Assembly (NCBI GenBank): GCA_006503475.1
Contig: RSEH01000214.1
Span: 20,490-84,489 of the forward strand
DNA: 64,000 nucleotides
Source of the DNA: Stentor roeselii
Taxonomy: Eukaryota > Ciliophora > Heterotrichea > Heterotrichida > Stentoridae
Reading direction: 5' to 3'
Each line of letters opens with the position of its first letter. The stretch's first letter is position 1. The position numbers were made by a program, and so were the translations under genes. The notes below the pieces were generated by a model. It was not told where the DNA came from. It did not search any database and saw only the letters and a program-made list of their open reading frames with translations. This document shows positions 1 to 64,000 of the stretch, piece by piece.

Positions 1-3000
1 TTTTTTGATAAGGCTTCAGTTTTTTCGAAATTTGAGTTGATTATCCAAGACTCTTGATCTGAAAAATGTAAATCTGAACCTATAAGAGCCTTATTACCTG
101 AAAAGATGCTTTTTTTAACTTTTGTGAATGTTTTTCTTGAAAGAATCGCCCCTCCTTGTTGAAGAGAGGTGTTATTTTTAAAGATGCTGTTACTTACTGA
201 GAAAATTTTACAGTTGTCCACTGAAAGAGCTCCTGCTTGTTTTTGTGAGAAACCATTGAAAAAGTAAGAATTGTTTATACTAACATTTCCAAGAGAACCA
301 GAATAAATAAAAGGTCCTGCAGATTTATCAGAATGTGAAAAAGTCGAGTTTTCCACAATTAAATCAGTTTCCAAAGCCCTTAACCCGAAAGATTCACGGT
401 CAGCTGAATTATTAAAGTACTCAAAACCAACCAGATCAAGGGTGGTACTCGAAAGTTCAAAAATGCTACTTTCAAGTGCCTGGTTATCCTTCATTATCGA
501 AAAAAAAAAGAAATTTCTCTCATTTCCCACCTTTTCAATTTCAATCAAAGTCCCTTTTGATCCTTTATTAAAATTACTGAAAACTTCAGAAAAGCTTAAC
601 TGGACAAAACTTCCTCCACTGGCCTTGATCAAATTTCCGAAGTTTTCAAAAATCTTGCAAAAAAAACATTTAAAAAACCCGAAACTTTGAGATTTCAAAA
701 AATCTCCTCTCAGATGATGGAAAGTTCCGTTGTAAACATCGAGACCAGCATTATTTAAATCAGCGAAGGAATTTATAAAGCTCACTTCGAATTGATAGGC
801 TTTTAAAGTTGCACCTGATATCTTTAAGGCTTTTGATAGTTCAGTTTCATGGCTTGATGAAATGTTTTTCACTGAAACTTGATGGAAGATTATGGAAGTC
901 TTTTGAATGGATTTTCCTGTTAGTAAAAAAACTGTTTCAGATTCGGTGATGTCTGAAATTTGGAAGTTTTTTAGTTCTAATTGCAACCCGGAACCTTGGT
1001 ACTCGGCGATGATACCTGGGAAGTCAATATGGTGGTTATTTTTGAACTCCACGTTTGATAATTGAAGAAGGCCTCCTGAATGACCGTCGAAAATCATAGA
1101 AGTTGACTCAAAGTTATCATTCCCTCTAACATCTGAAATAAAAGAATCATATATCACCAGTTTTTTAGTTATAAACAGAAACACGCTATATAAAGCTGAA
1201 ACTCTCGTGAAATTGATATTCTGAATGTAAATATTATGTCCTTGGACACCTCCTAAAGAATCGATTAAAAAAATGCCAGAGTCTCCATTCACCTTCACAT
1301 CTTCAATACTAAATTTTTCAATTCTTATCGTTGACTGAGTTGTTCCTGAAGCCGTCATTTTCAAGAACCCACAATCTCCATAATAATTTTTCACATTCTT
1401 CACAAAACTATCAATGAGTAAAAACGCTTCAAATTCAAACACAAGTAAAGGTGAAGCATAATTAACTTCCACTTGAGATACCTTAAGATAAGCAATGCTA
1501 ATATTCAAAGACTTTGAAAACTCAACAAGACTTCCAGCTGAATTCGAAACATTTGAAAGGTTCAAAGTTTCAATTTTCACTTGGTCGATTTGGTTAAATG
1601 AAAGAAGACCGCCAAGTCCACTATTCGCGACAATTGAGAAAAAAGTTGTGGATGTTAGGTTTAAGCCTCCTTCAATATTTTCGAAAATGATCCCTAAAGT
1701 AGAATTTGAAAGACAAGAAGTTTTTTCAATGTAAATGTCATTCAAACTCACTCTATAGCATTCGAATATTTTTATGGTTCCTGTGCATTTTAAGTCTTCG
1801 ATAAGGTCTGCCCTTGGAATGATAGATAAATACTTCCGTATTTTCGGATAACTATCAATGATCAGCTTTACAATTTCACGTCCTCCATCATGAAGGTTGT
1901 GAAATTTGATATTTTTAAAGTCAATATTCGCATTCTTCTGAATAAAAATCGCGAAATCTCCAGCACTAATCCTATTAAAAGAAACTTGATTGAATTCCAC
2001 AGTTCTTTTCTTCACGAAAGTCATCATTCCATTAAGCAAAACACTTTCTCCTATTTTATCAATATTTTTCAAGTTCCCATTAAAAATCAAGGAAATAATC
2101 GAATTTCCAGCTGAAGCGATTGTATCAAACTGAACATTGAAAATTCTTATATTATGCGTGATCTGAGTGAAGTATCTGATAAAACTAGTAGATGAGTAAA
2201 TATTTTCAAATCTTGAATTTAACAACTGAAAATGTATTTGACTGTAAGCTTCACTTTCAAAGCCATTATACTTTGGGTCCTCGTATTCCAATGACGAGGT
2301 ATCAATGTCAAGCAAGGAGTTCACATATATACTCTGAAATAAACAGTCATCGATTAGAAAGGTCCCCAAAAAATCCTTCACTCTTATCAGGGCTGAGTTG
2401 AATTTGAACTTCGGGTTGCTGTAGGCGACGCTCATGGAAAATTTAATTCCTGTGAGTTTTATTGAGTTGATGTTTTGGATCTTTAAAAATCCTCCTGTTC
2501 TGATGAAGTCGTTTATTTCGTAACCAGCACTCAAATCTTGTACTAGTCCGTTTTTATATTCAAAGTTGACTTCTGAACACTGTGCTAAACAAGATGATTC
2601 AATCACGACTCCTTTGTGGCCTGCCTGCATTTCTAAGAAGTTCACATTTTCTAGTGTTAGGGTTGATGTAGACTTTATGAAATACTTGAACTTGTTTCGA
2701 AAAGACTTGAAAGTCACATTGGTTAATGTCGCTTTTCCATCAAAGCTGAAAAAATAATCATTGATATAATAATAGCATTTATATAATTGAAAAAAAACTT
2801 CCCAGTATAGGCTAAAGTCATAAATTTCATTTTTGTCATTTACCATATTTAGTTTAACTGAATTATCAGTTAGGGATCTGTAGTTCGGACAGTAAAAACA
2901 ATCTTGGTTAGGCAAATGACAGTCTTCTGATAGAATTCTTTCTCCACTGAACCAAACATTTTTTATTAAAATTTGTCCAGCCCAAGAAATCTTTAATAGA

Positions 3001-4646
3001 CCTTCTCCAGAAAAAAAATCTAAAGTTTTCGACCAATAAATAACCGAAGGTCTAGAAGGATCAAAGCTTTCAATAGTAAGAAAATAATCCTTAGAGTATA
3101 TCAGTGGATTTTTAGAACTTCTTCCATCTTCAAGTTTAACACTTTTGTTGAACACATAAAAGAACTCTCCAGGTAGCAGTTTGACGATAGTATGTTTATA
3201 AGAGATAAAAGCAAAAGCTTGAAAAAGTGAAAGAAAAGGACTACTCAAATTTCCATCTCCAGCGACTTGCGGTGGATCACTTGACTTGACATAGATCACT
3301 TGAGGATTATTACCAAGGCCAAGGTTTGACTTTAAACACCAAGTAAAGTTACTGGAGTTAGAAAATAAAGAGGTTAAATTCGTATTTCTTATTAAGCCTG
3401 AAGGACATTTCTCTGCATCTGGTTTGCATTCACTGTTGTGCATATACCCTTCACATATCACGCAGGTTTCATTTGTAGATCTTAAACATTTTTCAATGGT
3501 GTTTTTACTTCGACCCATGCACCAAAGTGATTTAGATGAATAACATGCAGATGTTAGTTCACATTTTTCTCCATCTAATGAGTCGTAAAGTCTTAAGTCT
3601 GACTCGCTGCAGCCTTCTGGAAGGTTTTTTAAAGAAAAAAATGAAAAATTTCCAGATATTAAAGTACTCAGAATTCGGGATCTTCTTATGAAGTTGTCAG
3701 TTGAGTTTTGGATGTTGAACCAACAGTCAGATACATAACAAGCTTGTTCATCAATTGCGTTTGGAAAACGACTGGTGAATTGATTTCCATCTTGATATAG
3801 GTTACAGCTTTTAGAACAGAAACAGTCTTTATAATCAAACTCGCAGTCCTCGGTCAAGCATTCATTATCGCAAATATTATTACCAATCATATGGCTAAAG
3901 CATCCTGATGCGCAGACTCCACATCTTCCATTCTTATAACCACACTCTTTATTGTTACAAGGGTCATAAGGTTCTTTACACTTATAATTAAAAAACTGTT
4001 CATTACGTTTGCATTCAGGAGTGCACTGACAATCACTCTCATCATCATTACATGAATCTGTCAGGCATTGAAGATCACAAACTCCATCCCCAACCTGTGA
4101 ATGCTTACAATTCAAATCACAATACTCAGAACAAGGATTTCCTATAACAGATCGACATTTAACATCTCTACAAATCTCATTTTCACATTTTTCTTTTGCA
4201 ATATCTTGTTTGCCACATCCCTGCACACAAATATTACATTCAAGTAAGTCAAAATCACAATTTTTCGTATCACAAAAGCCATTCGCATCACATTTTTCAT
4301 TAAAAAGTTCATCAAAAGTGCATCCAGATGAACAGACTCCACAAAGTCCCAAGTCAAAGCCGCACATTTCATTGTTGCACACTTCATCACATTCATTGTT
4401 TTTTAAGAGTTCAATTGAACATTTTGTCTTTAAACATGAGGAAAGACAGTCAGACATCATGAAAATCTCGAAGTTTGAATTTCCTTCAGAAGGAACTAAT
4501 GAGTCGAAATTGCAAAGAATGTTGTTGCAGCTCAAGTTGCAAATGTAGTCTCCTAGCATTTCTATTTTACAATTTTTTAAAGGACAGTGAAGCTCTGAGA
4601 TTGTTAAGGGCAGAAGAGATAAAAGAAAGAAGAGGTGTAGAACCAT
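1..4646 (-). CDS. Large secreted LNR-repeat / right-handed beta-helix surface protein (3' end outside window)
   Basis: The minus strand is open without a stop from the ATG at 4646 to base 1, giving at least 1548 residues; the C terminus lies beyond the left edge. A signal peptide opens it (MVLHLFFLLSLLPLTIS). Residues about 20-300 hold seven cysteine-rich units of Notch/LNR type, for example GDGVCDLQC followed by CNDDESDC and a GNNICDNECLTEDC unit. From about residue 420 onward come degenerate beta-helix coils rich in N, S, F and I, ending near the edge with GGAI and FSGN motifs as in polymorphic outer-membrane (Pmp) repeats. No intron is needed. Known families of this type are cell-surface or extracellular; role here is inferred (adhesion or sensing). 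C-terminal membrane segments cannot be seen. Confidence 0.85.
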   Translation of the reverse strand, partial: MVLHLFFLLSLLPLTISELHCPLKNCKIEMLGDYICNLSCNNILCNFDSLVPSEGNSNFEIFMMSDCLSSCLKTKCSIELLKNNECDEVCNNEMCGFDLGLCGVCSSGCTFDELFNEKCDANGFCDTKNCDFDLLECNICVQGCGKQDIAKEKCENEICRDVKCRSVIGNPCSEYCDLNCKHSQVGDGVCDLQCLTDSCNDDESDCQCTPECKRNEQFFNYKCKEPYDPCNNKECGYKNGRCGVCASGCFSHMIGNNICDNECLTEDCEFDYKDCFCSKSCNLYQDGNQFTSRFPNAIDEQACYVSDCWFNIQNSTDNFIRRSRILSTLISGNFSFFSLKNLPEGCSESDLRLYDSLDGEKCELTSACYSSKSLWCMGRSKNTIEKCLRSTNETCVICEGYMHNSECKPDAEKCPSGLIRNTNLTSLFSNSSNFTWCLKSNLGLGNNPQVIYVKSSDPPQVAGDGNLSSPFLSLFQAFAFISYKHTIVKLLPGEFFYVFNKSVKLEDGRSSKNPLIYSKDYFLTIESFDPSRPSVIYWSKTLDFFSGEGLLKISWAGQILIKNVWFSGERILSEDCHLPNQDCFYCPNYRSLTDNSVKLNMVNDKNEIYDFSLYWEVFFQLYKCYYYINDYFFSFDGKATLTNVTFKSFRNKFKYFIKSTSTLTLENVNFLEMQAGHKGVVIESSCLAQCSEVNFEYKNGLVQDLSAGYEINDFIRTGGFLKIQNINSIKLTGIKFSMSVAYSNPKFKFNSALIRVKDFLGTFLIDDCLFQSIYVNSLLDIDTSSLEYEDPKYNGFESEAYSQIHFQLLNSRFENIYSSTSFIRYFTQITHNIRIFNVQFDTIASAGNSIISLIFNGNLKNIDKIGESVLLNGMMTFVKKRTVEFNQVSFNRISAGDFAIFIQKNANIDFKNIKFHNLHDGGREIVKLIIDSYPKIRKYLSIIPRADLIEDLKCTGTIKIFECYRVSLNDIYIEKTSCLSNSTLGIIFENIEGGLNLTSTTFFSIVANSGLGGLLSFNQIDQVKIETLNLSNVSNSAGSLVEFSKSLNISIAYLKVSQVEVNYASPLLVFEFEAFLLIDSFVKNVKNYYGDCGFLKMTASGTTQSTIRIEKFSIEDVKVNGDSGIFLIDSLGGVQGHNIYIQNINFTRVSALYSVFLFITKKLVIYDSFISDVRGNDNFESTSMIFDGHSGGLLQLSNVEFKNNHHIDFPGIIAEYQGSGLQLELKNFQISDITESETVFLLTGKSIQKTSIIFHQVSVKNISSSHETELSKALKISGATLKAYQFEVSFINSFADLNNAGLDVYNGTFHHLRGDFLKSQSFGFFKCFFCKIFENFGNLIKASGGSFVQLSFSEVFSNFNKGSKGTLIEIEKVGNERNFFFFSIMKDNQALESSIFELSSTTLDLVGFEYFNNSADRESFGLRALETDLIVENSTFSHSDKSAGPFIYSGSLGNVSINNSYFFNGFSQKQAGALSVDNCKIFSVSNSIFKNNTSLQQGGAILSRKTFTKVKKSIFSGNKALIGSDLHFSDQESWIINSNFEKTEALSK

Positions 4647-5434
4647 TTTATATGGAAAGGGTTTTTAAAGGTACTGAGGATGATAGGAGATGATTTAATC
4701 ATGTGGGAATAAAAGGTTTGTTTATGGATTTAGGTTTATTTAGATTTTTATAAAGAAATCTGGGGGTTAGGTTGAATTAGTTTGAGTTTGGATTCTTATA
4801 AGGATTTTCTTGAATTTTACTATTGTAATAAAATCAAGGATTAGATTATTAAAAATTATTGTATAATTATTTAATATCTTGGAAATTTGATAATCTTTAT
4901 AGTTTGGATTAAGTATTCAGTGAGATTATTAAAGTTCATAATCGAGTTGAAAGACTTTTTAGGGTAAACAAGATGATATACTTATAACTATTTGCCTCAG
5001 AGTTTAGACAATAGATATATTTTAAATATAGGGAAAATCTAGAATCCATTTATAAACTTTGCAAAAATTAGATGATATGCAAAAAAAATGAATCTTTTGA
5101 ATATAGATTATTTCAAGTGATTGGAATTATCTGAACTTCTAGTTTAAAAACTCAGTGTTTATTGAAAATCTGTTATCTAATCAATTTATTGATCATCTTT
5201 AGACTAATCATGAATTATGAAGAATTTCGAAAACTAAGATTTTCATGATGATCTTATTTCTTCATTTTTTTACTTGTGATAAGTAAAATATTAAGCCTGA
5301 ACTATTGAACGATGATACTAAAAAAGTATCATCATTATCGATCTAATAATCACAATATTTCTAATTCTAATAAGTTTTATCAAATTCAAAAGAGATTAAT
5401 TATAATTAATTCTCTCTAGACATTCAAAAGACAC
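4647..5434. other. Intergenic, AT-rich, with one perfect hairpin
   Basis: No coding frame of substance. A 9-bp perfect inverted repeat (gatgatact / agtatcatc) with a 5-nt A loop lies at 5311-5333, shortly beyond the 3' end of the gene ending at 5435. Function unknown. Confidence 0.5.
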
Positions 5435-6403
5435 TTAATTATTATGTCCTACTCTACTAAACTCTAACCTCAGCCTTTGCAGCTGTTGCAAGAAGTGCCT
5501 GATAATAGACTCTAAACTTTTCAACTGTCGATCTCCAGGATTGATACTCGGATCAAATTCATCATCACTTATCTTCACAACATTATCATCACTAATCTTC
5601 CCAAAACTATTATCACAGCTCTTCCCAATATCATCATCACAGATCTTCACAGCCCATTCACGATTGACCTTTGCATTACTCTCATCAATTCTATAATTTC
5701 CCTTAACCTCATCATTATCTTGTTTATCTTTCTCATCAATGCAATGATTTTCAACGATTTTCGCTTGTAAATCATTTAAAATATCATTTTTCTGTTTCAA
5801 ATTCTTTCCTTTTCCTCCAAAAGCCTTTTTTCTCTGTCTTTTCGTAGTTAAAACCGGTTCCAACTCAACAATATAAGTATCAGGTGTTAAAGTATGTTGT
5901 CTATAATCATAAAGCCAGTACCATTCATTTGCCTTATCCTTCGCTTTACTCTTTAAAGCTGCATTGAGCCTTGTCTTTAAAATCCTAGGAAATAATTTTT
6001 CATTAAAAACCAAAGCATTTTGATGTAAATTCAAAAAATTGCCTATCAAGAACTGATTTTTAGGCAATAATGAAACAAGTCTGATATTCAAATACTCAAA
6101 ATTTGAAAGCAAGTAAGTGATTTGGGTTTTGAAATAAAGAATTAGAAATTTGTATCCTCCTGTCTTGATGATTCCAACGGCTTCTGTCATGTGTCGAGGA
6201 CTTTTGCTTTTAGGTGAGTCGAATGTGTCTGAGTCCCATAGGCCGAACTTCCACCTGCTTGTTGAAAGAAGAGCTTTTTCACTTTCCAGGTTCGCCCAGA
6301 GTGCGAAGTCAAGGAATTCAGATGTGGAATATTTTGGTTCAATAAATTTCATTATTAACCAATTTTTTGACCCCCCGGGGAAAATGGAATTTGAACTAAT
6401 CAT
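5435..6403 (-). CDS. Unknown protein with acidic KISDD-type repeat
   Basis: An uninterrupted frame of 322 codons with ciliate-like codon use. I do not recognise the family. The N-terminal 190 residues look globular (W, F and Y rich); residues about 190-320 are charged and hold a degenerate 8-9 residue repeat (KICDDDI, KSCDNSFG, KISDDNVV, KISDDEF) before a short C-terminal helix. The second Met at 6352 (MKFIEPKYS, preceded by TTAATA) fits the usual start context of this window better than the first at 6403, whose leader crosses a run of C and G (CCCCGGGG); the 305-residue form may be the real one. No membrane segment or signal peptide is evident. Confidence 0.6.
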   Translation of the reverse strand: MISSNSIFPGGSKNWLIMKFIEPKYSTSEFLDFALWANLESEKALLSTSRWKFGLWDSDTFDSPKSKSPRHMTEAVGIIKTGGYKFLILYFKTQITYLLSNFEYLNIRLVSLLPKNQFLIGNFLNLHQNALVFNEKLFPRILKTRLNAALKSKAKDKANEWYWLYDYRQHTLTPDTYIVELEPVLTTKRQRKKAFGGKGKNLKQKNDILNDLQAKIVENHCIDEKDKQDNDEVKGNYRIDESNAKVNREWAVKICDDDIGKSCDNSFGKISDDNVVKISDDEFDPSINPGDRQLKSLESIIRHFLQQLQRLRLEFSRVGHNN

Positions 6404-6948
6404 TGATTGAAGGGTTTTATGGAATGTTATGATTTTAGTTAAGTGGGGAGATAAAGGAATGATTTAAGGGGTTTTTTTGGAGATTTTTATGGGGATTTTG
6501 ATTGAAATTTTTATGGAGAGATGATTTTAATTAGAAAGAAGTAGAGAGGGTTTTGAATTTTTAGTGGGTATAGGAGAGATATTCTTTTAATCATTTAAGA
6601 ATTAGAGATTTAGCTTTCATGAGTTCAGTTTTTGGGGATTTAGATAAATTTTCTTGTCATTCTGGTAAGTTAAGAATTAGAATCTTATACAAATTTCATC
6701 TTTTTAATTAATGATCTTTAAATAAATTATAGACTTAGTGGTAAATAACGAAATTCTATCTCTTCTACTCAACATTCAATTTTCAGGATATCAAACAAAA
6801 GTTATATGGTAAAAATTTTAAAAATTAATCAAAAATCGCTTATTAGGTAATACAAGAAATAAGCTTTACTATTGTTTCTATCTCTAAAGTAATATTTTAT
6901 TTAATTTGTTATAAGAGATCTCTTTTAAGTGATAATTGTTTATTTAAA
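6404..6948. other. Intergenic
   Basis: AT-rich spacer of 545 bp between two minus-strand genes. I see no gene, RNA or repeat in it. Confidence 0.5.
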
Positions 6949-7494
6949 CTAATTGGAGTCTTTTAAAGCACTCATCTTCTTAATCGTTAGTTCAAAAAGA
7001 AGTTGGATATTCTGTCCAGTTAAGGCACTGACTTCGATATATGCAGCATTGAATCTAGCAGCTAACTCATACCCTTCATCAAAAGAAATGATTGGATCAA
7101 GGTCAGATTTATTCCCAGCAATAACAAATCCAACATGATCATCAACTTCTTCAAACATCTTGATAGCTATTTCTAGTTCCTGTAAAGATTGACTTGTCGA
7201 TTTATCAAAAACAAAAATAATGACTCGGCTATATTGAAAAAATCCGAGTATCTTAGAGAACCATTCACCTGTGACGTTCCACTATGTGAACTTTACTATC
7301 TTTAGATGAACTTGCTTATCTTCGAAAAAGACGGCTGTCTGAGTATAGTTGAATGGTGATTTGAAACGATAAGTATTTTCAAATTTATTATATAAGTATC
7401 TCTCTAAAATTTTAGACTTTCCTGATTTTGACGGTCCGACTATACAAATGTTCAAAGGGCTAATTGGAGTTTACTTAATTTCCGAATATTCCAT
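6949..7494 (-). CDS. Divergent Rab-like small GTPase, two 15-nt introns
   Basis: Removing introns 7460-7474 (gtaaactccaattag) and 7282-7296 (gtaaagttcacatag) joins three exons into 171 residues plus stop. The fold is Ras-superfamily: P-loop GPSKSGKS at about 14-21, G4 NKSD at about 120, and a G5-like EVSALTG. Rab-type G3 (WDTAGQE) is degraded to WNVTGEW, so the catalytic Gln is absent, and G5 SAK reads SAL. The C terminus (SALKDSN) has no prenylation cysteines. This points to a RabL-like or signalling-inactive GTPase that is not membrane anchored by geranylgeranyl; trafficking or ciliary roles are inference. Without splicing the gene would look like a broken fragment. Confidence 0.8.
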
Positions 7495-8266
7495 TATAAG
7501 ACATGATAATCATGAAGATTGATAATCTTTATAGTAAATATCTCTTATATCAAACCTGATAACTATTTAATCCTAAAGATAGTATGAAGATTAAGTAATG
7601 GGATATAAAACTTAGTTTATAAGTTTTGACAAATCTAAGTCTGTTTACACTCAATATCCTTGTGTCGCTAGATGCTACTGAAGTAAAACAATTAATGGAT
7701 TTGTAATAATATGATAAAAGAAATTAATCCAGGAAAGTATTGTTTTCAAAGAGTGACTCCTTTCAAATAATTGCCTAAAGCACAATGTCTTTCAAAAAAT
7801 GATAAATGTTTAGACTTGGATTGAAATACCCCAAAGAGTCCCTTAATGTTTATATGTATTGTCTGGATTTAGAAAGGATGAAAATCAAAAATGCGATAGT
7901 TTAGAATTAGATGATAAGCAGTGTTTTTTGCCATATTGACATTTCCTTTAAAGAGGGATTCTATGAATATCATCTGAATATATAAAGTTTATCAGAAAGA
8001 AACGTCAAAATTTGAAGAAGAGAGCAAATAAACAATTAAATTGGATTATAAACATAAGAAAAAAAAATTCTACCAATTTTATACATGAAGATATTATATA
8101 CTTAACAATTAACTCATATATATGAATAAGATATTTTGAAGATTTCCTCTAATAATTACTATTCTTTTCCAAAGTTATGCACAAACTACGATAATAAAAC
8201 TAATAAATCCATAAAACAATTAATTTATCCCCTGATATAGAAATAAATAATTAACCTCAAATAAAA
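7495..8266. other. Intergenic, no supported gene
   Basis: 772 bp of AT-rich sequence between the GTPase start and the 3' end of the RING/FW gene. All six frames are closed at short intervals; no tRNA or repeat is recognisable. Confidence 0.5.
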
Positions 8267-9493
8267 CTACAAAACTATTAACTCTATAGTTAAAAAAGGT
8301 CCAAAAATGCCAGATCTTTGATCCCTTTCAAACGCCCAAACCGACTTATAATACCCAGGAACATTCTGAGTAATAACCCCTCTAATAAAAATATCCCTTT
8401 CACACTTAGAATTCACAACTTTTCCAGGAAACCTGACATACTGAAAATCAACTTTTTAACTCTTACAACAAGGATCCCCGCGAATACAAACAGCTCCAAA
8501 GTCACTTAAATCCTGATCCCCTTCATTAAAAACCTTCCACCCTCTGACGATTTCCTCTCCAGCCCTAAACGCACTTTTAACAACAGGTAAAGGTTTAACA
8601 GAGATAATCAAAGGTTTCGAGCAAATAAATCGATGATGTGAATGGACCTCTTTTTTCAAGCACTTATGGCAAAGATCTATTTACCCTTTACCGAAATTTT
8701 CACATTCCTGACATTTATACCTAAGTCCACTAATAGGATAAAATCCGCACCCATCACACATAACATTTTCATGCACTCCATATTTGTTAAAAACAGCGAA
8801 ATCCGAATGTTCATGATTCTTTGCATCATGACACTTCCAGCACTCATTGTAATCCTCACAAGTCAAGCAAAGGTACCGTTGGACCTGAATAGGTTCCATT
8901 CCACAAGCTTTACACCTTGAGCCAAAATGCAAATTACTATGCTCGTTAAACAAATGATTGTAAAAATAACATTCGTCCATTGTTTTATGCACCTTCGCGT
9001 CTAAATCGCTTAGAACTTGCCCCAGAGCTAGAAGACAACTGTGCTCGTTTGCTTTCGCAAGGATGTACTTCGAGCAGCAATCAACACATTTAACTTGGCG
9101 ATAATCACAGATATCTTCGTGATTTTTAATGTTTCTTCGAATGTCTTTAAATCCGCAGTCGTTTAAACAGCTGGTTAAGGAAAAGTCACAAGTTTTTTCA
9201 TGGGCTTCTATTGATTCTAGTCTTATAACTTCTAAACAGCCTTCGTCTTTGAAGATGCAGGTTATTTGAAGCTTGTCTAGCTCTGATCGGAGAAACTTGT
9301 GGGATCTTTGAAGTTTTAACTCGCAGGTGTTTGGACAGCTGTTTTTTTTCTTTGACCAGCTTTGGATGCAGGATGAACAGAAACTTGTTTGGCATGTTTG
9401 ACATTCTTGAGGGTCTTCTAGGACGTCTAGGCAGATCATGCATTTTAAGTCGTCGCTTATTGGATGAGGAAATCTTTCGCTGTCGTAACCCAT
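8267..9493 (-). CDS. RING - TRAF zinc finger - ZZ - ZZ - NBR1-type FW domain protein, two introns
   Basis: Introns 8677-8691 (gtaaagggtaaatag) and 8452-8466 (gtaagagttaaaaag) give 398 residues. Order: variant RING at about 18-57 (CMICLDVLEDP, then CQTSFCSSCIQSW), TRAF-type Cys/His fingers at about 60-165, ZZ finger at about 190-235 (CKACGMEPIQVQRYLC), a second ZZ at about 240-285 (CDGCGFYPISGLRYKC, completed by ENFDLCHKC across the first intron), then a C-terminal domain with GWKVFNEGDQDL and YYKSVWAFERD-GIFGPFL that matches the four-tryptophan FW (Nbr1_FW) domain. ZZ+FW is the core of autophagy receptor NBR1; RING+TRAF fingers suggest ubiquitin ligase activity. PB1, UBA and LIR are not evident. 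A ubiquitin ligase linked to selective autophagy is inferred. Confidence 0.85.
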
Positions 9494-9533
9494 TTATAAG
9501 GGATTTTTATGGAAGTTTAATGAGTTTGTTATA

Positions 9534-10022
9534 ATGGACGACTTTATTCTTGATCACATTCCCAAATCCAAGTCCTCTCCAGAGACCTACATCCAAGAGC
9601 GAGACACATACGGTAAACACCTTCAAAGTAAAAAAAACTCAGCAACAATAAACCGTCGAATATACCTTGGATCGATAGACGAGTCATCCTTATTATTTAT
9701 CCCACCGCGTAGCAATAGAAGTTACAAAGAACTAGCAATTGACATGTTTCCAAGCGTGGTTTCTTTATGGTTATTCGGTCTTTCAGTGCTTTACACATAC
9801 CCGCGGTGCGTCAGTCTTTATCGCCACGTCTTTCCGAATTCAAACAGTTTTATAATGATCCACCTGGTAATTAACACCTAGGGCATTGCCCCGATGATGA
9901 TGTTTATCAATACAAATTTACTTGGATTCTTCAAAGGCTTGTCTTACATTTACTTTTCGAACATGGTCGGCGATGTAGAAGTCAATAGTAAAGTCCTTGA
10001 GAAGGTAAATCTTGATACTTAG
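9534..10022 (+). CDS. Small membrane protein of unknown family, one intron
   Basis: Intron 9867-9881 (gtaattaacacctag) joins 333 and 141 nt into 157 residues ending at TAG 10020-10022. The N-terminal 75 residues are polar; residues about 77-140 contain two or three hydrophobic stretches (SVVSLWLFGLSVLY, then IAPMMMFINTNLLGFF). I do not recognise the family. Its start codon lies 40 bp from that of the divergent RING/FW gene. A small subunit of an organellar membrane complex is one possibility, but nothing in the sequence proves it. Confidence 0.65.
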
Positions 10023-10067
10023 AATTCTTAGATAATCACTTCTGATCTAACCTTTTATAATGTTTTA

Positions 10068-10517
10068 ATGGAACTGGTCAAAAAACCCGTCCTGGATACT
10101 TTTATCCCTTCCTTCAAAGAAGATAGTTCAAAGTTGAATCCTTTTCTTGAAAACTTTAAAATTTCCTGTTTTTCTGAAAAAAAAAATTTCAAGTTTATAG
10201 ACAATCCTCAGGTGGTAACAAAAGACTTAAAAAACCTAGAAAGTCCCTTCAAACTAACTAAACCAATCACTTCTTTCACCGAAATCTCTGAAACTCTTTC
10301 CCCTCTCAGCAAAAAAATCCCTAATGAAAAAAACTCCACCTTCCTCGAAGACCCTTTCAACTTCGAATCCTGTTTCAACTTCAACTCAGACGACATAAAC
10401 ACCGAAATAAACCAAGACTACTCCGACATTGACCTAAAAGAATTATTCCAAAGTCTAAAACTACCAAATCCTCCAACCCCTAATCCCCTATCAATCCACT
10501 TAAAAACTCATAAATAA
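10068..10517 (+). CDS. Hypothetical protein, Ser/Lys/Pro-rich, 149 aa
   Basis: An open frame from ATG (context TTTTAATGG) to TAA, 45 bp after the membrane-protein gene and 23 bp before the CXC gene, all on the plus strand. The product is low in complexity, with many S, K, F and P and a C-terminal acidic then proline-rich tail (PNPPTPNPL). No known domain is visible; it is probably mostly disordered. Codon use matches its neighbours, so it is likely a real gene. Confidence 0.5.
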   Translation: MELVKKPVLDTFIPSFKEDSSKLNPFLENFKISCFSEKKNFKFIDNPQVVTKDLKNLESPFKLTKPITSFTEISETLSPLSKKIPNEKNSTFLEDPFNFESCFNFNSDDINTEINQDYSDIDLKELFQSLKLPNPPTPNPLSIHLKTHK

Positions 10518-10540
10518 TAATCCGCCAATTCATGCAATAA

Positions 10541-11338
10541 ATGGACTTTAACCTAGAAAATCAATCCCTGGATTCCTCGTCAATTCAGATCCAAAAGCCA
10601 ACTCCACGATTTTGCACGCCGAAATACTCTCCTTTCACTCAATCCGTGATGAACCTGACGCCAATCCACGGTTACATAACAACCCCGACGCTTTACATCA
10701 ACCCGTAAGCCTTATTCAGAATAACTCCAGACCAAAGCTTTCGACAATTCACTCAAATTTCACCTTTTGAGTCAGAAACGCCGTGCATTGCACGGCGCGT
10801 TATTCAAAAGATTGATTTTTCACAGTACCTTGAAAATCATGGAAAGTTAAAAGCGAATTCGCTTCCTGTGGAAATAAAAGTTTATCAAGATGATGCCTTT
10901 GAACATAGCTCGCTTCTTACTAGTCTTAGTAAATCGAAACCAATGAAAAGGTCTCGGAATTCGACGAATTCGAAACTTGGATGCACTTGTCCTAAAAGCA
11001 AGTGTTTGAAACTTTATTGTGAATGTTTTGCTAGACAGGAATTTTGTGATGGATGTAATTGTAATGATTGTCACAATATTATGGAATTTGATGATGTTAG
11101 GAAAGAAGCTGTTAGGGCTACTCTTGAAAGAAATCCGAATGCTTTTGTACCGAAAATTGGAGGATGTCATTCTGGACCTGTGCATCGGAAAGGCTGTCAC
11201 TGCAGTAAAAGTGGATGTCTTCAGAACTATTGCGAGTGCTTTCAAAGCGGTGCAGTTTGTTCTGACATGTGCCAATGCTCCGGCTGCAGGAACAATGAAA
11301 TCACTAAAAAGAAGAAAAAAAGAATGAATTTTAACTAA
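10541..11338 (+). CDS. CXC (tesmin/TSO1, LIN54-type) DNA-binding protein, one intron
   Basis: Intron 10705-10719 (gtaagccttattcag) joins an N-terminal exon of 164 nt to the main exon, giving 260 residues; a start inside the second exon would lose the first hundred. Two CXC repeats lie at about 139-180 (CTCPKSKCLKLYCECF) and 200-250 (CHCSKSGCLQNYCECF), separated by a linker with RNPNAF, the arrangement of LIN54/TSO1/tesmin. In animals and plants these bind CHR-like (TTYGAA) promoter elements as part of DREAM/MuvB cell-cycle complexes. The N terminus is disordered with Pro-directed phosphorylation-like sites (TPRF, SPFTQ). Its stop is 2 bp from the stop of the convergent neighbour. Confidence 0.9.
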
Positions 11339-11340
11339 GA

Positions 11341-11949
11341 TTAATGAAAATTTTGAATGCAAAACATATCCTCCGACTCATTTAAAGTACTTTGAGACTC
11401 TTGGAGCTTATGAGTCTTTTTTCCCCCTGATTTTTTTAATTTCTTCAAAAGACTCATTTTTTGTTTTAATTCGTTTCTCAATTCACGAATAATTTTCGCA
11501 TTTTTCACATTTTCCACTTCAAGTTCATGAACTTTGCTATTAAATCTAGAATAATTCGCATCTTTAAGCAAAGATTTAATGAGTTGAAGTAAAAAAAAGC
11601 AGTCTTGTGATGTGAATTCAACAGCTTCTTGCTTATCTGACAAGAGTTTTTGAAAAACATCAGAATCATCAGGTCTAATATGAGTATTTTTTAAAAATTC
11701 AGTACAAATGACAGAAACAAGAGAAGTTAAAGTTGCGAGGTTTGGTTCTGAAGTATCATCATCGTACCCAGTACTTGAAAGTGTCGAAGTAAGAAGACCA
11801 ATGATCTCAGAATAATCATCTCGAAGAATTTTTGACTGTTGCGGCGTTCTTTCATATTCCATCTCGTCAGACTCCGCTCCTGAAGACAAAGAATCAAAAT
11901 CCGAAGAAGAAACTGAAATCTTACAGACCTTCTGTGTGCTATTTTCCAT
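11341..11949 (-). CDS. Hypothetical coiled-coil protein, 202 aa
   Basis: Open frame from ATG at 11949 to TAA at 11341. The first 35 residues are Ser- and acid-rich, the middle is helical, and residues about 140-175 form a basic coiled coil (NAKIIRELRNELKQ). No family is recognised. It ends 2 bp from the convergent CXC gene and starts 33 bp from the divergent gene at 11983. Confidence 0.6.
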   Translation of the reverse strand: MENSTQKVCKISVSSSDFDSLSSGAESDEMEYERTPQQSKILRDDYSEIIGLLTSTLSSTGYDDDTSEPNLATLTSLVSVICTEFLKNTHIRPDDSDVFQKLLSDKQEAVEFTSQDCFFLLQLIKSLLKDANYSRFNSKVHELEVENVKNAKIIRELRNELKQKMSLLKKLKKSGGKKTHKLQESQSTLNESEDMFCIQNFH

Positions 11950-11982
11950 CTAATAAAAATATTAATCCACTCATTACTTATA

Positions 11983-12756
11983 ATGGGAAAGCATAAAAGA
12001 ACTAAAAAGAAAAAAAGTCAAATTTCTTTCATCAACTCCCCTTTGGCCCTCATCGAGTCAAAAGAAAAATTCATTGAAAATCTGATCCACATCTTTTCAA
12101 GCTACTCCCAAGCCTTCAAAACATTCATCCAGGGCAAGGTCCACTCAAAGACTTCAGTGGTTTTAACAAGTCTTCATCTTTCACTAAAAGACCAGAAATG
12201 TGAATTATTCTATCAAAAAGACGAATCTCGAGAATTTCATCACATTTTTTATTACCACCTTCAAAAGTTTCTCAATAACCTTACCTCGACCCTTGCTGAA
12301 CTTGATGACTTGAATCACAAGCTCATCATTCCTGCAATCAACGACGCGCTAGTTCTTTTAGAAGTAGTTCAAACTGACATTGAAAGAATCAGCGGGTTTC
12401 TATTTGAACCCACTGGAATTAACTGCAAAGAAATGATTTTGATTATCTTTCACGAACACCTTGTAAAGGAAAAATGGGTTCAGAGGATTTTGCAGGAAGA
12501 CCATCTGAAAGATGAGGATTTTCTTAGTTTTATTGAAAAAAACCTGGTTTATGACGGGTTTACTGTGAAAACTGGGAAAAAACGAAGAAGAAAAAGTAAA
12601 AAAGTAGAAGGACTTGATGAAATGGATGAAGAAATCCTTTTATTTGAACAGCGGATTATGAAAGAACAAAATTCTGAAACTAAAACCAGGCCGAATGTGT
12701 CGAATGAATGGATAAAAACGCTTCGAAGGACTTTAAAAAATCGTTATTTTAATTAA
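11983..12756 (+). CDS. Unknown conserved-looking protein, basic ends, 257 aa
   Basis: Intact frame starting MGKHKRTKKKK, a strongly basic N terminus resembling a nuclear or nucleolar signal, followed by about 170 residues of predicted helix with Leu/Ile spacing and a second basic cluster (KTGKKRRRKSKK) near residue 200. I do not recognise the domain. The basic clusters suggest nucleic-acid or nucleolar association (inference). Convergent with the STPGR gene, 34 bp between stops. Confidence 0.6.
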   Translation: MGKHKRTKKKKSQISFINSPLALIESKEKFIENLIHIFSSYSQAFKTFIQGKVHSKTSVVLTSLHLSLKDQKCELFYQKDESREFHHIFYYHLQKFLNNLTSTLAELDDLNHKLIIPAINDALVLLEVVQTDIERISGFLFEPTGINCKEMILIIFHEHLVKEKWVQRILQEDHLKDEDFLSFIEKNLVYDGFTVKTGKKRRRKSKKVEGLDEMDEEILLFEQRIMKEQNSETKTRPNVSNEWIKTLRRTLKNRYFN

Positions 12757-12790
12757 TGTTCAATTAAAAAAGCTGTCCTAGTCTCACTAT

Positions 12791-13276
12791 CTATTTTTTA
12801 CCTTTTTTCCAGTTAAAGTTTTTTTTCGCTTTTGTGAAAGAATGTGACTGACTTGTAAGAATTTCTCTTGAAGTATATCGACCCACTCCTGGAAATTCCG
12901 GGTTTTTCACAAGGACTAAGTTATGTCCTGTTCTTTTAAATGAGTATCTTGGAGGACTTGACAGGTCTGAGATGTGGTAGTTTAAAGACCCTTGAATTGA
13001 AGATTCTTCTAGTTTTTTTATTTGAATTCTTAAAGTATTTAGATGGTTTGATAAGAAACGGTCTGACCTGCAGATTGACACTGATGGACTTTTCGCTTTT
13101 GTTGATAAAAAAGAATCGCTTGGGTTGTATGAACCTGGACCTACCAGAGAGTCTTCTAGGTCTAAACGGATCTTTGGAGAGCATAGGTTTAGAAGACGGG
13201 ACTTTGGAAGTTTTGGGGTTTTTGAGTGACTTTTTAGGGGATGAGATAGGAGAAGTTGTTGTAGGTCTTTAGACAT
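12791..13276 (-). CDS. STPGR/SHIPPO-repeat axonemal-type protein, 161 aa
   Basis: The frame holds two sperm-tail PG-rich type motifs, VGPGSYNP at about residue 46 and FPGVGRYTS at about 130. Such repeats mark microtubule inner proteins and other cytoskeletal proteins of cilia and flagella, abundant in ciliates. The C terminus is very basic (FTKAKKNFNWKKGKK). It is short, with only two to three repeats. A short open frame just upstream (13354 downward) is in another frame and is not joined by a 15-nt intron, so I keep the Met at 13276. Confidence 0.65.
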   Translation of the reverse strand: MSKDLQQLLLSHPLKSHSKTPKLPKSRLLNLCSPKIRLDLEDSLVGPGSYNPSDSFLSTKAKSPSVSICRSDRFLSNHLNTLRIQIKKLEESSIQGSLNYHISDLSSPPRYSFKRTGHNLVLVKNPEFPGVGRYTSREILTSQSHSFTKAKKNFNWKKGKK

Positions 13277-13538
13277 TTTTAGCTGTGAGGAGATTAGAGC
13301 TGGTGCTTGGTGAAGTTAATGTTATTGAAAGGTGAAGATTTTGAATTGGATCCATGTTGATTTTATTTAAAGATTGGATTTTTTAAGGGTTGAGTTAAAA
13401 AAAGATTCAGAATGTTTTAAGATAATAAATTTATTGATAATAAGAAAGATATTTAAACGATGCAAATGAAAAATAAAAGGCAAGATATTAAATCCAACAC
13501 AAAAAAAAAATCCCTAAAATTCTAATAAACTATCCTAA

Positions 13539-15686
13539 CTACATCACCACAATCTTCTCCTTATCCATCCCCGCTTTTCTCAGTATCTTCTTATAACTCC
13601 TATTAAACCCAGAAGGTCCACAAATCCAAGCTAAGTCAAACCCATCCTTCGCGAGCCCATCCACAATTTCAGGTATATCCTTCTTCTTCGGATTTTCATC
13701 AGTAACAACTTCAAGTTCAAGCCATTTCGCATTCTTAGCAAATTCATTCAAATTATCAATTCCAAATCCATCTTTGTAAGTTCTAAAAAAGACAAACAAA
13801 TGCAACTTGAACACATCTGAACTATTTCCAAACTTCTTATAAGCCATGTCGACCAAGTCAATAAACGGAACAAGTCCAGTTCCTCCAGCAAGAGCTAAGA
13901 ATTTTCCAGACAAATCATGAAGTAGTAGTCCGGGGCCGAGGGGACCTCTGATGGTGACAGGGTCTCCGATTTTAAGTGAATCAAGATAGTTGGTCATTTT
14001 TCCGCCTGGGTAAACTTTATACACGAATTTCAGGTCTCCGAAGGAGGAGTCGTTGATTGGCTTGGAAGATTCGTTTGGACTCCAGGATGATAGGTCTGTG
14101 AAAATGCTTGAGTAGTATCTTTGAACTGATTTAAAACGCTTTTGGAATTTGAACATGAAATGCTTTCCTAACCAGGAGGATTCTTTGCAGGATTGGGATA
14201 CTTTGAAGTCGGAACTTGTTAGGTAAAGGATACTTGTATGTGGGTTTAGTTTTAGCCTGTCTTTAAGGGAAAAGGTTAGATATACACTTGATTGAGGGTA
14301 AAGTGGTGACAGGTATCCAGGAATTTCTGGAATTTTTCCTATGGCTAGTGTTTTTAACATTGAGAAAGCTTTTTTAGTGTGGGTATAAGGGTTGTAGGAT
14401 CCTCCGTAACTACTACAGCCTACCATGTACTTCCCAGCGTCTTCTCCCAAGTTATTTTTAATCATAAAGCTACCTCCAGGATGCGCTCTATAAAAATGTC
14501 TAACATCAATAACAAGTTCATCAGCAAACATGATTTTTTTCCCATTCTTGACCATTTCCATAGCTTCAAAGTGACTAATCTCTTTAAGTTTCGAACTCGG
14601 CAATCTAACCTTATTCCTATAAACTCTCTGAAACGCTTCAAACCCAACAAAAAAAGCAAACAAAATCGCATAAATAACGACTATCAACCCATTGTTACCT
14701 TCCTCATTCAAATCCCACCCGAGATCCAAGTTCATCAGCCCAGCAATAAACATGACATACCCAATAACTCTATGAATCTTGAGTAAAGCCATCGTAATCG
14801 CAGTGTTCTTAGTAAAAACCGTGAAATACCATCCCATCAAGCCGAAAACCACCTGACCGATGACCAAAGCAGCTAAAATATGCCCGATTCTTGAATGTGA
14901 AATTTGATCATCATCAAAGAAGTTATGAGATATTTCTCCTTCTTTAAAAGTCGTCGCTGAGCTGATTAAAGTCAGAATAGAAGTCGCTGAAAGACAGAAA
15001 AAATGAACATAAAACCACCAAGAAGAGGCTTTAAAATAACGAGCTGCTATAATTCCTATTGATGCTAATAATCCCCAGCATATTGTCATTACTCTACCGT
15101 GAGTTGTTCGGTCTTTCTCTGAACTTAATTTTTTTATGGAGAAGTCTTCACTGTTTACTGCGAAGGTCATTTTTGCGGAATCTAAATGGAATTTACATCT
15201 GCTTTTGCCGTGATAACTAACACCTGATGTGCCATCCACATATGCCCATATTATTGATTGGGATGAGTCTGGGGTTATTATAGCGTCAAGGGAATCCCCG
15301 GTGTCGAGCTTTCTTGAGAATTTCACGATGGCTCCTTCGGATGAAGTGTAAGTTGTTGAAATGAGGTTAATGCTGTTTTTGCCTCCTTGATCAGAATCAT
15401 CTAGAGGAAACAGATAATCTGTCACATAGCAATCAGTCACTTCAATGTTCGATCCATCAATCGTTACAAGGTAAATATCAGATTTTGCCATCTGGGATCC
15501 TAGGCCCAATCCACAATAACCGTCGGATATTTTGCACTAAATAAAGGGTACAGAGAGAGTAATATCAATCTCATTGTCACTTTGCCTTATTTCCCAGCCC
15601 AGGGTCATTATATCATCCAGTGAGGTTTCAATATAATCGCCTTGGACTATAAGGTTTACAAAGTGAACAAGCAAAAGGAACGCCAT
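13539..15686 (-). CDS. DOMON - cytochrome b561 - cytochrome b5 - FNR redox fusion, copy A
   Basis: Spliced length 705 residues after removing 15537-15551 (gtaccctttatttag) and 15182-15196 (gtaaattccatttag); the second is stop-free and easily missed. The start at 15686 (MAFLLLVHFVNLIVQG, a signal peptide) matches copy B; the frame stays open further upstream but with sequence absent from the other copies. Domains: DOMON about 20-165; b561 helices about 175-340 with all four heme histidines (HGRVM, YVHFF, HSRIGH, KIHRVIGY); b5 about 350-440 with HPGG and a second ligand in YTHTKKAF; FAD/NAD reductase about 460-705 with RYYSS, GPLGPG, GGTGLVPF and WICGPSGF. Predicted to carry electrons from cytosolic NAD(P)H across a membrane to a lumenal or outside DOMON. 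Acceptor (iron, copper, quinone, ascorbyl) unknown. Confidence 0.9.
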
Positions 15687-16018
15687 ATTTATATTTGAAG
15701 GTTTTACCTTTGATTTGAATGAATTGAACTTAGAAAGTTGAATTTTTCTTTTATTGGGAATAGAGAACTGAAATTCATAAGATGTGGTGAGTGAAGAACC
15801 ATCCTTTTCAAGAGAATAAATACTTAATAAAAGAATGATCATTTTCTTATAATCCTAATATATTAGACTAAAAATAATCTATTTAAAAATTTGCATTGTA
15901 TATCAAAGCTATGAAGAAAAACAATACTATTGCATTTACAAATAATAAATATAATTAAAAACATCGAAACCAAAATCACAGCTTAAGCTCTACTTAACCC
16001 TATTACTTATCTACCTCT
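15687..16018. other. Spacer between redox copies A and B
   Basis: 332 bp. The first 160 bp upstream of copy A stay open in its frame but lack similarity to the other copies, so I treat them as 5' flank. The rest is AT-rich with no gene. Confidence 0.45.
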
Positions 16019-18175
16019 CTACATCAATATAATATTATCCTTAGGCAGTCCAGCTTTTCTCAATAGTTTTTTATAACTTCTATTAAACCCAGAAGGTCCA
16101 CAAATCCAAGCCAGGTCAAAATTACTACTAGCAAGTCCTTTAATAATATTTCTCACATCGTTTTTATTTGGAAGTTCATCAGTAACAATCAGAAGTTCAA
16201 GCCACTTCGCATTTTCAGCTAATTCTTTAAGTCTTTCAAGAGCGAATCCATCCTGAAAACTTTTAAAAAAAACAAACATATTCAAATGAAAGTCTTCTGC
16301 CGTAATTCCAAACTTCTGATACGCCATTTCAACCAAGTCAATAAACGGTACAAGTCCAGTTCCCCCAGCAAGAGCTAAAAAAGTTCCTGAAAGTTCTTGA
16401 AGAAGTAGTCCAGGGCCGAGAGGACCTCTGATCATTACTTGGTCCCCCTCGTTAAGAGACTCAAGATAATTCGTCATTTTTCCATCTGGGTAAACTTTAA
16501 ACACGAACTTCAACAAGCCTGAGGATCTTTCAGTTGTCTCTTGAAGTGGATCTGAACCTTCAGTGAAGTCTGTAAAAATACAGGAATAGTATCTTTTTAT
16601 CAAGTCGAATTTTCGCTTGAAGATAAACATGAAATGCTTTCCTAACCATTGAGGCTCTTTGCAACTTTCAGAGACTTTGAAGTCTGGACTGGATATGTAG
16701 AGCATTCTTGTGTGATGGTTTAAGTTTTTCTTTTGGGTTACTGAAAAAGTCATGTAAATACTTTCTTGAGATTTTAAGGGGACTAGAAATTCTGGAATTT
16801 TGGAGATTTTTCCTATTGCTAAGGATTTTAACATTGAGAAGGCTTCTTCGGAGTGGCTGTATGCGTTGTAAGAGTTACCGTAACTGCTGCAGCCTACCAT
16901 GTACTTGCCAGCGTCTTCTCCAACTGTCCTATTAATCATAAATGAACCTCCAGGATGCGACTTGTAAAAATGACTAACATTAACCACAAACTCATCAGCA
17001 AACATAATTTTTTTCCCTTCCCTAACCATTTCCATGACCTCAAAATGATTCATTTCCTTTAATTTCTCACTAGGCAAAGAAGTCTTATTCCTAAAAACTT
17101 TCTGATAAACTTCCAAAGCAACAAACAAAACCGGTACAATAACATAAATAATAATCATAAATTCCTTGCGATCTTTTGTATTCAAATCCCAACCGACATA
17201 CAAGTTCCTAAGCCCAACAATGAACATAACATACCCAACAAATCGATGAATCTTCAACAACATTAAAGTCACCGTCGTATTCCTGGTGAAAATCTTGAAG
17301 CACGAGCCCATAATGCCAAAAATAGTCTGACCAATGACCAAAGCAGCTAAAAAGTGCCCGGTTCTTGAATGTAAAACTCGATCATCATCAAAACTCTGAT
17401 AAATACTTTTTTCTGCTTTATAAGCACTTGAAGAACTGTAGATTGTGAGAATCGAAGTAGCTAAAAATGAAAGAACATGAACTATGATCCACCAGGGATA
17501 AGCTTTAAAGTACCTCGCTGAAATAATTCCAATAGTCGCTAAAAGTCCCCAAGCTATTGTCATTCTGATTCCATGTCTAGTCCCGTTTTTTTTTGAGTTG
17601 GTATCATCTTCTGAAAAGTCTTCACTAGAATAGGTTTCAGATGGTGATGAAAAATTTATCGTTCTTCTAACTGTTTAGGACTTACATCTGTTATTTCCAT
17701 GATAAGAGACTCCGGACTGGCCGTCAACATAGGCCCAGATGATTGATTGGGAATTATCTGGAATTATTTCCCTGTCGAGGGAATCTCCTGTGTTAAGCTT
17801 TCTGGAAAACTTCACAATTGCAGATTTGGAAGTTGAATAAATTTTTGAAAGGACTTTGATGCTAGTTTTACCGCCTTGATCTGAATCTTCAAGTGGTAAG
17901 GAATGGGTAGTTGCATAACAGTCTTTCACTTCGATTGTATCTTCGTCGATAGTGACTAAATAAATGTCAGCTTTCGACATCTGAGACCCTAGGCCTAGTC
18001 CGCAGAAACCTTTGGATATTTTGCACTAAATGAAGAGTACTTTTAAAGTGATCTCAATTTCGTTGTCGTTTTGGTTTATTTCCCATCCTAGGGTCATTAT
18101 ATCATCGAGTTCTTCTTCGATGTAGTCACCTTGGACCATTAGGACAAAAATTTCCACCATCAAAAACAATCCCAT
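16019..18175 (-). CDS. DOMON - cytochrome b561 - cytochrome b5 - FNR redox fusion, copy B
   Basis: Introns 18026-18040 (gtactcttcatttag) and 17671-17685 (gtaagtcctaaacag) give 708 residues from the ATG at 18175; without splicing the gene appears as two broken pieces. Architecture equals copy A. The DOMON part has QMSKADIY and WAYVDGQSGVSYHG; b561 histidines are in HGIRM, IVHVL, HSRTGH and KIHRFVGY; b5 ligands in SHPGG and YSHSEEAF; reductase motifs RYYSC, GPLGPG, GGTGLVPF and WICGPSGF. Closest relative in the window is adjacent copy A, which suggests a tandem duplication separate from the C/D pair. The linker before the first b561 helix is acidic and Ser-rich and differs from A. Confidence 0.9.
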
Positions 18176-19137
18176 ATTTATAAAGTTTTTAATTTGACGA
18201 GTTGATGAATAATACTTTTCTGATTTAGATGAAAAAAGAATTGGTTCTAAATAATATAGGTTTTATTATTATTAGGGAAAGTTTGAAAGATTTATTAACT
18301 TTTAGGATTTATTTGAAGATTAATATTGGAAAATATTTTGGATATGGATTTTTTCTTTATTTTGAAGTTTTAAGCATGTTTGGAAATGATTCAAATTTTG
18401 AGAATTGCTAGTTGAATATTATTGTAATGATATAAGGAAAATATACTTGAAATATGTAATTTTAACATCAACTCCACTAGTCGTTATTATACAGATATGT
18501 GGAAATGAATTATATTGTTAAATATTAATCTTATTAGCTAATGAAAATTTCGGAATTTATATGATCTAAGTTTATCTATTCTAGTTATTCATTCTAAAAA
18601 ATAGATAAAGTTTCGAAAATTTATCGTATTTTATCTGCAAAGGTATTTTCCCAGTTAAATTCAATAAAAAAAGATTTAATTTCAAATTTTATCTAACTTG
18701 GTAAGATATCTTGTTACTTCATGTCCCTTTAATTTACTTGATATCAATGTCTCTAGGATATAAAATAATTTGAATTGGAGAAAATAAATTCTTGATCGAG
18801 TTTTTATATAATTAAATTAGAATTATTTAGAATTATACTAAATAAATAAGATTTAAGGTAATAAAACTACTTGAATTCAGATGAATTTCATAAAATTTTC
18901 ACAATAACTCACATAACGGAATAAATTTTCATACATCCAGGTCTTAGCAACACCAAAATTAAAGTAATGATAAAAAAGAAATAAAGGATAACGATAATTA
19001 AAATCCTAAAGATGTTTGAAGTAAAATTTATTCATTCATAGTTCATTAAGTATCCAATATTAACTATTTACTTACTAAAAAATACTAACTTTAGATGAAA
19101 AGCCCAATAATTAACCCTCCTTAAAAAAACATCTAAA
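18176..19137. other. Intergenic, strongly AT-rich
   Basis: 962 bp with no supported gene. A 60-codon open frame at 18229-18411 has no recognisable content and poor composition; I treat it as chance. Confidence 0.5.
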
Positions 19138-20259
19138 TTACTCGTTTTTATTAGGAACAGCCGACAAGTCTCTAATAACAAAAACATCATTCATCGCCTT
19201 CATTTTTTCCCATCCTCCAAATACCAACAAATGAGGTCCAATAGGTGTAGAAGTATGTCCATACCTTTGCTGAGGAGGTGCTCCATTGACAGGAACTCGA
19301 TTCCAAGTCATAGTATCCGTATCAAGTATAACAAAATAATCAGTAACATCTCCTTGAACCTTCTGAAAGACTCCATATCCTCCAAACACAAGAATATCAC
19401 TTCCAGAGATATCCATACTATGTCCATAGCAATGTCTTGGCGGGACTCCAGAGACCCTAAGTCGACTCCAGACAAAACTTTCAGTATCCAAGACCCTCAA
19501 GTCATTTAAATAACTTTCTTTAAGTCGACTGCCCATCTTATCACTGACCTGACTTTTATCATAATAAAACCCTCCCTGAATAAGCACATTAGTACCAACG
19601 ACAGTAGCGACATGTCCCATTCTCGGCAAAGGTGCAGGTCCTGAAGTTTCAGGCTGAGTCCAGGCCATAGCTGCAAGATCCAAAACAAACAAATCATTAA
19701 AAAACACGTCTTTATTCCACCCTCCAAAGATATACATTTTCGTCCCAATTAAACTCGCTGAATGATTCAATCGTCCAAGTGGTGCATTGCCTCCTTCAGG
19801 GCCTTGATACCAGGTCATAGTCAGAGGGTCTAAAGCGTGTAAGTCTCTGAAATGCGTGGACCCTGCGCCTCTTCCAGCGAAAATAACGATTCTTGACCCT
19901 GCTAAAACTGCTGAATGACCATATCGAGCAGGAGGAGGAATACCGTTGAGCTTCGGTCGATACCATCTGTTGTCATTCACATCTAAGACAATTGTGTCGT
20001 TTAGATAAATGAAGCCGTCATTCTTACCGGCGTAGTAATGTCCTCCGAAAATAATAAGCGAAGCACCTACTAAAGTCGCAGAATGACCTCCTCTTGGACT
20101 TGGAGGAACTCCCTCTATTGTCGGGTATGCCCATTGCCAGTTTCTTGGCTTGTTCGCAGTCTTTGGAAGGGAAAACGACCCACTTGACTTCACGCTTTCT
20201 TGTGACTTAAGACCTGTCAAGACTTCAGGGTTTGAAAGAGCGGAGTACTTTTCTTCCAT
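19138..20259 (-). CDS. Kelch-repeat beta-propeller protein, 373 aa
   Basis: Six kelch repeats fill residues about 45-365, each with the P-R-x-G/Y-HS...IFGG...ND...LD...W pattern (PSPRGGHSATLVG, PPARYGHSAVLAG, APLGRLNHSASLIG, APLPRMGHVATVVG, PPRHCYGHSMDISG, PPQQRYGHTSTPIG). No BTB or other partner domain is fused. The layout resembles Rab9-effector/HCF-type kelch proteins and the many stand-alone ciliate kelch proteins; it is likely a protein-binding scaffold. It follows CacyBP on the same strand after 17 bp. Confidence 0.85.
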   Translation of the reverse strand: MEEKYSALSNPEVLTGLKSQESVKSSGSFSLPKTANKPRNWQWAYPTIEGVPPSPRGGHSATLVGASLIIFGGHYYAGKNDGFIYLNDTIVLDVNDNRWYRPKLNGIPPPARYGHSAVLAGSRIVIFAGRGAGSTHFRDLHALDPLTMTWYQGPEGGNAPLGRLNHSASLIGTKMYIFGGWNKDVFFNDLFVLDLAAMAWTQPETSGPAPLPRMGHVATVVGTNVLIQGGFYYDKSQVSDKMGSRLKESYLNDLRVLDTESFVWSRLRVSGVPPRHCYGHSMDISGSDILVFGGYGVFQKVQGDVTDYFVILDTDTMTWNRVPVNGAPPQQRYGHTSTPIGPHLLVFGGWEKMKAMNDVFVIRDLSAVPNKNE

Positions 20260-20276
20260 ATTTATTTGAATAACAG

Positions 20277-20906
20277 CTACACTGACGGCTTGTCTTTTGA
20301 CTTCGACCAGGCTTCTGCGATGGTTCTTTTCATGTCGTCGTCGCCTTCTTCGTAGAGGTTTTTCATCATTTTCATTAGACTGTCGCCGGGCTCTGCGTCT
20401 TTGCTTTCTTCTTCGTCTTTGGCGATTAAGGACTTCTTAGGAGTGACTGACTCCCAATGGCCTTTGTCTTTTTTCTTAAGAGTTAAAGAAAAGCCATTTG
20501 ACTTGACAGTTGTCCTGGCGCCTTTAATATCTTTACAGAGTTTTGGAAATTTCAACCTGTAGTTAACACCTTTAAAGTCAACAACTGAAGCACAAACTGA
20601 ATTTTCAGAACTTTCTAAAACCAGCTGGTCCTTAGGGTGAGTTTTAAAACCTTCAAAGCAAGTCACGTAAATTTTTACCTCGTCATCTGTTTGTTCCCAG
20701 GCGAACTTGTCAATAGCTTTCCAAGTCTTATCACTCGTCTCACCCACAGTCGTCACTTTTTCCGTCACCGGGATCAAAGACAGCTCATGACTCAACCGAA
20801 GTCTTTCATTGACTAAAACCGTTTTCGAGTTTTCTCGACTTGCTAACTGCAAAAGTCGATCCAAGTCTTCAAGGTCATTCTGCAATTCGAATCTTCGAGA
20901 ATCCAT
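20277..20906 (-). CDS. CACYBP: Calcyclin-binding protein / Siah-interacting protein (CacyBP/SIP)
   Basis: 209 residues in the family order: N-terminal helical dimerisation hairpin (about 1-50), CS domain (about 65-150, starting KFAWEQTDDEVKIYV and containing GVNYRLKFPKL), and a C-terminal SGS region (about 150-209, with DSLMKMMKNLYEEGDD and IAEAWSKSKD). In animals CacyBP bridges Siah1, Skp1 and S100 proteins in ubiquitin-mediated turnover and has phosphatase-like roles. It shares a 17-bp gap with the divergent NUDCD2 start, another CS-domain cochaperone. Confidence 0.9.
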   Translation of the reverse strand: MDSRRFELQNDLEDLDRLLQLASRENSKTVLVNERLRLSHELSLIPVTEKVTTVGETSDKTWKAIDKFAWEQTDDEVKIYVTCFEGFKTHPKDQLVLESSENSVCASVVDFKGVNYRLKFPKLCKDIKGARTTVKSNGFSLTLKKKDKGHWESVTPKKSLIAKDEEESKDAEPGDSLMKMMKNLYEEGDDDMKRTIAEAWSKSKDKPSV

Positions 20907-20923
20907 TTCAAGGTTTATTAAAA
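20907..20923. promoter_or_regulatory. 17-bp gap between divergent CACYBP and NUDCD2 start codons
   Basis: Both initiator ATGs face outward from this gap, so both 5' UTRs and promoters must overlap each other or the opposite coding region. Regulatory role is inferred from position only. Confidence 0.5.
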
Positions 20924-21463
20924 ATGGAAATTCCGAAAGCTGTCCAAGAAAAAGCTCGAGGTCGACAACAGTTCAAGCATGGAGAGCAAGTGATTTATGA
21001 ATGGGAACAAAATCTTGATGAAGTTTTAATGTTTTTAAAGCCTCCACAATGGGCGCTGCCGAAATATCAGAAGGAAATGGCGAAAGACTTGAAACCTGGG
21101 CAAGTCCTTCCTCAGCTTTACGTGAATATTGAAAGAGATCGAGTTGAAATAGGAGTAAGGCCGAATCCTCCTTTTTTGAATGAAGAACTTGGAGGACTTG
21201 TGGTGAAAAGTGAGAGTTATTGGATGATTGATGATGATGAACTTGTGATTAACTTGCAGAAGATGAGGAAAGCGGAGACTTGGGCTTGTTGTTGTAAAAG
21301 ACATGGAGAACTTGACCCTTTTACGAAGACTGAGGTTCAGAAGAAGATTATGTTGGAGAGGTTTCAAGAAGAAAATCCTGGATTTGACTTCTCGAATGCT
21401 CAGTTTAATGGAATGGTTCCTGATGCCAGAACTTTTATGGGAGGGGTCAGTTATACTAAGTAA
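20924..21463 (+). CDS. NUDCD2: NudC domain-containing CS protein, NUDCD2-like
   Basis: 179 residues from the ATG at 20924 (MEIPKAVQEKAR); the frame extends upstream but into the antisense of CACYBP. A single CS/p23-like domain occupies about 25-125 (VIYEWEQNLDEVLMFL, then VNIERDRVEIGVRPNPPFL and ESYWMIDDDELVINLQK), followed by a helical tail ending FMGGVSYTK, as in NUDCD2, an HSP90 cochaperone linked to dynein/LIS1 stability. Stop is 5 bp from the convergent MFS gene. Confidence 0.85.
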   Translation: MEIPKAVQEKARGRQQFKHGEQVIYEWEQNLDEVLMFLKPPQWALPKYQKEMAKDLKPGQVLPQLYVNIERDRVEIGVRPNPPFLNEELGGLVVKSESYWMIDDDELVINLQKMRKAETWACCCKRHGELDPFTKTEVQKKIMLERFQEENPGFDFSNAQFNGMVPDARTFMGGVSYTK

Positions 21464-21468
21464 TTAAG

Positions 21469-22680
21469 TTAAGAAGGGGTTATCAAGGAATTTAAAAGAA
21501 GCATTGAAATTATCAAAGTCAAGGCTATTGGGTGTGATGAAAGATTTGATGTTAGCAAATGAGAGGTCAGGAAGGAAAAAAGGACTAGGAAAGAATGAAA
21601 TGATGCTTTTTGTTTTTTTGATATTTCGTGGGTTTTTCTTTGAAGTAAGAGAAATTCAAGTGGAAGTAAAAATTGGACTATTGGCCAGAAGACCTCAGGA
21701 ATCAGATCCAGATGAAGACTTATCAAAGAGACTCGAGAAGCTACCAAGATTAATCGAAAGTATTTCAAAGGAACTTCTGGCTTTGATATTGCGATACCTA
21801 GAGATATGAGACTTATCAAACTTGCACTGACCTTCAATTGATTTTCTTCATCATAAGCCTCATTCATCATCAAACAAGAAATCATTGAAAAGCTGATCCA
21901 TTCTCCAATTAATATAAAAAATCTTGAATTTATTCCAAGCCCCAATCCAATATCATCCTCATTCTCCTCAAGTTCAACATTCTCAAAAACCTGGTTAATC
22001 CCCGCAATTTTCATTAAAATCATCTCAGTCTTCAAAGACCCATACTTGAAAAAATTCCATTCAACCGACTCAAATGCCTTATCAATAAAATACAAAGCAA
22101 AAAAAGCAAATAAACCATCAAGTCCAATTATCATTCTCCAGTTCACCTGAAAGTAAAACAAGGCATTCAAGAGTACCAGGCAAAAATAAAGACAACCCAT
22201 CAAAACCCCAGAATTAAAAACATGCTTCTCCTTTGGGGAGCTTTCGTTAATATACAAAAAACACAAAATAACCCCTGCCAATGAAAAACTTCCTAAAAAA
22301 ATGCTGCAAAGAACTAAAACATTAGTTGTAAGACTGATCGATGCGAAAACTCGGAAGACAATATTCCACATCAGCAGATTTTTTATTGTCTTCTGCCGCC
22401 CGAGCAAATCGCTGAGATATGAAAAGAAAAGAGCTCCTAAAGGAATCATCAAGTAACATGAATATTTAATGTGAGCTCTTATTGGATAGTCCTTGGTTAT
22501 CAGGATAAACTCGTTGGTTATGTTCGAAGAGGAGGGGTCGTCGCGGAGTAACAGGGGCATCGCGAAGACGTAGCTTGAAAATGGAAAAATTGACAAGCTT
22601 AACGCAAGGAGGAGCTTTTTTTGGTAGGCTGATGTGTTTAAAGTGACCTGCAGAGCGTTTGAAACTTTAAGTGGTTCCAT
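21469..22680 (-). CDS. MFS-type transporter, divergent, 403 aa
   Basis: About ten to twelve hydrophobic helices with the major-facilitator loop motif between helices 2 and 3 degraded to YLSDLLGRQKT (compare DRxGRR). Overall sequence resembles sugar/organic-cation transporter-like MFS members, but substrate residues cannot be judged. The central loop is acidic (ENVELEENEDD). The length is short for the family (usually 450-550). Convergent with NUDCD2. Confidence 0.65.
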   Translation of the reverse strand: MEPLKVSNALQVTLNTSAYQKKLLLALSLSIFPFSSYVFAMPLLLRDDPSSSNITNEFILITKDYPIRAHIKYSCYLMIPLGALFFSYLSDLLGRQKTIKNLLMWNIVFRVFASISLTTNVLVLCSIFLGSFSLAGVILCFLYINESSPKEKHVFNSGVLMGCLYFCLVLLNALFYFQVNWRMIIGLDGLFAFFALYFIDKAFESVEWNFFKYGSLKTEMILMKIAGINQVFENVELEENEDDIGLGLGINSRFFILIGEWISFSMISCLMMNEAYDEENQLKVSASLISLISLGIAISKPEVPLKYFRLILVASRVSLISLHLDLIPEVFWPIVQFLLPLEFLLLQRKTHEISKKQKASFHSFLVLFSFLTSHLLTSNLSSHPIALTLIISMLLLNSLITPS

Positions 22681-22862
22681 TTATTGTAATTAAAAGGAAT
22701 GAAAAGTTGGAAAATTTTGTTATGATTTGAGAAGAATTAGAAGAATGAGAAGAGAATGGAATTTTTTAAAGATCATTGAAAGAACATTAAAAATTTCTAC
22801 TAGAACCTACAATCATTACCTTCTATATTTATTGTAACTAACTTTTTTCACAATTAAAGATA

Positions 22863-24218
22863 TCAATCCCTCTCAAGTTCAATCAAACTATAAATAATCG
22901 GGACGAATTCAGCTTGAGTATCCTTATCCATCAAATGTTGAAGCCTGGGAAAGAGCAGTTCAAAGTCAAGATCCTCTTCACTCGAAACAGACTGATTAAT
23001 AATATGAATAGCTTGACTGACCACATGTTTTCCCAAACTTTTTTCAAGGTACATTTTTACCAGCTTTGCTTTTCCAGTCTCTTCCTTTTTCTCCTCGTCT
23101 TCAATTTCATCATCTCTGTCAGGTGGGACTTCGACCATGCTAACCTTTGTAGAAACATCAGAACCATCTTCATTATTTGAATAAGCGACTTCACTCATTT
23201 CACAAAACATTAAAGCTTGTTCCTTTTCCTCCTTATCCATCTCATCATTATTCTTCAATTCAACTTTCAACTGTTTTATTGACCGAAGAAGTTCAGGGTT
23301 TTCTTTGATCTCTTCAGAACTGAGACTATTGTCCAAGGGGAGGACGGTGGGGTTGATGATGTTGAAATTATGAAGAATTGTATGAGAAAACTCTTGATTT
23401 TGCTCACTTGTTGATAAAAAATGTCTGATTCGCTGACGAATTATCGGCTCTTTTAAGACCTGGTGAATGTTAGGTCGTTGATCTGGGTCGACTTTTAAAA
23501 GTTTTTCTATCAAACCTCTTAAAGGCTGCTGAAAAGTCCTGGGAACTGGGTTGAACTTGCCCTTGACTATCTTCAGTGCTAAAAAATGTAAAGAACTAGC
23601 ATCAAAAGGAGGTTTTAAACAACAAAGTTCATATAAAAGTACCCCCAAACTCCAGATATCACTTTTAAAGTTATAAGGACGACCTTCAATAATCTCCGGT
23701 GATAGATAATAAGGAGTCCCTACCATTGTTCTTGCATTATCAACCGTTGCATTAAGTACTTTCGCAATTCCAAAGTCTCCTAACTTAACTCTTCCCGTTT
23801 TAGTCAGAAAAATATTCTGAGACTTCAAATCACGATGCAAGATTTTCCGGTCATGAACGTGTTTAATAGCGAGACAGATCTGAACGAACCAGTCAATTAT
23901 CTGGTCTTCAGGGAAAGGCCGTCCATTGCGTTCCTTGATCCTCGTTTGCAGGTCTCCGCCGTCAGCGAAGTCCATAATAATGCAAAGTTTCTGCTTTTTC
24001 GTGGTATAAGCGTCTCTAAAGCTGATGATGTTCGGATGTTTCAAGTTCTGCAAAATCAGAGCTTCTCGGATGGTCTCTTCTTTTTCTTCTTTTGACATGT
24101 GCTTGATGTCGATTTGCTTTATCACGCATCGTGAGTTGTCCGAGTTGCACTCAACAAGATAACACTTTCCAAAGGACCCTTCTCCGAGAAGTTTGATCAT
24201 TTTGTACCTTTCTCCCAT
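22863..24218 (-). CDS. NEK-family Ser/Thr protein kinase
   Basis: 451 residues. The kinase domain at about 5-268 is complete: G-loop GEGSFGKCYLV, VAIK-type Lys in CVIKQID, HRDLKSQN, DFG in KLGDFGIAKVL and activation segment MVGTPYYLSPE. Order and motifs match NIMA-related kinases (NEK1/3/5 type), a family greatly expanded in ciliates where members control ciliary length and resorption. The C-terminal 180 residues are acidic and helical. The start codon is only 2 nt after the stop of the upstream SPX-MFS-like gene on the same strand. Confidence 0.9.
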   Translation of the reverse strand: MGERYKMIKLLGEGSFGKCYLVECNSDNSRCVIKQIDIKHMSKEEKEETIREALILQNLKHPNIISFRDAYTTKKQKLCIIMDFADGGDLQTRIKERNGRPFPEDQIIDWFVQICLAIKHVHDRKILHRDLKSQNIFLTKTGRVKLGDFGIAKVLNATVDNARTMVGTPYYLSPEIIEGRPYNFKSDIWSLGVLLYELCCLKPPFDASSLHFLALKIVKGKFNPVPRTFQQPLRGLIEKLLKVDPDQRPNIHQVLKEPIIRQRIRHFLSTSEQNQEFSHTILHNFNIINPTVLPLDNSLSSEEIKENPELLRSIKQLKVELKNNDEMDKEEKEQALMFCEMSEVAYSNNEDGSDVSTKVSMVEVPPDRDDEIEDEEKKEETGKAKLVKMYLEKSLGKHVVSQAIHIINQSVSSEEDLDFELLFPRLQHLMDKDTQAEFVPIIYSLIELERD

Positions 24219-24220
24219 TT

Positions 24221-25924
24221 TTAATGATTTACTTTAAGTCTGCGGTAGAATAGTGAAAAGACGATTAAAGCGAGAAGAGAAAAACAGGAAAGAGGAATAA
24301 ACAACAAGTTTTCAATGGAAGATGAATTTATCCACCCTGCAAATGCAATCAAAAAACCTCCAACGCCTCTTGCTGAAGACCCGGCAAAGGTGACGATGAG
24401 TCCTGCATTGAAAATTCCTCGTGCCATGTAAGGTGGAAGGACTTTTGACAGTAAAGATGCAGTGACACCGTCATCCATGTTCATTCCGATGAACATCAAG
24501 ACAGTGCCCAGGGTGTATTGAGACTCAAAAAAAGAGCCTAGTCCAAAATCAATCAACAGAAACGATCCAAGCAATGTGAAGACCAGCGCTGAAAAAATAA
24601 ATTCACGGTCTTGAATCCACTTAGAAGTATAAGCGATAAAAATATGCACTGGAGCGATTCCTAATGATAAAATCGCGATGAAATTTCCGACTTTCTCATC
24701 TGACCAGGTAAATTCAGAAGGAGCGACTAAAGGCACTGAAGTCACAAAAGCCTCATGAACCATCTTTGGAACTATCAGAGCTAGAAGGACTACGAATAAT
24801 GGAAGAAGGGAAGAAGAGTCTTTTTCTTTAGATGTTGCTGGCTTTGGAGGGGTCACTACTGGCTCTTGGAAGAAGAGGAGGACTGTTAGTGCATAGATGA
24901 GCCATACTGAGCCCATCAGTAAAGGCGCTGCGGTGAATTCGTTGATCTCTACAAAAAATAAAGAAAAATTCACATCGAGTAAAAAGGTTGAAATGTAAGG
25001 TCCTAGTCCCCTTCCAATGATACTTCCAGCGACAAAGGCCGAGTTCCAAAAAGTCCTTGCACGTGGATGGACATAAGTCGCGATATATCTTCTATTAATC
25101 ACCCTTGCCCCTCCTACTCCAATCAACAACCTTCCAAGTAACATAATTCCAGGACTTTTCAAAGGATAGGCCAAAAAATAAGTAAAATCTCCTAAAACCA
25201 CAAACAAAGCACATATAAAAGTTGGAACCTTGTATTGATAGTTACTCCAATATGAGTAAACAAATGTGAAAACAACTGCAGATGCCCAGTTCGCTGCACT
25301 TAAAAGTCCTGAATACTCTCCGTCCATTCCTACATAAACCGCGAAGTCCTTCGCGGAAAGGGTTAAAATGTAAAAGTTTGTCACATGGATAAAAGAACTG
25401 AAAACACTTAAAAAGACTGTCATGAAGTCAGGGTAGTCAGGGTCTTTGAATAATGAATGGCTTTTTAAACTTGAATGAAAAGACTTTAAAGAGATGAGCA
25501 AAGAGTCCCAGTCTTGGTCGAGAAGAGAGCAACGAGATGAAAGTGAATTGAGTGAAGATTGAAGGGATTCGAATAGGTCTAAGTTTTGATAAGATTTCAG
25601 AAGGGAGTGGTTGGAGATTAGGAAAGATGACTTGAATGATGAGGAGTTCAGAGAATTTAGGACTAGGTCTAAGTTTTTTATTGTGGACAGGCCTAGATGG
25701 CGACAGTTCTCTGAGAACTGGTGGAAAGTGTCAGGTGATGAAAGTTCTGAAGTTTTTAATGTTTCTATCAGTGACTTGGAGATTTCAGATGAGTAAGAAT
25801 TCAGTCTAACCAGTTCTGACTTCAAAGACTCTTCTTGAGGCGGGAATAAGAGTTTTTGATCGATTTCCAAGTTCTTACTCGCCTGAGTTTTCAGATCCTT
25901 CAATTCAACTGTCACCTTCTCCAT
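24221..25924 (-). CDS. MFS transporter of SPX-MFS (vacuolar phosphate transporter) type
   Basis: 567 residues: an N-terminal helical, Ser-rich region (about 1-165), then about twelve membrane helices. Sequence such as YVGMDGEYSGLLSAANWASA after helix 1, GRLLIGVGGARVINRRYIA and the C-terminal NAGLIVTFAGSSARGVGG resemble the MFS half of SPX-MFS proteins (plant PHT5/VPT, which move phosphate into vacuoles). The N terminus is helical but I cannot confirm the SPX basic signature (KxxxKxxK pocket), so substrate and inositol pyrophosphate sensing are uncertain. Confidence 0.75.
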   Translation of the reverse strand: MEKVTVELKDLKTQASKNLEIDQKLLFPPQEESLKSELVRLNSYSSEISKSLIETLKTSELSSPDTFHQFSENCRHLGLSTIKNLDLVLNSLNSSSFKSSFLISNHSLLKSYQNLDLFESLQSSLNSLSSRCSLLDQDWDSLLISLKSFHSSLKSHSLFKDPDYPDFMTVFLSVFSSFIHVTNFYILTLSAKDFAVYVGMDGEYSGLLSAANWASAVVFTFVYSYWSNYQYKVPTFICALFVVLGDFTYFLAYPLKSPGIMLLGRLLIGVGGARVINRRYIATYVHPRARTFWNSAFVAGSIIGRGLGPYISTFLLDVNFSLFFVEINEFTAAPLLMGSVWLIYALTVLLFFQEPVVTPPKPATSKEKDSSSLLPLFVVLLALIVPKMVHEAFVTSVPLVAPSEFTWSDEKVGNFIAILSLGIAPVHIFIAYTSKWIQDREFIFSALVFTLLGSFLLIDFGLGSFFESQYTLGTVLMFIGMNMDDGVTASLLSKVLPPYMARGIFNAGLIVTFAGSSARGVGGFLIAFAGWINSSSIENLLFIPLSCFSLLALIVFSLFYRRLKVNH

Positions 25925-26058
25925 ACTTCTATTACTAAAAAGAATAAAAACACTGAAACTCTGATGAAAACTTTTAAAAAACCTAAAAATTCAACTTTAA
26001 CTTAATCCAAAGTTTTAAAATTCATATCCTTCTGCTAAATCATCAACAAATAATTTAA

Positions 26059-27549
26059 ATGGGAGGCAATTCATCTCAATCAAAGCAGTCCACCCCATGC
26101 AAGACCCTTCCAAAGTTTTCATATCTCAATCGTCGCGAAGGAAAACTTCTAGTCTTCGAGAGTTCTCAGCCAAATGTCGACTCCCTTCCTCAAGAAGTTC
26201 GCTGTTACAATGACTCAGCTCTTTGCGAATCAGAAGGCGTGATATTCGTAGCAGGTGGTTCAGAAAGTTCTAAAAATTTAAACTCTTTGTTTTTTTCAAT
26301 TGACACTAACAGTCCACGAGTGAAGCTCTTAGAAGACCTTCCGATACCAAGTAAATGTGGATACCTCTTTCCTCATAAAAGTTCTTTTTTCTATGCTGGG
26401 GGAGTTTCGATCGATTCTTTAACAAGACGAAAAATTCAAAGTCCGATTATGAGATACAACATCTTAAAAGAGACTTGGGAAATTTTTAACCACTCGAATT
26501 TATCCTTCGGTAAAAAAAAAAACCTCCAATTTAAAAATTTGAGAAAACCTGGATTCGCTATTATTAAAAACAAGTTATTACTCTTTGGCGGGTATTTTCG
26601 AGTAGGTAATCAAAGAGTGCCTAATATTCAATGTGTGAGTTTTGACCTTTCTTGTGAAGGTCTTGACTGGAAATTTGAGTCTTTGAACTTTCCAGTGAGT
26701 CTTTATAGTCCTGTTGTGGGTTGCTTTGAAAGTCGAGCAGTGATCGCAGGAGGGAAACTTATGGACTCTTCTAGAAGTTCAGATATTGTCGAGTTCAAAA
26801 AGTCCAGTTTCAAGTTGATGAAGAAAAAAAAATTAACGATTATTGAGAATCATCCACCGATTTATCAGAAGACTTATATAATTATCTTCGCTTTTCCTAA
26901 AGTTCACATTCAAGAAAAAAAGACGAAAGATTGGCTTCAGTTTTCTCTTCCTTCCAACCCGGCCACTTTACTTCCAGTTGAAAAAAATAGATCAGAGACT
27001 CTTTTTCGTAAGCCTCTCACTTTCAGCCCGAACTCGACTGGAGGATATAAAAGTTCTGATAGTTTCAACCCAATTATGACATTTGGAAGTGACACGGCTA
27101 GAAGTTTAGGAGTTTGCACTAATATTGAAGACCTTGATCTTGATATCGACTTTATTATGCAAATTGAAACAGATGAAAAGGTCACCGTTTTTCATAAACA
27201 AGCTATTAGGTTGTTTGGTTTCGCTTGTGAAAAACTAGAAGGTAAGAAATTGACTCCTCTTGAAATTAATCAGATCTCGACACAACTTGGGTTTAAAGGT
27301 TTTGTCAATATTTTAGAGATTTCGGCTGTTTTAACTGAACTATTGCAGAGAAAAGGATATGAAGTGGCGGGATTACTTAAGTTTTACCAAATCGTGCATA
27401 AAGTCCTTGATCGCCCTCGCATTCGCTCGGGGGTTATTTTAATGATGCTTCGGATGAATGAGATTAACAAGACCAAAGAGTGCATCACGGCAAGTGTCAG
27501 CGTTTTTGTTATGACGCGCATTATCAAGATCACTGTTGTTGGGGTATAA
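26059..27549 (+). CDS. Kelch-like propeller protein with N-myristoylation motif
   Basis: 496 residues starting MGGNSSQS, a good N-myristoylation signal (Gly2, Ser6). Degenerate kelch blades fill about 20-290 (EGVIFVAGGSESS, SSFFYAGGVSID, NKLLLFGGYFRVG, ESRAVIAGGKLMD). A Ser-rich linker and a C-terminal helical region (about 370-496) follow; I do not recognise the latter. Likely a membrane-tethered scaffold. It is the first of five plus-strand genes with almost no spacing, and starts 134 bp from the divergent SPX-MFS-like gene. Confidence 0.7.
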   Translation: MGGNSSQSKQSTPCKTLPKFSYLNRREGKLLVFESSQPNVDSLPQEVRCYNDSALCESEGVIFVAGGSESSKNLNSLFFSIDTNSPRVKLLEDLPIPSKCGYLFPHKSSFFYAGGVSIDSLTRRKIQSPIMRYNILKETWEIFNHSNLSFGKKKNLQFKNLRKPGFAIIKNKLLLFGGYFRVGNQRVPNIQCVSFDLSCEGLDWKFESLNFPVSLYSPVVGCFESRAVIAGGKLMDSSRSSDIVEFKKSSFKLMKKKKLTIIENHPPIYQKTYIIIFAFPKVHIQEKKTKDWLQFSLPSNPATLLPVEKNRSETLFRKPLTFSPNSTGGYKSSDSFNPIMTFGSDTARSLGVCTNIEDLDLDIDFIMQIETDEKVTVFHKQAIRLFGFACEKLEGKKLTPLEINQISTQLGFKGFVNILEISAVLTELLQRKGYEVAGLLKFYQIVHKVLDRPRIRSGVILMMLRMNEINKTKECITASVSVFVMTRIIKITVVGV

Positions 27550-27573
27550 GTGTTAAAAATATTATTTATTATA

Positions 27574-28116
27574 ATGAACAATAATCTCACTGTTGACGAG
27601 TCAAGTCTTCTTGTTTGTTTTCAGTTCTTATCTCGCTTTTCCAGTTATTTTCATGAAATCAGTCCAGAAATCAAGGAATTATTGCAAATTTATGAATCTT
27701 TAAAAAATGAAGAGAACATCTTCTCAATGAAACCTTTTCTGAAATTTCAAGACAGGTTCTGTCATCCAGTTAATATTTTAAAAGAAATGAATTTTCAACA
27801 GATTAACTTTCGAAGTCCTCGAGTAGGAGAAATATTTGTTAAGGGTGTTAATTGTGAAATGAATCTTGGGGCGCTGTTGTTGATATCGGAGTTTAAGAAT
27901 GCTCAGTCGAAGATGGTTTTATTTGCAGTGATTTTTCAGGATTATTATGGATATTTTCAATTTGCTGATAAGGAGAGGAAGTACTGGAATATTAGTGAAA
28001 ATAGCTTTTTGAATAAACTCTCGGTTGTTAGGCTTGAAGGGTTTTCGGAACTTGTTGTTTATTCAAATAAGATGAATTATTCCCCGAAGGTTTTGTTTTT
28101 CAATGTAGTTAAATAG
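27574..28116 (+). CDS. Unknown protein, 180 aa
   Basis: The ATG at 27574 (context TTATAATGAAC) lies 24 nt after the stop of the kelch-like gene. The product (MNNNLTVDESS...) looks globular with mixed helix and strand and no membrane segment or known motif that I can name. Codon use matches neighbours. The next gene begins 6 nt after its stop. Confidence 0.6.
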   Translation: MNNNLTVDESSLLVCFQFLSRFSSYFHEISPEIKELLQIYESLKNEENIFSMKPFLKFQDRFCHPVNILKEMNFQQINFRSPRVGEIFVKGVNCEMNLGALLLISEFKNAQSKMVLFAVIFQDYYGYFQFADKERKYWNISENSFLNKLSVVRLEGFSELVVYSNKMNYSPKVLFFNVVK

Positions 28117-28122
28117 ATATAA

Positions 28123-28737
28123 ATGAATCGAATACTTATACAGCAGTATTTTTTAAAATTGTTTTCAACTCTTAGTCTTTCTGCCAGTTTTTTCTTGGCA
28201 GGTTTGTCAATACATTACTCAGGAGGAATCCGTGACCTAAAGTTCTCAGTCCTCGTTCTAGTTTCCTTCATCCTGATATTTTTACATAAAAAGCCTTGTT
28301 TTTTCCAGCTGGTATGTCTCCTGTGCATCAGTTCAATTCAAGGTGTGTTAGTTTCAGCTTGTTTCGTGATGGAAAAAAAGATCCCAGAAGTAACTTTAAT
28401 AAAAGGAATCCTTTCAACCTTCGCTCTTCTAACAAGCATCTTAGGAGCAACTTACTATTCCGACAACATCTTCAAACAAAACCTAGGAAGAGCATGTGAA
28501 CTTTGTTTTTACACTTTTTTAGTAATTTTACTTTCAACAAGACTATTAAATCTAGACCTGCAAGTAAAATTTTACGAAAAAGGATTATTTTTATTGATGA
28601 TCGCGATGTTTATGATGTCATTGCGACAGATCTACTGTTACGAAGAGATAAAAAATCGAAACCACATTCTTGACTCCCTAGTCTTAGGCTTCTGCATTCT
28701 TCAAGTGCTGATAAAAATGCTGGTTGTTTTAAACTAG
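28123..28737 (+). CDS. Bax inhibitor-1 (TMBIM)-like membrane protein, divergent
   Basis: 204 residues with about seven membrane helices. Layout and local similarity fit BI-1: an opening amphipathic segment QQYFLKLFSTLSLSASFFLAG resembles QHLKKVYASFALCMF-type starts, and the C-terminal part (RQIYCYEEIKNRNHILDSLVL) resembles the conserved TQ-x-I-IE-K...D-x-I...DLF segment before the last helix. BI-1 proteins are ER calcium-leak channels that limit cell death. The usual paired Asp residues are not evident, so assignment is moderate. Confidence 0.55.
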   Translation: MNRILIQQYFLKLFSTLSLSASFFLAGLSIHYSGGIRDLKFSVLVLVSFILIFLHKKPCFFQLVCLLCISSIQGVLVSACFVMEKKIPEVTLIKGILSTFALLTSILGATYYSDNIFKQNLGRACELCFYTFLVILLSTRLLNLDLQVKFYEKGLFLLMIAMFMMSLRQIYCYEEIKNRNHILDSLVLGFCILQVLIKMLVVLN

Positions 28738-28756
28738 CTGCTGGTTAATTAGTAAT

Positions 28757-29026
28757 ATGAATGTCCTGCTTGTTTCCAAGAGATGCTGGTAAAAAATAAG
28801 CAGTGCTCCTTGTCAGGCCGCCAGGTTCGTTCTTGATAAAGTCAGTTCTCGCCTTGGCTTCAGTTATCAGGTCGTTTATGTCGACTCCAGTAAAGACCTC
28901 AAGTTGAAATACGCTGCAAAGGTCCCTGTTGTGATCTGTGATGGCAAAGAAATAGCGAGTCTTAAAATCAGAGAAAGTGAAATTCGTGAGTCCTTTCAGA
29001 AGTTGATGGGAATAAATAGGCTTTAA
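28757..29026 (+). CDS. Small glutaredoxin/thioredoxin-like protein (DUF836 type), one intron
   Basis: Hidden by intron 28789-28803 (gtaaaaaataagcag), which splits two exons of 32 and 223 nt; spliced product 84 residues. It begins MNVLLVSKRCCAPCQAARFV, with a CxxC redox site at 11-14 at the end of the first strand, and contains the cis-Pro region KVPVVICDGKE, as in glutaredoxin-like DUF836 proteins (yeast YDR286C, human C5orf63). Role is probably thiol-disulfide exchange. Its stop TAA (29024-29026) shares the final A with the ATG of the next gene. Confidence 0.8.
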
Positions 29027-30213
29027 TGGAAATCGTCAATTTTCAGGTCGGAAACTGTGGAATGAAGATTGGAACAGAATTTTTTTATGAGATTTTCAGG
29101 GAAAGAGTTGAAAGTGGCTTTAGTGATCAGGTTTTTCTTGATAGTCTTCGGCCTAGAACGGTTTTAATTGACTTGGATAAGGAAAATATCGCGAAAATGA
29201 AGGACTTGCAGATTTATCAGGGACTTGATGATTACTTTATCGCGGATAATGGAAGAGCTGGCAATTGGTCTGCTGGTCATTACACTGAAGGTCAGGAGGT
29301 ATTAGAGAAAATAGAGGAAATTACCAGGAAACTTGTTGAAAACTGTGAAAAACTTCAAGGATTTCAAGTTTTTCACTCAGCTGGAGGGTGCTCTGGAGGA
29401 GGTCTTGGCACTTTGATTGTAGAAAGGCTGAAAGACTTGTATTATGAGAAGACTTTACAGACTGTTACTGTTTTTTACAAGGAAGGTGTTGATGATCGCA
29501 TAACTGAACCTTATAATACTGTTTTTAGCATGAACAGTCTTATTCAATTCTCTGATGTTTCTTTTGTCATTTCAAATGAAAGTCTTTTCAAGGTTTTTAA
29601 AAATCGTCTTGATTATGGCTCGGATGTGTTCAAGTCATTGAACCAGTTCGCAGCGAAGGCTTGCTTAGCAGGACTTTACCCTGTTTGCAAAAGAGAAAGT
29701 TCTTTTGGTAGTCTTTACAAATATGCGAATAACTTGGTACCTTTCAGCAGGCTTCACTTTCTGGATATCAGTTTTAATGATAAGGTCTTTTGGGATGTTG
29801 ATTTAACTGATGAGTCTTTTTCACTTGGAAGTAGAGCTGCGGGAAAGTTTTTTACTTGTTTAGGAATCTGCAAAATGAGGAATTTTCGGGAAATTCAAAG
29901 TGAAATTAAAGGGAAAATTAAGGAAAAATCACTTTCCTGGGCTAAAAACTTTAAATTTTTTAATTATCACGTGAAAAGTGATGAGTTTTTTTGCTTAACT
30001 AGCAATGGGACTGGACTTTTGCCACTTTTTAAGGGAGTTAATAAGGGCTTTGAGTATTTGTTTAAGAGAAAGGCCTTTGTGCACTGGTATACTGGTGAAG
30101 GACTGGATTCAATGGAGTTTGAATGTGCTCAAGGTAATTTTCAGGATTTGATTGAAGAGTACCAGAATTATGATATTGAAGGGGAGTTAGAAGATGGGCT
30201 TAAGAATGATTAA
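29026..30213 (+). CDS. Divergent beta-like tubulin, 395 aa
   Basis: Clear tubulin-superfamily member: GNWSAGHYTEG (beta-tubulin GNNWAKGHYTEG), GGCSGGGLGT in place of the GTP-loop signature GGGTGSG, and a C-terminal FVHWYTGEGLDSMEFECAQ resembling beta-tubulin. It is about 50 residues shorter than canonical tubulins, and the MREI autoregulation start is replaced by MEIV. The C-terminal tail is acidic (DIEGELEDGLKND) and could be glutamylated. Ciliates carry such beta-like tubulins in addition to true alpha/beta; altered nucleotide handling is an inference. Starts inside the stop codon of the previous gene. Confidence 0.85.
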   Translation: MEIVNFQVGNCGMKIGTEFFYEIFRERVESGFSDQVFLDSLRPRTVLIDLDKENIAKMKDLQIYQGLDDYFIADNGRAGNWSAGHYTEGQEVLEKIEEITRKLVENCEKLQGFQVFHSAGGCSGGGLGTLIVERLKDLYYEKTLQTVTVFYKEGVDDRITEPYNTVFSMNSLIQFSDVSFVISNESLFKVFKNRLDYGSDVFKSLNQFAAKACLAGLYPVCKRESSFGSLYKYANNLVPFSRLHFLDISFNDKVFWDVDLTDESFSLGSRAAGKFFTCLGICKMRNFREIQSEIKGKIKEKSLSWAKNFKFFNYHVKSDEFFCLTSNGTGLLPLFKGVNKGFEYLFKRKAFVHWYTGEGLDSMEFECAQGNFQDLIEEYQNYDIEGELEDGLKND

Positions 30214-30667
30214 TAACGCATATATTCTAGCTGGTAGGTTCTTCAGTTGATAATTGAATTTAGAATTTTTTGATTCTATTTTTAATTTTTAGATAGAACT
30301 TGATTTTCATATTAATTAAAGTCTTGTTAGCCATTAACTCATCTATTTTTTTCAATTATTTTTTTGTTCATGAAAAATATTTACATATAATAAAACTTTA
30401 TACAACTAATATTGTTTAACCATTTACTTTACTCAATCAATTTTATAATTAGAAAATCATAAAGATAACTAATTCAAACTATCCAGTAAAAGCCACAGGA
30501 AACACCATTCAAAGAAACATCCTCAAGGTATATAAACCCACTGACTAAACTTCCTCATAAAACTTCCTTAATGTTTTGATAAATATCAATCAACTTAAAA
30601 ATAAAACATCTAAATACACAAATTTCCAATCATTTCATATAAAACTAAGTACATATAGGTTACTAAT
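30214..30667. other. Intergenic
   Basis: 454 bp of AT-rich spacer between two convergent genes; nothing recognised. Confidence 0.5.
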
Positions 30668-31780
30668 CTACTTGGGCATATAGGGATAGTAATACATCGG
30701 ATTAGGTTGCATATTCGCATACATCCCATAATACTGAAAATTATTCATAATCGGTACCTGCATAGTCGGCATTCCAGGCATATTAGTCATCCCTTGCACA
30801 GTCTGCATGCCCTTCATATTCATTACCTGCATATTAGGCACACTTTGTGCGAGTGGCACAGAAGCAAACAAAAACGCGCCTTCAGGAAAGCTATTTCTTT
30901 TCTCATGAACCACAGGCAAACTGGCCTTAACAGGACTTCCATCCTTATTAACTTCCTTGAACCCAAGAAGATTGACTCCAGTATTTAAATTTTCTTTTCC
31001 TCTCACAACTTTCTGCACTTCTTTAATGCAGTCTTCACTTAACTGCTGAAAAGTTGGAATGTCTCCAGGGTATTCTTCTGCCCAGACCCGAATAAAGCCT
31101 TTGAGACTTCTGATGTATTTATTGTACTTCAAAAATAAACCTTCAGCTTGACTTGCTGAAAAAGCTTCGAATGAGGAATAAGAAGTCCACAAACAATTCA
31201 TCAAAGCTTTACTTGCTGCGTAGATTTCTTTACTGTCAATGAAAAGTCTTGTCGCTATTTCACTGGAAAAGTTCAACTTTTCCTTATTTTGATTCAAAGG
31301 CTTCAACGGCTTTTTTACTCCTAACAAGGCTTGAAGGATGTTTAAAGCTTCTTCGGTTTTATGAAGAAGGTCACTTGGACATGATTTGATTGAATTCAGA
31401 TAATTTTGAGTGAGGCAGGAAGTCAAAGTCACTGAAAATCGCATTTTTGTTTTTAAGTAGTTGTGATAAGCGATAAAGACTTGAACTAACTCGCATGACT
31501 TGTGGGAATCGATTTGGATTGAAGTTGTTGGAAACCAAGACTGGATCTGAGGGTTCGTGTTTTGGACTAAGAAGTGAATCACCATCAAAGTTCGGATTCT
31601 TGCCGCTGGTGACTTGTGATGAAGCTGTTTTAAGAACATTTCTTTTATACTGTCGAATGGAACTTCTGAAAACGTGTTGTGCATCACTTTTTAGTTATTA
31701 CTTCTTAAGTGCTTTTCTTTTGGCTTGTCGGTGTTACGACGGCCTGTCGCTTTTTTGAACGCGGTTTTGAAGGACTTCAT
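30668..31780 (-). CDS. ANTH-domain (AP180/CALM-like) endocytic adaptor, one intron
   Basis: Intron 31686-31700 (gtaataactaaaaag) restores the N terminus; spliced length 365. The opening MKSFKTAFKKATGRRN and KPKEKHLRMM is the ANTH inositol-lipid binding start (KAT...PKEKH), and the helical core continues to about 270 (ARIRTLMVIHFLVQN). The tail (about 290-365) is Met/Pro/Asn/Tyr-rich (MQVMNMKGMQTV, NPMYYYPYMPK) with no clear clathrin box or NPF. AP180/CALM proteins recruit clathrin and size vesicles at PI(4,5)P2 membranes. Without the first exon the lipid-binding lysines would be lost. Confidence 0.9.
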
Positions 31781-32249
31781 ATTTGAATTATGAATATGGA
31801 AATTTAATGTCGATCGGGTAGTTTAAACATGAGTTATGAGATGGAATGGAGAGTTTTATCATTTGAGAAAATTTTGAGATTTTGTTTGGAGCGTGATAGG
31901 GTCGGGGTTGAATTGTTGGAAAGGACTGAGATCTTTATAGAATTTACAGGAATATTGGAAGGTGTTTAAAGGTATTGAAAACAGAAGTTTAAATAGATTT
32001 TCGATGCGATTAAATGATGATGAATTTTTAAGTTTTTAAAACATCTCACTTATCATTATTATTACTTCAGGTCAGAATTATTTATAATAAAATATAGCGA
32101 TTCAAAAGCTTGAACAAGCAAAAAAGTCGATTCCAATAATACAAATTTTTTCACAAAACTCTCTAAAAATCAGTTAATTCGTAAAGAAAATATTTAAATA
32201 AATCTAAAAATCCCTCTCAAAAAAAATCCAATTAATAAATCTTAACTAA
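31781..32249. other. Intergenic
   Basis: 469 bp between the ANTH gene start and the 3' end of redox copy C. No gene or repeat recognised. Confidence 0.5.
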
Positions 32250-34391
32250 TCACATCAAAACGACCTTATTCTTCTCCAATCCAGCTTTCAAAACCATCTG
32301 ATAATAAAATCGATTAAATCCAGAAGGTCCACAAATCCAAGCCAAGTCGACTCCACCAGTAGCCTTATCACGAATCTCCTCCTGCACATCTTTCAAAGCA
32401 GAATTCGCATGAGTGACAACTTTAAACTCAAGCCAATTAACTTTTTTACAAATTTTTTCAAGTATCTCTAAAGCGAACCCATCTTTTTGATTTCTAAAGA
32501 AAGTAAAAAGCGAGAGTTTAAAACTTTTAGAAAAATCTCCAAAAGTCCTCCAAGCAAGATGCACCAAATCTATAAAAGGAACAAGTCCAGTTCCCCCAGC
32601 CAAAGCAAGGAAATCGCCATCCAAGTCATTTAAAAGTAATCCAGGTCCTAAAGGTCCCTTTAAAGCGATGGAGTCTCCAACTTTTAACTCAGCCAAATGT
32701 TCAGTCATTAATCCCTGAGGATAGACTTTATAAATAAATTTGACAAGTCCTTCTTCTCTCAGGACTTCGTCCTTCGAAGTGACTTCCAACTGCCCAGCCC
32801 ATTCAACAAGGTCAACAAAGAGACTTGAGTAGTACCTTTGAATGAGATTTGACTTTTTCTTGAAGGCAAGCATGAAATGCTTGCCAAGCCAAGAAGGTGC
32901 TTCACATTGTTTGTTCATTTGAAAGTCTTCATTTTTCAAGTAGATGATAAAAGTATTGCTGTTGAGAGGTTTCTGCTCTTTTACTTTGAAAGTCATGAAA
33001 ATCGATTTCGACTCTTTTGAAATGTTCAGGTACCCTGAAGGGTAAGGAATCCGGGCAACTGCCAATGTTTTCAGCATTGCAAAGGCCTTTGAAGAGTGGG
33101 TGTAAGGGTTGAAGTTCCCATCATAACTACTGCATCCGACCATGTACTTCCCCGCGTCTTCCCCGACGCTCTCACTGATTAAAAAGCTGCCTCCAGGGTG
33201 AGACAAGGCGAAATGTTTCACATCAACCACCAAGTCATCAGCAAACATGAGCGCTTTTCCCGCTTTTACCATTTCAAGAGCTTTAAAATGAGTCATTTCA
33301 GGCAAAGACGTCTTAGGCAGTGCCATGCGGCCCCAAAAGAACCTCTGAAGAATTTCAAGGACTACGAAAAACAAGACATTCAAGACAAAGCCAAGTATTA
33401 TCAAGGCCTTGCCCTTGGAACCATACAAGTCCCACCCGACCCAACAGTTATAAAGTCCAGTCACAAATAAAGAATACCCCACAAACTTATGAGCCCTGTT
33501 CATTAAAACCATCATCGAGGTGTTTTTCGTGAAAATCTTAAAGTAAGAACTCGCCATTCCAAATACAACCTGCCCAACGACCAACGATGCAAGAATCATT
33601 CCAACTCTAGAATGCAAAAAAGTCTCATCACTGATAGAATCATAAGGAAACTGCCCTTCTTTAAACAACTGAGCCGAAGTGATAATCGTTGACAGAGAAG
33701 TAAACAAAAGACACAAGAAATGAACGTAAAACCACCACCAGTGCTGTTTGAAGTACCTGGCGACTCCAATTCCTAAAGTAGCTGAGCAGGCCCAAGCCAT
33801 ACTCATTAAAATTCCGTGTTGCTCTTGATCAGCGCTTGATGACTGGAAGTACATGTTTCCTGAAGACGTTGCCCAGGTGAAAGTAGCTGAGTCTTTATAA
33901 GGATTACCGAAGTCTGAATGTTCATGCCACCCTGCTCGGTTGTCCAGGTAGCCCCAGCAGATCTGCGAGTGAACGTCAAGGACAATGTCTTGGTCGAACT
34001 CGTCATTTGTTTGAAGTTTTCTTTTCATCTCGGCGACTAGACCTGTTGCGCTGTCGTAACTCGAAGAGACCAACTCGTAGTCAGAAGAGCCGCCTTCTGC
34101 TTTGTCTGTTTTAGGGCTTCGGTGATTTCGTGACCAGTAGTCTTCGATTGTCACTGATTTGGAATCGGTGAAGGCGGCAAACATGTCGCAGTTTGTCATC
34201 GTTTTACGAAGACCTACTGAACAGTAGCCTTTGGAAATTTTGCACTGTTTAGATGGTACTTTTAAGGTTATTTTTATTTCTTGAGATGAAGTGTCGATGT
34301 CCCAACCCATCGTCATTACCTGGTCGAGTTTTTGCTCGAGGTAGACTGAGAGGACTGGGGAAAGAAGAAGAATTTTGACCAATGATTTCAT
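32250..34391 (-). CDS. DOMON - cytochrome b561 - cytochrome b5 - FNR redox fusion, copy C
   Basis: The frame is open from ATG 34391 to the stop, but homology with copies B and D shows two stop-free introns, 34245-34259 (gtaccatctaaacag) and 33893-33907 (gtaatccttataaag); spliced length 703. Signal peptide 1-16; DOMON about 17-170 (MTMGWDID, TMTNCDMF, ICWGYLD); b561 histidines near 182, 214, 250 and 291 (HGILM, YVHFL, HSRVGM, RAHKFVGY); b5 ligands near 388 and 421 (SHPGG, YTHSSKAF); reductase with RYYSS near 509, GPLGPG, GGTGLVPF near 589 and WICGPSGF near the end. Ends KVVLM, lacking the C-terminal aromatic of plant FNR. If unspliced the protein would carry two five-residue insertions. Confidence 0.9.
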   Translation of the reverse strand: MKSLVKILLLSPVLSVYLEQKLDQVMTMGWDIDTSSQEIKITLKVPSKQCKISKGYCSVGLRKTMTNCDMFAAFTDSKSVTIEDYWSRNHRSPKTDKAEGGSSDYELVSSSYDSATGLVAEMKRKLQTNDEFDQDIVLDVHSQICWGYLDNRAGWHEHSDFGNPYKDSATFTWATSSGNMYFQSSSADQEQHGILMSMAWACSATLGIGVARYFKQHWWWFYVHFLCLLFTSLSTIITSAQLFKEGQFPYDSISDETFLHSRVGMILASLVVGQVVFGMASSYFKIFTKNTSMMVLMNRAHKFVGYSLFVTGLYNCWVGWDLYGSKGKALIILGFVLNVLFFVVLEILQRFFWGRMALPKTSLPEMTHFKALEMVKAGKALMFADDLVVDVKHFALSHPGGSFLISESVGEDAGKYMVGCSSYDGNFNPYTHSSKAFAMLKTLAVARIPYPSGYLNISKESKSIFMTFKVKEQKPLNSNTFIIYLKNEDFQMNKQCEAPSWLGKHFMLAFKKKSNLIQRYYSSLFVDLVEWAGQLEVTSKDEVLREEGLVKFIYKVYPQGLMTEHLAELKVGDSIALKGPLGPGLLLNDLDGDFLALAGGTGLVPFIDLVHLAWRTFGDFSKSFKLSLFTFFRNQKDGFALEILEKICKKVNWLEFKVVTHANSALKDVQEEIRDKATGGVDLAWICGPSGFNRFYYQMVLKAGLEKNKVVLM

Positions 34392-34514
34392 TTTTTACTA
34401 GATTTTTGAACTAGTTTGAATATGTCTGAAATTTTATTGTTTTGGTTGAAATTGAGATAGAATTGGAAGTTTAATGATCAATTTTTGAATCTTCACAAGA
34501 ATATCACGAAGAAT

Positions 34515-34613
34515 TATGTTGATTATTTTGAACATTTAGATATATGTTGATTATTTAAAACATTGAGAAATATGTTGATTTTTTAAACATTTAGAAATTT
34601 TTTATGTTGATAA
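34515..34613. repeat. Degenerate tandem repeat, about 33-bp unit
   Basis: Between redox copies C and D, a unit resembling tatgttgattatttaaacat recurs three times and starts a fourth. The unit is AT-rich and may be a small minisatellite. Confidence 0.6.
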
Positions 34614-34654
34614 TTAACTACTCAGTCATTCTAAAGACTGTAAAAACTAACCTA

Positions 34655-36847
34655 TTACAATAGGACTATCTTAGATTTCACAATTCCATTGTCTATCAGA
34701 AGGTTGTTATAAGATCTGTTAAATCCAGAAGGTCCACAAATCCAAGCCAAGTCAAATCCTTCTTTAGCCTCAGCTCTGATATCCTCTCTAATATTTTTCT
34801 TATTCGGGTCCTCATCACTGACAAGTCTGAATTGTAGCCACGGGCAAGATTCAGCCATTTTATGTAAAATTTCAATTGCGAAGCCGTCTTTCGAAGTTCT
34901 GAAAAATGCAAAAAGTCTCAGTCTAAATTTATCAGTTTTTGAACCATAAGCCTTCCAAGCCATATAAACCAAGTCCAAGAAAGGAACTAGTCCAGTACCT
35001 CCACCAAGTGCAAGATAATTTCCATTCAAACTGCTCATCAACAGGCCAGGTCCCAGGGGTCCTCGAAGTAAAACACTTTCATTTTCACTGAGAGAAGAAA
35101 GATGATTTGTCATCTTGCCTCCTGGATAGACTTTATAGATAAACTTGACAAGTCCATCATCAGTGATCTCCTCTCTTTTAGATAGAATGTTCAGTTCTTT
35201 TTCCCATTGAAAGAGGTCGACAAAGAGGCTTGAGTAGTAGCGCTTCACGTAGCCGATTCTTTTCTTTAGACCTATTTTCTTTCTGTATGAAATCATGAAG
35301 TGCTTTCCGAGCCACTCTGGAGAATTGCAAATGTTGCTCATTTTAAAGTTCGGGTGGCTGAAGTAAATTACACTGGTGTGCTCGTTTAACTTCACTTGCT
35401 TTATCATTGAAAATTTTATGAATACATGGTCTTTTGAGTCAGTACTTGAAAAGTAACCTTCTGGAGTTTTTATTCTTCCGATTGCTAAAGTTTTTAACAT
35501 TGAGAATGCTTTTTCTGAGTGAGCGTAAGGGTTTAAGTCTGCTCCATAGCTGCTGCATCCAACCATGTACTTCCCAGTATCTTCTCCAATACTTTCCTTG
35601 ACCATATACGATCCTCCAGGATGACTGACAATAAAATGTCCGACATTAATAACAAGTTCATCTGCAAACATAAGTTGTTTCCCATCATTGATCATATCCA
35701 TGACCTGCAGATGAGTATATTCAGGTAAATTCTTCTTAGGCAGAGTGATTTTATTCCACCAAAACACCTGCACAATCTCTAAAACTCCGAAGAAAAGAAC
35801 ATTCAAAATAAATCCTATAGTAATCAAAGCCCTTCCCATAGATCCATACAAGTCCCATCCAATCCAACAGTTATAAAGTCCCGCGATGAACAAAGCATAC
35901 CCAACAGCTCGATGTGCTCTATTAAACATAAGAGTCGCATGAGTATTTTTCGTAAATATCTTAAAATACGACGTGCAAAAGCCAAACATAACTTGTCCGA
36001 TGACCAAAGAAGCAAGACACATTCCGACTCGTGAATGTAAAAAAGTATCGTCACTTATTGTCTCATATGGAAACTGACCGTCTTTGAATAGGTCTGCTGA
36101 TGTGATGATTGTTGCAAGAGAGGAAAACATTAAACATATGAAATGAACGTAAAACCACCACCATCGTTCTTTGAAGTATCTGGCAGCTGCTATTCCGATC
36201 GTTGCTGAGAGTGCCCAGGCGACGCTCATAAGAATACCGTGTTTCTTTTTTTCGTCGCTTGATTTCTCGAAGTACATCTTGGACTCACTTGTTGCCCATG
36301 CAAATGTTGCTGAATCTGGCTAGAAATTACCGTAGTCCGAATGTTCTACCCAAAGTCGGTTTGCTCTTTTTGAAGAAGGGTCTAAGTCGATGTAGCCCCA
36401 GCAGATTTGTGACCGGATATCAGGATAAATTTGCTGATCCCATTTATCAGAAGTTTTCAATTTTCTAGTGAAAGTGATATCGATATCCCCATTAGAGTCT
36501 ATATGACTGCCGGTAGATGTAATAGTATAATCATTCTCACCTCCTTCAGCTGCATCAGTCTTGGGAGTTCCATGGTCACGGGACCAGTAGTCTTGAATAG
36601 TCACCACTTTATCCTTATCAACTAAAGCGGCAAACATGTCGCAGTCAGTCATTGTTTTTCTGAGGCCCACCGAACAATACCCCAGACCAATTTGGCACTA
36701 AATAAAGATCACCTTTAAAGTAATACTGATTTCTTGATTAACCTCGTCGATATCCCAGCCCATAGTCATGACACTATCGAGTTGTTGTTCAAGGTAGATT
36801 GAGTAACTCCCTGATAAAAGTAGGAATAACGCCAGATGTGAGGTCAT
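34655..36847 (-). CDS. DOMON - cytochrome b561 - cytochrome b5 - FNR redox fusion, copy D
   Basis: Introns 36698-36712 (gtgatctttatttag, the only GTG donor found) and 36316-36330 (gtaatttctagccag) give 720 residues from the ATG at 36847 (MTSHLALFLLLSGSYS, signal peptide). Same order as copy C and most similar to it: MTMGWDID, TMTDCDMF, ICWGYID in DOMON; HGILM, YVHFI, HSRVGM and RAHRAVGY in b561; SHPGG and YAHSEKAF in b5; RYYSS, GPLGPG, GGTGLVPF and WICGPSGF in the reductase. It is slightly longer through an insertion in the DOMON region (DPSSKRANRL) and a basic insertion (KKIGLKKRIGYVK) just before the FAD motif. Confidence 0.9.
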
Positions 36848-37359
36848 ATTTATATACTGGAAAAATGGCCGAATATTTTGATGAATTTTTAGATTTTTTG
36901 AACTTTTCTGGCTTTGGATTCTTTTTTTAAGACATTTTCCATGGGTTTAATTTTTGGGAATGATAGGAATAGGTGAATAATGAGTGGATTTTGATTGGGA
37001 AGTACTGGTGAGGATCGTAATTTGATTTGGATTCATGCAAAGTTGTATGATTCTGATTGAAAAAAAGGAATTTTATTTAAACTAAAAAGATATGAGTTTG
37101 AGTTATTTCATCAATAAGATTATTAGGATTATATTCAACAAGAATTCAATTAGATGAATGGAAAAGTTCATTTTAGATACACTTAGTTTTGAATAATGGT
37201 AGCCAAATTGAATAACTTCTTTAAGATAGGGTTAAATTAAAGTAAACTTCAACAATAGGAATGTTTAGTTTTAGGTCTAAAAATAACAAAATCAAAGATC
37301 TCAAACGATCAAACAACAAATCAAAAAAATAACTAAAAAATTTTAACTTATTATAAAGA
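36848..37359. other. Intergenic
   Basis: About 510 bp of AT-rich flank upstream of copy D; no gene seen. Confidence 0.4.
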
Positions 37360-38300
37360 AAAATATTGTCTCCTGTACATATTCATGAATAAAAACCCTT
37401 CGATATATTTATTTAGGCCAGCAAGTTCACAAACCCAACCAATACTCAATCCTAAAACTTATTGTAACCTTATAACCCGTTACTTTATATTAAATTTTTG
37501 AGTAAGAAGTTCTTATATTTAACCATTTTCTGCTTTTAGCTAATCCAAAAGATATCAGATGTGAAATCATTACATCGAAAAAAGGGATAAAGTTTGAGAA
37601 TTAATTAATTATCATGTGTCCTAAAGTCTTCCGAGCTTTGTAAGCAGATCTATGAAAACAATAAGCTGCTTCAGTAAGTTTAAATTTGACTTTCAGAGAC
37701 TTCTGAGGCAGTGCAAGGACTATATTAAGAAGCCCTCTAGTCAATAAGCTGAATCTAAGTTTAAGCATTCAAATACTTACTCGTCTTTCCTTTTGGATGG
37801 ACTTTGTAGATGAACTTAACCATCCATTCAGTTTTCGTCGTTTTCAAATCGCTGATTTCAATCAGCTTTGAATTTTAATATATCTACAAAGAAATTGAAT
37901 TAGTTTCTGTTCATATCACTTATTTTGTTGTGGGTTAAAGTTTTCTCATATACTACCTGAAAATTCTTTGCCAAAATAAAGGATTTGTATTACTTCTATT
38001 AAATTTGATATCCCTATTACTTAAACATCTTGCTGTTGAAAAGTATTTTATGTTCTTGCTTCACAATTTCAATATCATAAACAATGGTCTTTCTACAGCT
38101 GTAAAGTAATCTTAAGAACACTAATCCTTTCGATTGCCATTTTTCACCATTGAAAAACTTTTTTTATGTGCATGAGGATGAAAGTCTTATAAAATACTAC
38201 TCTACTTATCATGCACTTTCCAGCATCTTCTCGATTCAATTTATTTAAAATAAATCCTTCTTCTTGAAAAAGTTCAAGATCCTAAATTAGTTCTCATTTC
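37360..38300 (-). pseudogene. Decayed fifth copy of the redox fusion (b5/FNR part)
   Basis: Several stretches keep the order of the 3' half of copies C/D but with stops and gaps throughout. 37414-37450 aligns with the CGPSGFNR region (ttcacaaacccaacc against tccacaaatccaagcc). 37788-37830 aligns with the VYPGGKMTN region (ggatggactttgtagatgaactta against ggatagactttatagataaacttg in D). 38195-38260 aligns with the GEDAGKYMVGCSS/HPGG region (catgcactttccagcatcttctc against catgtacttcccagtatcttctc). The DOMON and b561 parts are not detectable. I judge it a relic of an ancient tandem copy. Confidence 0.75.
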
Positions 38301-38655
38301 AAACACAATAATTCCTTGAATGTTTTTGGGCGAAATAGAATCAATAATAATAACCATTGAGACTTTCAATAATTATAAGATTATCTTTGTCATTATTTTA
38401 AAAATCACCTTTCTGCCCATTCTAGAATTTTTATTGAATTTAGCTTCAGGAGAAGAAATAAGAAAATGTGTGAGAAATCAAGAAGACCAAAACGAATATA
38501 TTCGACATATAAAAGAAGATATAAGATTTCTATATATTTAGTTGATTTTATCTAAAATAATCGAGATTGCTGAGTGAATCTAAATTACCATCAAATCATA
38601 ATAAACATCTACTTAATCTTCCCCTTCAAATAAAATTACAGTACCCATTATCTAC
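38301..38655. other. Intergenic
   Basis: 355 bp. A 73-codon open frame at 38320-38541 is hydrophobic and AT-driven with no recognisable content; not called. Confidence 0.45.
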
Positions 38656-40458
38656 TTAATTACTTAATTTACTTTTCCTTACAGAAAATTTCATAAGAGC
38701 CAAAGAAGCCAATCTCACTCCAACAGAGATCATAGAGACAATTAAAATACTAGTACTTTCACTCAACTTAACATCAAAGTCATCAAGAGGTGTGCAATCC
38801 GTTCCCGAACTTTTCGAGCCAGGAGGATAACAATCTTTAATAGTCATAGTGCTATACTGATTCTTCATCATAGCTTGAAACAAATAATAAAAAGGCGAGC
38901 AGTACTTTGCCCATTTAAACGAATCCGGTAAAGTCCCACTTCGATAAAACCCAGCAAAATACATAAACGGAAAAAGGACTCCAGAAGTAGAAGCCAAGGC
39001 AAGTTCAAACTTATCAGTAGAACATCCACAAAGCATCCCCATGGACCCTCCAAGATAAAGACACAAAAAGACAATCAAGTAAAACTTAATAACCACATCA
39101 GCTCCAGAATCATTAAGTCCAACAGCCCAGTAAATAATAGAACAGTACCCAACAGTCATGATCAAATCAAAAATCAAATCATTTAAATTCTGTGCAATAA
39201 AATAAGGAATAATTCCATAAGTGTTAGACTGATACTCTTTCGTCATAATATTCTTCATGCTAGGAAAAGCAAGAACACATGATAAAATATTGCAAAAAGT
39301 CATGCAAGCCATAGTGAAAAACAAGAATCCAGTTCTATTTGTTTGTGCTTTTATCTCTTTAGTCCCCATGTCCCAGTAAAAAATAAGCTGCATTCCGGCG
39401 ATGGAAAAAACAACGATGATCCTCATCCCTCCAATCATGAAGTTCCTTCTAACTCTCTGCATGCTGCGGGCGAATAAAAGAAAAAGTTGAATAAAAAAAC
39501 CTGCAGTGACCAGATGTGTTCCTTGAATGGAATCACTGATAAAGTCCCCAGAAGTGTAATTTAATTTTTGAAGTTCAACTAATTTCGAGCTGGTGTTTTT
39601 TTCATCATTTGTCAATTCGCGACTGTTTTTCACATAAAGAACTTCCATGAAATAATCTGCAGGATTCGTGAATCTCGGGCATTCAAAACCTGCCTTCGCA
39701 AAAAAACCGACACTGTTCTTCGCTGGTCCATGATAAGCGACTTGTCCATCACTTAGAAGCATTAACTTGTCAAATAAATGAAAAATATCACTACTCGGTT
39801 GATGAATGGTGCTGATGACTGTCTTGCCTTCAAGTGCCTGGGTGTTAAGTATTTTCATTAAAACCAGAGCTGTGTAGCTATCAAGTCCTGAAGTAGGTTC
39901 ATCTAAAAAAAGCACACTCGGGTCAGTGATCAACTCAATCCCAATAGACGTTCTTTTCTTTTCACCTCCTGAAATTCCTTTAAGATAAGGTCCCCCGATG
40001 TAGGTATTTTTACAGTTTTCTAGTTTAAGTAATTCAATCATTTTCAGAACTTTTAACTTCTTGTCAGGATGATTCGTTTTCAACCGTGCAGCGAATAATA
40101 AACATTCGAAGACTGTCATGCTTTCTATCAAATTGTCTTCTTGGGTCACGTAGCCGATGTGTTGTGAGAAGAAACTTGATGAGGGAAGAGAGGAGTTCAC
40201 TAGTATCTGCCCTGTTATTGATGTTTTCGAGGTGTTCACCAGCCTGTTGCTTAAAATGTTGAGAAGAGTTGATTTTCCAGCACCTGAAGACCCCATTATT
40301 ACCAGAAACTCTCCGTGTCGCACGTGGCCTGAGACATTTTTTAAGATTTCTCGGGTTTCAAATTTTGTTTTTAATGTGCAGGTCAGGTTTTTCCAAGAAA
40401 TGTCGACTTTCGCTGGCGAGGTGAAACTTTCATCAACAAGTTTAGTGAAATCAGCCAT
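38656..40458 (-). CDS. ABCG (White) half-transporter
   Basis: 600 residues in the ABCG order, ATPase first: Walker A GSSGAGKST near 57, signature GISGGEKKRTS near 165, Walker B VLFLDEPTSGLD near 182, H-loop STIHQPSSD near 215; then about six membrane helices from about 330 with the family NPADYF linker near 270. Half-transporters dimerise to export lipids, sterols or drugs; substrate unknown. All ATPase motifs are intact. Start is 43 bp from the divergent TBCK gene. Confidence 0.95.
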   Translation of the reverse strand: MADFTKLVDESFTSPAKVDISWKNLTCTLKTKFETREILKNVSGHVRHGEFLVIMGSSGAGKSTLLNILSNRLVNTSKTSITGQILVNSSLPSSSFFSQHIGYVTQEDNLIESMTVFECLLFAARLKTNHPDKKLKVLKMIELLKLENCKNTYIGGPYLKGISGGEKKRTSIGIELITDPSVLFLDEPTSGLDSYTALVLMKILNTQALEGKTVISTIHQPSSDIFHLFDKLMLLSDGQVAYHGPAKNSVGFFAKAGFECPRFTNPADYFMEVLYVKNSRELTNDEKNTSSKLVELQKLNYTSGDFISDSIQGTHLVTAGFFIQLFLLFARSMQRVRRNFMIGGMRIIVVFSIAGMQLIFYWDMGTKEIKAQTNRTGFLFFTMACMTFCNILSCVLAFPSMKNIMTKEYQSNTYGIIPYFIAQNLNDLIFDLIMTVGYCSIIYWAVGLNDSGADVVIKFYLIVFLCLYLGGSMGMLCGCSTDKFELALASTSGVLFPFMYFAGFYRSGTLPDSFKWAKYCSPFYYLFQAMMKNQYSTMTIKDCYPPGSKSSGTDCTPLDDFDVKLSESTSILIVSMISVGVRLASLALMKFSVRKSKLSN

Positions 40459-40501
40459 TTATACTGATGTTTTAATTGGAAGATTTTATTATCTTTAGAA
40501 A

Positions 40502-42877
40502 ATGGAAATTTTTGTACCTCCTTCTTTTTGTTTTTTTAGTAATCTTGTCGTCGTCGCAAGTGAAAGATTGGAAAAAAATGAAGAAAATGAATCAGCTTTT
40601 TCATTGCCTGAGGTTTATGCAAGGTTTTTAATGTGTAAAAAAATTATTCATCCTAATCTTTGCAGATATTTTGAAGTGGAAATGATTGACAAGGACTCAA
40701 TTGTCATTATTTCTGAAAGTTATTCGTGGACTCTAGAAAAGTTGTTTTTAACGAGGATGTAAGAAACATGCAGAGCGAAAAGGCAGAACTTTCGAGAAGA
40801 TGAAGTCTTAGAAATCGCCTTGCAGGTGGTTAAAGGACTGAAGGAAATCGCGAAAATGTCTTCTGTTTATTTAGAACTCTCCCCGGCGAACCTGGTCTTT
40901 TCAGATGACGGGTTGTTAAAGATTTCTCACCCTTTCGACTATTCAATCCTCAAAGGCTTTAAATCAAATTCAAGCTACCTGCCCCCAGAACAAGACCAGG
41001 TCTTTATTTTTAAACTTGACAGCTGGAGCTTAGGAGTGATCATGATCGAGTTATTAAAGTTAAAAAAACTATCAGAAACTGACCGAAAAGAGTAAATTTC
41101 ATTCAGTTTCTTCAACCTCGACAGTCTTAATATTTCAGAAGAATTGAAAAATTGGATCCGAAATCTGACCATTGAAGACCTTGAAGCCCGTTTTGACATT
41201 TTTGATGCTTTTCAAAACTTTTACTTTTCCTGGAAATCGCCTTCAAAAGGTGTGAAAACGAACGGTTGTTTAATTTACCATCTTTGGAAACACCACAAGT
41301 CTTTAGAAACACCAGAATCATTAAAAAACCATTTAAGCAATAACTTTTCACTGATCACTTCAATGAGATCAAAGCTAAGTCACAGCCCAAATATTTATTT
41401 TGAAGTCTTCAGAAGTCAAATTCAGCTCGATTCTCTTTCACTTGACTGCAAAAAAGAGCAGGACAGCGAAAGCTTTACAACTGAAGGAAAAATCTTCAGT
41501 GATACCCAACCTGCCCGCCCAGGGTCGATCATCGGCAAGTTAGGAGGCTTGTTTACTTCGAAATCAGTGAAAAGTTCAGATTCCGGTTCGAGTTCTCGCC
41601 CGAAACTAGCAGTTTCTGATCATTTCTCTGAAGTTTTAACACGTTTTCGCAGTTGTTTCAACTTTTTACACAGTGTAAAGCCTGAATTTCTTGAAGTGAC
41701 GAAGGAAGGGTTTCCAGCTCCTCTTCGAGGGAGTATCTGGCAGAAGTTACTAGACCTTCCAGCAGGTTATTCTCATTTATACGATTTTTTAAAGGACTCT
41801 CGAAAAATTGAGATGAACAAACAGATCTCTTTAGATATTCCCAGATGTCATAAAAACAACTTGCTTCTTATCTCGACTTTAGGAAAATCAAGACTGGAAA
41901 CTATTTTAAAGATCTGGATTTTACATAACAATGGCATCCGGTACTCGCAAGGACTTGACTCTATTGCAGGTATTTGCGTTATTTTATATGAAGATGATGA
42001 AGCAGCTGCTTTTTTCTCTTTCAAGTCAATAATTTCTAAGTACCTTCTCCCGATTCTCATTCATGAAGACCTGGTTGGTAACTTTTTACTTATTCTTAGA
42101 AATCTTGTCTCTTTTCTAGACCCGGTACTCGCGAATCACCTGCATTCAAACCACATCAACCCTGAAATGTACGCAACTTCTTGGCTGTTAACTCTTTATT
42201 CACGTATTGACTATTCAGATAACTTTCCACTGGCTTCTGTTTTAGTCCTTTGGGACCTTCTTCTTCAAAAGCCTCCTGAAATGGTTTTTATCGTCGCTTT
42301 CGCGATTTTACAGCAGTTTCGAGAAGACCTGTTGGAAAACGAGCAGAATGAAATAATCGGGTTTTTAGCAGGGATTAACATGAAAATTGACTTGGAAAAG
42401 TGCATTAGTGAAAGTTTGAGTTATTTTGATGATGTGCCTTTAGGTGTCTGCAGACTTTCTTTTCCGAAAGACGGGCAGGCTGAGTGGGAAAAAGAAGTTT
42501 CTGTGGACTTGGCACAAGCGACGAGGTCGCCTTTGATTAATATGAAGGATTGCGAAATGATTAAAGGGGAGTACTTGATTGTTGACACCCGGCCTGTTGA
42601 GGATTACAAGGTTTTTATGATTAGCGGGTCTATTAACTTGCCGGTGAAGATTGGAAGTAATCAGGGAGTCTTGCCGAGTATTAAATTGACTCATGCTCAG
42701 CTTCAGGGACTTAAGGAACATGGCAAGGGAAAGACTATTATTTTAGTTGGAGACTCTACATTGACTGCTCATAGTGTAAGTGATAAGTAGCTGGCGAATA
42801 TACTGGTTAAACAAAATGTTCCAAGAGTTTGCATATTAAGAGGAGGAATCGATGCTGTTAAAGGGTCTAGTGGTTAA
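40502..42877 (+). CDS. TBCK: TBCK: pseudokinase - TBC RabGAP - rhodanese protein, three introns
   Basis: Introns 40759-40773 (gtaagaaacatgcag), 41092-41106 (gtaaatttcattcag) and 42776-42790 (gtaagtgataagtag) join four exons into 776 residues; unspliced it looks like three broken fragments. Kinase-like domain about 1-240 lacks catalysis: HRD region reads VYLELSPANLVF and DFG reads LKISHP. TBC domain about 395-600 keeps both GAP fingers (Arg in ISLDIPRCH, Gln in RYSQGLDS). The rhodanese domain about 650-776 (IVDTRPVEDYKVF) lacks the catalytic Cys (VGDSTLTAH). This order is diagnostic of TBCK, in animals part of the FERRY Rab5 mRNA-transport complex and linked to mTOR signalling. Confidence 0.92.
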
Positions 42878-43023
42878 TCGATGGATAATTGATAAAAGTC
42901 TTTCATGGTTTAGTAGAAATAGATCTTTATTAAAATAGAGATGAAAACTATTGATTTAAACTATTGATTAAAATAATCGATTAAAATAATTCAGAATAAT
43001 TTCAAGACAGTTTGTTGAAGCAG

Positions 43024-44241
43024 TTAATTATTTATGGTATATCTACTTAAAAACGCTTTAATCCTTTCCATGCACTCTTCAATCACATAAGCAGGCTGAC
43101 ATAAAACAACTCGAAACCCATTCGAACTCATAAAAGCCTCACAAGGTAAAACCAAAACTCCTTCTTCCGCAGCAAGTTTCTCAGCAAAAGTAACCGAATT
43201 TTTAAATAAAAGATTTTCAAAGTTGATAGTAATAATGCAATAAATAGCACCTTCAGGGAATGATAAACTGAGTGATGGTATTTCTTCAACTTTTTTCTGT
43301 ACAAGTTCTGCTCGTTGTTTAACTTTATTCATAACACTTGGGAAGTATCCCTTAGGAATATCTTTAAAAATCCTAGGAATAGCTTGCATGATAAAAGGAG
43401 GAGGATGCAGTAACATATTTTTAATTCGATACATGGCTTCCCTGATCTCTCCAAGTCTTCGATGTTTATCATAAATAATAACCCATCCTACCCTCCACCC
43501 AGGTACAAGGAACATTTTACTAAGTGCTCCAATAGTAAAAATCGGAACATCATCCGTGAGTTCTCCAAGTGGAAAATGAGGTTTTCCATAAGTCATATTA
43601 TGATAAATCTCATCAGCGAGAATACAAATCTTATGCGCACTGGCCCACTTCAACAAGTCCATCAAATGCTCTTTCGAATAAACACTTCCACAAGGGTTAC
43701 TCGGGTTAATCACAATAAGCAATTTACTTCTTCCGTCAAATTTGCTTTCCAAGTCCTCCAAGTCGACCTCCCAGCCCTGGTCTGGCTTAAGTCGGTAAAA
43801 TCTTGCTTCGGCCCCTCGGTTCATCGCCATTGACTTGTAAAGCGGAAAGCCTGGAGACGGAATCAAAATGTTGTCTCCTGGGTTGATGAAACTTTGAAGG
43901 ACTGTGTGAATCGCACCTGTGCCTCCAATGTCTAAAATCACGTCTTCTGGCTTCACTTCAGCTCCTGGATAGGAAAATTCACGCGCTAGGCAAACTCGAG
44001 CTTCTTGTGAACCTCGTGAATCAGTGTAACCGTTTCCACGGCCTGAACGTAAGGAATGAAGAACTGCTTTTGTGAAGTTTGGGTGAACGGCAAAGTCGGG
44101 GAATACCGCTGGGTCTCCTAAGGCTAAACTGTAGGTTGGCTTGTGGAAGTTGCTTGGAAGGAGGATGTTTGCTACTGCTTCTCGCACTGGGTTTACTGTG
44201 TTTAGAGAATGTCGAGAAGCTCTTACTGACCAGTCAGACAT
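43024..44241 (-). CDS. TAT: Tyrosine aminotransferase-like PLP enzyme
   Basis: 405 residues from the ATG at 44241 (MSDWSVRASRHSLNTVNPVR, context AATAAAAATG); an upstream in-frame Met at 44280 adds 13 unlikely residues. Class I/II aminotransferase fold: NPVR start, PSPGFPLY, INPSNPCGSVY, ILADEIYHNMTYG and the PLP-lysine segment GALSKMFLVPGWRVGW, typical of tyrosine aminotransferase. It transfers the amino group of tyrosine to 2-oxoglutarate, the first step of tyrosine catabolism. Length fits the family without the N-terminal extension of animal TAT. Confidence 0.9.
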   Translation of the reverse strand: MSDWSVRASRHSLNTVNPVREAVANILLPSNFHKPTYSLALGDPAVFPDFAVHPNFTKAVLHSLRSGRGNGYTDSRGSQEARVCLAREFSYPGAEVKPEDVILDIGGTGAIHTVLQSFINPGDNILIPSPGFPLYKSMAMNRGAEARFYRLKPDQGWEVDLEDLESKFDGRSKLLIVINPSNPCGSVYSKEHLMDLLKWASAHKICILADEIYHNMTYGKPHFPLGELTDDVPIFTIGALSKMFLVPGWRVGWVIIYDKHRRLGEIREAMYRIKNMLLHPPPFIMQAIPRIFKDIPKGYFPSVMNKVKQRAELVQKKVEEIPSLSLSFPEGAIYCIITINFENLLFKNSVTFAEKLAAEEGVLVLPCEAFMSSNGFRVVLCQPAYVIEECMERIKAFLSRYTINN

Positions 44242-44495
44242 TTTTATTGGAACAAAAATAAAGTGAAGGTTATTAAGCAAGGAATTTAAAATAGATATAG
44301 TGAACTTGAGGAGAAAGTTAAGCTTAAACCAATTAAGGGTTGAGTTTTTAATGTTAAAGCCTTAAGGAAATAAGCAGTTTTTAAGTTAAGGAGAGGGAAT
44401 TTGGAATAATTTTATGAAAAAAATTTTAGAAAATTTTTCGTTTCAAACTGTTTAACTAATACTTTTAACCCTTTAATTATTCAACTTATTTAAAT

Positions 44496-46079
44496 ATGAC
44501 TGATAACGAAATCTGCACATTTGAACTTGATTACTTTCAAACAAAACTAGGACTAGCTCATAGCCGTCTAGGTGAAACTCACAAACTGTTAAAAAACCCG
44601 AGTTTCTCTGAGCTGAATAAAATGATCAGTGACTATCCTCCATCTCCTCGTCTAGTGACCGAGTCAAGGTCCGACTCTCGAAAGCCCAGACGAGGTTCAA
44701 GTTCAGCTCGAATGTTCGAGCGTAGTCCATACACAGAAGAAGAGCACTACAAAGAATGCACATTCAAGCCAAAAATCACAATACTTCCAGGAAAAGAAAA
44801 CGAAAAAATTCCCCTTGCCGAAAAAATAGCAGCTCTGTCCCGTTCCCGACGTGAGACAATAGAAAACCGTGAAAAGCTTAAAAGACATCAAGAGTTACAA
44901 CAAGCAGTAGAGTTTTCCTACACCCCGTCAATCACGAACTACTCAAGCAAGCCGACGATTCCACTTGAGTCGCGGTTTAAATACGAGAAGTCTCGTATCG
45001 AGGAACGAGAAAAACAAAGAAGAATTCTTGAAGTGGAAAAAGAAGCCCACTGCACTTTCAGACCAACAATCTCCAAAAGGTCTTCAACCAACACAGTCCC
45101 TTTATATCAACGTGTGGAGGAAGTGCAGGTGGAAAAACTCAGGAACTTCACTCAACTCAAGCGAAAATACGAAGTCGAACTTAGCTTTAAACCGAAAATC
45201 AATGAAATGTCGAGAAATCTCAGCACTCAACGCAAAAATAGTCTGGATTCTTCAACTAAGTCAATGTCTAGAACAGGGAGTGTCAAACAAATAAGCACTG
45301 TTAGTCGAGACTTGTCACCTTTTAAACTTCCTAGTCGAGATTATTATGAACCCAGCGAGTTTTTAATGAGACAGGCGCAGTTCTCAGAGAAACTCGAAGA
45401 AAGCAGAAGGATTAAACAAGAAGAACAAAAAAAAGAATTCAATTTCAAACCTGTTGTTAATCGAAACTCTTCGATTTTAGTTGAAACTTCAGCTTCTCCT
45501 AAGACTTTCTTGCAGAAAGTTCGGAAATTAAGTGAAGGGAATTTGGAAAAGGTGAAAAAAGTGGAAACGATTAGAGAAAATTTTTATGCACAGTTTCGAC
45601 ATAGTCCTGATATCAACCAGAACTCGAAGAAGATAGGAAGGACTTCGAGTATTGAGAAGTTGACTCAGACCAACAAGGAAAAAATGAATCAGAAGAGACG
45701 AGAAGAGGTTCAAATACAGGATGTTAAAAATTGCACGTTTTCTCCTGATTTGGCAGGAAATCGGCAGTTTAAGTATGTTCAGTCAAGTTATAGACAAGGA
45801 GCTGATATCATGAAAAATATTCAGAAAAGTAACTTGGATAAGTCAAATCGGTCAAAGGAACTCAAACAGTTTAAAGACTTTGAAGAACTCAAAAACTGCA
45901 GCTTTAGACCTGAGTTGAATGAAAAATGTCTGAAAACTGGAAGCTTGAAAACTGTCAGAGGGATTGAAAGGTACTTCGAACTCAAGGATATCGCTAAAAG
46001 GATGACTAGGGATAAATACGAAAGAGAGCTTAAAGTTTTTTGTCAGAGACCTCATGAAAACCACACAGCTAGGAATTGA
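44496..46079 (+). CDS. CxFxP-repeat cytoskeletal-type protein, 527 aa
   Basis: At least eight degenerate copies of a short motif, spaced about 40-70 residues: YKECTFKPKI, AVEFSYTPSI, EAHCTFRPTI, EVELSFKPKI, KEFNFKPVV, AQFRHSPDI, VKNCTFSPDL and LKNCSFRPEL. Between them lie basic helices (for example LAEKIAALSRSRRETIENREK). Proteins with such repeats occur in many protists and are often basal-body or flagellar components; the exact family name is unknown to me. It ends in TGA, one of the genes that shows TGA is a stop here. Confidence 0.7.
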   Translation: MTDNEICTFELDYFQTKLGLAHSRLGETHKLLKNPSFSELNKMISDYPPSPRLVTESRSDSRKPRRGSSSARMFERSPYTEEEHYKECTFKPKITILPGKENEKIPLAEKIAALSRSRRETIENREKLKRHQELQQAVEFSYTPSITNYSSKPTIPLESRFKYEKSRIEEREKQRRILEVEKEAHCTFRPTISKRSSTNTVPLYQRVEEVQVEKLRNFTQLKRKYEVELSFKPKINEMSRNLSTQRKNSLDSSTKSMSRTGSVKQISTVSRDLSPFKLPSRDYYEPSEFLMRQAQFSEKLEESRRIKQEEQKKEFNFKPVVNRNSSILVETSASPKTFLQKVRKLSEGNLEKVKKVETIRENFYAQFRHSPDINQNSKKIGRTSSIEKLTQTNKEKMNQKRREEVQIQDVKNCTFSPDLAGNRQFKYVQSSYRQGADIMKNIQKSNLDKSNRSKELKQFKDFEELKNCSFRPELNEKCLKTGSLKTVRGIERYFELKDIAKRMTRDKYERELKVFCQRPHENHTARN

Positions 46080-46443
46080 TTAAATCTTTATCTGTAGTTA
46101 GCCTAGCAGAAATCAATTCTCTTAATAATCAGTTGAAAACATAATCCTATCAAATAACATCAGATTAAACAAATCCCCTAAAAAATAACATCATATTAAA
46201 AAATCCCCTATCAAATAACATCTAATAAACAAATCTCCTATCAAATAACACCCTAATAAACAAAATCTCCTAAAAATAAATTCCAATATCTCACATTCCC
46301 AAACTAACTATAATTCAATTCTCCATATATCTTAAAATTGAATCCCTATTTACACCCAACACCCCCTTTCTAAAAATCGAATGATATTCATCTTCTTCCA
46401 TATTAAAAAATCTTATCGATCTCAACACCTCGAGTTCTAATAA
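46080..46443. other. Intergenic with tandem repeat
   Basis: 364 bp between two plus-strand genes; the central part is the minisatellite listed separately, the rest is AT-rich without a gene. Confidence 0.5.
46145..46280. repeat. Minisatellite, about 30-32 bp unit, about 4.5 copies
   Basis: Successive units begin tcctatcaaataacatc, ccctaaaaaataacatc, ccctatcaaataacatc, tcctatcaaataacacc and tcctaaaaataaa, each followed by a (t)aataaacaaatc-like stretch. It lies between the CxFxP-repeat gene and the TFIIS gene and has no coding potential. Confidence 0.8.
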
Positions 46444-47169
46444 ATGGAAAATCTAGAAATAATCCGAGAGATCCACGACCAAATCAAGGACTCAGACGAG
46501 TCACGATTCCGCGAGTTGCTCAACCAACTTAAGTCAATCCAGGTTTCATACGAAATTCTCAAAGAGACCAAAATAGCGAAGACGATAAAAAGATTAGAAA
46601 AAAAGTACCCAGGCCTAAAATACCCTGTTCGAGACCTAATCGACCGTTGGCGCGCTGTGGCAAAGCTAAAAAAAAAGTCAGAGGACAAGCCGATTCATTT
46701 GGAGGACTCTCGTAATAAAGTAGTGAAAATGTTGATGGACTTACTTAAAGACAGACAAATTTCCATTGAAATTGAAGAAGAATTGCATAAGTTTGGAAGT
46801 AGTTCTTATGCTTCAAAGTTTAGGTCGTTGAAATTCAATCTTTCTAAAAATGAGGAACTTAGAGCGAAGGTCGTCAATCGCGTCATTTCGCCTGAAGAAC
46901 TTGTGAAAATGAATCCGAAGGATATGGCTAGTGAAGAAAGCAAGATGGAAAGGAAAAAAATTGAAAAAGATCTGACTGAAGGAAGACGCTCGGACTGGAA
47001 TGCTGTCAATAATGCTCCGAAGGGAGGCATGTTCAAGTGTAAGAGGTGTGGGTCTGATAAAACTCTCACTCATCAGATGCAGACAAGATCCGCTGATGAG
47101 CCTATGACCACGTAAGACTTATGCAGATTCGTCAAGTGTGTGAATTGTGACAACAGTTGGAAGTTCTAG
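46444..47169 (+). CDS. TCEA (TFIIS): Transcription elongation factor TFIIS, one intron
   Basis: Intron 47112-47126 (gtaagacttatgcag) falls inside the zinc ribbon; spliced length 236. Order: N-terminal helical bundle (about 1-75), central Pol II-binding domain (about 90-185, with SSYASKFRSLKFNLSKNEEL), and zinc ribbon FKCKRCGSDKTL, then QTRSADEPMTT continued after splicing by FVKCVNCDNSWKF. The catalytic Asp-Glu pair (RSADEPMTT) is present, so it should stimulate transcript cleavage by arrested RNA polymerase II. It is slightly shorter than the usual 300 residues through a short linker. Confidence 0.95.
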
Positions 47170-47204
47170 GTTAATTCATGGATAATCCTTTATAAAAAAT
47201 TTTA

Positions 47205-48494
47205 ATGTCTTATTGCAAAGACAAAGCGTCTGATTCAGAAGAAATTTCAGAAGTTTCATCAAAAGAAGAAACCCACGCAATCAACATTTCCTATCTTTCT
47301 CCTCCAGATTCCTCCTCAATGAATCTGACGTTATTTCCACATCATCTATTAGAAGAAATGCAGAGTTCACTGCCTCCAGATCAAATCAAAGCCCTTCTCA
47401 ACGAACAAGCTGAAGTCCTTGAAAAAATGGTTCAAAATCTAGAAAGTCCGTCATACGAAGAACCGAAAAACTTTACTTTTCACAAAGAAGACGTTATTGA
47501 CAGGCTAAGAGGAGACGTTTCGAAGAGGGTCATCGAGTTGGAAATGGAACAACGAGGATTATTCACCAACAGTTTCGGACAACTCCCAGATGACGGTGAA
47601 AAATCAGAAAAAATGAAGGATGATTGGGAAAAAATTCAAAAAAATAAAGGAAAATCTCGAGAAAAAGCAGAAAAACTAAGAAAAAATGAAAAATTTTATG
47701 AAATTTCGCAAAATGATGAGAAAAAAACGGATCGAGTAAACAATTCAAGTCCTTCAGATCTTAATTACTTGATTGAAGAGCTTCAAACTGTTAAAACTCG
47801 TGAACAGTCTACTTTTATCTTACTGCAAAAAGCACATCATCAGATGAGGATGATTGAAAGTCAGTTGCTGGAATCTCAAAGAAAATATTACTTTGAACTT
47901 GAAAAAATGACTTTTGATAACCTCGACCTTCGAAGACGATTAGAAGAAAGTGAGTTCGAAAAGGTAAGAAATACTTAGAAAAGACTTCAGCAGGAAAATA
48001 ATTTCTTGAAAGCCGAGACTCTTTTCTTGAAATCGCAATTTGAAAATTTAGATACAAAACGAATGGAATCAGATAAATTTTTCAATGCTCCTGATTACCG
48101 CAGAAATTGCTTGAATAATGATAAAAATGCACATAAGAGAGGAGGTAGTGAGAAAGAAACTTACACAAATTTGAAAGAGAGACACTTCAAATCAGATGAA
48201 CTAAGACAACCGTCGAGGAATCAGCTCTTTAGACCAAACACAAATAATGGAGTCCTGACAACTCCTGAAAAGAAGAACATTCAAATTTTAACAAAGGAAG
48301 ATCTTCTTGAAAAACTAGAACTGCTGAGAGAAGAATACAACCAAATCACATCAAAACTAAAAGAAGTCAAGTCTTACAAACCAATCAACATGAAAAAACG
48401 AGAAGAACTTGAAACATCGCTAATAATGTGTGAAAACAAGATAAACTCAATCACCTGTAGAATCAAGAGAATCGACTCATTAGCTAGTTCTTAA
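47205..48494 (+). CDS. Coiled-coil protein with Enkurin-like helical C terminus, one intron
   Basis: Intron 47964-47978 (gtaagaaatacttag) joins two pieces into 424 residues. Long coiled coil at about 180-275 (LQTVKTREQSTFILLQ, then LRRRLEESEFEKKRLQQENN across the splice). The last 70 residues form a helical hairpin (LEKLELLREEYNQITSKL, KKREELETSLIMCENKI) reminiscent of enkurin or other centriolar proteins, but not diagnostic. Probably cytoskeletal (inference). Convergent with the chagasin-like gene, 6 bp apart. Confidence 0.7.
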
Positions 48495-48500
48495 TGTAAA

Positions 48501-48866
48501 CTAACAAATCACTGTAATTTCCAAAGTTTCAACAGAAAAACTTTCCCATTCCCTTTTATATTCAAAAGTAACTCTAATATTTTCCCCTTGTTGACAACTT
48601 TGGTCTGCATAAAATCCAAAACTTTGAAACCCTCCACTTCCAATCAAAGTTTTTTCAGCATTTCGTGAATATCCAAGGTCTTTTACAGTAAAAACATCAG
48701 AATAAGGGTAATAAAAGACCCATTGATATCCAGTAGTTGGGTTTGAATCAAGAGTTCCCACTTGTTGACCTCCGCACTCGACTTGAACTACTGAACCATC
48801 TTCAAGTTTCAAAGAATTTTGTGCAGATATCAGAGTAAAAATAAAAAGAATTGAAAATTTGGTCAT
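48501..48866 (-). CDS. Chagasin-like cysteine peptidase inhibitor (family I42), secreted
   Basis: 121 residues from the ATG at 48866 with signal peptide MTKFSILFIFTLISA. The three inhibitor loops are recognisable: NPTTGYQW (L2, canonical NPTTGYxW), GSGGFQSF (L4, GxGG) and YKREWE (L6, R-x-W). I42 inhibitors block papain-type cysteine peptidases; in ciliates the target could be endogenous cathepsins in vacuoles or enzymes of prey. The start lies 10 bp from the divergent TyrRS ATG, and an in-frame upstream Met at 48890 would overlap TyrRS, so I prefer 48866. Confidence 0.85.
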   Translation of the reverse strand: MTKFSILFIFTLISAQNSLKLEDGSVVQVECGGQQVGTLDSNPTTGYQWVFYYPYSDVFTVKDLGYSRNAEKTLIGSGGFQSFGFYADQSCQQGENIRVTFEYKREWESFSVETLEITVIC

Positions 48867-48876
48867 ATTTATTAAG
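48867..48876. promoter_or_regulatory. 10-bp gap between divergent start codons
   Basis: The spacer atttattaag is all that separates the ATGs of the chagasin-like gene and TyrRS. Promoter elements must lie within coding sequence; no motif can be assigned. Confidence 0.45.
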
Positions 48877-50142
48877 ATGGACTTCATCAAAAAATTGCAG
48901 TCCAGACGTTTGCTGAAAGATCATACGAAAATGCAGGAAAGTTTCAGTAATAAAGGAATTTACTGTGGATTCGACCCTACTGCATCTTCTTTACATTTAG
49001 GGCATCTTAGTGCTTTGAATTGTTTGGCTTATGCTTCGGTTTTAGGTTATAGTCCTATTGCTATTATTGGAACTTCTACTGCACTTATTGGAGACCCTTC
49101 TGGCAAGTCAGAGTCGAGGCCTTTGATTGAATCTTCGGTCGTCTTGTCGAATGCTTTAAGTTTGACTGGCCAGATTTTTCAAGTTGTTCAAAATTTACAA
49201 AAAAAATTGGATAGGGCTGGATCCATTTGCAGGCCTTTACAAATAGTACAAAACCATGAATTTTACCAAAACCTAGGATTAATCCAATTTCTTCGTGAAT
49301 TCGGTTACTTTTTCCCAATGAATCCCCTGATATCTCGTGATTTCATAAATCAAAGACAAGACGGAGTAACATACACAGAATTTTCCTACGGCCTTCTACA
49401 AGCCTTCGACTTTTTCAAGCTATTCACTGAATACGATTGCGCAGGTCAATTCGGAGGCAGTGATCAATGGAGTAACATAACTTCAGGAACTGAATTAATC
49501 AGAAAAAAACTTGGAAAAGCAAGTTTCGGGTGCACTTTGCCGTTACTAACCACAAAAGACGGTAAAAAATTCGGAAAAACTGAAGGAAACGCGTTATTTT
49601 TATCCCCTCAGCTGACAACAGCGCACGATATTTACCAATACTGCTTCAACCAGCCTGACGACTTAATTGAAGAACTGATGCTGAGGCTCACTTTTATCTC
49701 AGAAGAAGAAATAAAAGACTTGCTTTCCTTGCCTTTAGAGTCGAGAGCCCCTCAAAAGCGTCTGGGACTTGAAGTGCTTGAAGTCCTTCATGGAAAGGAA
49801 GTAGCTGAAAACACTCAGAGGGTCAGTGAGTTGGTCTTCAGTGAAAAGTATTCTCAGATTGAAAACAAAGACCTTGAAACTCTTTCTGGCTTCGCAGGAA
49901 GAGTTGAAGTCACTCAGACTATGATGCAGTCTCCTTTTTTCACCTTCTTGAAAGAAGCGAAAATCGTTCAAAGCAACAAAGAAGCGAAAAACTTGCTGAA
50001 AACTCGAGCTGTTAAATTCAACGGGCAGGTCTTAACCGAAGATAGTCAACTGGCTCATTGCGGGTGGGTCAGAGACCAGTTCGGAGTCTTGACAGTAGGA
50101 AAAAAGCAAATCTTCCTTCTTCTAAAGCCAGAATCTCCATAA
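48877..50142 (+). CDS. YARS2: Tyrosyl-tRNA synthetase, bacterial/mitochondrial type
   Basis: 421 residues from the ATG at 48877 (MDFIKKLQSRRLL). Class I signature HLGH near 43 after YCGFDPTASSLHLGH, tyrosine-site GQFGGSDQWSN near 197, second signature KFGKT (KMSKS equivalent) near 235, and a C-terminal S4 RNA-binding domain (about 355-415, RAVKFNGQVL). This is the bacterial-type enzyme expected to be nuclear-encoded and mitochondrial; a cleavable presequence is not obvious. It attaches Tyr to mitochondrial tRNA. Confidence 0.95.
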   Translation: MDFIKKLQSRRLLKDHTKMQESFSNKGIYCGFDPTASSLHLGHLSALNCLAYASVLGYSPIAIIGTSTALIGDPSGKSESRPLIESSVVLSNALSLTGQIFQVVQNLQKKLDRAGSICRPLQIVQNHEFYQNLGLIQFLREFGYFFPMNPLISRDFINQRQDGVTYTEFSYGLLQAFDFFKLFTEYDCAGQFGGSDQWSNITSGTELIRKKLGKASFGCTLPLLTTKDGKKFGKTEGNALFLSPQLTTAHDIYQYCFNQPDDLIEELMLRLTFISEEEIKDLLSLPLESRAPQKRLGLEVLEVLHGKEVAENTQRVSELVFSEKYSQIENKDLETLSGFAGRVEVTQTMMQSPFFTFLKEAKIVQSNKEAKNLLKTRAVKFNGQVLTEDSQLAHCGWVRDQFGVLTVGKKQIFLLLKPESP

Positions 50143-50149
50143 ATACGAA

Positions 50150-53100
50150 TTAATCATTACAAATAAACTTGATATTCAGTTCCAAGTCTTCCTTATCAAG
50201 AGTTTCGTCAGACCTCTCTAAAATCAAAGACTTTTCCCTCATAATACTCTGACTTTTGAACTTTCTCAAAAACTTGCTTCTTGACTGACTCGCTTTTCGA
50301 CTGGCTTTTTCCTCTTCGACGCTTTTTTCAGTTTCAAGCAGGTCACTTGGCACTTCGATCAAGTTTTCCGTGAACTGGATGGAGCCTTTATTGCGAATGA
50401 GCCAAGGGGCTTCTGCTCGAGGCGTCAAGAGGTCGACTTTGAAAAAGCCAGAAACGACTTCAATGACCTCCTCGATCTTTACATCAAGGCAAACCCGGGG
50501 CAAGACAATGGAAGGTCTGAGGAAGATCTCAGGAAGGTCATCAACTTGCATTTTAAACAGAGGAAAAACTGAAGCAAGGTCACTCTGAGTATGAAGAGGA
50601 AGGACTTTCGTTGGCAAGTTCTTTAAAAACGGCCCTACTGTTTCACCATCACATTTTAAAGCTTCTTTCAGAAGCTTTTCAGCCTTTTGCTTGTTCTTCT
50701 GACGGATCTCTGAAATCGCTGATAATAACAAGAGCTGTCCTTTGTGTTTCGTGTTTAGAACTTCAGCTAGTTCTTCGAAAATCAGCAAAGCCTGTGAGTT
50801 GAACTCCGGGCTTGATGAAGAAAAGGAGCATAAGGCGAGATTATACAAAATCTCACAATTTTCTTCTTCGATTGTGATACTGTCTGCGAATATTTCAGGT
50901 TCTTCTGAATGTAACATTTCGAGAACTGCTTGGAAATAACTGGAAGCTCCGGAAAAGTCTTGGTTGAAGTAAAGAACTACTCCGATGAACCAGAATAAGT
51001 ACTTTTTAGTAAATATTAAACCTTCTGAATCTCGAAGTTTTGTTGATATGTGGCTTAACTCGAAAACCTTCTCTGGCTGGGTTTTTAGATCGAGAATTAT
51101 TGAAAGGATTTCTTTGTCTACTGATAGGTTTTTGGGTTTGAATCCTTCGATTTTAATTAGGGTTTCTAATGATTGATCGATTTGGAATTGGTATAAGTAG
51201 TTACGTGCTCGGGAGTAGTCTACTTCTCCTGATTTTCCAGAAAATGAATCTAGTATTGTCAGGGAGTCCTGGTAAGAACCAACCATAGACAACAAGTTCG
51301 CGACCTTAACCAACAAATTCATATCACTAGGTCGAATCTTCGCAAGAGTAGTAAAATCATCAAAAGCCTGCTGCAAGTCATCCTGGAGATAAGCTGAAAT
51401 CCCTCTAAAAATATAAACCGCAGGCAAATCACTATTAAGTTGCAAAGCAATACTAAAGTCCTGCACAGCATCCTCATACTTTTTAAGCAAAGCATTACAA
51501 AAAGCACGATGAATATAATGTTTCGGAATATTTTCATCTGCTTTTTCAATAGCTTTTTTAATACTTTCATAAGCGACTTCAAAGTTTTTCAGACAAAGTT
51601 TAAGAATCGACCTGCAAAACATGATTTCACTTTCAGGTTCTCTCGTCTTGCTCAAGTTATCAACCATGAGTTCCGCTTTAATCAGCATGTGAAGATACTC
51701 CTCTGACTTAAAAGACTGGTGCATAAGAATGCAAGCTCGAAGCAGTTCAGGCATCGGATTTTTAGGAAACAAGGACTTCGCTGTTTTAAAGCTTTTCAAC
51801 GATTTTGCCTGAAATTTCGAGAGATAAGCGAGGATTCCTTCTGAAATGGTCAGGTTAAATTCACTTGATTTATCAAGTTTCGTGATTTTCGCAGCAGATG
51901 CGAAAGACTTGATGGCTTTTTTATACTTGTTCATTGAAAAATAAGCGAATCCGAGGTTTTCATAGATGTTTGGCACGAATTCTTTAAGGGCAGGTTCTTT
52001 TAACTTGAGCAGGTTATGGAAAATCTGAACTCCTTCTTCGAGTTTGCGCTTCATCAAACAAACTACGCCTTCGGTGTACATGTGAAGGGCTTTTTGCTCA
52101 GAACTGATGCAGTCTTTGACAGCTCTTTCAAAAGTATGAAGTGCTCCGTAGAAGTCTCTTTCTCTGATTTTTATGTTTCCCAGGTAAAACACGGCGGAAT
52201 TTACTACTTCAGGTTCTTTGAAACCTTGCAAGGCTTGCTCGAATGAAAGAGCTGCTTCTGTGAAGTTTTTTAGCTCGTAGTTTATTTTTGCTTTGTAAAA
52301 GGATGCCATGTATTCATCTGGAGAATGTTCTAGGATTTTATCAAGGTAATAAAGGCTTTCATCGTATTTCTGCATTTCGTATAACACCCTGCTTTTAAGC
52401 AAGGAGGCTTTTTTGTGAAGATCTGGCTGGTTTATTATTTGGTCTAAGGCCTTGAGAGCCATTTCCCATTCTTTTAGACCGACAAAGCTCTCAGCAAGGT
52501 ACAAAAAAGCAGAGTATTGTGACCTATCAGCCGATATAACTTTTTTCAGATCCTTAGTCGCCTTTTCATACTTTTTCAACCTAATGAGTAACTGCGCTCT
52601 AAGCAAATGTCCCTGCAAAAATCCAGGGAACCTCCTCAGCCCTTTAGTCAAGTACTTCAAAGCCAGTACAAACTGATTAACCGCCAAGTACGACATATAA
52701 AGAGCCACATAAAGTTGCTTATCAAAATTCGGGTCTTTTTCAATGACAGCCAAGAAACTTTCAATGGCCTGTTTATATTCTTTCAAATGCATGAAGCACA
52801 CTCCTCGAGAGTACTGAACCTCGCAAGTCTCTTCAGGTTTCGCAGGACTTGTCAGCAGTTCAAGCGCTTTCGAGTAGTTGCCTTTCTCCATCTCTTGCTT
52901 TATCAGGTCCAGCTGGACTTCCCGAGGGTTTTGAAGGATTTTTGACGTGAAACGAAAGGAACGGTTTTTTGATTTACGCACGTTTGCCAGGTTTTCCTTG
53001 CTGCGGTCGAAAGAGGATGCTCGTTGGTGCTTTGTCTGAACTTTTTCCTTGTAGCATGTGAAGGACTTGTTCACTGTTGGAGTGAACTTTTTCTTTAGAG

Positions 53101-53200
53101 TTGGGGAATGAATTTTTAGGTTCGTTGGAGTTTTTGAGATGATTCTTTTGATGTTTATGCCGATCGGCGATGGGTTTCGGCTTGAGGACTTTAGGAGCAT
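50150..53200 (-). CDS. TPR-repeat protein, 1016 aa
   Basis: Starts at the ATG at 53200 (context AAATAAAAATG); the frame extends 20 codons further. The N-terminal 100 residues are basic and Ser-rich; from about 110 to 860 run at least sixteen tetratricopeptide repeats with the W/L-G-Y-A-P pattern (ALDQIINQPDLHKKASLL, ENLGFAYFSMNKYKKAI, IYRGISAYLQDDLQQAFDDF-like). The tail is less regular. Such long TPR arrays are scaffolds, often ciliary or centrosomal (TTC family), but no specific member can be named. Stop is 7 bp from the convergent TyrRS. Confidence 0.85.
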   Translation of the reverse strand: MLLKSSSRNPSPIGINIKRIISKTPTNLKIHSPTLKKKFTPTVNKSFTCYKEKVQTKHQRASSFDRSKENLANVRKSKNRSFRFTSKILQNPREVQLDLIKQEMEKGNYSKALELLTSPAKPEETCEVQYSRGVCFMHLKEYKQAIESFLAVIEKDPNFDKQLYVALYMSYLAVNQFVLALKYLTKGLRRFPGFLQGHLLRAQLLIRLKKYEKATKDLKKVISADRSQYSAFLYLAESFVGLKEWEMALKALDQIINQPDLHKKASLLKSRVLYEMQKYDESLYYLDKILEHSPDEYMASFYKAKINYELKNFTEAALSFEQALQGFKEPEVVNSAVFYLGNIKIRERDFYGALHTFERAVKDCISSEQKALHMYTEGVVCLMKRKLEEGVQIFHNLLKLKEPALKEFVPNIYENLGFAYFSMNKYKKAIKSFASAAKITKLDKSSEFNLTISEGILAYLSKFQAKSLKSFKTAKSLFPKNPMPELLRACILMHQSFKSEEYLHMLIKAELMVDNLSKTREPESEIMFCRSILKLCLKNFEVAYESIKKAIEKADENIPKHYIHRAFCNALLKKYEDAVQDFSIALQLNSDLPAVYIFRGISAYLQDDLQQAFDDFTTLAKIRPSDMNLLVKVANLLSMVGSYQDSLTILDSFSGKSGEVDYSRARNYLYQFQIDQSLETLIKIEGFKPKNLSVDKEILSIILDLKTQPEKVFELSHISTKLRDSEGLIFTKKYLFWFIGVVLYFNQDFSGASSYFQAVLEMLHSEEPEIFADSITIEEENCEILYNLALCSFSSSSPEFNSQALLIFEELAEVLNTKHKGQLLLLSAISEIRQKNKQKAEKLLKEALKCDGETVGPFLKNLPTKVLPLHTQSDLASVFPLFKMQVDDLPEIFLRPSIVLPRVCLDVKIEEVIEVVSGFFKVDLLTPRAEAPWLIRNKGSIQFTENLIEVPSDLLETEKSVEEEKASRKASQSRSKFLRKFKSQSIMREKSLILERSDETLDKEDLELNIKFICND

Positions 53201-53460
53201 TTTTATTTGAATTACTATGAAAATACTTATGAGTTGGCAATGTATCATGGAAAATTTCATGATAGAGAGATTATCAGTGGATATGGAATATTTTTAATGA
53301 TTTTAGAGATATTGATTGGGAGGGAGAAGGATTGAACTTTTAATTATGAATTTGTTGAAATGATTGTTTTGATGTTATAATAATCCATATCATTAATTTC
53401 TATAAAATTCCAATCCCTAAACAATTTTCAAGCATTCCTCAATCTATTAAAACAACTTAT

Positions 53461-55518
53461 TTATACTTCATCCTCAGAGAAAAGTTCTTCCTTATCAGAA
53501 ACTTCTTGAGTTTCCATGATCACACTTTTCCTATCACCAATTCTTTCCAGAAACTCTAGTCCATCAGTTTCTTGATGGAAAATCAATTCAAACCGATTTT
53601 CGCTGAACGATTCAAAAGAAGTTTTATTACAAGGAGGTGGAAACATAGGATCAATAGCGATTCTAAGAGCATTGTCAACCATAGTGGGAATCAAGTAACT
53701 TAAATAGCTAGAACTGAGTTCCAAGCAAGGATTCGTATTGACTTCAATGAGCCAAGGCTTGAGATTCGCGTCAATCATGAAGTCGTATCCAAGAATTTCC
53801 ATGCAATGAAGCCTCCTGTTCGGGTCCAGTTTAAGAAAGGCGGACATGATGGAGTCCTTTGCAAGACTTTTGATTTTCGGCAGAATTTCTTGAACAAAGT
53901 TGACTTTTCGTTCAGTGTAGTGGTGGTCGAGGTATCTTTGGAAGTCTTTATAAGAAAGTTTGTTGCCATCTTCGAACTTTCCGTATTCTTCGCTGTGCTT
54001 TTGAATCGCGTCGTTGGTCAGATGGATGAAATTGTTGGAAGTGTCTTTGATGTTGTATTCACATGATGTGGTCCTGAGGTAGCCTTCTGAGTAGAAATAA
54101 CCCTGGATGACTCCATTGATAGAAGTGATCAGGCCATAACACCTGAAGTCGAACTTTCGTTTATGAACAAGGAAAGGTCTTTCAATGTATTTTTGGATGA
54201 TGTATGTTCTGTTTTCATTGTTTTTCGTAGTGCTTTTCTCATTAACTATCGCCTTGATTTCTTCTAAACTTGAACTCACTGTAATTCCCTGGCCCCTGTT
54301 GCTGTTTTCCCCAGGTTTTATAATCCAGATGTTCATAATTTTCTTCTTTTTTTCAGGGTCGTTGTTTGCCTGAAACTCTTCAACAAATTTCAAGAACTGA
54401 GGGTCTTTATCTCCCATTTTTATATGAAAAGTCTGAGGAACGAAGTCGAACAAGTTAAGATCAAGTGCTTCACAGTAAGACTTAAGTGAACAGTACAGTC
54501 CTTTTTTGTTAGTCAGGTGTTGATTGAACTCAATTTTGTTATGCATCTTTATAGAGCTAGGGTCCACCGGCGATGTTTCAAGAGCTGTGTAACTCGGTGA
54601 GTTTCTAATATTCTGAAAGCCAAGGTCTTCAATATCAACAGTGCGATACTGATTTTTCTCTATTTTCACATTAACAGGGCAGATGCACGGTGCCTGAATA
54701 GTTTCTTGTTTCTCAATTTGGCTTTTTTCCGCACACATGAAACCTGCGAGCAATTTCTTGTCTTTCCACTGAGTCCAAGCGAAATGCGCTTCTTCAATGT
54801 TGCCGACATCGACCCACCAGGACCTGGAAACCATGAGTCTTCGGATCAGGCGAGAGTTGTTCCCTTTGCCGATGAAGTATTTGTACTGCACTGATCCTTG
54901 CTGCTGGATTTCCACTCCGTTCGACCTGTTGAGCAGCTTTCGCCACATCCTGTCGAGTTCTGGACGTGCTTTGATCGCCCATTCCGTGTTTCGGATCGCT
55001 TCTCGTAAGGACATCTTTGGAAGAGGTTTCGAAATTTTTGAATATGCTGGCTTTGAGACTGCTGGAGAGTCTTTTTTACGGTCGATCAGGATTTTTGGAG
55101 TCGGCTGTTGACTGCTCGACTTTCGGTCGGTGTCTGGTGCTGGCTTTTCTCTTATTGTTGAACAGGGAAGAGACTCTGTTCGTGGCTTGATTATTTCTTT
55201 GCAGGATTCAATTGTTTCTAGTGATCCTGGCTTGTTTGCTCGAGGTTTGAGGATTATTGGCATTTCGTATTTTTTAGGTGGAGAAAACTCAATCTTTTTA
55301 ACAGTTAGTGACTCTTTCAGGAAAGGCAAAGACCCTCGTTTCAACTGGTGATCAAAACTCGCTATAAATGAGTATTGTTGGTTATAACTCACTTTGAGAC
55401 GAGAGCCTCGAAAACCTTTCGGAAGTCCTAAGTCGACAGAGTTATTCGCATACTGACTGCTGAGATAAGTTAGAAGTGAAGGAGAGTCTTTTTTGAGATG
55501 TTTGAGTTTTTTCCGCAT
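53461..55518 (-). CDS. Tubulin tyrosine ligase-like (TTLL) enzyme
   Basis: 685 residues. After a basic N terminus (about 1-190) the TTL domain runs about 195-620 with ATP-grasp motifs: KPGENSNRGQGI (nucleotide loop), YIIQKYIERPFLV, KRKFDFRCYGLI, HLTNDAIQKHSEEYG and LIEVNTNPCLE (metal-binding Glu/Asn). These residues are intact, so catalytic glycylation or glutamylation of tubulin tails is expected; which one cannot be told. Fits a ciliate with heavily modified ciliary microtubules. The C-terminal tail is acidic. Confidence 0.9.
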   Translation of the reverse strand: MRKKLKHLKKDSPSLLTYLSSQYANNSVDLGLPKGFRGSRLKVSYNQQYSFIASFDHQLKRGSLPFLKESLTVKKIEFSPPKKYEMPIILKPRANKPGSLETIESCKEIIKPRTESLPCSTIREKPAPDTDRKSSSQQPTPKILIDRKKDSPAVSKPAYSKISKPLPKMSLREAIRNTEWAIKARPELDRMWRKLLNRSNGVEIQQQGSVQYKYFIGKGNNSRLIRRLMVSRSWWVDVGNIEEAHFAWTQWKDKKLLAGFMCAEKSQIEKQETIQAPCICPVNVKIEKNQYRTVDIEDLGFQNIRNSPSYTALETSPVDPSSIKMHNKIEFNQHLTNKKGLYCSLKSYCEALDLNLFDFVPQTFHIKMGDKDPQFLKFVEEFQANNDPEKKKKIMNIWIIKPGENSNRGQGITVSSSLEEIKAIVNEKSTTKNNENRTYIIQKYIERPFLVHKRKFDFRCYGLITSINGVIQGYFYSEGYLRTTSCEYNIKDTSNNFIHLTNDAIQKHSEEYGKFEDGNKLSYKDFQRYLDHHYTERKVNFVQEILPKIKSLAKDSIMSAFLKLDPNRRLHCMEILGYDFMIDANLKPWLIEVNTNPCLELSSSYLSYLIPTMVDNALRIAIDPMFPPPCNKTSFESFSENRFELIFHQETDGLEFLERIGDRKSVIMETQEVSDKEELFSEDEV

Positions 55519-55555
55519 TTATAAGCGGCCAGGCAATTAGAAGAAAATTAACTAT

Positions 55556-55750
55556 CTAGTAAATCATAATTTTCACTGAACCACTCTGAAAAGCCCGTGG
55601 CTGAGGAATGCCAGAAGTCTCTTTCAAGGAGTCTGCATGAGTATCAAAAACCTTTTGTTCAAACTCAATAGCAGTGAGTTTTTCCTTTTCAATCTCTTTA
55701 TTATCTTCAGTGGATGAAGGGGTTTCCATGCAGCTGATATAGCTTCCCAT
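55556..55750 (-). CDS. Small putative lipid-anchored protein, 64 aa
   Basis: The ATG at 55750 begins MGSYISCMETPSS, a consensus for N-myristoylation (Gly2) with Cys7 as a possible palmitoylation site. The rest is polar and helical (EKEKLTAIEFEQKVF). No domain is recognised. The frame stays open upstream to 55810 with less likely sequence. It lies between TTLL and a dead transposase. Because it is short, confidence is limited. Confidence 0.45.
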   Translation of the reverse strand: MGSYISCMETPSSTEDNKEIEKEKLTAIEFEQKVFDTHADSLKETSGIPQPRAFQSGSVKIMIY

Positions 55751-55819
55751 GCTATTTATTGTCCATGATTCTATAATATTCAATTTAACTACACCCAAAA
55801 GATTTTTCACTTAAGACAT

Positions 55820-56640
55820 AGTCTTCAAAGATCTCCTCTGCCAACTCGTTCATCATCAGACCTCGTTTTTTTATTTCCTCTTTTAAACTGTCGAGCCCAG
55901 CAAAAAATATTCAGATGGTCTTGGAAATTGGAGACTTTTCGATGTTTTTTTATCCAGTGCTTTGCACAACACCAGGAAACTTCGATGTTTTGAGTACGGA
56001 TCTTGACTTTTGGGGTTCATGAAAAATTTGGAGTGATAGACCAAGAAATGAGGAAAGCCTAAATCAGAGAGTTTCTGATTAGTACTCCATTGATCTGAAA
56101 TAACTGTTGTTCCTGCTTCACAAACTTTTTGGATTATTCGAAGGAGGACTTGAGCAGTTCTTTTGGTAACGATTTCAAACTAGATCAGTTTTATTTTACA
56201 ATCGTGGATCCCGAAGACCTATTTGTCAGTTGGGAAAAGACCTGGCTTCGAAGTGGTTGATCTGAAGCAGGACTCGTCAATTTCAACGATTCCTTTGAAC
56301 TTGGGAAGAGTTTCATGAAATGACTGGAGACTATTCCTCGGATTCGTTTTGTGACAAGTTGCACGACTCGCCTTTCAACTTGTGTCGAAGTTACTATGAT
56401 TGAGTTGGATAAGTTCATTGTCTATAAGAACAAAATAAAGACGATTTTTCCTATGATTAACTCGGAAAAGTCCCAAATGACCCTTGAGTTATTCTGAGAC
56501 GATTGCCACAGTGAAAGGTTAAAAAAATGATTCTTTAATCGAAAAGTTGACCGCATTCACATTGTTTTATTGGAGTTAAGAATTTTTTTTGGTAAAGAAA
56601 GGAAAGTGCGAGTTCTGGGTTATAGACTATTGTAAAAATG
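55820..56640 (-). pseudogene. Dead DDE transposase of Merlin / IS1595 (ISXO2-like) type
   Basis: Translating the minus strand piecewise gives a recognisable DDE transposase: a helical DNA-binding part around 56190-56420 (VERRVVQLVTKRIRGIV), first catalytic Asp in VEIDES (about 56300), VFGIHD, second Asp in VISDQWS (about 56100) and, after a frameshift, TQNIEVSW with the third acidic residue (about 55940), then FQDHLNIFCWA. At least two in-frame TAG codons and a frameshift break it, and none fits a 15-nt intron. A Cys-rich N-terminal remnant may extend to about 56600. No terminal inverted repeats were found by eye. Confidence 0.8.
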
Positions 56641-56980
56641 TTGGTTGGAAGGTTTATGTTTTGTATGTATTTCATGTATGTACTGTGTTGAAGTGATGAT
56701 TTGGAATAATTGAAGAATTAAGTAATGTTTGGATTTTATTGTTTCTAGAGACTCTTGAATCAATTTTTTTGACATTCGAGCTCTTTGTTTTAGGATAGGG
56801 TTGATTTTATTAGACGTTTTAGGTCTGTGTTTTCCACGGTGAAATATAATCATGATTTTAGAGTTGAAAAGCAATTAGAACAGTTAAAATTTTAGTTGAA
56901 TGCTCTTCGAAATCGTACATTTATAGCCCCATCAATCTATTTACCTATTTCTTAATCAAAATTATGATAAATCAAAGATT
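56641..56980. other. Intergenic / possible transposon flank
   Basis: 340 bp upstream of the dead transposase. One 84-codon open frame (56620-56874, minus) has no recognisable content and may be chance or element remnant. Confidence 0.4.
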
Positions 56981-58177
56981 TTAAATCACTCTGCATTCAC
57001 TCGTACAAAAATTGCAAATAAAAGGAATTTCCGTCTCATCCTTCAATATCTTATTCGGCTCTCTCGAAGAAGCCACAGTCATTTCATCTGAATTTTTCGG
57101 TTTCCTTTCACCTTTTTCCTTCTTTTCCTCATCGCCCTGAGTCTTCAAGTGTTCCATGGCCAAAAACGAGTAAGAAGCTGAAACAAGTTCCAATCTCTGC
57201 CAGATCTCATCTTTGAAGTCATTATTTGAAATAAAACTTTCCTTTTCACCAGCATGAGAGGCTTTCAAGCTGCTCAAGTCTGAATAAATTTTAGTCCCTC
57301 CGGGAAAATACTCCTTATAACTCGAGTGAGCCGACAAGAACTCCTGAACCGAGTCGCCAGCAGCCCGAAAAGAAGCTCCAGAGTTGCAAGGAGGCCAGAA
57401 AGTTTTAAGGTTAGGGACGCTTCCGCCGAAGCGTATTTCAAGTTGTCTGGGGTGGAAGTCGCTGAGCATTTCAACCAAGTTTTCAATGAAATGCACTTTA
57501 AAGAAAGTGTTTTGGGGAATGAGTCGGTCAAGTCCAGGGATAGTCTTCCCTGCATTCATGATATAAATCTTTCCCACCCTGCAGGGATAATGAGTGAAAA
57601 GCTCGCTGATGAGTTTTTTTTGGTTAAGGGCTTCAGAAAGTGGGAAGTTTTTCATGTCAATGATTAACACCCAGTTCTCGATTTGGCCTGGAATGAGCAT
57701 CGTGTCGAGAATGAACTCGAGGAGGAAGTAAGCTGAGGCGAGATGAAGGTAGTAGTTAAATTCACTCAGTTTAAATGGACGGATCACCAGCGATGGACGG
57801 TAGCGGTTGTCTCTGCCGTGAATGTAGATCCCTCCAGAGTTCAGCACTGGATGGATCAAAGGCACCAAGGACCGGATTGGAGGCCATTCTTGTTTCCATT
57901 TCATGTGGTACTTGATCGCTTCGAAGGTGTTCGGAATGTTCCAACCCTGCCCGTAAAGGAATCTCAACTTCACTGTTGGGTCTGGTAATGACAGTTCTCG
58001 CTGGGTTAAATACTTTTCGAGCTGCTCCAAGACTACTTTTTCCCATTCTTTCAGCTCTTGTTTTGAAAATATCAGACGCTCTACGAAGTCTTCTGTTTCG
58101 ATTAGACAGTTCGCTCCTGATGGCCAGTAACGATATGCTTCTTTTGGAGGAGTCACTTCGAATCGGCTCGTTTTCAT
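56981..58177 (-). CDS. CRAL-TRIO (Sec14-like) lipid-binding protein
   Basis: 398 residues. A CRAL-TRIO N-terminal helical region (about 45-105, with LRFLYGQGWNIPNTFEAIKY) precedes the Sec14 lipid pocket (about 110-260: GGIYIHGRDNRYRPSLVIRP, ENWVLIIDMKNFPL, and FGGSVPNL as the closing motif). Such proteins exchange phosphatidylinositol and phosphatidylcholine or carry other hydrophobic ligands. The C-terminal 130 residues are charged and end with CNFCTSECRVI, a cysteine pair cluster of unclear use. Confidence 0.85.
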   Translation of the reverse strand: MKTSRFEVTPPKEAYRYWPSGANCLIETEDFVERLIFSKQELKEWEKVVLEQLEKYLTQRELSLPDPTVKLRFLYGQGWNIPNTFEAIKYHMKWKQEWPPIRSLVPLIHPVLNSGGIYIHGRDNRYRPSLVIRPFKLSEFNYYLHLASAYFLLEFILDTMLIPGQIENWVLIIDMKNFPLSEALNQKKLISELFTHYPCRVGKIYIMNAGKTIPGLDRLIPQNTFFKVHFIENLVEMLSDFHPRQLEIRFGGSVPNLKTFWPPCNSGASFRAAGDSVQEFLSAHSSYKEYFPGGTKIYSDLSSLKASHAGEKESFISNNDFKDEIWQRLELVSASYSFLAMEHLKTQGDEEKKEKGERKPKNSDEMTVASSREPNKILKDETEIPFICNFCTSECRVI

Positions 58178-59160
58178 TTTTAGTATAGGGTGGATAAATA
58201 TTAGGAAGATGAAGAATATTTAGTGAAAATTTTGGGCATTTTCGGTGTGAGGGGAGAGATGGACCTGGATAAGTTAAGTTTGTGATACTCTATCTTTAGG
58301 TATGTTTTAAATGGTTTTGAGATAAAATAAATTGATTTGGTTGAGAGTTTTTGGATTTTATGATTGAAAGATTGATTTAGATATTGAGGAAATATTAGGG
58401 ATAAGTTTAAAATTTTAAAACATCGATTTGGTGCTGAACCATCTAAATAAATATATATGGGGAAAAAAAATAAATTTCTAAGGATGTTTCTTTAGTTTTG
58501 TGAAATATTAAGGTTTAGTAAACTCAAATATCTAAGAAAAAATCACAAAATTGAAACCGAGAATTAAACATGATCAAAATTTTCTAAAAAAATGTATGAT
58601 TATTTTTTATAACTAATGAAATTCTTTCTTAGAAATAAATTATTTTTCAATCGGAAACTTGTTGAGTTGAATCTCTTCTTCTTCTTGTTCTAATATAATT
58701 CTTGAGATAGTAAATCTTATTTTAGATTAATCACTGAGAGAAACCTTCAAATTTTAAATGAAGTATACTACAAACTTTCACTATTATAATTTTATTACTC
58801 AATACTTGAAACAATTGCCATTAACTAAAGCCATTTTAATCTATCCTTCAAAGTCTTTGAATATCAAAAGTTTATCGCTTCAAAGTAAAAATGGTCGAAA
58901 TAACTCATTATCTCGATATAATACAATAAATAATTTTTACGAGACAAGATAATTTCATCTAATAAATTCAGAAATTAGAAGACAAATTTCTAAATTTTTC
59001 TAAATAATTACATTTATCAATTCATCGTTCTCAGCTATACTCAATTATAAATATTATTAACAATAGCATAATAATTCAATGAGATTAAACCTCTCATTTA
59101 TCACGTTTCAATTAGATTTGGTTTAGTCTATTAAAGTTGAATCAACTTAATAAATATTGA
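58178..59160. other. Intergenic, strongly AT-rich
   Basis: 983 bp, among the longest gene-free stretches. A 64-codon open frame at 58758-58952 is compositionally like its flank and is not called. No repeat or RNA recognised. Confidence 0.5.
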
Positions 59161-59637
59161 ATGATGGATCTGAATTCACAACCTTTCGAAAATGAATGTC
59201 AACAAATTAAAACTCCTTACAAATTCCCAACCAGCTCGTTGATCAACTCGATAGACTCACCAAGCAACCTGAGCCAATCCCCAGATAAGAGTGCAATTGA
59301 AGAAGAAACAACATGTCAGACCAAATATGCTCTAAAAACTCTTTCAAATGAGAACATCACAGAAGGAAAAACAATCAGCCCAAAAACAGTCAACGATGAC
59401 AACGAAAGCTCAACATTTTTCGAAGGAAATTTCAAATTATTCAAGTGTCTCGTTGAAATGAAAAATCAACTTCATGTCTTGCAAAAAGGTTTGATTAAAA
59501 CAAGACAGTCATTGCAAGTTCTTGAGAATGAGAATGTTTCACTCACTGAAAAAAAGGAAAAGCTTCATCAAAGACTTAGAGAAAAGTTCGAAAAAATTCG
59601 GAGAAGCAAAAAAAGTTTTAACTGCTGTTTTTTCTAA
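59161..59637 (+). CDS. Small coiled-coil protein ending in a Cys-Cys-Phe-Phe tail
   Basis: 158 residues from an ATGATG start (context AATATTGA). The N-terminal 90 residues are polar and probably disordered; about 95-150 form a coiled coil (KNQLHVLQKGLIKTRQSLQ, EKKEKLHQRLREKFEKI). The end is KSFNCCFF, i.e. Cys four residues from the terminus with a basic stretch before it, which could be a CaaX-type prenylation or palmitoylation site. Family unknown. Confidence 0.6.
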   Translation: MMDLNSQPFENECQQIKTPYKFPTSSLINSIDSPSNLSQSPDKSAIEEETTCQTKYALKTLSNENITEGKTISPKTVNDDNESSTFFEGNFKLFKCLVEMKNQLHVLQKGLIKTRQSLQVLENENVSLTEKKEKLHQRLREKFEKIRRSKKSFNCCFF

Positions 59638-59829
59638 TAGTTTAATTTCTGAAGATTTAAGTTTCGGATTAATATTCATTTATGACTGGTTTTGTAAAGT
59701 GATATGGAAATTTTAGAGGGTTGTGAGAGGATTGGGATGTTTTGATGAGTTTTGATTGGAATGATGGAATCATGGAATCATTTGCGATTGGTCATTTAAA
59801 CTATCCTAACTTAAGGCAACCTAGTCTAA

Positions 59830-61080
59830 TTAACCGAAGACCACGTTTCTCCTGGCAATACTAGGACCGTATTCCAAGTACTGCTCACGTGTATGAACCA
59901 CGTTCTTAAAACTGGGAGAACTTGCAAACATTGATGCTCCATACCAAACTGCGTATCTTTGAGTAGGCAAATCAGAGATCTTGCAAGTAATGGGTGCAGG
60001 ACTAATTCCACTTATCTGTTGATACCTGGCAAGCCTCTCATTGACTCGTGTTTGCATTTCATCTCCAAGTCGTTTATTAAAGTTCTTAAACAAAGTAGTC
60101 CCTCCACTAAGGACAATATTCGAGTACAAATCCCTTCTAACATCAATAGGACAGCTCTGAATAGTTGTATCAACACAGACATCAAGAGGTTTATCCCAGT
60201 CCTTAGTAAGTTTTCCAGGACTAAAGAAAACCTCAGGTCCCAAAAACCTTTCAGTTCCTATTTTGATATTAAGTTGTTTTCCCGTAGTTTTTCCAAATCC
60301 CGAGTACATCCTGAACTTTTCACTAGCAGGGTCTTGGAAGTGTTTGACTTCCTTGTCCATATCTCTACAAACATAGCAAAACTGTTCCTTGATCTCACGA
60401 GCGGCGTCCATCAAGTCCTCAGGATGAATGGGTTCTTTTCGGTCTTTCAAGGACTTGACAATGTACTTGGTGATGTCCCTTCCAGCGATGGGAATATGTT
60501 TGATGCAAGAGCTGATGACATAGCCATGAGCGATTGGAATGATGTGAGTCACTCCGTCTCCTGAGTCAATCACTGTGCCTGTCAAGTTCTTGTTCTCTGT
60601 GTATGAGTTCGAACCGAATAAGGCCAGGACGGCTTGAACGCCGATGTAAAGACCTTTCACGTCAAAGGTTTCGAACATGATCTCAGCCATTTGCTCTCGG
60701 TTTTCAGGAGGGTTCATTGGCGGCTCAGTCAATAAAAAGACGTGCTCTTGAGGCTCTACTCGCATAAGAGAATAAATGCTTCGCTGCCACAGCCTCTCGA
60801 TTTCGTCCCAGTTGTTTATCTGACCCTCACGCACTGGGTATGACAGGTTGTGAGTTGATTGGTTTTTGAATGCGTCGTGTCCGATGTGGTAGTCAAGGTC
60901 TTCGCAGTTGTTACGGCTCACAGGCATTCCTTGAGTTTCTCGGTACGCGATCGCAGATGGGATCATGTAGTTTGGCTGGGTGTTACCAGCAAGGCCGAGC
61001 TTAGAGTACCCAGATCCGTTGTCAAAAATCACCACAGGTTTGTCCATTTTTTCACTATAAGTCTGATACCTATTCGCCAT
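59830..61080 (-). CDS. ACTR3: Actin-related protein 3 (Arp3)
   Basis: 416 residues. Actin fold with Arp3-specific segments: DNGSGYSKLGLAGNTQPN, PVREGQINNWDEIERLW, LLTEPPMNPPENREQMAEIMFE split as in Arp3, KEQFCYVCRDMDKE, GTERFLGPEVFF, SCPIDVRRDLYSNIVLSGG, RYAVWYGASMFAS and GPSIARRNVVFG. It is a core subunit of the Arp2/3 complex that nucleates branched actin. The Met at 61047 (MDKPVVIFDNGSG) is an equally good start; then the gap to TrpRS would be 35 bp rather than 2. Confidence 0.93.
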   Translation of the reverse strand: MANRYQTYSEKMDKPVVIFDNGSGYSKLGLAGNTQPNYMIPSAIAYRETQGMPVSRNNCEDLDYHIGHDAFKNQSTHNLSYPVREGQINNWDEIERLWQRSIYSLMRVEPQEHVFLLTEPPMNPPENREQMAEIMFETFDVKGLYIGVQAVLALFGSNSYTENKNLTGTVIDSGDGVTHIIPIAHGYVISSCIKHIPIAGRDITKYIVKSLKDRKEPIHPEDLMDAAREIKEQFCYVCRDMDKEVKHFQDPASEKFRMYSGFGKTTGKQLNIKIGTERFLGPEVFFSPGKLTKDWDKPLDVCVDTTIQSCPIDVRRDLYSNIVLSGGTTLFKNFNKRLGDEMQTRVNERLARYQQISGISPAPITCKISDLPTQRYAVWYGASMFASSPSFKNVVHTREQYLEYGPSIARRNVVFG

Positions 61081-61082
61081 AA

Positions 61083-62267
61083 ATGGATCCAGCAGAAGAC
61101 ATCGTCACTCCTTTTAACATCTCGTCCGGTGACAAAGGTGTGAATTACACTAAACTAGTAGAGAAGTTCGGCTGTCAATTCGTGACTCCGGAGCATGTGA
61201 ATCTAGTAGAAGAGCTAACAGGTCAAAAGCCTCACTGGCTTCTAAGACGAGGAGTATATTTCGCTCACCGTGACTTTGATTTGATTCTGAACCAATACCG
61301 ATCAAAGAAGCCTTTTTACCTTTACACAGGTCGAGGCCCAAGTTCTTTATCCCTTCACTTAGGCCATCTGATTCCCTTCATCTTCAACAAATGGATGCAG
61401 GACGTGTTCGACGTGCCGATGATCATCCAAATCACAGACGACGAAAAGTATCTCTACAGACCCGAAGAAACCCTTGAGTCCATCCAGACCTACGCCAAAG
61501 AAAACATAAAGGACATCATCGCCTGCGGGTTCGACATCAACAAGACTTTCATCTTCACCGACACCGGGTACATCCAGCACCTTTACCCGAATTTCATCAG
61601 GATGCAAAAACACACGACTCTCAACCAGGTCGAAGGATGCTTCGGCTTCAACGGCAGTGACAATGTGGGAAAATGGGCTTATCCTCCTTTGCAAGCAGTT
61701 CCAGCTTACTCCAATAGTTTCCCGCATATTTTCGGAAACAGGACTGACATTCCTTGTCTCATTCCTGAAGCTATTGACCAGGACCCTTACTTTCGAATGA
61801 GTCGAGATGTCGCTCCGAGGATTGGCTATTTGAAGCCAGCTGTTTTGCATGCGAAATTCTTCCCCGCACTGCAAGGACTCAACTCGAAGATGTCGGCAAG
61901 TGACGAGAATTCAGCGATTTATCTGACTGACACGCCTGATATGATTAAGAAGAAAATCACGAGTTATGCTTTTTCTGGAGGTGGAAGGTCTTTGAAAGAA
62001 CATCGAGAGTTTGGAGCGAACTTGGATGTTGATGTGCCTTTTCAGTACCTCACTTATTTCATGCAGGATGATGAGAGACTGGAGACTATTCGGGAACAGT
62101 ACGGGAAGGGAAATATGCTGACGAAAGAAGTCAAGGAAGACACCATCCGGGTGCTCACTGAACTCGTTCTTGACCATCAGAGAAAACGAGAACTTGTCAC
62201 TGATGATGTCATTCAGCAGTTCATGACTCCTCGGCCTCTGCAGTTAAGTTCCATATTTGATAGGTGA
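61083..62267 (+). CDS. WARS1: Tryptophanyl-tRNA synthetase, eukaryotic cytosolic type
   Basis: 394 residues. Class I motifs: SLHLGHLIPF near 90 (HIGH equivalent), KMSASDENSAIYL near 270 (KMSKS equivalent KMSAS), with FLYTGRGPSS-like YLYTGRGPSS, QITDDEKYLYR and VEGCFGFNGSDNVGK typical of archaeal/eukaryotic TrpRS. There is no WHEP extension. It ends in TGA. The start codon lies 2 bp from the first Arp3 ATG on the opposite strand. Confidence 0.95.
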   Translation: MDPAEDIVTPFNISSGDKGVNYTKLVEKFGCQFVTPEHVNLVEELTGQKPHWLLRRGVYFAHRDFDLILNQYRSKKPFYLYTGRGPSSLSLHLGHLIPFIFNKWMQDVFDVPMIIQITDDEKYLYRPEETLESIQTYAKENIKDIIACGFDINKTFIFTDTGYIQHLYPNFIRMQKHTTLNQVEGCFGFNGSDNVGKWAYPPLQAVPAYSNSFPHIFGNRTDIPCLIPEAIDQDPYFRMSRDVAPRIGYLKPAVLHAKFFPALQGLNSKMSASDENSAIYLTDTPDMIKKKITSYAFSGGGRSLKEHREFGANLDVDVPFQYLTYFMQDDERLETIREQYGKGNMLTKEVKEDTIRVLTELVLDHQRKRELVTDDVIQQFMTPRPLQLSSIFDR

Positions 62268-62286
62268 TAGTTATTCTTATTTACAG

Positions 62287-63012
62287 TCAAAGTATCGACT
62301 TGCAACGGAGATGACTCTCTTTTGCTTGCTTTATCAGTCGCTTTAGCTCTTCGAGGTTTGTACTTCTGTTGAATTCTTTCTGACGGTCTTCGAATGATGA
62401 GTAGCTGTGTCGACGACTTGAGATTTTACTTGAAGTGGACTGTTGTGATAGTCTTATTTTTGGAATTTCTGCTATTTTTCTTCCTCTTTTATCTGGACGG
62501 CGAGTGACTGGCTTGAAATTAACCATTTCTTTGCTTTTTTCAGCAGATTTTGCCAGGTTTTCTGTGTTTTGTTTGTAGTTTGGGTTTGTGGTTTGACTGT
62601 TTTTTCCGAGACTCAACTTTTTTAATTGAATTTCTTGGCTATAGACCAGTTGGCTGAGTCTTTCAACTTCACTTTCAAGAATCTGTTTTTTTAGGTTCAA
62701 GTCGTAATTGTTTTTCGATAGCTGATCCTTTTGCTTTGAAAGTTGAGAGTTTTCTAGCTGTAGTTGAATTATGTATTTTCTATTTTCGTCATCAAGTGAT
62801 TGAAGATTCTCAATTTTTAGTGATAAGTCTTGGATCAGAATAATGTTTGCTTTGGACTGATTAAAACATTTTTCAGTCTTTTCACAAAATTCCTGCATTT
62901 CTGAAAGCTTCTGCCTCAGAAGGGTATTTTCTTGTTGTAGATGCAGGATATCTTGGTCTGAGTACTTTAGCTGCTCGTCTGAGAAAGTCACTCGTTTTTG
63001 AGGTTTGGACAT
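62287..63012 (-). CDS. Coiled-coil protein, 241 aa
   Basis: N terminus MSKPQKRVTFSDEQL, then coiled coil at about 20-135 (LQQENTLLRQKLSEMQ, DENRKYIIQLQLENSQL, VERLSQLVYSQEIQLKKL), then a basic Ser-rich region (RRPDKRGRKIAEIPKIRL, SSKISSRRHSYSSF) and a C-terminal helix. No known family; the coiled coil plus basic tail could suit a centrosomal or chromosomal protein (shugoshin-like layout, not shown). Convergent with TrpRS, 19 bp between stops. Confidence 0.65.
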   Translation of the reverse strand: MSKPQKRVTFSDEQLKYSDQDILHLQQENTLLRQKLSEMQEFCEKTEKCFNQSKANIILIQDLSLKIENLQSLDDENRKYIIQLQLENSQLSKQKDQLSKNNYDLNLKKQILESEVERLSQLVYSQEIQLKKLSLGKNSQTTNPNYKQNTENLAKSAEKSKEMVNFKPVTRRPDKRGRKIAEIPKIRLSQQSTSSKISSRRHSYSSFEDRQKEFNRSTNLEELKRLIKQAKESHLRCKSIL

Positions 63013-63787
63013 GGCTTTAGTTGATTTGTAATAATTTATTAATCAGCAATTGTTTAATTTACCTATTTGGTTGGATATGATTGAGTAAAGTTTGTTTCAT
63101 TAGATTAGCCTTTATTTACTTTCAACTTAATGTTAAATAATATATGTAATTTAGATTATTCAGTAGATATCAAAGTTCTATTTATTTTTTTAGGTGAATT
63201 TTACTCAATTTATTTAGATCTGTTTTTTTTTGTATATGATCCTAATATATTAGAGAATCCATTTTGTACTTTAAGGTCTTTAGTAATATTCAATAATATA
63301 ATTGGCCTTTTCAATTACTTAAACGAACTTAAGTCAGCTCCTATCAAGGGAGACTTAACAATAATTTATTCAGAAAATATTTTGAACAGAAATAGCCTTG
63401 AACAGTGTATTTGATTCCTGATGCATAATCCTTGAGACATTATGTAAATCATCTTATCTTAGAATTGGGTATATAGATTACCGAAACTGATTCAGATTGA
63501 GCATGAAAATTGCTATTTGATTTATGAATATGAACCTTGAATCTGAAAGTTTAGTGCATTTATAAAATATGCCTCTGAAAACAAAAAATCTCGCTTTTTT
63601 CGAAAGAATTATGATGAGTTACTGAAAAAAGAATCTTGAAGAATACTTAACGTAGACTATCATTAAAGGTTTATAGAAATATTAGTGCAATTCCAATATT
63701 TTGTAATTTCTTTAGAAAAAATTATATGAAAAGATAAAAGTCTTAGGCTAATATATAGATACTCAATACTAAATCATAACTATATAT
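63013..63787. other. Intergenic, no supported gene
   Basis: 775 bp, AT-rich. A 94-codon open frame at 63130-63414 is hydrophobic and biased like its flank; I see no domain and do not call it. Confidence 0.45.
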
Positions 63788-64000
63788 TTAATTAAAGTGA
63801 CTAAAATGACTTCCGCAAGTTTCCAAATAAAGACTCCCGCACCCTCTTTCTAATTTTATAGTTGGATTATTTTCCGATAATACACCTAACTTATCAAATG
63901 ATTTCCGGAAATCTTTTATTTTTGTTGAAAATCCTCCAGCTAATAAAAATTCTGCCTGCTTCAATGTCAACATTTGAACTATATTTCCAAACAGTTTTTT
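63788..64000 (-). CDS. Possible C-terminal end of a gene running off the right edge
   Basis: The minus frame is open from the window edge to the TAA at 63788, so the start may lie outside. The 70 visible residues include MLTLKQAEFLLAGGFSTK and GCGSLYLETCGSHFSHFN; AGG and W-less spacing do not identify a family. A Met at 63973 could also be the start. Confidence 0.3.
   Translation of the reverse strand, partial: KKLFGNIVQMLTLKQAEFLLAGGFSTKIKDFRKSFDKLGVLSENNPTIKLERGCGSLYLETCGSHFSHFN

Follow-up and report, generated by a model that had tools for sequence, protein, structure and literature searches.

Predicted single-chain NAD(P)H-driven reductases joining DOMON, cytochrome b561, and cytochrome b5 domains in Stentor roeselii

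The genome of Stentor roeselii encodes a family of proteins in which a DOMON domain, a cytochrome b561 core, a cytochrome b5 domain, and an FAD/NAD reductase (FNR) follow each other on one polypeptide. Four of the genes, copies A to D, lie in the 64,000-nucleotide stretch of contig RSEH01000214.1 analyzed here (the window). We consider it likely that a protein of the A–D type is a self-contained trans-membrane reductase, in which electrons run from NAD(P)H through FAD, b5, b561, and DOMON to an acceptor that would most likely be ferric or cupric. The best reading of the sequences is that of a CYBDOM-type trans-membrane reductase switched from ascorbate to NAD(P)H through a fused b5–FNR module. 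A preliminary description had proposed this domain order, heme and flavin motifs, and a self-contained NAD(P)H route, all of which withstood profile searches, selection tests on three gene pairs, and a comparison of ligand residues in the ten paralogues. The same description spoke of a four-gene family; here, ten members (A–J) were detected in the same genome, including forms with six DOMONs and forms with none.

Gene structure and domain matches

All four genes lie on the minus strand, and the gene limits proposed earlier are exact from start to stop codon (Table 1). Each gene has two 15-nt GT-N11-AG introns, at sites that are homologous in all four copies. The Stentor branch-point rule is an A at intron position 10 (PMC9505925), which is found in 21 of the 22 introns inferred for the family; the window as a whole contains 445 GT-N11-AG strings, 147 of which have this A. 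Copies A and B end in TAG, C in TGA, and D in TAA; since all three codons terminate these genes, the standard genetic code is in use, and ciliate code 6 is excluded. The b561, b5, and FNR parts are all encoded on one uninterrupted last exon, and the chance of a 550-codon open frame at 37% GC is about 1.5e-17. Purifying selection is seen in three pairs of the family, with dN/dS values of 0.26 (A–B), 0.16 (C–D), and 0.12 (a third paralogue pair). Given these ratios and the long exon, separate transcripts or pseudogenes are unlikely, the former because a single continuous exon holds b561, b5, and FNR.

Table 1. Positions in the window of copies A–D, their introns, and a candidate heme ligand
Feature	Positions	Strand	Details
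Copy A	13539..15686	(-)	705 aa spliced; DOMON 15240-15617, b561 14715-15101, b5 14331-14534, FAD 13935-14168, NAD 13590-13892
Copy A intron 1	15537..15551	(-)	15 nt, phase 0, TAG in frame
Copy A intron 2	15182..15196	(-)	15 nt, phase 1
Copy A Met61, candidate DOMON heme ligand	15489..15491	(-)	partner His154 at 15210-15212
Copy B	16019..18175	(-)	708 aa spliced; DOMON 17729-18106, b561 17189-17575, b5 16805-17023, FAD 16415-16744, NAD 16070-16372
Copy B intron 1	18026..18040	(-)	15 nt, TAG in frame
Copy B intron 2	17671..17685	(-)	15 nt
Copy C	32250..34391	(-)	703 aa spliced; DOMON 33954-34325, b561 33432-33815, b5 33051-33263, FAD 32646-32891, NAD 32307-32603
Copy C intron 1	34245..34259	(-)	15 nt, no in-frame stop
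Copy C intron 2	33893..33907	(-)	15 nt
Copy D	34655..36847	(-)	720 aa spliced; DOMON 36398-36778, b561 35855-36241, b5 35471-35689, FAD 35051-35170, NAD 34712-35008
Copy D intron 1	36698..36712	(-)	15 nt, TAG in frame
Copy D intron 2	36316..36330	(-)	15 nt

Pfam searches matched all five models in each of the four copies, in the order DOMON, b561, b5, and FAD/NAD reductase. DOMON (E values 8.6e-18 to 2.1e-20), Cytochrom_B561 (2.8e-7 to 3.3e-9), and FAD_binding_6 (5.9e-6 to 2.9e-10) were found; Cyt-b5 (4.4e-4 to 9.1e-8) did not reach the curated cut-off in two copies, C and D, and NAD_binding_1 (0.0055 to 0.042) reached its own in none of the four. Ferric_reduct (PF01794) was absent from the Pfam matches of A–D at E values up to 0.1. 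A core profile built from seven of the ten members matched NADH-cytochrome b5 reductase (2eix) through its reductase half (E 2.3e-17), and an NCBIfam search with copy C only gave 17 matches, every one in the reductase part and below cut-off. Signal peptides, ascribed earlier to all four copies, are putative: the hydrophobic start exceeds the hydropathy threshold in A and B and stays under it in C and D.

Six family members have one DOMON, two have none (F and J, without a DOMON match), and two have six in tandem (H and I), so that DOMON is joined to b561 in 4/4 of A–D and in 8/10 of the family. A Pfam scan of relatives covered E, F, G, H, and J, with I left out. Here, Cytochrom_B561 was under cut-off in G and H and unmatched in J, Cyt-b5 was under cut-off in G, and NAD_binding_1 was unmatched in E and G and over cut-off in J only. 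The C307 protein (L025), which starts with a signal-like stretch and ends in a hydrophobic one, has a single DOMON and a tail rich in Ser/Thr.

Cofactor ligands and membrane arrangement

We infer heme and FAD binding in A–D type proteins from conserved residues. As proposed earlier, A–D each keep all four b561 heme His (4/4 for each), as do nine of the ten family members; those of helices a, b, and d are present throughout, and that of helix c is replaced by Ser in G (9/10). Both b5 heme His are kept in 10/10 members, whereas the Ser once thought to belong to the second b5 motif is not general, since copy A reads YTHTKKAF. Of the FNR-type motifs, the Arg of RxYS and the Cys of CGP occur in all ten members, and the scored Gly of GGTG is Gly in A–D and Ala in four members (E, H, I, and J).

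The DOMON Met and His, singled out earlier as candidate heme ligands, are both present in 18/18 modules, 12 of which come from the near-identical pair H/I. Their role as ligands is assigned by homology to cellobiose dehydrogenase (CDH) and HYP1, and a DOMON profile built from nine of the 18 modules matches cellobiose dehydrogenase with an alignment that spans the profile's Met region (E 0.0023). DOMONs elsewhere bind sugars, and the core in F and J is apparently able to stand alone; with homology as the sole basis for several of the DOMON ligands, one could picture heme-free, sugar-binding or adhesive DOMONs attached to a b561–b5–FNR core that moves electrons by itself. This we regard as quite improbable, as the Met/His pair is invariant here and is described as not conserved in sugar-binding DOMONs (PMC10691727). 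In addition, the Pfam heme-domain model CDH-cyt fits six stretches of H (8.7e-35), although it is under cut-off in A–D.

The b561 core had been described as six-helical. The ten-member alignment with loop charges, as much as hydropathy, favors five helices as the general plan, which would place b5 and the reductase on the cytosolic side; six would put both on the DOMON side. At the threshold used, which is unspecific (the GGTG stretch of the NAD domain passes it in 9/10 members, all except E, as does one DOMON stretch in H), hydropathy counted five segments for A, B, E, and F and six for G; C, D, H, I, and J came out with four, J lacking the last helix and the other four the helix-d segment. 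For C and D, the fifth helix is supplied by alignment and loop charge rather than by hydropathy. In all ten members, the first inner loop carries a charge of +2 or +3 and the second +1 to +3, and the stretch after helix 5 carries +2 to +5 in nine. Outer-loop charge ranges from -4 to +2 across the family, and E shows no inner/outer difference. Hydrophobic segments and loop charges fit a cytosolic C terminus in most members. A transmembrane profile of nine members gave no match to solved structures at E values up to 10. Sequon counts did not tell the two membrane sides apart: the six single-DOMON members have 0 to 2 in the ectodomain and 0 to 4 in the cytosolic part, and H and I have 21 and 23 in the ectodomain vs about 14.6 expected and 3 in the cytosolic part vs 2.0.

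Proposed electron route, donor, and acceptor

In the proposed route, cytosolic NAD(P)H would reduce the FAD of the C-terminal reductase, from which electrons would pass singly to the b5 heme and on to the inner b561 heme, held by the His of helices b and d. They would then cross the bilayer to the outer b561 heme (His of helices a and c), move to the DOMON Met/His heme, and leave for an acceptor that is either extracellular or within the lumen of an endomembrane compartment. That acceptor is probably ferric or cupric ions, an identity that we infer; complexes of these would be the likeliest substrates, and the reduced metals could be taken up by ZIP transporters, of which six matches were found in the genome.

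HYP1 is fed by cytosolic ascorbate, instead of which the Stentor proteins carry a fused b5 and FAD/NAD reductase. Counting the offset back from the helix-d His, which presumes a gap-free stretch between, none of the ten members keeps either the Arg or the Pro predicted to contact ascorbate in HYP1, and the contact Asn is found in two (C and D). In a six-frame search of this one assembly, of which completeness is not established and from which a b561 profile recovered only seven of the ten known members, PF01794 (FRE/NOX), PF04030 (ALO), and Nramp were unmatched.

Chromaffin-granule cytochrome b561 is a precedent for an organic lumenal acceptor, and b561 proteins are versatile. The physiological acceptor might therefore be an ascorbyl radical, a quinone, or a monooxygenase partner, metal reduction being incidental, and the C307 protein could serve as a shuttle partner. 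We judge this unlikely: with ALO unmatched, ascorbate is itself not an obvious partner, and the six ZIP matches agree with metal reduction, neither point being decisive. Still less probable, in our estimate, is an enzyme resembling NADPH oxidase that passes electrons to O2, either extracellularly or within food vacuoles, yielding superoxide for signaling or prey killing. The proteins do share the NOX logic of NAD(P)H, FAD, and two membrane hemes, and such a role might be vacant in an assembly without a PF01794 match. However, all membrane hemes are predicted to have the bis-His ligation of b561, and the DOMON heme to be held by Met/His, with no O2 site apparent, and the characterized CYBDOM protein HYP1 and the b561 protein Dcytb are reported to reduce ferric substrates, HYP1 also cupric ones (PMC10784544, PMC6123691).

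b561 reductases are described as driven by ascorbate (PMC6123691). Here, fusion seems to have coupled a b561 family to NAD(P)H in a ciliate whose assembly gave no match to FRE/NOX or to the last enzyme of ascorbate synthesis, which offers a testable account of iron or copper reduction in such a cell. Since a single polypeptide carries all the parts, expressing one protein would allow the complete pathway to be measured together.

Six-DOMON forms and comparison with known systems

The six tandem DOMONs of H and I raise the predicted count to up to nine hemes, plus FAD, per chain. A possible, more tentative reading is that six heme-DOMONs form an extracellular wire of b-type hemes, fed by cytosolic NAD(P)H via b5 and b561 and comprising nine hemes and a flavin, with folds unrelated to those of bacterial multiheme c-type cytochromes; A–D would be the short-range form. 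We know of no earlier multiheme extracellular conduit of b-type DOMONs, so H and I would be the first, and the family could reveal a new mode of electron export by a single cell. A viral or prokaryotic origin was rejected: two pattern searches found no relative in viral contigs, and one search of genome contigs with reductase-only patterns gave three loci, each matching the reductase part only. Two of these (L027 and L028) are, judging by motifs, presumably Rieske–FNR-like proteins.

The C terminus of nitrate reductase, a fusion of b5 and b5 reductase, has b5, FAD, and NAD domains in the same order as the Stentor proteins, and CYB5R4 is another such fusion; to our knowledge, both lack a b561 membrane core and a DOMON. 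The cytochrome domain of cellobiose dehydrogenase has a Met/His heme-b DOMON fold that is profile-related to the Stentor DOMONs, in a soluble enzyme that receives electrons from a sugar-oxidizing flavodomain. Proteins that carry electrons from NAD(P)H to a DOMON have been described with another membrane core: in Naegleria, Albugo, and Phytophthora, the FRD superfamily includes ferric reductases with one or two extracellular DOMONs (PMC3591440). Their NAD(P)H-to-DOMON chain lies in a single polypeptide, as predicted for A–D, but the core is a ferric-reductase domain, with no b5 mentioned in the available part of that account (PMC3591440), whereas the core of A–D is b561, without a PF01794 match.

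Among the closest known systems is the CYBDOM class, which is defined by domains, ascorbate use being a property common to its studied members; animal FRRS1 belongs to it. Like A–D, plant HYP1/CRR and insect CG8399 have an N-terminal DOMON with Met/His and a four-His b561, and in CYBDOM proteins the DOMON is described as secreted and the b561 as five-helical (PMC10784544, PMC10691727). HYP1 is modeled with five helices, four b561 His paired as proposed here, and DOMON Met/His, and passes electrons from cytosolic ascorbate to ferric and cupric substrates (PMC10784544). Among insect hits, two DOMONs occur in 19 of 888, and the accessible portion mentions none above two (PMC10691727), in contrast to the six of H and I. 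Among the matches listed in our literature searches, titles and abstract openings did not describe the DOMON–b561–b5–FNR order, proteins with a DOMON count above two, or any DOMON protein of a ciliate, and such proteins may stand unremarked in databases such as UniProt. Within the literature searched, what seems new relative to CYBDOM is the b5–FNR module fused to DOMON–b561 and the six tandem DOMONs.

Domain order and gene structure

The preliminary description had assigned to each of the four genes A–D a DOMON domain, a cytochrome b561 core, a cytochrome b5 domain, and an FAD/NAD reductase (FNR) on one polypeptide. A Pfam search bears this out: DOMON, Cytochrom_B561, Cyt-b5, FAD_binding_6, and NAD_binding_1 follow in this order in 4/4 copies, with NAD_binding_1 under the cut-off in all four and Cyt-b5 under it in C and D. 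The genes lie in two tandem pairs separated by about 14 kb; each gene is split into three exons by two 15-nt introns, whose sites are homologous among the copies. Position 10 is A in 21 of the 22 inferred introns of the family versus 147 of 445 GT-N11-AG strings across the window, which fits the published Stentor rule of a branch-point A at that position (PMC9505925). The stop codons (TAG in A and B, TGA in C, TAA in D) indicate the standard code, which in combination with 15-nt introns points to a Stentor-like heterotrich; Blepharisma, whose introns are similar, translates UGA as Trp (PMC9942806).

Features of the window and of the Stentor roeselii assembly G000
Feature	Location	Strand	Description
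A	window 13539–15686	minus	705 aa
B	window 16019–18175	minus	708 aa
C	window 32250–34391	minus	703 aa
D	window 34655–36847	minus	720 aa
F	L009, G000 C299, 2267–4261	minus	b561–b5–FNR core kept; N-terminal region differs
G	L010, G000 C393		single DOMON
H	L023, G000 C165, 1877–6523		1519 aa; six tandem DOMON modules, then b561–b5–FNR
I	L024, G000 C210	minus	1519 aa; six tandem DOMON modules, then b561–b5–FNR
L025	G000 C307	minus	single-DOMON protein
925-aa frame	window 26059–28833	plus	read with table 6
Tubulin-like	window 29026–30270	plus	read with table 6

Between the pairs lie Kelch, CS, kinase, MFS, tubulin-like, and ENTH genes, which suggest no shared function. The tubulin-like frame matches the Tubulin/FtsZ GTPase profile (5.2e-40), with Tubulin_C unmatched at E up to 0.001, and reads as a divergent tubulin-like gene. 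The 925-aa frame spans six TAA/TAG codons and is therefore broken or intron-bearing under the standard code; Pfam matches nothing in it at E up to 0.001.

Relatives in the genome

Searching G000 (44.4 Mb, 522 contigs) with the protein of member J yielded 17 candidates, of which 10 matched; these ten make up the family A–J. Six members (A–E and G) carry a single DOMON. In F, about 150 unrelated N-terminal residues, unmatched by Pfam at E up to 0.1, take its place, and in J only some 35 residues precede the first helix. H and I, located outside the window and 87% identical, are the strongest novelty: Pfam DOMON matches H across six stretches (2.1e-70), and the genome search gave six DOMON matches in I. 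Each of the six modules has a break where A–D carry intron 1, so the DOMON unit was probably duplicated as an exon. In the tree, every module of H pairs with its same-numbered counterpart in I, which places the expansion before the H/I duplication. J clusters with H/I, and F groups with the A–D clade under midpoint rooting, suggesting that DOMON was lost or replaced twice. Values of dN/dS are 0.26 (A–B), 0.16 (C–D), and 0.12 (H–I), and in no domain tested does pN/pS exceed 0.51.

Among the five relatives scanned with Pfam (E, F, G, H, and J), Cytochrom_B561 is under the cut-off in G and H and unmatched in J, Cyt-b5 is under it in G, and NAD_binding_1 is unmatched in E and G; for such members, the putative domain assignment is carried by the core alignment. 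The nearest solved structure to a core profile (7/10 members) is NADH-cytochrome b5 reductase 2eix (E 2.3e-17). A DOMON profile (9/18 modules) matched dopamine beta-hydroxylase (2.3e-5) and cellobiose dehydrogenase (0.0023), while at E values up to 10 a transmembrane profile (9/10 members) matched none of the solved structures.

In a six-frame, exon-by-exon search of this one assembly, PF01794 (FRE/NOX), PF04030 (ALO), and Nramp gave no match. Absence by profile is weak evidence, since the b561 profile gave seven matches, all in the family, and missed H, I, and J. ZIP gave six matches. FAD_binding_6 strongly matches three separate frames, and there are also several small b5 frames. The L025 protein, with a signal-like start, a Ser/Thr-rich tail, and a hydrophobic C-terminus, recalls GPI-anchored AIR12.

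Predicted topology, candidate haem ligands, and proposed reductase

The b561 core had been described as six-helical; alignment, hydropathy, and loop charge together predict five helices after the DOMON, which would put b5 and reductase on the side opposite it; the model of the plant CYBDOM protein HYP1 also has five helices (PMC10784544). By hydropathy alone, A, B, E, and F show five segments, C, D, H, I, and J four, and G six. Inner loops carry +2 or +3 (first) and +1 to +3 (second) in all ten members, and the stretch past helix 5 carries +2 to +5 in nine and 0 in E. Outer-loop charges lie between −4 and +2, and the inner/outer bias is therefore absent in E.

The b561 His residues of helices a, b, and d are kept in 10/10 members and that of helix c in 9/10; G has Ser there and may therefore lack the outer b561 haem. 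Both b5 His residues are kept in 10/10. Candidate DOMON haem ligands, Met and His, occur in 18/18 modules, 12 of which come from the near-identical pair H/I. The ascorbate contacts predicted for HYP1, located here by gap-free offset from the helix-d His, are rarely present (Arg 0/10, Pro 0/10, Asn 2/10).

The preferred reading is a family of NAD(P)H-driven trans-membrane reductases, for which we infer both electron acceptor and membrane. A CYBDOM-type core would have had its ascorbate supply swapped for a fused b5–FNR. Among the literature matches listed, none describes the DOMON–b561–b5–FNR order or more than two DOMONs. DOMON-bearing FRE proteins provide a functional precedent with a different membrane core (PMC3591440).
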